In this document: in pieces, positions 1 through 38,080 of the stretch
How positions within the stretch are numbered: the stretch's first letter is position 1
Layout: the number at the start of each line of letters is the position of its first letter
Source of the DNA: an uncultured Bacteroidota bacterium
GTDB taxonomy: Bacteria; Bacteroidota; Bacteroidia; Bacteroidales; P3
Reading direction: 5' to 3'
Length of the DNA: 38,080 nucleotides
Assembly: GCA_902796265.1 (NCBI GenBank)
Contig: CADBOG010000046.1
Span: forward strand, 1 to 38,080
Notes under the pieces: model-generated
Told to the model about the DNA's origin: nothing
Databases searched by the model: none
Seen by the model: only the letters and a program-made list of their open reading frames with translations
Program-made: the position numbers and the translations under genes

Positions 1-3000
1 TACCCCTACTACCGTCATTCGGGTTCTTATATTATTATCCGTGAAAGCGAACTTGGCGGCAATCCACGTCTTATCGACACCATTGGATTCCAGTTTAATG
101 GCACCACCCGCGACCTCAAGCTCACCATAACGATGGGGCTTCTCGACCACAACTACCTGAACTGGAGCGACACAGGCAACATCACCAACCGTCAGGAAGT
201 ATTCCACGGCATGGCACATCTTACACTCTCCACCGAAGACAACCCATGGAGCTATATAGCTTTCGACAGAGGATTTCAGTACTACGGTTCTGGCTCCATC
301 GTCATAAAGGTTGTTGACTCCTCTGATATCAGCTACGGCGGTGCCAACTTCCGGGCATTCTATATGTATGGAGCAACCAGCCTCTATTTCTACGGAGACG
401 ACTATTCATACTTCAGTACCTCCTACTACCGTCCATACACGTACCTCGGCGGCGGTTGCGACATGGACCCCTGTCCAAAGCCCACCATAGAGGTCGATAG
501 CGTCAGCGACCACGAAGCCACTTTCATTTGCTCACGTATGGAAGGCACACCACAGATGGAATACAAACTGCAGAGCGAGACAGCATTCACCACAGCCACC
601 GACGTCAGCTTCACTGGCAGCAGCTGCACATTGTCAGGCCTGACGCCCAACCGAGCTTACGATGTGCGCCTGCGCCGCATCTGTCCGTGGGGCGACACAT
701 CCGAATGGGTCAACGTTCAGCTAAGCACACTACCTTACCATTATAATCATGTATATGTAAAAGCCGACGCCATTGGCAACAACGACGGCTCTACCTGGAG
801 CAATGCCTTCACAAGTCTGGGCGAAGCACTCGCCGCAGCGGTGTCCTCTGGTCAATACTATGGCGAGACACCTGACGTATGGGTTGCCGCAGGTGTTTAT
901 TACGGTGACACCTCTGACGGGACAGGAGCAGCCTTTGTCATACAAAACGGCGTGAACGTATATGGCGGATTCTCAGGCAACGAGAGTGCCTCCACCGACA
1001 TCAACAGCCGCGATATAGAGGCCAATGCCACCATACTTGACGGACAGAATGTGCAGCGAGTGCTGCAGCAGAACTATCATTTTGCAGAGGGAAGTAGAAC
1101 CATTTGGGACGGCTTCGTTTTGCGTAACGGAAAAAACAACTACAGCGGAGGTGGCGCCTACATCAATCGAGGCACCACACTGCGAAACATACAGATTTCC
1201 AACTGTACCGTAGACAATGGCTGGGGTGAAGGTGCAGCCCTCTATACCAACAATGGTGTCGTGGAGAACTGCACCATCACCAACTGTGGCAGAACAGCCG
1301 TAAGCATGACAGTCATACATTCTCTATACTCCAAACTAACCGATGTCAAGGTGTTCGGCATCACTACATGCAAGGTGATAGACTCCGACTATGACACCAT
1401 CCGCCGTTGTACATTCAGCAACAATCAAATCAACGGAACTGTCGCCGAATTCAACAAGAGCTATATTGCAAACACTCTTTTCAGCAACAATACCGGCAAT
1501 GTTGTAGTCCTTTATCTAAACCAATGCGAGGTAGTCAACTGCGACATTGTAGGCAACCAAAGCACATCAAACTACGGTCTGATTGACGGATGGGATAACA
1601 CGATAAAGAACAGCATCGTGTGGGGCAACGTTCCGAATAGGTTCAACAGTAGCCTCATCGACTCGATGCTCTTCTGCGCCATCGAGGGTGGCTTCGCAGG
1701 CGAAGGCAACATCAGGCTTGAGAGCGACAACTTAGGCAACAATGAGACACTGAGTTATCCCTACTTTGTATCGCCAGAAGATGGAGACTACCGATTGGCG
1801 TTGGGCTCGGCATGTGTCGATGCGGGTGCTGTCTCCACCGACAGCGACGGCAGCGACATTACAGGCAATGCACGCATCTATGGCGACGGCATAGACATCG
1901 GCTGCTACGAGTACCGTGGCGAAAGCTTCTGTCTGAAACCCGTGGACGTCAAGGTCGAACGAGCCTCTACAGCTGCGGTTGTGTCGTGGGTAACCCCCCA
2001 AGGAGTGCCAGGAGTCGATGTTGAATACAGAGCTATTGACGAAAACAGTTGGACGGTAATACAGAATATCACTGGCAGTCATTTCTTGATTGACGGACTG
2101 AGCACGGGGCAGACCTACGAGGTGCGTCTGCGCAGCCATTGTAGCTCTACGGGGACGCAGAGCGCTACCATGCAGGTCAGGTTCGTCACAGGATGCACCC
2201 AGTTTGGCTATGCCCTAGTTGGCGACTCCACGATTCAGTCGAACATCTCAATACTGCCAATCACAACCAGTTATCCCTACAGCTACTCACAGCAGATATA
2301 CCTTGCATCGGAACTGACAACGGACGATGCGATTATAGCCATCCAGTTCCAGCAAATCCAAGGCCACTCAAGCCGACATTTGAAAGTATATCTGGGCCAT
2401 ACCAGCCTTAGTTCCTTCGGTTCCGGAAGCGATGCCATTGCCGCCTCGGCACTTACTGAGGTCTTCGATGGCACCGTCATGTTGACCGAGGAAGAGTCGT
2501 GGATCACCATCCCATTGACAACGCCATTCTCTTACAACAACAGCGACAACTTGGTATTGGCCGTGATTGATACCAGTGGCTCCAGCCTAGGATACAACTA
2601 TTTCGGCTCACACTACGCCAACGACTATATGGCTCTGTACCATTACAATTATAATCCTTACTATGTCGATTCGTCATACGATTTCTCTATCTATTACATG
2701 CGCAACAATGTGAGGTTCATCACCGCATGTGAAGAGAGTGCCTGTCCCACGCCACTGCTCACAGTTCAAGACGTCAAATACAACTCCGCTTCTGTGGTGT
2801 GCCAGACTGGCGTAGGCCAAAGGGTTCAGCTGCAATACAAACAATCCGGCGACGAAAGCTACACGACACTGACAGCAACCCAGGAGCAGACCCTCAGTGG
2901 CTTGCGACAGAACACAACATACCATGTGAGAGCACGCACCATCTGCCTGGGCGACACTTCAAACTGGAACATAGTCACCTTCACGACACCGGCACGCCAG

Positions 3001-6000
3001 CAAAACATCTTCTATGTCTCCACCACCGGCAGCACCTCCGCCAACGCCTCTTCGTGGCATGATGCGACGAGCGACCTGAACTGGGCAATGGCAACTGCCA
3101 AGGCCGCTCACGACCAGTATGGCCTCAGAGCACAGGTGTGGGTGGCTCAAGGCATATATCATGGCAATACCAATGATGACAATGCCTTCTACCTACAGCC
3201 TTACGTCGATGTTTATGGCAGTTTCGTGGGGAATGAGTCATCACTCAACCAACGGACTCTCTCTCAAAGAACTATTTTGGATGGACAAAACCAAAGACGC
3301 GTGCTCTACCAAGCCAATGACATGCCATACGGCGACAGCGTCATCTGGGACGGATTCACCATCACAGGAGGCAATACCCAATTCTCATCCACTGGTTCCG
3401 ATTATGGAGGAGGAGCATACCTTAGAAGTGGCGTCGTCTTGCAGAACAGCACCATCAAAAACTGCTTGGCATACTATGGCGGCGGCCTATATATGAGCAG
3501 CTCGACGTTGCGCAACTGCATTGTTATGGATGACAGTGCCTATTATCATGGTGGGTTGTATGCCTATTCTTGCGACATAACAAACTGCCTTATTGCCAAC
3601 AACAGCGCCAAATACGAAGGCGGTGCCTACTTTTACGACTGCAATGTGGTCAACAGCTCAGTTGTCGCCAACCGCTCAACAAACAGCAATTCCGCCAACA
3701 ACCTCAATAGCAGTCACATTTACAACACCATCTTCTGGGGCAACAAAACCAAAGGCAGCCTTGACGAGTCTTACCAAGCATCTAACGGGTTCTTCTACAA
3801 CTGCGCTTTCGAGAGCAACTGGCCTGAGAACCACAACGAACTGAGCAACTGTATACTACTCAACAGCCGAAACAGCGGTAATTACCACAGTCCTCTCTTC
3901 GTGCAACCCTCATACGAGGCCGGTGCCGGTTATGGTGAGGGGGGCGACTGGGGTCTGCAGCAAGGCTCTATTCTTATCGACAAAGGCGACAATTCTCAAC
4001 TCTCAACTCCTAACTCCCAACTCTCAATTGACCTTGCCGGCAACAGCCGTATGCAAGGAGGCTCTGTCGACATGGGATGCTATGAAAGCAGTTTCACTGG
4101 ATTTGCACTGCCACAATATCCTGACGGCAAAGTATTTGTCGTCGAGGGCGGCGCCGGAACTCAGGACGGAACATCCTGGGTCAATGCCATGAGCGACATC
4201 AACGATGCCGTGATGATGGCAGCCTCGAAGGGGGGCTTGGACGTTTGGGTTGCTCAGGGAAGATACTATGGCAACACGGAAGAGGACAATGCCTTCACGA
4301 TGATTGAAAATGTGAATGTCTATGGCGGATTTGAGGGTAATGAGAGTTCGTTGGCTGCAAGGCCGACTACAGCGGCGGAGACTATAATCCGTGGCAACGT
4401 TCACCAAGGGGCAGTCTCTGTTTTGGACGGATTGAACAGCAGACGTGTCCTCAGGCAGAATGGTGACTTCGACACACTGACCATCTGGGACGGCCTTACT
4501 CTGCAGAACGGATTCGTAACCAACAATAAAGGCGCCGCCGCCGCCCTCAAAGGCGGTAGCCAACTACGGAACTGCGTGATGCAATACAACATTGTGTATA
4601 GCACAACAAATGCCTCTATCTATGGCGGTGCCATTTTTGTTGATGGCCCATACTCCTCCAACCAGCAAGACACATCCCTGTGGGGATGCGTAGTGCGCAA
4701 CAACTATTCGCAGCACCAGAACGAGGGAGCACGTGCCAAAGTCAACGGTTCTGCCATTTATGCAAAATACACCAATATTGTCAACTGTCTGATCCACGAC
4801 AACAACGGATACAATGGTGCCGTCTATCTCAGCTATTACACAAATATGTACAACTGCGTCGTATCCAACAATCAAGCCCACGACGTCGCAGGAGTATACA
4901 TCAGTAGCAGTTCATCTATCAATAGCAGTGTTATAGCCCAGAACGTCTCGCAGAACTCAATAGGCGGCGTCAATAGCGGTTCCAATTCCAATAGCATCAA
5001 CAACAGCATTATCTGGGGCAACAAACGGAACTATGTAGCCAGCAATATCAGCAACTACATAACTGTCAACAACTGCGCCATCGAAGGCGGTTTTGAGGGC
5101 AGCACCAATGTCATCAACCTCGCCGGTACGAACGACGGCAGCAATGGCAGTCTGAACTACGTCCGTTTCATCGACCCCACTCAGAACAATTACAGACTGC
5201 ATCCCGCCTCGCATTGTCTTGACCAAGGCGACACCTCCTACGGTTACTTGCCCTACGACATGGACGGCAACAACCGCATCAACGGCCTCGCCATGGACCT
5301 CGGAGCCTACGAGAGCAACGAGAGTACCAGCTGTCCGTCGCCTCTGAACCTGCGCTGCACCTCTGTCAGCGGCACCAGTGCCACCTTTGCCTGGACTCCT
5401 GTAGGCAGCGAGGGCCAGTGGCAGTTCACGATAATGGGGACCAGCAACAGCCTGGACAGCACCATTACCGTCAATGACACCATGATTACCGTAGGCAACC
5501 TCGGGTTGAACCAGACCTATACAGCCCATGTACGTGCCAACTGTGGAGGCGACTACAGCATCCATTCGCCGCAGGTCACCATCACGACCCTCTGCGACTC
5601 CACCGGACTGACGCCCCTCTCAGCCTTCACGGCACTATATCCTGCCGACAGCACCATCGTGATGAGTGCCAGTGCCGACTTCTCGTGGAATGCCATTCCC
5701 GAGGCGACATCCTACGACCTCTACATCTGGCAGGACGGCTATTCAGAGCCTACAACGCCCACTGCCACCGGAATCACCCTTGCCGGCGTCAACAATTGCG
5801 TCATCCCCAACTGGCAGCGTGGCAAATTCTACCATTGGAAGGTGGTAGCATGGAACCAGTGCATCAAGCGCAGCAGTCAGGTGCAGACCTTCGAGGCCAA
5901 CCCGTTGCCCGACCTGCATGTCACCGACGTCACCTTCTCGCAGCCCATGGCCGGTCAGCCGCTTACCGTAACCTATACAGTGAAGAACGACGGCCGTGGA

Positions 6001-9000
6001 GCCACTCCCGCAGGAGCCTCATGGAATGAAAACATCTGGATAGTCTCCGATGTCGACGTGCGTTATTATGACTCGCACGACAACCAAGGCAAGATACCCG
6101 GCTACGAGAACCTACAGAGCCTCGGACCCGGTGAGAGCTACACCCGAAGCGTGACCATAGTTGTCCCGCAGCAGCTTGTAGGCAGCTACTATATTTTCGT
6201 CTTCGCCGACCAGAGCGACGCATACAGCATTAATTTCGACGAGGCCGGAGGCATCACCCCCGACCCATACACGCCCAGTGTAACGGGAGTCCCCTACCAC
6301 TACCTGAAAGGCCTCACCCACCTGCACGGCGACATAGATGAGGTCGAAGACGGAGACAACTTCTTCTACAAGTCGTTCTACATCCTGCCGCCCCCCGCAC
6401 CCGACCTGAGAGTCACCCATATCGGTCACCCCACGCAGACCTTCTCGAACAGCATGATCACCGTCAACTGGACTGTCACCAATATGGGCGACGCTGCTGC
6501 CGGAGGAAGAGTGGTGTGGTATGACGACATCTACATCCAAATGGGCGACGAACTGAATATGGCGGAGGCACACAGACTGGCCAGCGTGAAGCACTGGGCT
6601 GGCATGGACTCCACTTATCAGGTTTGCGTTCACTGTTCAAGTGACGGAAGTCCCTGCAACCCATGCCACATGGTACACACGCCGCGAGGCACTGCCCTCC
6701 AGATGGATAGTTCCTATTCTGCTTCAGCGACCGTACACATACCCATAAGCTTTGCAGGCAACTACAACATCTTCGTGGTCACCGATGCCCACGACACCGT
6801 CTTCGAGAGCCTCAACGAGTACAACAACGCAGCGGTTTCCGAGCAGTATCTCAACGTCATCATGAGGCCCCTCTCCGACCTGCAGGTAAGCAATGTGTCG
6901 ATGCCGCTCCATGTGTCGCCCCGCCAGTTGGTTAAGGCCTGTTTCACAGTCACCAACATTGGAGCCGGCGCCACAGAGTTGAACAATTGGACTGACAGGC
7001 TCTACCTGTCGCCCACACCTACGTTAAACAGCACAGCCATCCAAGTTGCCGAACATCAACATTCCGGTGTGTTAGATATCGATGAAAGCTACAGTGACAC
7101 GATATCCTTCTACATCCCCAAAGATAAGAGTGGCAACTACTACCTGATAGTCAGGACAGACGCCAACAATCAAATCTATGAAGGCGAGAACGAACTGAAC
7201 AATAGAGCAGCCAGTGCGTCGCCTACGCAGATACAGCTGCCAGACCTTGTGGTCACGCAGGTCATCGTACCCGAGACGCAGAATCTGGGTGAAGATATCA
7301 CCGTCAGTGCCTGGATCAAGAATGTTGGTTCCGGAACAGCCTACTTCACCAATCCCCTCAAGACCGCAATCTTCCACAGCAACGTAATCGCGATTGTCAG
7401 CAGTTCCACAACGATTTATCCTGGCGACAGCATCATGGTCAGCAGCACCGTCAAGCAAGGATGTCCCAACAGTGCCATGGCCCAGGTAGGCGTCCACACC
7501 AACTATTATGGAACCGGCAACGACACCATCCTCGAGTCAAACGGCTTAGGCGGCAACATCAAGACAGCCACCTATTCCGTCATCCTCCCCGACCTTGTGG
7601 CACAGAGCATCGTCGTGGCAGAGGACACTGCCTGGAGTGGCAACACCGTCAACCTGACGATGAGCATCAGCAATATCGGCACCACGACGCTTGATGACAC
7701 CGTCTGGTACAAAGTGTACATTTCGAACAATCCCACCAGCTATACCGCCACCGCTGCCAACAGGGTACTCAACGGAGGAGTAATCACCCGTCTGACGCCC
7801 GACAGCAGCATTACGGTGACAGGCACTGCCACATTGCCCAACGGCATCGAAGGCAACTACTACCTGCACTTCGTCGTCGACGAGATTGGAAGGGTATGTG
7901 ACGGAGACCGCAGCAACAACGAGTCCCACTCGGGAGTCTTCCATGTGAACCTCACGCCGTGGCCTGACCTGGTGGTGAGCCAGATAGAGGTGCCCGACAG
8001 CCTTATGGTGGGAGCCGCAGCGCAGTTCAACATCACTATTGCCAACAACGGCATAGCCCCCGCCACAGGCTCGATGACGACGAGAGTGTTCATGTCGATC
8101 CTGCCCACATACGGTGGCAACTCAATGAAGCAGGTCGCATCGCACCAGAGTTCAATAGACATCCCCATCAACGACGAGACCAACGTCGTCGTCTCGGGAT
8201 GGATACCCTCTACCGTTCCCGCCAGCCACTATTATTTCTATGCCGTGGTTGACTACAACGACAACATCTACGAACATACCGGCGAGGACAACAACGTCAC
8301 CAGGAGTGCCAGCCAGAGCTTCGTCCAGATCTACCCCCTCGACTTGGTGGTGGACACCATTATTGGTCCCGACACCCTGAACTGGGGACAGACTGCACGC
8401 TATGTCGTACGCATCCGCAACAATTCCAATGTGATAACCTCGATGTCGCAGTGGCAGGACCGCGTTTACTTCAACGCCACGGGTGACGTCAGCGGCAATG
8501 TGTTCCAGGGCATCACCCATCGTAACGGCTTGGGCGCTGGCGAGAGCTACACCGACACCTTCTATGTCACCATGCCTTACGGAGCCAACGGTGAAGTGAT
8601 ACTCAACGCCATCTGCGACTACAACCGCATCAACCCTGATATCGCTCCTCTCAACAACCAGAAGAGCCTGAGCGTCAAAGTGAAGAGCATCCCCACCCCA
8701 GACTTGCAAATCAGCGATGTGGAGATACTCGACAGCATCATCAGCGGCCAGCCCTTCCGTCTGGCCTATATGGTTACCAACATCAGCAGCACACTGATTG
8801 ACAGCCTGTCGTGGAACGACAAGATAACCCTCTCGGATGTCGACGGCTACACTAGCTGGAGCCGACAGCTCAACCTGCATCCGCAGGTGCGATACCTCGA
8901 CTCGGGCTGGTACTATCTCGACACCGTGATAGTAACCATCGCCGTTCCCAATCAAGGTTCGCGTTTCCTGCTGGTACATGCCAACGCTCAGAACACATTC

Positions 9001-10350
9001 TATGAGAGCGACCAGTCCAACAATGTCATCTCCGTGCCCGTGAACATCACCCTGCCGCCTCCTGGCGACCTGACGGTGGGCAATATCCTACATGCCGACA
9101 CCATTATGAGCGGCGTAGATGTCACTGTCAGCTGGAGCGTGAAGAACATCGGCAACAACAGCATCAGCGGTTCGCGTCTGAATTCGCTGGTCTATCTGTC
9201 GCGCGACAACATCTTCAGCAGCAACGACAAACTGTTACGTACCGTCAACTCGACCTCTGTCAACCTTGCTCCTGGTGACTCGCTGGTGCAGCAAGCCACG
9301 ATAAGGATCAGCGGCGAGGGCGAAGGCAACCGTTTCTTCATCGTCAAAACCGACGTGAGGAACGCCTTCTATGAGGATGACGAGAACAACAACACCGTTG
9401 CCGCCTCCACACCGACCTTCGTGAAACTGCGTGTGCTGCCTTTCAACACCCCAGTGACAGACACTCTTTATAGCACTCTGGCATTGAACTACAAACTCTC
9501 CGTAGACACAAACATCAACCAGACCGTCCGCATATACCTTGAAGATGGCGACTCACTGGCCGGTGCCGTGAACAACTTCTACGTACTTCACAACAATATC
9601 GGCAATGGCCTGAACAACACCTACTCCACCGCCGAACAATACTCCGCCAACCCCGAACTCTACATTCCTTCCACACGTCCTGGCTACTATGGCATCACCC
9701 TTGAGGGCTCCAGACCGGACCTCCATCCACAAATAGTGAAGATCCGTGCCGACATACTGCCCTTCGAGCTGAGGAGCATCAACCCCTCATACGGCGGCAA
9801 CGACGGCAAGGTGACCGTAGAGTTGAACGGCTCACGTTTCCGTCCCGACATGGAGGTGTGGATGGAGAATGGCGGTGACACGCTAAGACCTGAATATGTC
9901 ATTTTCGAGAGCTTCTACAAAGCCTACGCCCGCTTCGACCTTAACGGCGTCGACACCGGCGACTACAATATAGGAATCTACAACTACTGTGAAGGCGAGT
10001 CCGCATTGGTCAGCGCATTCCATGTCCTGCCTCCGACACCCGACGGTCTGGCACACAACCTCATCTTCCCCAACTCGCCGCGACCGAACCGCACCATCGC
10101 CATGGTGCTTGAGTACGGCAACATGGGCAACACCGACATAGAGAATGTGGTGCTGGAAATTGAGTCGGTGGCAGGTTCCTTCATATCGTTGACGACAGAA
10201 GGCCTTAGCGAACGATCAACAACGGTAACCGTACCGCTGAACATCCCCGGTGAGCCAGAAGGCTTGTTACGTCCCGGCTGCCGCGGCACTGTTACTATCT
10301 ATGCCTACACAGCCGGCTCGCTGGTCTTTGTGACAAGGAGTGTGGAATAA
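1..10350 (+). CDS. Giant extracellular beta-helix / Fn3-like / CARDB repeat protein (5' end outside window)
   Basis: The frame is open from base 1, so the true start lies upstream; 3449 residues are visible. Modules by base position: a beta-sandwich remnant (1-460); Fn3-like domains near 463-735, 1924-2190, 2743-2997, 5329-5595 and 5596-5907; a jelly-roll-like module (2190-2740) resembling the N-terminal remnant; three parallel beta-helix modules (736-5325); nine CARDB-type modules (5908-9438); a TIG/IPT-like domain near 9760-10040; and a final domain rich in R-P-x-R and G-N-T-D-I motifs. The last domains resemble modules I recall from giant proteins of cyanobacteria and planctomycetes. There is no T9SS sorting domain at the C-terminus, so anchoring may depend on partners. 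It heads an operon of secreted proteins, with the next gene 65 bp downstream. Role inferred: surface adhesin or scaffold. The domain types are fairly sure, the function is not. Confidence 0.85.
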   Translation, partial: YPYYRHSGSYIIIRESELGGNPRLIDTIGFQFNGTTRDLKLTITMGLLDHNYLNWSDTGNITNRQEVFHGMAHLTLSTEDNPWSYIAFDRGFQYYGSGSIVIKVVDSSDISYGGANFRAFYMYGATSLYFYGDDYSYFSTSYYRPYTYLGGGCDMDPCPKPTIEVDSVSDHEATFICSRMEGTPQMEYKLQSETAFTTATDVSFTGSSCTLSGLTPNRAYDVRLRRICPWGDTSEWVNVQLSTLPYHYNHVYVKADAIGNNDGSTWSNAFTSLGEALAAAVSSGQYYGETPDVWVAAGVYYGDTSDGTGAAFVIQNGVNVYGGFSGNESASTDINSRDIEANATILDGQNVQRVLQQNYHFAEGSRTIWDGFVLRNGKNNYSGGGAYINRGTTLRNIQISNCTVDNGWGEGAALYTNNGVVENCTITNCGRTAVSMTVIHSLYSKLTDVKVFGITTCKVIDSDYDTIRRCTFSNNQINGTVAEFNKSYIANTLFSNNTGNVVVLYLNQCEVVNCDIVGNQSTSNYGLIDGWDNTIKNSIVWGNVPNRFNSSLIDSMLFCAIEGGFAGEGNIRLESDNLGNNETLSYPYFVSPEDGDYRLALGSACVDAGAVSTDSDGSDITGNARIYGDGIDIGCYEYRGESFCLKPVDVKVERASTAAVVSWVTPQGVPGVDVEYRAIDENSWTVIQNITGSHFLIDGLSTGQTYEVRLRSHCSSTGTQSATMQVRFVTGCTQFGYALVGDSTIQSNISILPITTSYPYSYSQQIYLASELTTDDAIIAIQFQQIQGHSSRHLKVYLGHTSLSSFGSGSDAIAASALTEVFDGTVMLTEEESWITIPLTTPFSYNNSDNLVLAVIDTSGSSLGYNYFGSHYANDYMALYHYNYNPYYVDSSYDFSIYYMRNNVRFITACEESACPTPLLTVQDVKYNSASVVCQTGVGQRVQLQYKQSGDESYTTLTATQEQTLSGLRQNTTYHVRARTICLGDTSNWNIVTFTTPARQQNIFYVSTTGSTSANASSWHDATSDLNWAMATAKAAHDQYGLRAQVWVAQGIYHGNTNDDNAFYLQPYVDVYGSFVGNESSLNQRTLSQRTILDGQNQRRVLYQANDMPYGDSVIWDGFTITGGNTQFSSTGSDYGGGAYLRSGVVLQNSTIKNCLAYYGGGLYMSSSTLRNCIVMDDSAYYHGGLYAYSCDITNCLIANNSAKYEGGAYFYDCNVVNSSVVANRSTNSNSANNLNSSHIYNTIFWGNKTKGSLDESYQASNGFFYNCAFESNWPENHNELSNCILLNSRNSGNYHSPLFVQPSYEAGAGYGEGGDWGLQQGSILIDKGDNSQLSTPNSQLSIDLAGNSRMQGGSVDMGCYESSFTGFALPQYPDGKVFVVEGGAGTQDGTSWVNAMSDINDAVMMAASKGGLDVWVAQGRYYGNTEEDNAFTMIENVNVYGGFEGNESSLAARPTTAAETIIRGNVHQGAVSVLDGLNSRRVLRQNGDFDTLTIWDGLTLQNGFVTNNKGAAAALKGGSQLRNCVMQYNIVYSTTNASIYGGAIFVDGPYSSNQQDTSLWGCVVRNNYSQHQNEGARAKVNGSAIYAKYTNIVNCLIHDNNGYNGAVYLSYYTNMYNCVVSNNQAHDVAGVYISSSSSINSSVIAQNVSQNSIGGVNSGSNSNSINNSIIWGNKRNYVASNISNYITVNNCAIEGGFEGSTNVINLAGTNDGSNGSLNYVRFIDPTQNNYRLHPASHCLDQGDTSYGYLPYDMDGNNRINGLAMDLGAYESNESTSCPSPLNLRCTSVSGTSATFAWTPVGSEGQWQFTIMGTSNSLDSTITVNDTMITVGNLGLNQTYTAHVRANCGGDYSIHSPQVTITTLCDSTGLTPLSAFTALYPADSTIVMSASADFSWNAIPEATSYDLYIWQDGYSEPTTPTATGITLAGVNNCVIPNWQRGKFYHWKVVAWNQCIKRSSQVQTFEANPLPDLHVTDVTFSQPMAGQPLTVTYTVKNDGRGATPAGASWNENIWIVSDVDVRYYDSHDNQGKIPGYENLQSLGPGESYTRSVTIVVPQQLVGSYYIFVFADQSDAYSINFDEAGGITPDPYTPSVTGVPYHYLKGLTHLHGDIDEVEDGDNFFYKSFYILPPPAPDLRVTHIGHPTQTFSNSMITVNWTVTNMGDAAAGGRVVWYDDIYIQMGDELNMAEAHRLASVKHWAGMDSTYQVCVHCSSDGSPCNPCHMVHTPRGTALQMDSSYSASATVHIPISFAGNYNIFVVTDAHDTVFESLNEYNNAAVSEQYLNVIMRPLSDLQVSNVSMPLHVSPRQLVKACFTVTNIGAGATELNNWTDRLYLSPTPTLNSTAIQVAEHQHSGVLDIDESYSDTISFYIPKDKSGNYYLIVRTDANNQIYEGENELNNRAASASPTQIQLPDLVVTQVIVPETQNLGEDITVSAWIKNVGSGTAYFTNPLKTAIFHSNVIAIVSSSTTIYPGDSIMVSSTVKQGCPNSAMAQVGVHTNYYGTGNDTILESNGLGGNIKTATYSVILPDLVAQSIVVAEDTAWSGNTVNLTMSISNIGTTTLDDTVWYKVYISNNPTSYTATAANRVLNGGVITRLTPDSSITVTGTATLPNGIEGNYYLHFVVDEIGRVCDGDRSNNESHSGVFHVNLTPWPDLVVSQIEVPDSLMVGAAAQFNITIANNGIAPATGSMTTRVFMSILPTYGGNSMKQVASHQSSIDIPINDETNVVVSGWIPSTVPASHYYFYAVVDYNDNIYEHTGEDNNVTRSASQSFVQIYPLDLVVDTIIGPDTLNWGQTARYVVRIRNNSNVITSMSQWQDRVYFNATGDVSGNVFQGITHRNGLGAGESYTDTFYVTMPYGANGEVILNAICDYNRINPDIAPLNNQKSLSVKVKSIPTPDLQISDVEILDSIISGQPFRLAYMVTNISSTLIDSLSWNDKITLSDVDGYTSWSRQLNLHPQVRYLDSGWYYLDTVIVTIAVPNQGSRFLLVHANAQNTFYESDQSNNVISVPVNITLPPPGDLTVGNILHADTIMSGVDVTVSWSVKNIGNNSISGSRLNSLVYLSRDNIFSSNDKLLRTVNSTSVNLAPGDSLVQQATIRISGEGEGNRFFIVKTDVRNAFYEDDENNNTVAASTPTFVKLRVLPFNTPVTDTLYSTLALNYKLSVDTNINQTVRIYLEDGDSLAGAVNNFYVLHNNIGNGLNNTYSTAEQYSANPELYIPSTRPGYYGITLEGSRPDLHPQIVKIRADILPFELRSINPSYGGNDGKVTVELNGSRFRPDMEVWMENGGDTLRPEYVIFESFYKAYARFDLNGVDTGDYNIGIYNYCEGESALVSAFHVLPPTPDGLAHNLIFPNSPRPNRTIAMVLEYGNMGNTDIENVVLEIESVAGSFISLTTEGLSERSTTVTVPLNIPGEPEGLLRPGCRGTVTIYAYTAGSLVFVTRSVE
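736..5325 (+). repeat. Three homologous parallel beta-helix modules within the giant protein
   Basis: Three copies (about 736-1920, 2998-4115 and 4120-5325) share the same order of motifs: an opening V-Y-V/F-V with D-G-S/T-S/T-W, then V-W-V-A-x-G, Y-Y-G-x-T, V-Y-G-G/S-F-x-G-N-E, I-L-D-G-Q/L-N and R-R/Q-V-L, then a series of short N-C-x-I/V turns typical of a right-handed beta-helix, and a closing D-x-G-C/A-Y-E. This matches pectin-lyase-fold (DUF1565-like) repeats. Each of the first and third is followed by an Fn3-like domain; the second runs straight into the third. Confidence 0.75.
3994..4028 (+). repeat. Five-copy 7-bp repeat inside the coding region
   Basis: Five heptamers follow each other: TCTCAAC, TCTCAAC, TCCTAAC, TCCCAAC, TCTCAAT. 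They encode N-S-Q-L-S-T-P-N-S-Q-L-S-I between G-D and D-L-A-G-N near the end of the second beta-helix module. The matching positions of modules 1 and 3 have a shorter, unrelated linker, so this looks like an insertion that kept the frame. The same TCTCAA/TTTTCAA type of heptamer occurs between genes at 28804-28831. Confidence 0.8.
5908..9438 (+). repeat. Array of nine CARDB-type modules
   Basis: Each module opens with P/S/L/G-D-L-x-V/I and contains V-x-N-x-G/S, a run like Y-L-S or I-Y-I-S, and a closing Y-E/D-x-D-E-x-N-N. Starts are near 5908, 6400, 6874, 7240, 7588, 7963, 8338, 8698 and 9064, i.e. roughly 115-165 residues each. CARDB (cell adhesion related domain found in bacteria) is an Ig-like fold in bacterial surface proteins. 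The copies are diverged at DNA level, unlike the young repeats in the adhesin at 13117-17184. Confidence 0.75.
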
Positions 10351-10395
10351 TCGGAGTACTCGGAATACTCAGATTACTCAGAATAATCAGAATAA
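10351..10395 (+). repeat. 9-bp tandem repeats between the giant gene and the next gene
   Basis: Five nonamers run directly from the stop codon: TCGGAGTAC, TCGGAATAC, TCAGATTAC, TCAGAATAA, TCAGAATAA. The last nine coding bases including the stop (GTGGAATAA) look like a sixth, degenerate unit. The array fills most of the 65-bp gap before the start at 10416. The core TCnGAATAA recurs in the leader at 13080-13115. Confidence 0.8.
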
Positions 10396-10415
10396 TAAAA
10401 AAACCTTATACTGCC

Positions 10416-11642
10416 ATGAAAAAATCACTCAAAATACTTATTGCCGCTGCAATGGTTCTCTGCTTCCAGTTCTCTGCCCTCAGTTCGGCGAGGGCACAGT
10501 TCGCCGGCGAGGACAAGAAGGTCGCCCGCGAGCCAGGAAACACGCAGAAGGTTAGCATCGGCACCCCAGACGCAGCCAACGATGTCTGCTATATGTGGAC
10601 CGGTCCGCATATTGATGGCAATGCCAACCAAGCCGTTGTCACCGTCAATCCCCATGACACGCTGGAGACCTATATGGTTAAGCGAATCTCGAAGAACGGC
10701 ATCGAAGAAGACGAGGTGCAAGTGCGTGTGGAGGACAGCATAGCCATAGTGTGGGTGAAAGCGAAATATAAGTGTTACAACCATGGAGACAACATATCAC
10801 CAAGTCAGTTTGAGATAGAGACCGAACCCGCAGGGTATGAGAGCCTGGTCACCGTTTCTCCCACCACGGCGACGAACAGTGCCGGGCTGGGAATAGAGAA
10901 CAACTGTCCACTCACCTTCACGCTGAACCATAATGGGCACACATCGACAAAGACGCTCACCACCACAGTATATAACAGCGATTTGGTTTCGCCCTTAGAC
11001 CTCATGGGGAACTCGATTTCCACCATCTATATGATGGTCAAGAACATGAAGACTTTCCAGGAGATCTGGGACAATCTTGAAAGCGTTGCCAACATTGTCA
11101 ATTACCTGACTGAGGCTTCGCCCTGTGGCTGGAAGAATCCAAAACCCCAGGACAATGTCGAATGGGTTAAGGTCACCCCCAAGATGCTTTGCTGTGGTCA
11201 CGTGCCAGCTTACGCGTTGCAGATACAGTTTGCCAAGCTATCTTACGGCAACTCGTTCGGGTGTCGCTTTCCTTTCTCCGGCATTCCATACGTTGCTTCA
11301 GCAGACATAGTGTTCAATCTGTCTGCCGAGATATTTGCAGGGCCCGTCACCGGAATAATATCGACAAACGATTCCTGTGGACAGGTATGCATTCCCGTAG
11401 GTGTCACCCTGGCAGTGAACGGAGGCGTTGGCGTGTCGGTAGGTGGTGGCAAGATACTTGCTGCAGACTTGCTGCTGCAAGGAGCCACAACAGCGCAGGC
11501 ACAATGGTGCCCCATTGGTGCGAATAACAGCCTTAGTGTTGGCATCACCTTCTCCGTTGTTGGTTCTGTGACTGCCTTAGGCATGATTGAACACACCATA
11601 GAATACCCATTAGCGACATACTCTATGTCAGTCGATTTATAG
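10416..11642 (+). CDS. Secreted protein with PKD-like N-terminal domain, unknown function
   Basis: 408 residues. A signal peptide (about residues 1-27) ends A-R-A before Gln. Residues about 30-110 look like a PKD-like Ig fold: C-Y-M-W-T-G-P, a central V-V-T-V-N-P and Y-M-V-K-R-I-S. The second half is Cys-rich (C-C-G-H around residue 250, C-G-Q-V-C near 325) and then Gly- and Val-rich with alternating polar and apolar residues, which suggests beta-sheet. No T9SS sorting domain is visible. It lies 65 bp after the giant gene and 62 bp before the TSP3-repeat gene on the same strand, so it is probably co-transcribed. Its signal peptide is strikingly like those of the next two genes. I do not recognise the C-terminal half and assign no function beyond a likely part of the surface assembly. 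Confidence 0.85.
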   Translation: MKKSLKILIAAAMVLCFQFSALSSARAQFAGEDKKVAREPGNTQKVSIGTPDAANDVCYMWTGPHIDGNANQAVVTVNPHDTLETYMVKRISKNGIEEDEVQVRVEDSIAIVWVKAKYKCYNHGDNISPSQFEIETEPAGYESLVTVSPTTATNSAGLGIENNCPLTFTLNHNGHTSTKTLTTTVYNSDLVSPLDLMGNSISTIYMMVKNMKTFQEIWDNLESVANIVNYLTEASPCGWKNPKPQDNVEWVKVTPKMLCCGHVPAYALQIQFAKLSYGNSFGCRFPFSGIPYVASADIVFNLSAEIFAGPVTGIISTNDSCGQVCIPVGVTLAVNGGVGVSVGGGKILAADLLLQGATTAQAQWCPIGANNSLSVGITFSVVGSVTALGMIEHTIEYPLATYSMSVDL

Positions 11643-11704
11643 TTTTTACTGATAATGAGCGAGGTATATTCTTCAACCTTTAACCTTTACCAACTATATA
11701 GGCT

Positions 11705-13075
11705 ATGAAAATAACAATCAAAATCTTGATCGCTGCCGCGATAATCATCAATACACAATTATCATTTTTCAATTCGGCACACGCACAGACGCATCGTTTC
11801 CCGCTGTATAGCGAACAAAATCATGCCGTGGTACTTGATTTGGCTGGCGACACCAACACCATTTTGTTGCATGATGGGACACACACGCTGTGCAACAATG
11901 TGGTGACATACAGTTTTGAGGGTTGCATACCGACGAGCTACACAATAGCCTTGACAGGTGGCAGCCAGAATGCCAGCACCACCAACACGCCGCCGGCGTT
12001 GCTGTGCCGCATGATGCAGGCCTATCAAAATGCCAGTATTACGGAGATAACTTCATTGTATCGTCCTCAAGACGCCACAAGAATCAATCAATTATTGAGT
12101 GCCGACAGCACACGTCAGCAGTTCCTCGCCACCGTCAGCGAGATAGACAGCATGGAGTTCCTGATGAGCTACAGCTACAATGGCGTATTCACTGTAGTGA
12201 TGACACGTCTCCATTTCGACACGGTCAGCGTTCTATCGCCCTACATGATGACACAGGTTGGCGGCGAGTGGAAATTTGTCTCCGACAGCCTTGGCGGCAA
12301 GATGGCGAACAATTTCGCTATCTTCCTCAACAAGCACCAGCCCTCGCAGCTGAGTCCTGGCGGCGACTATGACGGCGACGGTGTGCTCGACCCCCAAGAC
12401 AACTGTCCCTGCAACGCCAACGCCAACCAAGCCGACAGTGACCATGACGGCATTGGCGACGCCTGCGACAACTGCCCCCTGCACCGCAACCCCTTGCAGG
12501 AAGATTCAGACAACGACGGCGTGGGCGATGCTTGCGACAACTGCTGGACACGCTATAATCCCGACCAGACAGACAGCGACGGCGATCATGTCGGCGACAG
12601 CTGCGACAACTGCCCGATGGTTGTCAACCCACGCCAGTATGACTTCGACTTCGACAGCATCGGCGACGAGTGTGACCCCGACATAGACGGCGACGGCATA
12701 GCCAACGAACAGGACAGCGACCGCGACGGCGACCGCGTGGCTGACAGCATCGACAACTGCCCGATACACTACAATCCCTCGCAAGCCGACAGCGACGGCG
12801 ATGGCATAGGCGACGCCTGCGACAACTGTCCCCTGAAGGACAATCCCAACCAAGAAGACTATGACGGAGACGGCATCGGTGACCTCTGCGATGAAGACAG
12901 CGACGGAGACGGTGTGCCCGACGAGATAGACAACTGTCCGAGTATCCCCAACGCAAACCAAGATGACATGGACTGCGACGGCAAGGGTGACGCCTGCGAT
13001 GACGACATCGACGGCGACGCAATCCCCAACGAGCAGGACAACAAACCAGCAATATTCAATCCCAACCAGGATTGA
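11705..13075 (+). CDS. Secreted thrombospondin type 3 repeat protein
   Basis: 456 residues. The signal peptide ends A-H-A before Gln (near residue 28). Residues about 29-220 form an unrecognised domain. From about residue 221 to the end there are thrombospondin type 3 repeats: acidic D-x-D-x-D-G-x-G/x-D loops with seven D-N-C motifs (one D-N-C-W instead of D-N-C-P). Such repeats bind Ca2+ and act as rigid linkers in surface proteins, often ahead of a membrane or sorting domain. Here the chain simply stops after N-P-N-Q-D with no sorting domain, although TGA is followed by AT-rich repeat DNA rather than more repeat coding. The leader has heptads TTCAACC, TTTAACC, TTTACCA (11672-11692). It sits 41 bp upstream of the adhesin gene in the same operon. 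Confidence 0.9.
12365..13072 (+). repeat. Thrombospondin type 3 repeat region
   Basis: The region encodes about 236 residues of Asp-rich repeats with D-x-D-x-D-G cores and D-N-C-P/W motifs spaced roughly 30-40 residues apart. GAC and GGC codons dominate, so the DNA is GC-rich compared with the flanking gene ends. Confidence 0.85.
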
Positions 13076-13079
13076 AAGA

Positions 13080-13115
13080 GATTAATAATCCGAATAATCT
13101 GAATAATCCTAATAA
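13080..13115 (+). repeat. 9-bp tandem repeats in the leader of the adhesin gene
   Basis: Four nonamers, GATTAATAA, TCCGAATAA, TCTGAATAA, TCCTAATAA, end one base before the ATG at 13117. Read as coding they would give an N-N-P-rich N-terminus ahead of the signal peptide, which is why the upstream ATG at 13072 (overlapping the previous stop) is not chosen. The core is the same as in the array at 10351-10395. Confidence 0.8.
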
Positions 13116-13116
13116 A

Positions 13117-16100
13117 ATGAAAAGGACTGTCAAAATATTTATTGTTATTGGATTAATCTTCAACATCCAACTATCGTCCCTCAATTCGGCTTTGGCACAG
13201 ATAGGCTGCAAGATGACAAAAAAGGAGTCTTGCAAACCTGGCAAGGACGGTGAAGCGAAGATTACCGGCATGACCAACTCTATGATTTCGATGTGTAGCA
13301 TAGAGTGGGTCGGACCCGACGGACAGAAACTCGTGGGCATCAATCCCATAGGAATGAAAGCCGGAGCCTGGAGTGTTACCGTCAAGGCAACCCCCTGTAA
13401 CAAAATCATCTATCAAGATGTCTGCATTATCGAAAAAGAGAACGCCTGCAAGATAGGTGCCGGCATCTCTGTGACGAGTCACGAGGTGCCTTGCAACGTG
13501 CAACCATCAGCGACACTCACTGCCTACCCCATCGGAGGCACACCACCCTACACCTATACGTGGAAAACCATGACCGTGTCGGGCAGCGGCACATACGGAG
13601 TCACCATCACCGACTCTAACGGCTTTGTGGGCAGCGCCAAAGTGAGTGTCAGCCTGAAGATGACGAAATGTCCCGAAGACCCCAACGAGATTGACGGTCC
13701 TATCGGATATGGCGACGAGCACTTGGTGAGCACCAACGAGAAGATGCGCTACACGATACTCTACGAGAACTCACCCGAATTCGCCTCCGCTCCGGCGTCT
13801 CTGGTGAACATCACCTACCCCATCCCTCCCGAGCAGAACATCAACTCCGTACGCCTCTCCGACTTCGGCTTCGGCAGCTTTGTCTTCAGCGTGCCATCTA
13901 ACACCACGGCTTACACACAGCGGCTTGATGTCAGCGACTCGTTGGGCGTTTGGGTTGATGTCACCGCCGGCATCGACATGGCCAACAACCAAGTGTTTTG
14001 GAACCTACAGAGCGTAGACCCGGCCACCGGCTTTGAGCCTGCCAGTGCCGACCTCGGATTCCTCCTTATCAACGACAGCCTGCACCATGGCGAGGGTTAT
14101 GTAAGCTTCTCTATAGCGCCCAAGAACAGTGTGACCAGCGGCGACACCGTAGGCGCCGAAGCAACAATCATCTTCAACGAGAATACCGCCATAGCCACCA
14201 ATGTGTGGACCAACAAGTTCGATGCTGTAGCGCCCACTTCTACCCTTCATGCCAGCATCGAGGCTGACGACACGATGGCATGCAACTTCACCTTTTCAGC
14301 CAACGATGACCTGTCGGGAGTCGACAACGTAGAGCTTCTGGTCTCTCTTAACGGTGACGCCTACAACTCAATAGGATATTTCGCGGTAACCGACACCGCA
14401 CATTATGCTCTCGAAGACGGATATGTTTACCGATTCATCTCGCGTGCCACCGACAATGTCGGCAACCAGGAACCGTTGAAAAGCCGCCCAGACACCATCA
14501 TCAACAACAACACCGCCCCAGTTGATATACTGCTCTCCAACAACGGCTTTGAAGAGAATGCTGGAAACGGTGTCCTCATCGGAACCCTTACCTCCATCGA
14601 CAACGACATCACCAAACCATTCGTCTACGAACTCGTCACTGGCGAGGGCGACGATGACAACCTTTCTTTTTACATTGAAGGCAACGGTCTCTACACCGGT
14701 TCATCATACGCCTGCACCGGCAATTTCGACTACACGGTACGCATCCGTACCACCGACATCACAGGACTTTCGTTCGAGAAGGCCTTTGAGTTGTTGGCAA
14801 CTCAGCAAAACTTCCCCTATGTCAAGTCGAGCAACGAAAGCATCTGCCAGGGCAGTGCCTACGTATTCGGCAACCGTAATCTTGTGACTGCCGGCACATA
14901 CACCGACTCACTTACAACAGTGCGCGGATGCGACAGCATCATCACCGTGAACCTGGCCGTGCATCCCACATCGCAACACACGGAAACACAGGTTGCCTGC
15001 GAGAAGCAGAGCTTCAGCTGGGCAGAGCATGGCCTGACCATCGACACCCTTGAGGCTGGGCATTACTACTACCATGACACGATGTACACTCAGATGGGTT
15101 GCGACAGCACCTTCACGCTTGTGCTCAACGTCAACGCTACCAGTACGAGCACTGATGTTCAGACAGCGTGCGACATCTACACCTGGCATGGTGGCACATA
15201 TACAGCAAGTGGAGAATTTGCATACCTGACAACGAATGCGGCAGGGTGCGACTCAGTGGTAACACTGAACCTGACTGTGCGCTACAGCAACACGGGAGAC
15301 ACCACTGCTACGGCATGCGACAATTTCAGCTGGTGGAACACCAATTACACGAATAGCACGAATAACGCCACGCATGTTTTGAGTAATGCTGCGGGATGCG
15401 ACTCAGTGGTGACGCTGAATTTGACTGTGAACCATAGCAGTTCGAGTAATGAGGCTATTACGGCTTGCGACAGCTATATTTGGCACGGGACGACATACAA
15501 CGCATCGAACAATACTGCCACCTTTGTCGGCACGAATGCTGTTGGCTGCGACTCAGTGGTGACGCTGAATTTGACTGTGAACTACAGCAACAGCAGTGTT
15601 GACGTTCAGAATGTCTGCGACAGCTATACATGGCATGGAAACAGCTACACTGCTTCTACCAGTACACCGACTTACATTGAACAAAACGCAGCGGGGTGCG
15701 ACTCGGTAGTGACGCTTAACCTGACGGTGCGCTACAGCAACACAGGAGACACCACCGCTACGGCATGCGACAATTTCAACTGGTGGAACATAAATTACAC
15801 CAACAGCACGAATGAGGCCACACATGTGTTGAGTAATGCAGCAGGTTGTGACTCGGTAGTGACGCTGAATCTAACCATAAACAACAGCAGTTCGAGTAAT
15901 GAGGTGCTAACGGCTTGCGACAGCTATATTTGGCATGGAACGACATACAACGCATCGAATAACACTGCCACCTTTGTCGGCACCAACGCTGTTGGCTGCG
16001 ACTCCGTTGTGACGCTCAATTTGACTGTGAACTACAGCAACAGCGGGGTTGAGGTGTTGACGGCCTGCGACAGCTATACTTGGCACGGGACAAATTACAC

Positions 16101-17184
16101 TGCATCGAACAACACTGCCACCTTTGTCGGCACGAACGCTGTGGGGTGCGACTCGGTGACAACGCTGAATCTGACCATTAACTACAGCAACAGCGGTGTG
16201 GATGTTCAGGATGTATGCGACAGCTACACTTGGCACGGGACAACCTATACGGCTTCAACCAATACTCCGACTTATGTTGAACAGAATGCGGCGGGTTGCG
16301 ACTCGGTTGTGACACTAAATCTGACTGTGCGTTACAGCACTTCTGGCGACACTGCTGCGGTGGCTTGCGATAGCTACACATGGCATGATAACACATACAC
16401 CACAAGCGGTACGTACATTTACCAAACAACCAACACCGTGGGTTGCGACTCGGTAGTGACGCTGAATCTGACAATAAACCACAGCACTATGGCTGACACT
16501 GCGGCTGAGGCGTGCGACAGTTACACCTGGCACGGAAACACCTACACCGCAAGTGGAACCTATATGCACCAGACAACCAACGCTGTGGGGTGCGACTCGG
16601 TGTTGACACTGAATCTGACAGTGAACTACAGTAACAGCGGTATTGATGTGCAGACAGCTTGCGACGAATTTGTTTGGATTGACGGGGTGACATACACTGT
16701 TGGCGGCGATGACATCGCCACATACACAACATCGAATGCCGCCGGGTGCGACTCTGTAGTGACGCTGAATTTGACGCTGAACCACAGTGTCACAGTGTAT
16801 GACTCGCTTAGCCTCACATCCAACGAGATTCCTTACGACTACCACGGCAACACCGTGAATGGGGCAGGCGACTTCACCTTTGACGGCACCACCGCCCAGG
16901 GCTGCGACAGCACTACGCTGCTGCACGTCGCTGTTACCGTGGTAGGGCTCGACGTTGCTGACCCGCTGGCAGAACTCAAGGTTTACCCCAACCCCACACA
17001 AGGCTCGCTGACCATCGAAGCCGAAGATGTGCTGTTGGTGGAGGTCTTCGACATCGCCGGACGCAAGGTGGCCACCTTCGAGGAAGTGAACACCTTTGAC
17101 ATCACGAGCCTTGCTACCGGTACATACACCCTGAAGATTCAGACCACGAGGGGAGAGACTGTTAGGAGGATAGTGAAGAAATAA
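13117..17184 (+). CDS. Repeat-rich T9SS-exported adhesin
   Basis: 1355 residues. The start at 13117 puts a normal signal peptide (ending A-L-A before Gln) at the N-terminus. Order: a Cys-containing PKD/SprB-like region (about 28-190); a module opening G-P-I-G-Y-G-D-E with Y-T-I-L-Y-E-N, F-G-F-G-S-F and V-D-V-T-A-G-I-D (about 190-370); an Ig-like module ending R-A-T-D-N-V-G-N (about 375-465); a cadherin-like module (about 470-560); then 49-52-residue repeats with A-C-D-S-Y-T-W-H-G and G-C-D-S-V-V-T-L-N-L-T (about 560-1270); and a T9SS type A sorting domain (V-Y-P-N-P near residue 1289 to the terminal R-R-I-V-K-K). It should cross the outer membrane through T9SS and stay on the surface. It is the last gene of the operon, and the only operon member visible here with a sorting domain. 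Adhesion is inferred from architecture. Confidence 0.92.
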   Translation: MKRTVKIFIVIGLIFNIQLSSLNSALAQIGCKMTKKESCKPGKDGEAKITGMTNSMISMCSIEWVGPDGQKLVGINPIGMKAGAWSVTVKATPCNKIIYQDVCIIEKENACKIGAGISVTSHEVPCNVQPSATLTAYPIGGTPPYTYTWKTMTVSGSGTYGVTITDSNGFVGSAKVSVSLKMTKCPEDPNEIDGPIGYGDEHLVSTNEKMRYTILYENSPEFASAPASLVNITYPIPPEQNINSVRLSDFGFGSFVFSVPSNTTAYTQRLDVSDSLGVWVDVTAGIDMANNQVFWNLQSVDPATGFEPASADLGFLLINDSLHHGEGYVSFSIAPKNSVTSGDTVGAEATIIFNENTAIATNVWTNKFDAVAPTSTLHASIEADDTMACNFTFSANDDLSGVDNVELLVSLNGDAYNSIGYFAVTDTAHYALEDGYVYRFISRATDNVGNQEPLKSRPDTIINNNTAPVDILLSNNGFEENAGNGVLIGTLTSIDNDITKPFVYELVTGEGDDDNLSFYIEGNGLYTGSSYACTGNFDYTVRIRTTDITGLSFEKAFELLATQQNFPYVKSSNESICQGSAYVFGNRNLVTAGTYTDSLTTVRGCDSIITVNLAVHPTSQHTETQVACEKQSFSWAEHGLTIDTLEAGHYYYHDTMYTQMGCDSTFTLVLNVNATSTSTDVQTACDIYTWHGGTYTASGEFAYLTTNAAGCDSVVTLNLTVRYSNTGDTTATACDNFSWWNTNYTNSTNNATHVLSNAAGCDSVVTLNLTVNHSSSSNEAITACDSYIWHGTTYNASNNTATFVGTNAVGCDSVVTLNLTVNYSNSSVDVQNVCDSYTWHGNSYTASTSTPTYIEQNAAGCDSVVTLNLTVRYSNTGDTTATACDNFNWWNINYTNSTNEATHVLSNAAGCDSVVTLNLTINNSSSSNEVLTACDSYIWHGTTYNASNNTATFVGTNAVGCDSVVTLNLTVNYSNSGVEVLTACDSYTWHGTNYTASNNTATFVGTNAVGCDSVTTLNLTINYSNSGVDVQDVCDSYTWHGTTYTASTNTPTYVEQNAAGCDSVVTLNLTVRYSTSGDTAAVACDSYTWHDNTYTTSGTYIYQTTNTVGCDSVVTLNLTINHSTMADTAAEACDSYTWHGNTYTASGTYMHQTTNAVGCDSVLTLNLTVNYSNSGIDVQTACDEFVWIDGVTYTVGGDDIATYTTSNAAGCDSVVTLNLTLNHSVTVYDSLSLTSNEIPYDYHGNTVNGAGDFTFDGTTAQGCDSTTLLHVAVTVVGLDVADPLAELKVYPNPTQGSLTIEAEDVLLVEVFDIAGRKVATFEEVNTFDITSLATGTYTLKIQTTRGETVRRIVKK
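15148..16794 (+). repeat. Eleven near-identical ~150-bp coding repeats with higher-order structure
   Basis: Units start at 15148, 15295, 15445, 15595, 15745, 15895, 16045, 16195, 16345, 16492 and 16639; most are exactly 150 bp. Each encodes C-D-x-Y/F-x-W and G-C-D-S-V-V-T-L-N-L. Two or three diverged units precede them and one follows. Units starting at 15295, 15445 and 15595 are matched in order by those at 15745, 15895 and 16195, with the extra unit at 16045 being a hybrid, so the array grew by copying three-unit blocks. Confidence 0.9.
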
Positions 17185-17219
17185 CGGAGAATGGAGAACG
17201 GAGATGTTAAACAGACACG

Positions 17220-17255
17220 AAAAAGCGCCCTCTGGGAGACTGGGGGTGTTTTTTG
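17220..17255 (+). terminator. Probable intrinsic terminator of the surface-protein operon
   Basis: An A-rich left arm with GCGCCCTC pairs imperfectly (several G-U pairs) with TGGGGGTG, followed by six T. It lies 35 bp after the adhesin stop codon and before the next gene's start at 17280. Confidence 0.6.
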
Positions 17256-17279
17256 TGAATTCTAACTCAAACCTTTATC

Positions 17280-17732
17280 ATGAAAAAAATCGCTTCATTT
17301 ATAATATGTATCTTTTCGGTCATCTGTCTTAATGCTCAGAATCCGTTGAACAACAATGCTGACAACATCATCGGCACTTATCTTTGCAAACAAAAAGACA
17401 ATTCTTTCAAAGTCAAAATAGAGAAACTATCCGATGGCACATACAAAGGCCAGCTCTGTTGGATAGAGAAAGACAAAGACAAGGATGGCAACAAGTTGCT
17501 CGACAAGAAAAACTCTAACAAGAAGTTACGCAACACCCCATTAGATCGTGTCGTAATCTTCAGCGGTCTGAAATACAATGCCAAAGAGAAGATTTGGGAT
17601 GACTGCAAAATCTATGATCCTCAGCGAGGAGTAGAAGCCAAGCTTGAAATCTGGTTCGAGAAGGATGGCACTCTCCGCGTAAAAGGATCTAAATGGGGAT
17701 TCAGCGAAAGCGTTTATTGGCAGAAGTTATAA
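17280..17732 (+). CDS. Secreted DUF2147-family protein
   Basis: 150 residues with a short signal peptide (M-K-K start, hydrophobic core, L-N-A before Gln near residue 20). The mature part fits DUF2147: I-I-G-T-Y near the start, G-x-Y-K-G-Q-L-C-W-I, a charged loop, a V-I-F-S-G-L-K segment, W-D-D-C-K-I-Y-D-P, and a closing L-R-V-K-G-S with W-x-x-S-E-S-V-Y-W. The family is a small beta-barrel-like secreted or periplasmic protein of unknown function. It follows a terminator-like hairpin and faces the M16 peptidase gene tail to tail with only 21 bp between, so it is probably its own transcription unit. The promoter is not obvious. Confidence 0.85.
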   Translation: MKKIASFIICIFSVICLNAQNPLNNNADNIIGTYLCKQKDNSFKVKIEKLSDGTYKGQLCWIEKDKDKDGNKLLDKKNSNKKLRNTPLDRVVIFSGLKYNAKEKIWDDCKIYDPQRGVEAKLEIWFEKDGTLRVKGSKWGFSESVYWQKL

Positions 17733-17753
17733 AACGACTCGCCGAGACAAAGT

Positions 17754-20630
17754 TTAGAATTTGATAATATTTTTGTACTTTATCTTCTTGACGACGCCAA
17801 ACTGCTTGAGTGCCTTGTTATCAAACCGCTTAGCGTTGCCAACGATGACGGTTATCAGCGGGCGACCTGCAATATATTTCTGATGGAAAGCCTTTAGGTC
17901 CTCGTACTTCATATTGCGGATCTGCTCCGTAATCTCAACTCGCGGGTCGTGGTCTACTTTCTCTTCCTCTATCCAGTAGCGTACCTGCCCTGGAATATTG
18001 CGGAAGGTGTAGTAATTGCTGTTTCTCACCGAGATAAGGTAGTCGCGACTCAACTCAAACTTCTCCTTACGGTCAGGGAAATTGACCATCAGCTCCTTCA
18101 TGGCTGAGATGCCTTCGATGGTCTTGTCGCACTGAGTGCCCAGATAGCCATAGAAATAACCAGGTCGGCGATTCAGACGGTCATAGCTGAAATAGCCATG
18201 TGTGCTATATCCCAGCGAGCGGAATTCACGTATTTCCTGAAAGAAAACAGAATTCATTCCGCCTCCCATATACTCATTGAACATTGCACATGCGGCTCTA
18301 TCTTCCTTATAGTCGAACTGCGACGATGGCATATAGAGGTCGATATCACTCTTGAGGAATTTCTTGTTCGTGGCATAGAACACAGTATCTGCCGAGAAAG
18401 TATTTTGCACACGGATGCGATTGGGCATGACGGTAACATCATCTCGCACCAAGCCATTGCTGCGTAGCATATCGACAACCTTCTTCGGGTCGCTGTTGCC
18501 AACAAATGTCACATAGCCGTCGCGGCCATAAATATTGTTGAGGATTGCCATCAGGTCTTCACCTTTCATCTTCTTGATTTCCTTGATAGTGGCATGATCC
18601 AGATAGGATGACTTCTCACCATACATTACATATTCAAACAGAGCAGATGTCCAGGTAGAGGATTCGTTCTTGGCAGCTCTTTTGGATGCTTTGAGATTAT
18701 CGATGACATTCTCAATCTGCTGTGCATCGTGGCGTGGATTGCGGAGCTTCATCATTGCCAGTTCAACTATCTTGTCCATATTCCTTTCCAATCCACTGAT
18801 AGTTATGCTACTATAGTCGTTGCCAACGCTTACAAAGAACGTTCCACCATAGCAATCCATCTTTATGTTATACTGTTCTAATGTCATGTCGCCGGCTCCA
18901 ATATTTTCGAAATAATTGGCTGCCTGACTGGCGTTGTGGTTGTCGAAGTCTCCGTAATGATAGTGGATAGTTAGGTTGAAGAGCTCATTTTTGTCATTGC
19001 GACTTGCATAGAGGTTGCAATGGTTTGCCACAGGAAGGATGGTGACATCATTTTTGAAGTCTATAACTTGAGGCTTAATATCTGCCACTTTACGGTCAGC
19101 AATATGCTTGGCAAAGTCGGTCTGCTCGCCCTTGTTCTGAGCCTCTAGATGGTCCCAATCGGGTTTGATAGAAGGTGCCTTAGCAGGGAAACCCATCTTT
19201 GAACGTACAATAGTGCAGTGGTCACGGTCATAGTATTTCTTGACAACTGCCATAATATCCTCGCGGGTAATATTCTGCAGACGCTCGCCTTCCTTGAGCC
19301 ATTCCTCATAGCTGCTCTCGTTCATCTCAAGACTTTGTATTAGGCTTGCTATGCTGCTGTATGATTCGAGCTGGCGCTGGCGACTAACATAGTGGTTCAT
19401 CTTGATACCATCAAGCAACTCATCGCTGAAACGTCCTTCTTTTACAGAGTCGATAGCAGCCCAGATAAGTTCCTCAGCAGCCTCATGCTTCTGACCCAAC
19501 AACTGAGGAATATAAATCATCGCGTTGATGCCAGCATCGGAGAGAGACATATTCATCAGCTGTGCAGCCATCAGTTCTCCCTCTGTTACCAGCTCATCCA
19601 ATCGGCCATTGCCTCCGCTCAAAATTGAGCAGGCCACATTGAGAACCAGTTCATCGGGGTCATTAAGCTTGACCGCAGGGAAGAGCATGAGGCCCACCTT
19701 GATAGGAGTCTGTTTGACTTTCTTAACAATACGCGACTCGAATTTTGGCAGATTGTAGCTCGGCTCCGTGACTTTAGTTCCACGCGGCCAGATGCTGAAA
19801 TACTTCTCGGCCATCTTCAACGCCTCGCCGCTGTTGAAATCCCCAACAAGTATCAAAGCCATATTGCTGGCAACATAATACTTATCGTAAAACTTCTTCA
19901 TAGCCGAGGGCTGAGGATTCTTCAGATGCCAGTCTCGACCGATGACATCACGGCTATAGGGATGATCACCGAAAGCCTCGGTGAAGATATTGCGCTGGAA
20001 GGTGTAGAGCAACCCGTTAGCATGGATGTTACGTTCCTCATATACAGCCTCCAGTTCACCTTGGAAAAGGCGATATACTGGATTGCGGAACCTTTCGGCA
20101 TAGACCTCCATCCAGTTCTCCAACTGATTGCTCGGCAAGGTGTTATGGTAGCAAGTGACATCAAAGCTGGTGAAAGCGTTCAACCCCGTGCATCCCATCT
20201 GCTGCAATATGGCATCCGTCTCGTTGGCGATGGCATATTTTGATGCCTCGATATTCAGCCGGTTGATTTCCAGCTGCAGTTCATGACGCTTAGCCTCATC
20301 TGTGGTTTGCTGGATTATATCATAAAGGTCGCTGATGCTGTCAAGCAATGGTTTCTCCTTTGCCCAGTTTGTGGTGCCTATGCGGTCGGTGCCCTTGAAC
20401 ATGATGTGTTCGAAATAATGTGCAACACCTGTTGCAGAGGTATCCTCATTCTTGCTTCCGGCATGTACCATTACTGCACCATATATCTTAGGCTGAGAAT
20501 GTTCCTCAACCATAATGACCTTAAGGCCATTGCTGAGATAGTGCGTTTCGACCTTCAATGGTTTCTGCTGTGCACTGAGGGGAAGAAGTGCACAAAGGAA
20601 GGGCAAAAGGAGAAAAGATGCTTTTTTCAT
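17754..20630 (-). CDS. M16 family (insulinase/pitrilysin-type) zinc metallopeptidase
   Basis: 958 residues. The signal peptide ends L-S-A before Gln (near residue 21), so the enzyme acts in the periplasm or at the outer membrane. The inverted zinc motif H-Y-F-E-H is at residues 71-75; the third metal ligand is likely in the E-E pair at 198-199 (L-E-A-V-Y-E-E-R-N). The insert between them (about residues 85-145) is longer than the usual ~76-residue spacing and is mostly helical and charged. The chain holds two M16 halves; the second (from about 510) is the non-catalytic one. The family degrades peptides and small proteins inside a clam-shaped chamber. It lies 91 bp downstream of glyS on the same strand, with a 13-bp direct repeat in the gap that may control it separately. 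Confidence 0.93.
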   Translation of the reverse strand: MKKASFLLLPFLCALLPLSAQQKPLKVETHYLSNGLKVIMVEEHSQPKIYGAVMVHAGSKNEDTSATGVAHYFEHIMFKGTDRIGTTNWAKEKPLLDSISDLYDIIQQTTDEAKRHELQLEINRLNIEASKYAIANETDAILQQMGCTGLNAFTSFDVTCYHNTLPSNQLENWMEVYAERFRNPVYRLFQGELEAVYEERNIHANGLLYTFQRNIFTEAFGDHPYSRDVIGRDWHLKNPQPSAMKKFYDKYYVASNMALILVGDFNSGEALKMAEKYFSIWPRGTKVTEPSYNLPKFESRIVKKVKQTPIKVGLMLFPAVKLNDPDELVLNVACSILSGGNGRLDELVTEGELMAAQLMNMSLSDAGINAMIYIPQLLGQKHEAAEELIWAAIDSVKEGRFSDELLDGIKMNHYVSRQRQLESYSSIASLIQSLEMNESSYEEWLKEGERLQNITREDIMAVVKKYYDRDHCTIVRSKMGFPAKAPSIKPDWDHLEAQNKGEQTDFAKHIADRKVADIKPQVIDFKNDVTILPVANHCNLYASRNDKNELFNLTIHYHYGDFDNHNASQAANYFENIGAGDMTLEQYNIKMDCYGGTFFVSVGNDYSSITISGLERNMDKIVELAMMKLRNPRHDAQQIENVIDNLKASKRAAKNESSTWTSALFEYVMYGEKSSYLDHATIKEIKKMKGEDLMAILNNIYGRDGYVTFVGNSDPKKVVDMLRSNGLVRDDVTVMPNRIRVQNTFSADTVFYATNKKFLKSDIDLYMPSSQFDYKEDRAACAMFNEYMGGGMNSVFFQEIREFRSLGYSTHGYFSYDRLNRRPGYFYGYLGTQCDKTIEGISAMKELMVNFPDRKEKFELSRDYLISVRNSNYYTFRNIPGQVRYWIEEEKVDHDPRVEITEQIRNMKYEDLKAFHQKYIAGRPLITVIVGNAKRFDNKALKQFGVVKKIKYKNIIKF

Positions 20631-20647
20631 TGACAGATTAATTATGT

Positions 20648-20683
20648 AATCGATTTCAAGACTTTAATAAAATCGATTTCAAG
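20648..20683. promoter_or_regulatory. Tandem 13-bp direct repeat upstream of the M16 peptidase gene
   Basis: AATCGATTTCAAG occurs twice, exactly, at 20648-20660 and 20671-20683, a period of 23 bp (about two helical turns). Each copy has the AATCGATT palindrome. On the gene's strand it reads CTTGAAATCGATT. The site is 18 bp upstream of the start codon at 20630. A related tandem pair lies upstream of the TonB receptor gene at 28035-28076. This looks like an operator but no regulator can be named. Confidence 0.5.
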
Positions 20684-20721
20684 GTTATACAATTACTTAA
20701 AAGAGCGATGCTTGCTGATTA

Positions 20722-22254
20722 CTAATCGACCTTTATGGGTTTGATTCTCTCGTGAAGGTAGGTGGGCAGCTGGCTTATCGAGATGCGTTCCTGCTGCATG
20801 GTGTCGCGATGACGGACAGTGACGCTGCCATCATTGAGTGTATCGTTGTCGACAGTGATGCAGAAAGGGGTTCCAATAGCATCCTGGCGACGATAGCGAC
20901 GGCCAATGGCATCCTTCTCGTCATACTGAATCATGAAGTCGAACTTCAACATATCCACAATCTCGCGAGCCTTCTCGGGCAAGCCATCCTTCTTGACCAG
21001 AGGGAGTACTGCTGCCTTGTAGGGTGCCAAAACCGGCGGGAGACTAAGCACCGTGCGGACACTGCCGTCATCAAGGGTCTCATCCTTAAGGGCATGGCTG
21101 AAGATGGCGAGGAATGTGCGGTCGACACCAATAGAGGTCTCAATGACGTATGGTGTATAGTTCTCGTTAAGCTCGCTGTCGAAATACTGCAACTTCTTAC
21201 CGCTGAACTCGCTATGACGCGAAAGGTCGAAGTCGGTACGTGAGTGTATACCTTCCAGTTCCTTGAATCCGAATGGGAACTCAAACTCGATGTCGGTAGC
21301 AGCGTTGGCATAGTGTGCCAGTTTCTCGTGGTCGTGATAGCGATACTTCTCGGCAGGAATACCAAGTGCAAGATGCCATTTGAGGCGCTCGGCTTTCCAA
21401 TATTTGAACCATTCAAGCTCGCTGCCTGGACGCACGAAGAACTGCATCTCCATCTGCTCGAATTCTCGCATACGGAAAATGAACTGACGGGCAACAATCT
21501 CGTTACGGAAAGCCTTGCCTATCTGTGCGATGCCGAAAGGTACTTTCATGCGACCGCTCTTCTGCACGTTGAGGAAGTTGACGAAGATTCCCTGTGCTGT
21601 CTCAGGACGCAGATAGAGAGTATCGGAATCGTCGATGACACTTCCCATCTTGGTGGCGAACATGAGGTTGAACTGGCGAACGTCGGTCCAATTGCGGGTA
21701 CCGCTTATAGGACAAACGATGCCCAAGTCGAGGATGAGCTGTTTCAGGCCAGCAAGGTCGTTGGCATTCATCAGCTCAGCATATTTCTCGTGAATCTCGT
21801 CAATCTGCTTCTGGTGTTCCAAAACCCTGGCATTAGTTGTCACAAACTGCTGACGGTCAAAGGCATCGCCAAAGCGTTTAGCTGCCTTGTCACACTCCTT
21901 CTTTATCTTATCCTCTATTTTTGCAATATGGTCTTCTATTAGCACATCGGCACGATAGCGTTTCTTGCTGTCCTTGTTGTCAATAAGTGGGTCGTTGAAG
22001 GCGTCCACATGGCCAGATGCCTTCCAGATTTTCGGGTGCATAAAGATAGCCGAATCGATGCCCACGATGTTCTCATGATACTGCACCATCGACTTCCACC
22101 AATACTGTTTGATATTGTTTTTCAGCTCCACACCCAGCTGGCCGTAGTCATAAACAGCGCCCAAGCCATCGTAGATTTCACTCGAAGGGAAAATAAAGCC
22201 GTACTCTTTGGCATGCGATACGACCTTCTTGAACACATCTTCTTGATTTGCCAT
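20722..22254 (-). CDS. glyS: Glycyl-tRNA synthetase (single-chain, class II)
   Basis: 510 residues, the usual length for the alpha2-type enzyme of Bacteroidota. It charges tRNA-Gly with glycine in the cytoplasm. Motif 1 region is near residues 30-58 (G-L-G-A-V-Y-D-Y-G onward), the motif 2 R-P-E-T-A-Q is at 216-221 with F-R-N-E-I about 30 residues later, and motif 3 is near 380 (E-T-S-I-G-V-D-R-T). The anticodon-binding domain follows from about 400 (L-P-P-V-L-A-P-Y-K-A). The start at 22254 gives the usual M-A-N-Q-E-D N-terminus. It is transcribed divergently from the T9SS protease gene across a 172-bp gap; its leader contains TTGA tetranucleotide repeats. Other names in use are glyQS or glyRS. 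Confidence 0.97.
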   Translation of the reverse strand: MANQEDVFKKVVSHAKEYGFIFPSSEIYDGLGAVYDYGQLGVELKNNIKQYWWKSMVQYHENIVGIDSAIFMHPKIWKASGHVDAFNDPLIDNKDSKKRYRADVLIEDHIAKIEDKIKKECDKAAKRFGDAFDRQQFVTTNARVLEHQKQIDEIHEKYAELMNANDLAGLKQLILDLGIVCPISGTRNWTDVRQFNLMFATKMGSVIDDSDTLYLRPETAQGIFVNFLNVQKSGRMKVPFGIAQIGKAFRNEIVARQFIFRMREFEQMEMQFFVRPGSELEWFKYWKAERLKWHLALGIPAEKYRYHDHEKLAHYANAATDIEFEFPFGFKELEGIHSRTDFDLSRHSEFSGKKLQYFDSELNENYTPYVIETSIGVDRTFLAIFSHALKDETLDDGSVRTVLSLPPVLAPYKAAVLPLVKKDGLPEKAREIVDMLKFDFMIQYDEKDAIGRRYRRQDAIGTPFCITVDNDTLNDGSVTVRHRDTMQQERISISQLPTYLHERIKPIKVD

Positions 22255-22265
22255 AGTCTATTTTT

Positions 22266-22295
22266 CTTGATTGATTGATTGCTTGATTGTTTGAG
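22266..22295. repeat. TTGA tetranucleotide repeats in the glyS leader
   Basis: On the + strand the run is CTTGATTGATTGATTG, then CTTGATTG and TTTGAG; on the glyS strand it reads as CAAT-CAAT units 12-41 nt upstream of the start codon. It lies between the likely -7 box and the ATG, so it would be part of the untranslated leader. Confidence 0.6.
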
Positions 22296-22320
22296 TTTTT
22301 TTTAACTTTAATTAGAATTG

Positions 22321-22328
22321 CAAAAATA
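22321..22328 (-). promoter_or_regulatory. Possible -7 box for glyS
   Basis: On the minus strand TATTTTTG matches the Bacteroidota TAnnTTTG -7 consensus, 67 nt upstream of the glyS start. No convincing TTTG -33 element is found at the usual distance, so this is tentative. Confidence 0.4.
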
Positions 22329-22336
22329 CTATTTTT

Positions 22337-22366
22337 TTTGCTTATAAGAATAAATATGTATCTTTG
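22337..22366 (+). promoter_or_regulatory. Bacteroidota-type promoter for the T9SS protease gene
   Basis: TTTG at 22337-22340 (-33 element) and TATCTTTG at 22359-22366 (a perfect TAnnTTTG -7 element) are separated by 18 bp. Transcription would begin near 22373, giving a leader of about 55 nt before the ATG at 22427. Confidence 0.65.
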
Positions 22367-22426
22367 CAGATATATTTAAATCGCACAATTGAGCGAAAAA
22401 AAGTATAAAACAAACACTTACATACA

Positions 22427-24139
22427 ATGAGAAAATTTTTCAGAACCTCAATTCTGGCTCTTGCCCTTCTCGCAACTCCTGCTGCCTTCGCACAGGTAAG
22501 CCACGGTGGTGAACCCCTCTTCAACCACTCAACAGCAAAAGCCACAACCAACACACGATTCCTCCCCACTCTCGACAACAACAAGTACATCCAGCAAGAT
22601 TTAGATAATGTTAAAGGCGCTGGTCCCATGCGCATCTCCATCGGTCAGGCTTGCGATATCAATTTCCTTGCCGATGCCCATAAATCCAAAGATGCTAACG
22701 GTGTCCACTATGTACTTGCTGTACAGTCGCCTGACGCAAAATTCGTGAGCCTCGACTTCTCCAAATTCGACCTCGCTGAGGGTGCTGAACTCTTCATTTA
22801 TGATGAGACAGGAGAATTTGTCCTTGGCAAATATATCAAGAGTGACGTCATGAATGATGGCCGTTTCTTCACACAGGCAATCCCCGGCAGCACCGCATAC
22901 ATTGAATACACTGTCCCTGGAGATGTCAATCCTGGTGAAATCCAGATTTCCTCTGTCCTTCACGGCTACAAGGACATCTTCCAAATGATTGACGGCATTT
23001 ACTCCGATGCAGAAGCCACCGCGAAAGGCCAGCACGGCAATGCTGAGGGTGACTGCCACTTCGACGTCAAATGTCCTCTCGGAGAAGGCTGGGAAGACCA
23101 AATCCGCGCAACAGTAGCTATCGAAATCCGTGCTTACCTGAACTTAACCAATCAGCCCCTCTCCTTCATGTGCAGCGGCTCGCTCATCAACAACACACGT
23201 CAGGACCGCACTCCTTATGTCCTCTCTGCATACCACTGCCAGGATGCTGATAATATGATTGCCGATTTTATTGCACAATATCCTAACCTCCAAGTCACTC
23301 GCCTCGAATTTATCACCTACTTCCTCTATCAGAAGTATCAGTGTAACGGCAATACGGGACGTGGAAACTATTCTGTTACAGGCGCCGAAATTGTAGCAAA
23401 ATACGACAACGACAACGGCAGCGACATGCTTCTACTCCGTCTCAACGACACCGTTCCCTTCACTTACCAGCCTTACTTTGCTGGATGGGACCGCAGTTCT
23501 GTCCTCTCTCCTGAACCTGGTGCCTGCATCCATCACCCCGGTGGCGACTTCAAGAAGATTTCCATTCCCAAAAGCATTCGCGGTGGCGGTAAATTCTATG
23601 AAGTACATTGGTTTGACAACTCTGACCCCGAGAAGAAGGGCATCACTGAGCAGGGTTCATCAGGTTCATCTCTCTTCAATGCCGACAAGCGCATCATCGG
23701 ACAACTTTATGCTGGCTCTAGCTACTGCGACCAACCCAATGGTGCCGACTATTATGGTAGATTAAGTACTTCATGGAATGGTGGCGGTGCCAATACCAAT
23801 CGCCTTAAAGACTGGCTCGATCCCGACAACACTGGCGTTATGGCTATCGACGGCTTAGATTACCAAAGCAACAGCCAAGCAATCAACGTTGTTAACCAAA
23901 ACAATAAACTTACTGTTTATCCCAACCCGACCAGCGGCATAGTCAATTTCGACATCGACTATATCGGTATGGCCGAATATAAAGTCTTCGACCTCTCTGG
24001 TCGCTGCGTCAAAGAAGGCACTACGGTTCTTACCTCAACACTTCAGAGCATCGACCTCCGCTCACTTTCCAAAGGTTCTTATACAATCTCACTGTTCGCA
24101 GGTTCCAAAACCTACAGTGCACAGATTATTAAGAAATAA
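22427..24139 (+). CDS. T9SS-exported lysyl-endopeptidase-like serine protease (S1 family)
   Basis: 570 residues. The signal peptide ends A-F-A before Gln (residue 23). Residues about 24-210 form an N-terminal region that may be a propeptide. The trypsin-like domain (about 211-475) has a His in S-A-Y-H-C (His270), Asp in G-S-D-M-L-L-L (Asp333) and Ser in E-Q-G-S-S-G-S-S-L (Ser412). The tail of the domain, with R-L-x-D-W-L-D-P-x-x-T-G and I-D-G-L-D, matches Achromobacter lysyl endopeptidase-type enzymes, so cleavage after Lys is possible but unproven. A T9SS type A sorting domain (V-Y-P-N-P near residue 503, ending I-I-K-K) sends it to the surface. It has its own promoter at 22337-22366 and converges on the next gene across 42 bp that contain a weak AACC-GGTT hairpin with a T run (24165-24179). 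Confidence 0.92.
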   Translation: MRKFFRTSILALALLATPAAFAQVSHGGEPLFNHSTAKATTNTRFLPTLDNNKYIQQDLDNVKGAGPMRISIGQACDINFLADAHKSKDANGVHYVLAVQSPDAKFVSLDFSKFDLAEGAELFIYDETGEFVLGKYIKSDVMNDGRFFTQAIPGSTAYIEYTVPGDVNPGEIQISSVLHGYKDIFQMIDGIYSDAEATAKGQHGNAEGDCHFDVKCPLGEGWEDQIRATVAIEIRAYLNLTNQPLSFMCSGSLINNTRQDRTPYVLSAYHCQDADNMIADFIAQYPNLQVTRLEFITYFLYQKYQCNGNTGRGNYSVTGAEIVAKYDNDNGSDMLLLRLNDTVPFTYQPYFAGWDRSSVLSPEPGACIHHPGGDFKKISIPKSIRGGGKFYEVHWFDNSDPEKKGITEQGSSGSSLFNADKRIIGQLYAGSSYCDQPNGADYYGRLSTSWNGGGANTNRLKDWLDPDNTGVMAIDGLDYQSNSQAINVVNQNNKLTVYPNPTSGIVNFDIDYIGMAEYKVFDLSGRCVKEGTTVLTSTLQSIDLRSLSKGSYTISLFAGSKTYSAQIIKK

Positions 24140-24181
24140 AGGATGCTGAACAACAAATCCTAACAACCGATTTGGTTTTAA

Positions 24182-25471
24182 TCAGCAATTTCCTACATTC
24201 ACAATCAGCAGCTCTTCCGGACGGAGGAGCTGCTTTGCTATATGCTGGAGCTCTTCCGATTTGACCGTATCTATTGCACGGAAATAATTATCTGTAAAGC
24301 TCTCATCGATGCCAGCAGTCATCTGCTGCACATAACGCTCGCTACGTTCGAAGACACCATCCACACTCCTCATGAAGTCGCCAAGCATGCACCTCTTGAC
24401 CAGCTCCAGTTCCTCCTCTCCTACTGGCACATCGCATAGTCTCCGCAACTCATACATTATCTCGCCAAGTGCGGCATCGGCCACGTCAGAAGCCACATCG
24501 GTCATAATGCTGAAAAGAAGACTGCCGCGGCAGATTCTCGTCTGTGAATAGATGCCGTATGTATAGCCTTTATCCTCGCGGATATTTGACATCAGTCGCG
24601 ACCCGAAATAGCCTCCCAATATTGTGCAAAGCACCATGAAACGAGCATAATCCATATCGTTCCACCTCATCGGCAGGATCCGTCCGACTCGGAGAGTGTT
24701 TTGAACTGCACCGGGGAGTTTGTGTCTGATTTGAGTGTACAAATCAGCCGAATCAACCGAAGGTGAGGGAATCTCGATACTTGAAAGCGAAGATGCAGAA
24801 GTAGCAAAGTCGCCGAAATGCTTATCGAAAAATTCCAGCAGTAACTCGTCAACATTACCTCCAACAACTATTGTTGCATCCTCGGGTTTCAGATAATCTC
24901 TATGAAAGCTCCGCACATCCTCGACCGTCAGCTTGTCAAAATCCTCTGGTATGGCATGTTGACCCAAAGGATGCTCGGAACCATAAAGGCGTTCATAGAA
25001 AAGATTGCGAGCCACCACCGACGTCCTCATCATCTCGTCAAGAAGATGTTGCTTCCGCTTGTCGACATAAAGACGAAATTCCTCCTCTGGATAGGCCGCC
25101 TCGACAATGATTTCACGCAACAGGGGCAGCAGGTCGTCAAGATAACGTCGCAGCGAATAGACTGTCAATGTTGCGGAGACCTCATCGATGTTCTTCTCGA
25201 TGACAATACCACGGAAATCCATGAATTCGGCTATCTCGCGTGCCGAATGTTGTTTTGTGCCCTCTGTTAACAGTCGTATTGCGGCAGTTGCCTGCAACCT
25301 CTTCTGTTGAAGAGCAGATCCTGCAGGAAAGATGAAATCTATCTTTACTATATCGATATGTGTGTCAACAAAATAGTTGACCCAACCACCTTTCGGCAAA
25401 GCATGACGCAAAGGTTCAAGTCCTTCGCGTGATATTGATGATGATGTTAACGGATTAATTTTCAATTTCAA
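24182..25471 (-). CDS. M16-family homologue lacking the zinc motif
   Basis: 429 residues, the size of a single-unit M16 protein, without a visible signal peptide, so probably cytoplasmic. Two M16 halves are visible: F-P-A-G-S near residue 50, D-Y-L-K-P-E-D-A near 190 and S-R-L-M-S-N-I-R-E-D-K-G-Y-T-Y-G in the second half. Where active members have H-x-x-E-H this one aligns T62, I65 and R66 (A-T-A-A-I-R-L-L-T-E-G-T), so it should not bind zinc there. Such proteins usually serve as the non-catalytic subunit of a heterodimer, as in mitochondrial processing peptidase. The start is 17 bp after the TonB receptor stop on the same strand, which suggests co-transcription. No catalytic partner of equal size lies in the window; the larger M16 gene at 17754-20630 encodes both halves itself. 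Confidence 0.88.
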   Translation of the reverse strand: MKLKINPLTSSSISREGLEPLRHALPKGGWVNYFVDTHIDIVKIDFIFPAGSALQQKRLQATAAIRLLTEGTKQHSAREIAEFMDFRGIVIEKNIDEVSATLTVYSLRRYLDDLLPLLREIIVEAAYPEEEFRLYVDKRKQHLLDEMMRTSVVARNLFYERLYGSEHPLGQHAIPEDFDKLTVEDVRSFHRDYLKPEDATIVVGGNVDELLLEFFDKHFGDFATSASSLSSIEIPSPSVDSADLYTQIRHKLPGAVQNTLRVGRILPMRWNDMDYARFMVLCTILGGYFGSRLMSNIREDKGYTYGIYSQTRICRGSLLFSIMTDVASDVADAALGEIMYELRRLCDVPVGEEELELVKRCMLGDFMRSVDGVFERSERYVQQMTAGIDESFTDNYFRAIDTVKSEELQHIAKQLLRPEELLIVNVGNC

Positions 25472-25488
25472 TTATCTTTATTCAATTA

Positions 25489-28005
25489 TCAAAACTCCAA
25501 CGTCAACTTGAGGTTCAGCTGTCTTGCCGTCAGATAGTTAGGAACAGGATAGTAGATTCCTGAATAGTCGGCAACCCAAGTAAAGGAGACCACATTGCGA
25601 TAGTTGAAGAGATTGAACACCTCGACGGTAAGGAGTATGTCGTCAAAATAGCGCATCACCTTGCTGTTCTTGACAAAGTCGAAATTGGAGAGCTGTATGG
25701 TATTGCCCCAGTCAACGCGGAAATAAGGCGTATAGCGGAACATATAGTCAAAGTTGGTTTGTCCCGGATAAGTGGCAGGAAGACCGGTGCCGAAAATGAA
25801 ACCCAACGACATCCTCCAGAATGGGACGGCAGGTACATAATCCTGGAAGAACAGCTTGAAGCTCATGCGTTGGTCGGCAGGACGTGGCAGCCAACCATAG
25901 TCATCACCCTCAATGTCTTGCATGGTGCGCATCAATGAGAGTGAGGCCCACGACTCCAAACCATCCACCACCTCACCACTCAGTCGCAGAGATAGTCCTG
26001 TAGCATATCCCACAGCATTATTCTCAGCGTCATACCTGACACGGAGGTTGTCGATGCGGTAAGGAATAAGGTTATCAATATATTTATAGTAAGCGTCGGC
26101 TGTAAGCTTGAAAGGGCTGCTCCCCACCTTGAAGTTCCAATCAGCAGTACCCATAATCTGATATGAGTTCTGCTGACGGATATCGTGATTCAAGGAGCCA
26201 TCATCGTGACGGTATTCACGATAGACGGGTGCCTGGCTATAGATTCCTCCCGCCAATCGGAACAGCAGGTCAGCTTTGCTTTTGGGCTTGTAGTTAAGAC
26301 TAATGCGAGGCGAGAAGAATAACCTATTATTATCCTTCATGCCCTCTGTCTGCTCGTCGACAAATCCAATGTCGTACCAATGTGCCCTGACACCAGCCAC
26401 AATGGAGAACAGGTCGCCGCGACTGGTGTAGAGGTCAATGTTGCGTTGCAAGAATGCCGTTGCCCTTGATGTGGCGACACTATGGTCGGTGCGACAAAAG
26501 AATTGGAGTATAGGAGGTTGAGGTGACGAAGTATCGGTGCCAGGCATAGGAATCACAGCGGGCAGTGCATAACCGGCGCTGTCGACCAGCTTCCACTCAC
26601 GCATCTTGTCGCGTACCCTCTCATGCTGGAATTTCAATCCCCAGTTCCAGTTGCCAAGCATTGCATAATGTGTACCTCTAACTTCGGCAGAGAAAACATT
26701 AGTATTAAGTCTGTTGCGTGCATGCTCAAGGAATGAGCCAATACCTCTGTCAAACCGTTCTGTCTCGCCGTTGTCGTCATAGTTGCCAACATTGAGCTCA
26801 TAAAGCATAAACTGGCTGAGGATATCATAGTTCTCCCTTTCGGAGATGCCTTGGAACGAAGCTGTAAACTGCAGACGCATGTCTTCCGAGGGATGATAGT
26901 CGGCTGTGACGGCCGCAAGCGTGGTAAGGTAGCTGTCACGTTCTTCTCCCTCGTAGTAGACATTGAATTGCATCACCTCTTTGTAGCCGCCAAAGGTTGT
27001 TGTCTGTGACTCTGGCTGAAGGCCATAGATGTTTCGGGTCAGCACACCGAGGAGTCGGATATCGAGGGCATCGTTGACCTTGTATCCCAAAAGAATCTGA
27101 AGGTCGGTATAGTTGGTAGTATAGTTGCCCTTAGTGTCGAGCGAGCGAAGGATGTAGCGATTCGAATGCTGGCGGACACCCAAAGAGTACGTGAGCTTCG
27201 TGCCTATGCCGCCTCGCAACGACAGTGTTGCTCCCAACAAGGAGGCTGAAGCGCTGCCGCTAAAAGAATGAAACAACGGCAACGAGGTATCTGCATTGGC
27301 ATAAGGTACACGATAGGTGATATCGAGCACCGATGCCATTCGGTCACCGTATGTGGCATCGAAACCGCCTGGCGAGAACATTATCCCATCGACTAAATCG
27401 GGATTGATTATCGACAAGCCTTCCTGCTGACCGTTGCGTATCAACAGAGGACGGTAGACCTCCACTCCGTTGATATAGACGAGGTTCTCGTCGAAGGAGC
27501 CTCCCCGGACAGAGTACTGCGACGACATCTCGTTGTTCGAGCTCACATCGGGAAGGGTTTTCAGTAGCGACTCAACACCTCCCTGTGGTCCTACGGTACG
27601 TTCCAAGCGCTCCACATCTATTGCCGTGAATGTTGTTGTGCGGCTTTTTTCATGTGTGATTGTAACTGTGCCTAACTGTCGGGAGATGGAATGGAGGACA
27701 AAATCAATATTGGTCGTGCCTGCACGGAGGCGGAGAGTAGTGTCGATGGTCAGGTATCCAGAATAGCGGACACTGATGGTGATGAGGCTGTCGGATGGTA
27801 CTTGTAAGCTGTAGCGACCATGATTGTCAGTATTCACGCCAACTACGGGTTGAAGACTAACTGCCGCTACCTGAGCATAATGCAGAGCCATCCCGTCGAC
27901 ATCAGTCACACGACCACGCAAGGTGGCGAGTGTCTGACCTTCAGCATTAAAGGCTGAAACAAGCAACAAAAGCAGTGAAACTATATAGGTTTTTCTGAAA
28001 AACAT
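25489..28005 (-). CDS. TonB-dependent outer membrane receptor with CarboxypepD_reg-like domain
   Basis: 838 residues from the start at 28005, which gives a normal signal peptide (M-F-F-R-K start, poly-Leu core, cleavage before or near E-G-Q). An earlier ATG at 28059 would add 18 residues lying across the operator-like repeats and is not preferred. Residues about 25-105 form a carboxypeptidase-regulatory-like beta-sandwich (R-G-R-V-T-D, G-R-Y-S-L). The plug follows (about 110-225: L-L-K-T-L-P-D-V, Y-S-V-R-G-G-S-F-D-E-N, Y-I-N-G-V-E-V-Y), then a beta-barrel ending L-K-L-T-L-E-F with the usual terminal Phe. It takes up an unknown ligand using TonB energy. There is no SusD partner, so a polysaccharide utilisation role is unlikely. 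The M16 homologue follows 17 bp downstream. Confidence 0.92.
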   Translation of the reverse strand: MFFRKTYIVSLLLLLVSAFNAEGQTLATLRGRVTDVDGMALHYAQVAAVSLQPVVGVNTDNHGRYSLQVPSDSLITISVRYSGYLTIDTTLRLRAGTTNIDFVLHSISRQLGTVTITHEKSRTTTFTAIDVERLERTVGPQGGVESLLKTLPDVSSNNEMSSQYSVRGGSFDENLVYINGVEVYRPLLIRNGQQEGLSIINPDLVDGIMFSPGGFDATYGDRMASVLDITYRVPYANADTSLPLFHSFSGSASASLLGATLSLRGGIGTKLTYSLGVRQHSNRYILRSLDTKGNYTTNYTDLQILLGYKVNDALDIRLLGVLTRNIYGLQPESQTTTFGGYKEVMQFNVYYEGEERDSYLTTLAAVTADYHPSEDMRLQFTASFQGISERENYDILSQFMLYELNVGNYDDNGETERFDRGIGSFLEHARNRLNTNVFSAEVRGTHYAMLGNWNWGLKFQHERVRDKMREWKLVDSAGYALPAVIPMPGTDTSSPQPPILQFFCRTDHSVATSRATAFLQRNIDLYTSRGDLFSIVAGVRAHWYDIGFVDEQTEGMKDNNRLFFSPRISLNYKPKSKADLLFRLAGGIYSQAPVYREYRHDDGSLNHDIRQQNSYQIMGTADWNFKVGSSPFKLTADAYYKYIDNLIPYRIDNLRVRYDAENNAVGYATGLSLRLSGEVVDGLESWASLSLMRTMQDIEGDDYGWLPRPADQRMSFKLFFQDYVPAVPFWRMSLGFIFGTGLPATYPGQTNFDYMFRYTPYFRVDWGNTIQLSNFDFVKNSKVMRYFDDILLTVEVFNLFNYRNVVSFTWVADYSGIYYPVPNYLTARQLNLKLTLEF

Positions 28006-28034
28006 CGGCTTATAATAGAAGTTGTCTTGAGAAC

Positions 28035-28076
28035 CAAAATGGTTTCTTAGCGACATCAAAACGGTTTCTTAACGAC
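28035..28076. promoter_or_regulatory. Tandem 20-bp direct repeat between the TonB receptor gene and its divergent neighbour
   Basis: Two copies differing at 2 of 20 positions lie at 28035-28054 and 28057-28076, with a period of 22 bp. On the receptor strand the core reads GAAACCGTTTT and GAAACCATTTT, close to the GAAATCGATTT of the repeats at 20648-20683. The pair sits 30 bp upstream of the receptor start, in the 132-bp gap shared with the gene at 28138, and could control either or both. Confidence 0.5.
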
Positions 28077-28137
28077 AACAAATAAGATTTATTGTAAAAA
28101 GCAACAATAAAAATAAAAAAGGTGCGTTAATTTGGCT

Positions 28138-28635
28138 ATGAAACGTATTATTCTGACATCTGTTTTTATATTCATAAGCCTTGGAAGCCTTTGGGCTCAG
28201 GGACGCACTATGTCATTCACATCAGTGACCGACGCTAAATTCTTCGTATACCTCAATGGTAAACTCCAGAACGAGCGTTCTACGGGTATGATTACCCTTA
28301 ACAACTTGGAGGACAAAGAGTATCACGTCCGTATCGTCATCGACGACCCTTTCGAGGTGGCGACAACAAAACGGATTCGTCCCGATGAAAAGGGTTGCGA
28401 ATATACGGTGCGATTCAATGCTGTACGCGAAAAAGTGGAACTGAAAAAGAGCGACTCCCGTAGCAGGCGCAACGAAGAAAGCTCGTGGGCATCCGAAACA
28501 ACAACAAAACAAGACAACGAGGCATCAACGCAGCAGAATAATAATTCCACAACTCGCAAACGATACTCCATACGCCACAATACTTACGAAGACACAGCCA
28601 CGGTAAGAGTCCTTAATAATCTCAATCTTAAATAG
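28138..28635 (+). CDS. Small secreted protein with an N-terminal domain like that of DUF4476 proteins
   Basis: 165 residues from the ATG at 28138 (an in-frame TTG lies six bases upstream). The signal peptide ends L-W-A before Gln (near residue 21). Residues about 22-100 look like a small beta-sandwich: F-F-V-Y-L-N-G-K-L-Q-N, then L-N-N-L-E-D-K-E-Y-H-V-R-I, and Y-T-V-R-F-N-A. This resembles the N-terminal part of Bacteroidota DUF4476 proteins, but the DUF4476 domain itself is missing. The rest is a low-complexity Ser/Thr/Asn/Gln-rich linker and a short basic-polar tail. It is transcribed away from the TonB receptor and is followed by the large 7-bp repeat array, so it may be monocistronic. Function unknown. 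Confidence 0.8.
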   Translation: MKRIILTSVFIFISLGSLWAQGRTMSFTSVTDAKFFVYLNGKLQNERSTGMITLNNLEDKEYHVRIVIDDPFEVATTKRIRPDEKGCEYTVRFNAVREKVELKKSDSRSRRNEESSWASETTTKQDNEASTQQNNNSTTRKRYSIRHNTYEDTATVRVLNNLNLK

Positions 28636-28636
28636 T

Positions 28637-28831
28637 GTTTCAGGTTTCAAGTTTCAGGTTTCAGGTTTCAAGTTTCAGGGTACAAGGTCCAGTGGACCGC
28701 GTAGAGCTGATTTGAGCGTTGGATGTTATTGTTTCAGGTTTCAGGTTTCAAGTTTCAAGTTTCAAGTTTCAAGTTTCAGGTTTCAGGTTTCAAGTTTCAA
28801 GAATTTTCAATTTTCAATTTTCAATTTTCAA
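28637..28831. repeat. 7-bp repeat arrays (GTTTCAR and TTTTCAA) around a short palindrome
   Basis: Six GTTTCAR units run from 28637 to 28678 and ten more from 28731 to 28800, then four TTTTCAA units from 28804 to 28831. The seventh base alternates between G and A without a fixed pattern. The 52-bp spacer between the first two arrays contains the perfect inverted repeat GGTCC-AGT-GGACC at 28686-28698. The whole occupies most of the 230-bp gap between two genes of secreted proteins; no open reading frame or RNA gene is seen in it. These are direct repeats without unique spacers of CRISPR size. Confidence 0.92.
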
Positions 28832-28865
28832 TTAATTCTCAATTAACAAACATCGTCATATAACA

Positions 28866-29885
28866 ATGAAAAAAATCATTCTTTTTGCTTCTTCCATTAT
28901 CCTTATCACATCATTACTCTCAGCGCAGAACCGCATTGATAATCAAGGTCGCCGACAAGGCAAATGGATTAAAACCGACACCGACGGCAGCCGCATCTTC
29001 GAAGGTGAATTCAAGGACGGCAAAGAAGTGGGCGTCTTCAACTACTACTATCCTAACGGCAAACTCAAGATACGCAACACATTCACCACACCCGGACGCT
29101 ACTGTTCCCACGAGGCATACGACAAAGAAGGCCGACTTCTGACCAAGGGTTTCTACAACCAGAAGAACCGCGACAGCGTGTGGCTCTTCTATAACGAGGA
29201 TGGCCGTCTCATAAAACGTGCCACATATCGCATGGGTATCAAGCAGGGACTTCACGTTATTTTCACATCACAGGGCGATACTGCCGAAGTCACCAATTGG
29301 CTCGACAACCGTCGTCACGGTCGCTGGTGGAAACGCATTGGCCGCAACGGCTACATTTCTGGCAAATACATTAATGGCAAACTGGAAGGCCGCGTCGTTG
29401 AATACGACCAAAACGGCAAAATAGCTCGCGAAGGCAACTATAAAGATGGCCTCAGAGAAGGTAACAACACCATATACGAGAATGGTATTCCTACCGTCAA
29501 AGAAAAATGGCAGCAAGGATTCCTCACATCCAGGAACATCAAGATCACCTGTCCTCAAGAGAAATGGGTATCCATCTACAGCATAGCCTATTATATGCCT
29601 AAAGGCAACAACGGAACCAACCTCTATCTCAACGACGGAACACGTCTCGTATGCACCGAGAGCCCTGACCTTATCGGACAACGCATTGACGACAATCACT
29701 TTGTAGTCGTCGACCGCAAATCGCGACTTGTTGCCAACACCAACAGCATAGAAGGCATTGAAAAAGATGACGACAACAGGGATGTCCTCAAGCTCACTCC
29801 TACCCCACCCTTCAGCATCTTCCCCGACGACGAATGCAAGAAGATGATACGTTCACTTAACCGCACCGACCAACTGGACGAATAA
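28866..29885 (+). CDS. Secreted MORN-variant repeat protein
   Basis: 339 residues. The signal peptide ends L-S-A before Gln (near residue 21). From about residue 22 to 220 there are MORN_2-type repeats: G-x-R-Q-G-K-W, E-G-E-F-K-D-G-K-E-V-G, Y-Y-Y-P-N-G-K-L-K, F-Y-N-E-D-G-R-L-I-K, Y-I-N-G-K-L-E-G-R and Y-K-D-G-L-R-E-G. Such proteins are often auto-named YwqK-family antitoxins, but nothing here points to a toxin-antitoxin pair. The last ~120 residues are not recognised. In Bacteroidota MORN_2 proteins are commonly cell-envelope proteins. It follows the 7-bp arrays and lies 31 bp before mtaB on the same strand. Confidence 0.88.
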   Translation: MKKIILFASSIILITSLLSAQNRIDNQGRRQGKWIKTDTDGSRIFEGEFKDGKEVGVFNYYYPNGKLKIRNTFTTPGRYCSHEAYDKEGRLLTKGFYNQKNRDSVWLFYNEDGRLIKRATYRMGIKQGLHVIFTSQGDTAEVTNWLDNRRHGRWWKRIGRNGYISGKYINGKLEGRVVEYDQNGKIAREGNYKDGLREGNNTIYENGIPTVKEKWQQGFLTSRNIKITCPQEKWVSIYSIAYYMPKGNNGTNLYLNDGTRLVCTESPDLIGQRIDDNHFVVVDRKSRLVANTNSIEGIEKDDDNRDVLKLTPTPPFSIFPDDECKKMIRSLNRTDQLDE

Positions 29886-29916
29886 TCTTTTTAATCCCCT
29901 AACTCATTACCCTAAA

Positions 29917-31221
29917 TTGACAATAACCGGACACACACTCGGCTGCAAACTCAACTTTGCCGAAACGTCACACCTCATCAGCCAATTTGTGGCTGAAGGA
30001 TGGAAACAAGTAGATTTCAGCGACAAAGCCGACCTTTATGTCATCAATACCTGCACCGTCACAGCCATAGCTGAAAAAAAATGCCGCAACGCTATCCGTC
30101 AGGCAGTAGCTTCTAATCCCGATGCCATCGTTGCCGTCATTGGCTGCTTCGCCCAAAATGCCGCCGACGAGATCGCACGCATCCCTGGTGTATCTATCAT
30201 CCTCGGCAACGACCAGAAACACAATCTGATGTATCATGTAAAAAGGATGTTAGATAGTGGTGCGATTAGTGGCGATTATCAAACAACGGATACAGGACTA
30301 CAATATTCTGATTTTCATTTAGCTTACTCTCATGCCGACCGCACCCGTACATTCTTCAAGATTCAAGACGGATGCGACTACTTCTGCTCCTATTGTGCCA
30401 TACCCTTCGCTCGCGGCCGCTCACGAAGTGCCGACATAGCGACCACACTTGCTACCGCCCGCGAGATTGAGGCTTCAGGTGCCAAAGAGGTAGTGCTCAC
30501 CGGTGTAAACACAGGCACTTTCGGACAGCAACATGGCGAGAATCTCTTGATGCTTCTTCAAGAGCTCGACAAACTCAAAGGTATAGAACGTTACCGTATC
30601 TCAAGCATCGAGCCCAACCTACTTACTGACGACATCCTCCATTTCGTCGCCAACTCACGTGCCTTCCTTCCTCATTTCCACATCCCACTTCAAGCCGGCA
30701 GCGACAAAGTGCTACAACTCATGCACCGACGCTATGATACGGCATTCTATGCCGACCTTCTGGACAAGATAAAGCATATCATGCCTGATGCCTGCATCGC
30801 TGCCGACATTATGGCTGGTTTTCATGGCGAAACCGATGAAGAGTTCGATAAGGTCATAAACTTTGTCGAAAGTCTCCCCATATCCTACCTTCATGTCTTT
30901 ACCTATAGCGAACGTCCCCGTACCGCAGCTCTTCGCATGCCTGGCCGCATTGATGTCCACCATCGTCGCGAACACAGCCGTATGCTGCAAGAGATTTCCG
31001 ACAGAAAAAAACATGACTTCTACCTCTCGCAACAAGGCAAGAAACGTCCTGTCCTTTGGGAAAGCGACATCAAGCAGGGTCAAATGTACGGCTTCACAGA
31101 CAACTACATTCGTGTTCGACAATCTGCCACAAAAGAAAATCTTAAGCTGGTAAATACAATTACGGAATTCCCGCTCGGAACCCTCTTCGCAGAAGAAGAG
31201 GTGTTCGAAAGTAGTATTTAA
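29917..31221 (+). CDS. mtaB: tRNA t6A37 methylthiotransferase MtaB
   Basis: 434 residues. It converts t6A to ms2t6A at position 37 of tRNAs that read ANN codons, using radical SAM chemistry with two [4Fe-4S] clusters. The N-terminal MTTase cysteines are Cys10 (T-L-G-C-K-L-N), Cys46 (N-T-C-T-V-T) and Cys77 (I-G-C-F-A-Q). The radical SAM motif C-D-Y-F-C-S-Y-C is at Cys153, Cys157 and Cys160. The C-terminal ~65 residues fit a TRAM domain. The start is TTG at 29917: there is no in-frame ATG in the 31-bp gap, and starting there puts T-L-G-C-K-L-N at the normal distance from the N-terminus. It is probably co-transcribed with the MORN-repeat gene upstream. Confidence 0.95.
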   Translation: MTITGHTLGCKLNFAETSHLISQFVAEGWKQVDFSDKADLYVINTCTVTAIAEKKCRNAIRQAVASNPDAIVAVIGCFAQNAADEIARIPGVSIILGNDQKHNLMYHVKRMLDSGAISGDYQTTDTGLQYSDFHLAYSHADRTRTFFKIQDGCDYFCSYCAIPFARGRSRSADIATTLATAREIEASGAKEVVLTGVNTGTFGQQHGENLLMLLQELDKLKGIERYRISSIEPNLLTDDILHFVANSRAFLPHFHIPLQAGSDKVLQLMHRRYDTAFYADLLDKIKHIMPDACIAADIMAGFHGETDEEFDKVINFVESLPISYLHVFTYSERPRTAALRMPGRIDVHHRREHSRMLQEISDRKKHDFYLSQQGKKRPVLWESDIKQGQMYGFTDNYIRVRQSATKENLKLVNTITEFPLGTLFAEEEVFESSI

Positions 31222-31431
31222 TCAGATTAGCGAATTGAACGAACTTGAAACCTGTGCCGAAGGCTGCGAGCACCTATGAATAAATTAAATGTAGCGAGTC
31301 AAACCCGAAACCAAATATTTTTTAACCCTTTTTAACCTTTAAAACATTATTTCCTTGTAATCTTTTTCGTACTTTTGCATTTTTATTTTTACACACTATA
31401 TATTCATTATCATCTTTAAAAACAACAAATT
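31222..31431. other. Intergenic region between mtaB and the PurF-like gene
   Basis: No gene is seen in these 210 bp. CTTGAAACCTG at 31244-31254 and TCAAACCCGAAACC at 31299-31312 read as reversed, partly degraded copies of the GTTTCAR heptamers found at 28637-28800. A TTTAACC-containing duplication lies at 31321-31340, and the likely promoter is downstream of it. Confidence 0.6.
31370..31377 (+). promoter_or_regulatory. Likely -7 box for the PurF-like gene
   Basis: TACTTTTG matches TAnnTTTG and is followed by CAT, as is common in Bacteroidota. It lies 54 nt upstream of the ATG at 31432. A TTG at 31355-31357 is closer than the usual -33 spacing, so only the -7 box is convincing. Confidence 0.5.
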
Positions 31432-32874
31432 ATGAGCGGACTTTTCGGCGTAGTCACCAAAAATCCTTGTGCCACTGACCTTTTCTATGGCACCGATTAC
31501 CATTCCCATCTCGGCACTCGTCGCGCTGGTCTCAGCACCATCGACAACGGTGTGATGCACCTCAACATCCACAACATCCAGAACTCTTACTTCCGCACCA
31601 AATTCAGCGAAGACATCCATGAGATGCTGGGTGATATGGGTATTGGCGTCATCAGCGACACTGACCCTCAGCCTATTGTCGTCAACTCCCACCTTGGCCG
31701 TTTCGCCGTCTGCACAGTCAGCAAAATCAATAACGTACCCGAACTTGAAAAGCTCTGTCTCGACAAACGCCAGCAGTTCACCGAACTCAGTATGGGCGGC
31801 ACCAACCCCACCGAACTTGTGGCTCTCCTCATCACTCAAGGCAAGGATTTCGCTGACGGCATCCGCAATGTCTACCAGCATGTACGTGGCAGCGTATCCA
31901 TGCTTATCCTCACCGAAAACGGAATCATCGCCGCTCGCGACTACCTGGGACGCACACCTTTAGTCATTGGCCGACGCGGTACCGACTATGCTATTGCTTC
32001 CGAAAGCCACACCTATATCAACCTCGGTTTCCAAACCATACGCTATGTCGACGCTGGCGAGGCTGTCTTGATTTCTCACGACGGCATCAAACAGCTCATC
32101 GAGCCTTCTGGAAGAAAACAGGTTTGCTCCTTCCTCTGGATATACTACGGTTATCCTGTTGCTCAATACGAGAACATAAACGCCGAAGAGGTTCGTTACC
32201 AGCTCGGTATGAGCATGGGACAAAACGACGACGTGGATGCAGACTTTGTCTCCGCCATCCCTGACTCTGGCATCGGAATGGCTCTCGGCTATGCTGCCGG
32301 CAAAGGCATCCCCTACAAACGCGGCATACTTAAATATACACCAACATGGTCACGCAGTTTTATGCCCGTCAACCAGGAGTCGCGCAACCTCGTAGCCAAG
32401 ATGAAACTCATCCCCAGCCGCAAAGTGTTGGAAGGCAAAGATGTGGTCTTCTGCGATGACTCCATTGTTCGTGGCACTCAGCTCCGCGACCAAGTCAAGA
32501 TGCTGTACGAAGCCGGAGTGAAGCACATCCATATCCGCATCAGCTGTCCTCCGCTCATCCACGGATGCACCTTCCTCAATTTCTCTGCTTCCAAAACCGA
32601 TATGGAGCTTATCGCTCGCCGCTGTGTCGAAGAGCTTGAAGGTGGCGAAATCCGCAACCTCGAAGCCTATCGCGACAGCACCAACAAGGAATATGCCGCC
32701 ATGGTCGAGAAAATACGCCAGCATGTTGGTGTCGACACTCTTAAGTTCAACAGCCTTGAAACTGTTGTGAACGCCATCGGTCTCCCGAAGGGTGATGTCT
32801 GCACCCATTGCTTCGATGGTTCCAGCTATGATATCGGAGACATTAACCCCAACCAACTCCAATTAGACATTTAA
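31432..32874 (+). CDS. PurF-like amidophosphoribosyltransferase homologue with degenerate glutaminase domain
   Basis: 480 residues. The phosphoribosyltransferase half is intact: the PRPP motif V-V-F-C-D-D-S-I-V-R-G-T lies at 338-349. The four cysteines that bind the [4Fe-4S] cluster in Bacillus-type PurF appear conserved (Cys232, Cys379, Cys457, Cys460 in C-T-H-C-F-D-G). The N-terminal half has the Ntn-hydrolase fold but begins M-S-G-L-F-G where active enzymes expose Cys; the G-H-x-R-Y-S-T glutamine-binding motif is replaced by G-V-I-S-D-T-D (72-78), the N-G motif is absent, and the usual Asp before T-E is Pro (125-128). Canonical PurF therefore cannot be assumed; a paralogue that uses ammonia or has another role is more likely. 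The helical-repeat gene follows closely. Confidence 0.88.
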   Translation: MSGLFGVVTKNPCATDLFYGTDYHSHLGTRRAGLSTIDNGVMHLNIHNIQNSYFRTKFSEDIHEMLGDMGIGVISDTDPQPIVVNSHLGRFAVCTVSKINNVPELEKLCLDKRQQFTELSMGGTNPTELVALLITQGKDFADGIRNVYQHVRGSVSMLILTENGIIAARDYLGRTPLVIGRRGTDYAIASESHTYINLGFQTIRYVDAGEAVLISHDGIKQLIEPSGRKQVCSFLWIYYGYPVAQYENINAEEVRYQLGMSMGQNDDVDADFVSAIPDSGIGMALGYAAGKGIPYKRGILKYTPTWSRSFMPVNQESRNLVAKMKLIPSRKVLEGKDVVFCDDSIVRGTQLRDQVKMLYEAGVKHIHIRISCPPLIHGCTFLNFSASKTDMELIARRCVEELEGGEIRNLEAYRDSTNKEYAAMVEKIRQHVGVDTLKFNSLETVVNAIGLPKGDVCTHCFDGSSYDIGDINPNQLQLDI

Positions 32875-32923
32875 TACGATGTTGAATCTCTTTTCGTTGC
32901 GTCGGATTAACAATCCGGATAGT

Positions 32924-34777
32924 ATGTTGCGCCGAATCTCAAATCCGACACAACGAAATCCGATACTTTACTTTTTCCTTTTATTTTTATTCCCCACTCT
33001 GCTTAACGCACAAACGGGCACCGATGTCATAACCATCAGTGCCCGCTATCTGTGTCCCAGCTATAACGTCGACGAGCGTGTCCTCGGCGGCGAAACCACT
33101 CTCGCTCCTGTTTTCGATAGCCTCCAACATGTAGAGCCTAACGCCTATCCCCTTATGGGACAATGGTGTCGCGTGCAGCGCCTGCGTTGCAACCGCATGG
33201 CCAACAGTCTTGCCAACGACTATCGCAACGACAGCACCTCGGTATGGATTGATTCCTCCCACTGCATACCTGATGGTGTGGCTTTCATACAGCTGCTGCG
33301 TTCAACTGCTGACACCCTATCTGCTCTCTCTTCACGCTTCGAACAGCTTGAGAAACAACGCGTGGAGACCGAACAGAAGCAGGCTGCAATACTCGCCAAA
33401 GCGGAAGCCATCCGACATCAAAGAGAGTTGGAATACAAACTCACCATGCTGAAAGACAGCATCAAAAACTTGCATCGCACCATCTCCAACACTTGCGACG
33501 GGGATGGCGTAACCGACCGCAGCCGACTCAAAGAACTGAAAGACATCTTCTATGCCTATCTGTCTGTATATAATCGTTACGATATCGGAGACCCTTCCAT
33601 CTCCGAAGGGCACCTTTCGCGCCTTGATGAGCTACACAGATTCCAAATACATCTCAATGATAGCCTTTTAGGTCCTAACGCTCTTTCCGTACAGCTGGAG
33701 GAATTCAAGAAAGAGTTACACCTGCGAACAGGCAAAGAACACAACGATGTCTACAAATCCTATATCCGCGTCTTCAAAAAAATCAATATCCCAATCACAT
33801 TCAGGACTATAGCTGAATATAAGATTTACATCAACAACATCCAGGAACTGATAACTGTCAGCCACAGCTATATACATGTTGTAGAGCTACGAGACAGCAT
33901 TACCGCCGGTACCGCTATGCTGAACCAGAAATGCGCTCGCCGTCATCGCGACATCCTCACATCCTACCGTGAACTGTTGTCCGAAATGAACAGCGTGCCA
34001 AACTATGCCACCATAGCTTCCAGCGAGAAATTCATCGCCAACCTGCAGGGATTCATTGAGATGCAGAGCCAATACAGCCAAGCTATCGATCGCGTCGATA
34101 TGATTCAGAAACGTGGTGACTCGATTGTCGCTCTCTGTCCAAAAGCATTAAGCGATGTGGCTCAATCATATCGCTCACTGGCTTCCACCACCGACCTGGT
34201 GCCTCATTTCATCAACGCCTCAAGTTCCGACCGCTATTATGAGATATTGGACAACTTCGAAGAGGTCCAACGTCTTTATGTCGACATTATCGGCATCCGT
34301 AAGGACATCGACCAGCGAGCCACACGCATCACCAGCGACCGCAATGCGCCACGTGGCCTCGTAAACGGCTATCGTCATCTGGTTAAATACACAAACTTCA
34401 CTCCCAACTTCACCACGCCGCGTGGTGGCAACGACATGATTCGCTCGTTGAACCACTTCATTGAATTACAAGAAAAATTCTTGACCATTAACAGCAACAA
34501 CGGTGTCATCGAAAACAACACCAAGCAGATGCGTACCGCTTTCCGCGAATATGGCAACATCTATAAGGCTTACGAGCGGATATTGAGCACTTATCGCTAT
34601 GATTTGGACATCACAGGGGAAGCTGAACTGAACAGTTATCTCAAGCACCAAGAGCAAGTCATGAGTATGCAAAGCAAATTCGTAGACCTCATCAACTCGC
34701 TTGAGAAAGAAGAATATAACAGTCGCCTCAAGCGCGTCCGCGAACCCGAAAAGATTCGCCTTATCATGGGTCTTTAG
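32924..34777 (+). CDS. Secreted alpha-helical repeat protein of unknown function
   Basis: 617 residues from the ATG at 32924. An earlier in-frame ATG at 32879, 4 nt after the previous stop, is possible but adds 15 residues of repeated L-R-R-I-x-N-P text ahead of the signal peptide; 32924 gives a normal signal peptide (four basic residues, Phe/Leu-rich core, L-N-A before Gln). The first ~150 residues of the mature part contain Cys and a coiled-coil stretch (Q-L-E-K-Q-R-V-E-T-E-Q-K-Q). From about residue 190 to the end there are five or six weakly conserved units of 65-75 residues with S/G-Y-R-x-L, V-P-x-F/Y, a Leu-rich helix and F-I/x-E-x-Q. I do not recognise the family. It is likely co-transcribed with the PurF-like gene. 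Confidence 0.85.
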   Translation: MLRRISNPTQRNPILYFFLLFLFPTLLNAQTGTDVITISARYLCPSYNVDERVLGGETTLAPVFDSLQHVEPNAYPLMGQWCRVQRLRCNRMANSLANDYRNDSTSVWIDSSHCIPDGVAFIQLLRSTADTLSALSSRFEQLEKQRVETEQKQAAILAKAEAIRHQRELEYKLTMLKDSIKNLHRTISNTCDGDGVTDRSRLKELKDIFYAYLSVYNRYDIGDPSISEGHLSRLDELHRFQIHLNDSLLGPNALSVQLEEFKKELHLRTGKEHNDVYKSYIRVFKKINIPITFRTIAEYKIYINNIQELITVSHSYIHVVELRDSITAGTAMLNQKCARRHRDILTSYRELLSEMNSVPNYATIASSEKFIANLQGFIEMQSQYSQAIDRVDMIQKRGDSIVALCPKALSDVAQSYRSLASTTDLVPHFINASSSDRYYEILDNFEEVQRLYVDIIGIRKDIDQRATRITSDRNAPRGLVNGYRHLVKYTNFTPNFTTPRGGNDMIRSLNHFIELQEKFLTINSNNGVIENNTKQMRTAFREYGNIYKAYERILSTYRYDLDITGEAELNSYLKHQEQVMSMQSKFVDLINSLEKEEYNSRLKRVREPEKIRLIMGL

Positions 34778-34782
34778 TTTGT

Positions 34783-35568
34783 CTACTTAGACACCGATTG
34801 CCATATTTTCACTTCTATCCAATTGGGCAACAGTTTAATCAGAACTGGCAGGATGTAGTTCGTCAAGCCTGGCTTCACCACATGACGGCCTCGCAACGTC
34901 GAACGCAGAGCTCTTCTCACAAGCCATTGGGGAGTGCGGATAAGTCCTAACGCCACGCCTATCTTCATCAATCCAGGTTTTATCTGATACAGCGGTGTGG
35001 CGATGGCTGCAGGAAGGATGGTTGTGACTCCAACGTTATAAGGTTGCATCTCAAAGTACAACGACTTCGAATAGCTTTTCAGATATGCCTTTGTCGCCGC
35101 ATACATCGTAATCCCTGGCGTGGGCAATTGAGCTGTCATCGACGACATATTGATGATGAACCCCTTGCGACGCTGCTTCATGGCCTCACCAAAGAGCATC
35201 ATCAACCGTGTAGGAGTCGACACGTGAAGTCCTAACATCGCCAAGGCCTTATCATGTGTGGATTTGTCGATTTCGTGAAAGAAAAACATTCCTGCATTAT
35301 TGACAAGAATATCAATTTCAATATGCTGTCGTTGGCAGTATTCCCATATCTCATTTGCTGCCGATTCTTTGGATAAATCCATATAGAGTCCCCAAGAGTT
35401 CACCCCATATCTCTCCGACAACGTATTGGGAAGCGTGTCAAGCAGCTCTTTCTGTATAGAAACCATCATAATATTGCAACCCCTGGCAGCCAACTGTTGA
35501 CAATACTCCCATCCCATTCCCGAGGTGCCACCCGTTACCAAAGCATTATACCCCTTTATATCTTTCAT
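34783..35568 (-). CDS. Short-chain dehydrogenase/reductase (SDR)
   Basis: 261 residues. The start at 35568 is chosen because it gives the usual short N-terminus before the nucleotide-binding T-G-G-T-S-G-M-G (residues 12-19); an upstream ATG at 35595 would lie inside a terminator hairpin. N-N-A-G is at 90-93, and the catalytic Ser143, Tyr156 and Lys160 (Y-A-A-T-K) are present. The C-terminal part, with L-P-A-A-I-A-T-P-L and a basic, hydrophobic end, resembles the 17-beta-HSD12 / 3-ketoacyl reductase branch of classical SDRs, which often work on lipids. The substrate cannot be told. An intrinsic terminator ends 8-9 nt before its start codon, so its expression may depend on read-through or on a promoter inside the preceding gap. 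Confidence 0.9.
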   Translation of the reverse strand: MKDIKGYNALVTGGTSGMGWEYCQQLAARGCNIMMVSIQKELLDTLPNTLSERYGVNSWGLYMDLSKESAANEIWEYCQRQHIEIDILVNNAGMFFFHEIDKSTHDKALAMLGLHVSTPTRLMMLFGEAMKQRRKGFIINMSSMTAQLPTPGITMYAATKAYLKSYSKSLYFEMQPYNVGVTTILPAAIATPLYQIKPGLMKIGVALGLIRTPQWLVRRALRSTLRGRHVVKPGLTNYILPVLIKLLPNWIEVKIWQSVSK

Positions 35569-35576
35569 AATTCTTA

Positions 35577-35602
35577 CAAAAAACCCTGCTTGCAAGCAGG
35601 GT
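35577..35602 (-). terminator. Strong intrinsic terminator just upstream of the SDR gene
   Basis: The 20-bp perfect palindrome at 35583-35602 (ACCCTGCTTG and its complement) can fold into an 8-bp stem with a TGCA loop. On the minus strand it is followed by a run of six T. It is placed to end transcription of the DUF4412-like gene (stop at 35678), but the SDR start codon is only 8-9 nt beyond the T run. A second imperfect hairpin (35626-35653, CAACTTCT pairing with AGAGGTTG) lies just before it. Confidence 0.8.
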
Positions 35603-35677
35603 AATTTATTGGTTTGATATCAGCACAACCTCTTAATAAGCATTTAGAAGTTGCTCTAAGCAGATAATTCCACCTTA

Positions 35678-36430
35678 TTATTCGTCCTGAAGATACTTCA
35701 ACTCTTCCTGGATTTGTGTGAAGAGGGCTTTGAATTGATCTTCAGATATGGTCTCATATCCGTCTGGGAGAAGCATATCAACCTCTTTAACTTTACCTTC
35801 CTTGATTTCGGTAGCGGTGAGGGTTATCTGACGACCTTCAGCGAGGTCCATAGCATATTCAAGAGCCACACCCTTGAGGCCATTGAAGATAGGGTTCACT
35901 TCGGGACCCATCTCGTCACTATACCAGAAGGTCATAGGATGATCCTTCTCATCTTCATCAAAAGCATGAATGATTGCCTTCTTGGCGGTTTTGCCAGCAA
36001 TGGTCTTTGTCTCGCCAGCCACATATTCAATATAGAAGCCTTCGGTCACAGGGATGGTAAGGCTGTCAATCTGTGCCTGAGTGAGTTCGTCGTTGACAAG
36101 AATCTTGGCAGAACCTTTATAGTCAAGCTCTACATCATTGGCAGAGAAATACATAAAGAGCTGGCTGAGGTCCATGCAGACAAACTGTTTGCGTCCGTCA
36201 ACGAGGATATTGCTTGCAAATGGGTTGCCAGAAAAGAAGATGTTACTTGCGGTGAGGCACTTTGAGTCGTAGACCTTCACTTCGGCAGTCTTCATCTGTT
36301 CGGGAATTTCGAACGATGTCTCTCCGGTAGAGCTAAGTGTGTAGGTGATGGTACCTCTGAATTTGTTCTGTGCAAAGAGGGAACCGACAGAAATGCAAGC
36401 AACTGCTGCAAAAAGGAGTATTTTTTTCAT
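35678..36430 (-). CDS. Secreted DUF4412-like protein, unknown function
   Basis: 250 residues. The signal peptide ends L-F-A before Gln (near residue 21). The mature part starts K-F-R-G-T-I-T-Y-T, has I-L-V-D-G-R-K-Q-F-V-C-M-D near residue 78, A-G-K-T-A-K-K-A near 145 and F-W-Y-S-D-E-M-G-P near 168, and ends in an acidic helix. This pattern (G-x-I-x-Y at the start, x-G-x-x-A-x-x-A in the middle, W-x-x-x-x-x-G-P) is that of DUF4412/GLPGLI-type periplasmic or outer-membrane proteins of Bacteroidota; the assignment is from memory of the pattern. It lies 94 bp downstream of murF on the same strand, with no clear terminator between them, and is followed by the strong terminator at 35577-35602. Confidence 0.82.
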   Translation of the reverse strand: MKKILLFAAVACISVGSLFAQNKFRGTITYTLSSTGETSFEIPEQMKTAEVKVYDSKCLTASNIFFSGNPFASNILVDGRKQFVCMDLSQLFMYFSANDVELDYKGSAKILVNDELTQAQIDSLTIPVTEGFYIEYVAGETKTIAGKTAKKAIIHAFDEDEKDHPMTFWYSDEMGPEVNPIFNGLKGVALEYAMDLAEGRQITLTATEIKEGKVKEVDMLLPDGYETISEDQFKALFTQIQEELKYLQDE

Positions 36431-36524
36431 TTTTTCGGATATTTATTTTTTCATTAATAACGAGATAGTAAAAAGAATAGTATACAATTATGATTTTTTT
36501 TGAATTAAGTCGGCAGAGTCGTCA

Positions 36525-37925
36525 CTACAACACCTCTGCAAGCTTCCAAAGGTGGTTGGAGTTAGAACCTTTCACGAGGATAGTAAAACCCTCTATATTA
36601 GCTGTTTTAACATATTCTAGAGCCTCATCGCTCGTGGCAAACCATTGCACCTTGCCTTTTCCTGAAGCAAACTCGAACTCCGGTCCTACAAGAACAACTC
36701 TCTCAAAATTGCACTTGTTGAGTTGCTCCAGCACTGCCTTATGCTCTGATGCCGAATCTGAACCCAGTTCTCGCATACCACCAAGTATGACCATCTTGTG
36801 CTCTGCCTTCATGGCGGCAAAATTGTCTATGGCAACCTTCATGCTTGAGGGATTAGCATTGTAGCAATCGAGGACAAGGCTGTTGCGTTCTGTCTGCTTG
36901 AACTGTGAGCGGTTGTTCGATGGCTGGTACTCCTCGATGGCTGTCTTGATGTCAAACAGCTCTACACCAAAATAGCGTCCAACACAAACAGCGGCCATAG
37001 CGTTGTCGAAATTGTAAGCACCGATGAGGTGCGACTGGACAGTATAGACATTGTCGTCATCCTCGAAGTAGAACTTCATATAAGGATCTGACGAGACGAA
37101 GGCTCCTTTATATTCGGCCTTCATCGAGCTGCCGTAAGTAACCACCGATGCCATAGGCAGGTTCACGCCGCGAGGGGTGAAATCTGGCGCATAGTCGGAA
37201 GGTGAGGCACCGGGGAAAGCAGGAATGACACCTGGCAGCACCGAAGGACTGCTCGGTAGGACAGCCATCTTCTCGGCACGCTCCATCAATATGTCATTGT
37301 CCGAGTTGACAAAGATAACTCCGGCCATAGCTGCAAGATGCTTGTATAGCTCCGTCTTGGTGCGGATAACGCCCTTGAATGAGCCAAAACCCTCAAGGTG
37401 TGCCTTACCCACGTTGGTTATCAAGCCGAATTCGGGATTGGCAATATTGCAGAGGAAATCAATCTCTCCCGGATGGCTTGCACCCATCTCAACGATGGCA
37501 ATCTCAGTATCCTCAGGTATGGATAGTATCGTCAGCGGCACACCGATATGGTTGTTGCAGTTGCCTTGTGTCGCCCATGTGCGGAAACGGCGGCTGAGGA
37601 CAGCGTTCAACAGCTCCTTGGTGGTCGTCTTGCCGTTGGTGCCAGTAATGCCAATCACAGGTATTGAGAGATTGGCGCGGTGCTGACGAGCCAGTTCCTG
37701 CAAGGCCTTGAGCGAATCGTCTACAAGCAGGCAACGCTCCCCTGCTGCATATTTAGGATTGTCGACAACACACAATGCAGCACCCTTTTCAAGTGCCTGC
37801 TGGGCATAGAGGTTGCCGTCAGTGTTCTCGCCCTTCAGGGCAAAGAAGATGCTACCCTCACGGACGTTGCGCGAATCGGTGGTAACGTGTCGCGATTCAA
37901 GATATGTTTCGTATAGGTTCTTCAT
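36525..37925 (-). CDS. murF: UDP-N-acetylmuramoyl-tripeptide--D-alanyl-D-alanine ligase
   Basis: 466 residues from the start at 37925; a longer reading to 38042 would run through the tRNA-Pro gene and is rejected. It adds D-Ala-D-Ala to the UDP-MurNAc-tripeptide in the cytoplasm, the last cytoplasmic step of building the peptidoglycan stem peptide. The N-terminal domain has T-T-D-S-R-N and F-F-A-L-K-G; the ATP loop G-T-N-G-K-T-T-T is at 95-102; E-M-G-A-S-H-P-G-E follows at 146-154 and N-F-D-N-A-M-A-A-V near 305. The C-terminal domain has N-R-S-Q and D-C-Y-N-A-N-P-S-S-M. A Pro/Ser-rich stretch at about 223-258 (S-S-P-S-V-L-P-G-V-I-P-A-F-P-G onward) looks like an insertion in the central domain and makes the protein a little long for the phylum. 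Confidence 0.96.
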   Translation of the reverse strand: MKNLYETYLESRHVTTDSRNVREGSIFFALKGENTDGNLYAQQALEKGAALCVVDNPKYAAGERCLLVDDSLKALQELARQHRANLSIPVIGITGTNGKTTTKELLNAVLSRRFRTWATQGNCNNHIGVPLTILSIPEDTEIAIVEMGASHPGEIDFLCNIANPEFGLITNVGKAHLEGFGSFKGVIRTKTELYKHLAAMAGVIFVNSDNDILMERAEKMAVLPSSPSVLPGVIPAFPGASPSDYAPDFTPRGVNLPMASVVTYGSSMKAEYKGAFVSSDPYMKFYFEDDDNVYTVQSHLIGAYNFDNAMAAVCVGRYFGVELFDIKTAIEEYQPSNNRSQFKQTERNSLVLDCYNANPSSMKVAIDNFAAMKAEHKMVILGGMRELGSDSASEHKAVLEQLNKCNFERVVLVGPEFEFASGKGKVQWFATSDEALEYVKTANIEGFTILVKGSNSNHLWKLAEVL

Positions 37926-37961
37926 AAAGTCATGATACTGGAACGAATGGAAAGATACTAA

Positions 37962-37990
37962 AGAAGGTTCTCCTTGCGAGAGAACCTTCT
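37962..37990 (-). terminator. Hairpin between tRNA-Pro and murF, possible terminator
   Basis: A perfect 11-bp stem (37962-37972 with 37980-37990, arm AGAAGGTTCTC) encloses a 7-nt loop. It lies 11 nt downstream of the tRNA end on the minus strand. Only a short T stretch follows, so it may end tRNA transcription, protect the 3' end during processing, or both. murF begins 37 nt beyond it. Confidence 0.5.
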
Positions 37991-38000
37991 GTCTTGTTTG

Positions 38001-38074
38001 TCGGGGCGAGAAGACTCGAACTTCCGACCCCTTGCACCCCATGCAAGTGCGCTAGCCAACTGCGCCACGCCCCG
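38001..38074 (-). tRNA. tRNA-Pro, anticodon GGG
   Basis: A 74-nt cloverleaf on the minus strand: acceptor CGGGGCG pairing with CGCCCCG and discriminator A; D stem GCGC/GCGC; anticodon stem CTTGC/GCAAG with loop ATGGGGT (anticodon GGG, preceded by T33); five-base variable loop; T stem GGAAG/CTTCT with loop TTCGAGT. CCA is not encoded. GGG reads CCC and CCU proline codons. Confidence 0.96.
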
Positions 38075-38080
38075 AACAAA

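Follow-up and report, generated by a model that had tools for sequence, protein, structure and literature searches.

Four neighbouring genes of a Bacteroidales bacterium that seem to encode a giant surface protein in parts exported separately

The four-gene locus and its single sorting domain

We analyzed a stretch of 38,080 nucleotides from an uncultured Bacteroidota bacterium (contig CADBOG010000046.1), called the window in the following. Four genes on the plus strand lie at its beginning. The last module of the first protein (N) and a module of the fourth protein (D) enclose two further genes, and we refer to the interval between N and D as the slot. The features are as follows.

1..10350, + strand, P0001, giant CARDB protein (PF07705, E 5e-58), its 5′ end truncated by the contig end
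6874..7209, + strand, top-scoring CARDB repeat within P0001 (residues 2292-2403)
9754..10314, + strand, TIG-like domain and N module, the final module of P0001 (N proper at about 10024-10347)
10344..10394, no strand, array of a 9-bp tandem repeat (AATAATCNG-like), first edge of the slot
10416..11642, + strand, P2 (P0002), first slot protein, with signal peptide, PKD-like and Ig-like domains, a helical stretch and a long-stranded beta part
11705..13075, + strand, P3 (P0003), second slot protein, with signal peptide, a domain of about 200 residues without Pfam match, and TSP3 repeats
13084..13121, no strand, the same 9-bp tandem repeat (AATAATCNG-like), second edge of the slot
13117..17184, + strand, P0004, with signal peptide, a PKD-like stretch (assigned by eye), the D module, repeats of about 150 bp and a T9SS sorting domain
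13669..14472, + strand, D module of P0004, made up of DUF7619 and the next domain, which ends R-A-T-D-N-V-G-N
16981..17175, + strand, Por_Secre_tail, the T9SS C-terminal sorting domain (CTD) of P0004 and the sole one detected on the four proteins
17229..17246, + strand, terminator-like hairpin 3′ of P0004

The Pfam search found five CARDB stretches in P0001 and no family for its TIG-like/N region; the TIG label and the boundary of N proper were set by eye. The list of open reading frames holds no additional small gene in the slot. We found no terminator-like site on the plus strand in the three intergenic gaps. This evidence is weak because the region has 8 such sites and 7.2 are expected from shuffled sequences.

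The first-pass annotation had placed a T9SS sorting domain on the last of the four proteins only, and the searches bear this out. P0004 carries both features of a T9SS type A cargo, a signal peptide (by eye) and a C-terminal Por_Secre_tail domain (Pfam E 3.6e-12; TIGR04183 E 1.8e-11). P0001, P0002 and P0003 have no Por_Secre_tail match at E<=0.01 and thus lack the second of these features. The T9SS component that we searched for in the genome, SprA, is present (TIGR04189, 2336 bits).

N and D in related loci and the position of the breaks

It had been proposed that in giant CARDB proteins the N and D modules follow each other on one chain. N precedes D in 73 of the 80 related loci examined; the two share an ORF in 40 and are on separate ORFs in 33. 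The proposed single-chain order is thus seen in 40 loci, and the record titles of the related loci span Planctomycetota, Binatia and many Bacteroidota. In the window the order is the same and the two modules are on separate ORFs. The N model matched 57 of the 80 loci already before refinement, when it was built from four sequences. As controls, the N model had no match in 1650 reversed ORFs or in 1933 minus-strand ORFs, and none of 82 matches lies downstream of D. N was not found in seven of the 80 loci, one of which (L067) has 9.2 kb of upstream DNA.

In the order as a whole (393 genomes, cut-off for N at E 1e-8) N is found in 20 genomes and D in 31, and comparison of the tables by eye places all 20 among the 31. 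The same by-eye comparison shows, for 27 of the 28 N places, a D place further downstream on that contig and strand. The remaining 11 D-bearing genomes have no N match at E 1e-8; a weaker N precedes D in four of them (L144, L147, L148, L152). The identities of N and D co-vary within classes (r 0.92, n=12, and r 0.85, n=9; not reached in any of 2000 permutations). The four-gene order itself, predicted to be conserved in relatives, recurs at 14 other loci, and a three-gene form with an RHS gene in the slot is found at 14 loci.

CARDB domains, TSP3 repeats and T9SS-sorted repeats are modules often met in surface proteins, and all of them occur in the window proteins. The locus could thus be a plain operon whose four products are surface proteins secreted independently of one another, with stalk domains in common, and the adjacency of N and D would have no mechanistic meaning. 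We consider this improbable, since N and D share one chain in half of the related loci and N without D was seen in none of the 393 genomes. The position of the breaks speaks against it as well. The N gene stops 6-44 residues past N in 28 of the 33 separate-ORF loci, within 26 residues in 27 of these 28. Among 20 places sampled across the order, all ten splits end the N gene 9-12 residues past N. In the three- and four-gene forms the chain is also broken before D. Finally, one locus (L033) encodes a single chain of at least 4647 residues with N, a PKD-like linker and D; in the D tree it falls inside the clade of four-gene loci. Judged by its sequence, L033 may be a refusion of a split unit, which again would not be expected of an ordinary operon.

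Five loci were omitted from the count of 28 clean splits. Four of them (L064, L070, L084, L087) resemble broken or overlapping frames. The fifth, L054, looks like an intact split, yet its N gene extends 351 residues beyond N, and it may be a true split that runs against the break-position rule. The number of changes on the tree, three, is a lower bound because 11 unclear rows, L054 and L059 among them, were omitted.

Such frames, and the origin of the window from a bin of 152 contigs, could point to a single giant gene that has decayed or was misassembled. This reading is hardly credible and is already contradicted by the relatives: every downstream gene of the window begins with a separate start and encodes its own signal peptide (by eye for P0004), the same breaks recur at the 14 other four-gene and the 14 three-gene loci, and the middle genes are conserved.

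With our own CTD model we detected no sorting domain on the N gene in 29 loci (the 28 clean splits and the window) and none on the 34 middle ORFs listed. In the split D proteins it went undetected by this model in five of 29 (L028, which is partly masked, L037, L040, L057 and L095); the matches in L051 and L059 are weak, and six further split D proteins run off contig ends. In the clean splits N is the C-terminal module, the usual position of a sorting domain. N might therefore be an alternative C-terminal export signal with which the giant protein exits alone, the slot proteins taking another route. We regard this as improbable: N is internal in the 40 single chains, no sorting domain was detected in P2 and P3 either, and N occurs in records of phyla such as Planctomycetota and Binatia, which are not known for a T9SS. 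On the comparisons given here, the four genes seem instead to encode one giant surface protein in parts that are exported separately.

Exchange of the slot and properties of the D module

In the relatives the slot between N and D holds RHS proteins, M4 proteases, an alpha/beta hydrolase, or P2 and P3. The first-pass annotation had seen a split giant protein in the four genes. The order and linkage of N and D support this, but the two middle genes are not fixed parts, since other cargo takes their place in relatives. The label adhesin for P0004 is likewise unproven; its close three-gene relatives resemble toxin carriers instead. Their RHS proteins have near-identical cores and unrelated tails, the signature of polymorphic toxins, and look like such toxins. 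A Pfam scan of ten RHS tails gave one family above the cut-off, M23 in L043; lipase- or phospholipase-like motifs suspected in the tails of L046 and L044 had no Pfam support. In four of the 14 three-gene loci (L035, L037, L038, L095) the RHS gene has small ORFs behind it, which could be immunity genes. Inspection by eye of the ORFs downstream of D in 15 relatives and the window gave no convincing immunity gene.

By analogy with these relatives P2 and P3 could be an antagonistic effector pair, and the whole unit a surface-bound polymorphic toxin. The company they keep in the slot, RHS proteins with hypervariable tails as well as M23, M4 and hydrolase cargo, and the small ORFs behind some of the RHS genes fit this possibility. 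We nevertheless think it unlikely, though it deserves some weight. Searches of Pfam and PDB sequences gave no known toxin family for P2 or P3, although a toxin of a new kind would escape them; P3 is conserved and shows no hypervariable tail, and the slot of the window has no extra small gene. RHS/YD repeats, present in the 14 three-gene relatives, have no match in the slot of the window. The less conserved part of P2 is its C-terminal part. Pfam and PDB sequences gave nothing convincing as to what P2 and P3 are. A kinship of P2 with the slot protein of about 970 residues in L138 and L139 was a resemblance by eye; the P2 model has no match there at E<=1.

A direct comparison is offered by two nearly identical genomes (L034 and L044), which at the same site have N, P2, P3 and D in one case and N, RHS and D in the other. 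Their DNA is 96-98% identical outside the block, whereas inside it N is 30% and D 47% identical. N, slot and D thus differ as a block, and the sorting end is common to both. This is one case from two metagenome bins, with both contigs ending near the giant gene. The range of cargo shows that the slot between N and D, which are near-constant partners, is exchangeable. The end pieces stay the same while the cargo of relatives differs, with probable toxins and proteases among it, and this suggests a modular display device. The matched 9-bp repeats were considered as an exchange signal. They are a lead only, since among 24 loci repeats at both edges are limited to the window and L031, the repeat of L024 being imperfect at one edge.

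The D module of the window matches DUF7619 (PF24595, E 1.3e-11, profile positions 88-132 of 133), and the same family was matched in all 23 single chains scanned. DUF7619 is described as an isopeptide domain with a Lys-Asp-Asn triad (PMC12617251). The split D modules share the family match and differ in the triad: with columns placed by alignment, Lys and Asp, the two columns counted, are lost in 27 of 27 examined, and the window has Ile and Tyr in their place. Therefore no covalent joint through the isopeptide is expected, and covalent joining in trans by DUF7619 is unlikely. An AlphaFold model of a single-chain N-slot-D protein is confident for D alone. Because most of its slot is of low confidence and its pTM is 0.62, it does not show a contact between N and D. 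In structure, the C-terminal domains of Antigen I/II (e.g. 2wza, 9% sequence identity) and Gram-positive pilins (e.g. 4hss, 17%) have only the fold class in common with our proteins. The grappling hook GhpA of Aureispira (9fly) ranked no better than generic PKD and Ig domains, and a kinship with it is unsupported.

A possible cargo carrier and its relation to known systems

We suggest, as the probable reading, that the four genes form one N-slot-D cargo-carrier unit, cut at both edges of the slot into subunits that are exported separately by Sec and brought to the surface through the sorting domain of D. The giant CARDB protein P0001 would be a stalk that ends in N, and P2 and P3 would be the cargo of the lineage of the window. 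N, the slot proteins and D would associate through non-covalent contacts, with the periplasm as the probable place. The complex could then be exported or anchored by the T9SS by means of the one sorting domain that the D protein carries. The four products may thus physically assemble into one structure. More tentatively, and with somewhat less than even confidence, we propose a multi-subunit T9SS substrate, in which a CTD-less giant stalk and CTD-less swappable cargo are held non-covalently by one CTD-bearing subunit, N and D are the docking ends, and the whole would be exported or anchored as a unit.

The TANFOR toxins of Bacteroidetes are comparable. According to that report, genes for signal-peptide toxins lie close to genes whose products have a T9SS sorting domain; the authors hypothesise that export occurs by T9SS and that a toxin with a gene of its own may attach to the TANFOR protein next to it (PMC7073777). 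Signal-peptide proteins next to a T9SS-sorted protein are common to the TANFOR loci, as described there, and to our locus. In contrast, the cargo here lies between the fixed modules N and D and is not toxins alone, and the Pfam and TIGR searches of the window proteins gave no match named TANFOR. The Rhs polymorphic toxins (PMC3482391) share with our three-gene relatives the RHS core, the hypervariable tails and, in the four loci mentioned, small ORFs. They differ in the carrier, which here is a CARDB giant with a T9SS-sorted D protein and not one of the known Rhs delivery systems, and the window is without an RHS gene. In the open-access literature we found no description of the N-slot-D unit.

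N and D can serve as sequence handles for new cargo, since proteins encoded in the slot probably act as effectors or are displayed. How CTD-less toxins of Bacteroidota reach the surface is a question that is also posed in the TANFOR paper (PMC7073777). The N-slot-D family is a test case for the surface delivery of such toxins and of giant proteins in Bacteroidota, and it brings its own controls, because the unit exists fused as well as in two, three or four genes, with one sorting domain detected.

Linkage of the two terminal modules

The operon at the 5′ end of the window consists of four genes.

1-10350, + strand: gene 1, the CARDB giant ending in module N; cut by the contig end
10416-11642, + strand: gene 2, the PKD-like protein P2; signal peptide (by eye)
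11705-13075, + strand: gene 3, the protein P3 with TSP3 repeats; signal peptide (by eye)
13072-17184 (ATG at 13117), + strand: gene 4, the D protein with module D (DUF7619) and a T9SS sorting domain; signal peptide (by eye)

The window belongs to a bin of 2.29 Mb in 152 contigs (82% complete), in which we found sprA, a gene of the T9SS translocon. Directly 3′ of the operon, a small open reading frame of 150 aa follows on the same strand (17280-17732, signal peptide by eye); no counterpart was seen by eye among the listed reading frames downstream of D at the other four-gene loci with downstream DNA.

The first-pass annotation had proposed that N and D occur in this order on one chain and that the four genes are a split giant protein. 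Among 101 genomes of the family, including that of the window, D is present in five and N in four. Genome G088 carries the four genes in the window's order, with aligned stretches of the proteins being 54, 47, 64 and 66% identical. In G098 and G052 the giant ending in N is followed by an RHS protein and then the D protein, and in G001, from a sister genus, N and D lie on one chain of 2412 aa with a sorting domain at its end.

For a wider survey we queried with the D alignment and obtained 80 loci with named records (L-numbers), four of which (L024, L041, L053, L086) were taken as identical with loci of the family sample and counted once. With an N model built from four seeds and refined in five rounds, N was found upstream of D in 73 of these 80 loci, in the same open reading frame in 40 and in a separate one in 33; the loci are not independent, as L025/L029 and L032/L048 come from one genome each and L089 is almost the same as L090. 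The unrefined model already matches 57 loci. The refined model did not find N in L045, L063, L067, L072, L078, L080 and L081; the upstream DNA is shorter than 1.2 kb in four of these and amounts to 2.8 kb in L078, 3.4 kb in L063 and 9.2 kb in L067. The model gave no match in 1650 reversed and 1933 minus-strand reading frames of the 80 loci, and none of its 82 matches is downstream of D.

In 393 genomes of the order, searched at E = 1e-8, D is present in 31 and N in 20, all within the 31 (by eye), which leaves 11 D-bearing genomes without an N match at this threshold. Judged by eye, every N place but the one in G308 (27 of 28) has a D place downstream of it on the same strand of its contig. Outside the window the order sample has 39 D places. 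Of these we retrieved 20, for the most part those with the highest scores, and the refined model found N upstream of D in all 20, ten being single reading frames and ten split. In all, the window's gene order recurs at 14 other loci, four of these among the ten order-sample splits. The idea of a split giant survives; the new point is that the slot between N and D is exchangeable.

Chain breaks and contents of the slot

Clean gene breaks were counted in 28 of the 33 separate-frame loci, that is, ten with the four-gene order, 14 with the three-gene order N, RHS, D, and L056, L057, L059 and L102 (in L102 the contig end cuts N). In these the N gene ends 6-44 residues past N, and at most 26 in 27 of them; in all ten order-sample splits it ends 9-12 residues past N. 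L064, L070, L084 and L087 resemble broken or overlapping frames and were left out. L054 appears intact, yet its N gene continues for 351 residues past N, contrary to the rule, and was not counted as clean.

In a D tree of 78 rows (quick method), the 27 split-labelled rows all fall within one clade of 37 rows (support 100), which contains single chains too; with 11 unclear rows omitted, the split state needs at least three changes. In L033, N, a PKD-like linker and D share one chain of 4647 aa or more; the locus groups within the four-gene clade (12 rows, support 99), which suggests refusion. The pairwise identities of N and D correlate (0.92 for 12 loci of the four-gene clade, 0.85 for nine RHS loci), and none of 2000 permutations reaches the observed value in either set; shared descent explains part of this. 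The units of L073 and L091, titled Lachnoclostridium and Clostridium, group with Muribaculaceae rows, by transfer or as misbinned contigs.

The slot content differs among loci. RHS repeats occur in the 14 three-gene loci, fused to D in L056 and L102, and on one chain with N and D in L071, L074 and L082. A thermolysin-type M4 peptidase is fused to D in L057, L136 and L143 (above Pfam cut-offs) and, as judged by eye, a similar fusion is present in L141. Further contents are an alpha/beta hydrolase (L057), a VWA7_N domain with Het-C and phospholipase C matches under their cut-offs (L059), CarboxypepD_reg repeats (L066), and a beta-rich protein of about 970 aa with an FN3 protein (L138 and L139, by eye; Pfam fn3 in the one scanned). 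Seven of ten single-chain slots scanned had no Pfam match at E = 0.001. At L140:7526-10020 the slot is fused to D; stretches with Cys-His-Gly-Gly and with Cys-Cys give it, by eye, a caspase- or C25-like look, and the Pfam matches here are SprB repeats only. Genome G193 has three units (L137, L142, L143) of two slot types, P2/P3 twice and the M4-peptidase fusion once.

Short tandem repeats of 9-bp units are matched at both slot edges in the window (10344-10394 and 13084-13121), with one further place in its genome (C113:32726). L031 likewise has matched repeats of 7-bp units (6726-6766 and 9381-9426) and L024 an imperfect one at one edge; they are absent from the remaining split loci compared. 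Elsewhere in the window, intergenic 7-bp arrays of GTTTCAG and GTTTCAA units lie at 28637-28831, the longer with about 14 copies.

Polymorphic toxins have constant cores with variable tails as their signature. The comparison covered the RHS proteins of 13 of the 14 three-gene loci. The cores of L040, L043 and L044 are 91.5-93.6% identical, and their tails have no mutual BLAST similarity at E = 1e-3; for L035 and L038 the core is 93% identical and the tails share just a piece of 55-63 residues at 36%. One of ten tails scanned has an M23 peptidase above cut-off. At four of the 14 loci small reading frames between RHS and D could be immunity genes.

L035:9176-9730: no Pfam match
L037:9302-9721: small reading frame
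L038:9170-9634: no Pfam match
L095:8845-9774: leucine-rich-repeat matches under cut-offs

We consider an antagonistic role unlikely for the cargo of the window itself.

Block difference at one site

L034 has the four-gene order and L044 the three-gene order at the same site. From a point in the D gene past the D module, the two are 96-98% identical in DNA; the match covers the sorting end and continues for about 7.9 kb into the chromosome, interrupted by a single insertion of 0.9 kb in L044. The flank starts with a gene that presumably is recR. Upstream of the shared stretch just 248 bp match (83%). Between the D proteins, identity is 91% in the last 395 residues and 46% in the D module; for N it is 30%. 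In the simplest reading, N, slot and D would have been exchanged as a set with the sorting end retained; both contigs stop near the giant gene, which hides the far boundary, and a chimeric bin is a possible alternative. In G536, a third genome, the recR flank is present (77-78%) and no unit adjoins it; the sole D place of this genome is on a different contig.

Beside the best relatives of the window's next gene, found in eight of 59 genomes of the genus, the sites (2.4 to 12 kb fetched) gave no match to N, RHS, P2, P3 or the sorting domain. These empty sites, together with the rarity of D in the family sample, mark the operon as accessory.

Sorting domains and export

A model derived from eleven sorting-domain sequences detected no such domain on the N gene at any of the 29 split loci (the window and 28 others), nor on the 34 middle reading frames listed, a list that lacked the RHS proteins of L051 and L095 and the window's P2; the latter has no sorting domain by Pfam. 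On the D protein the model found one at 18 of the 29 loci; six D proteins run off the contig, and five gave no match. In the order-sample splits a sorting domain is on no N gene and on eight of ten D proteins. From this distribution we infer that giant and cargo would leave with D. In T9SS experiments with F. johnsoniae, a fusion without sorting domain serves as control (PMC10994853). Another gene of the window, at 22427-24139, also encodes a T9SS sorting domain.

In Prevotella-like, Bacteroidaceae and related bins, proteins with N and D on one chain (L073, L075, L077, L085, L088-L094, L096, L097, L099, L100, L103) end in dockerin-like repeats, by eye, instead of a T9SS domain; such tails may be another anchoring or assembly route for the unit.

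Joint export of the four products via one sorting domain is a tentative proposal with slightly less than even chances. Very probably, the four genes form a single functional unit that descends from a one-chain protein or is interchangeable with one.
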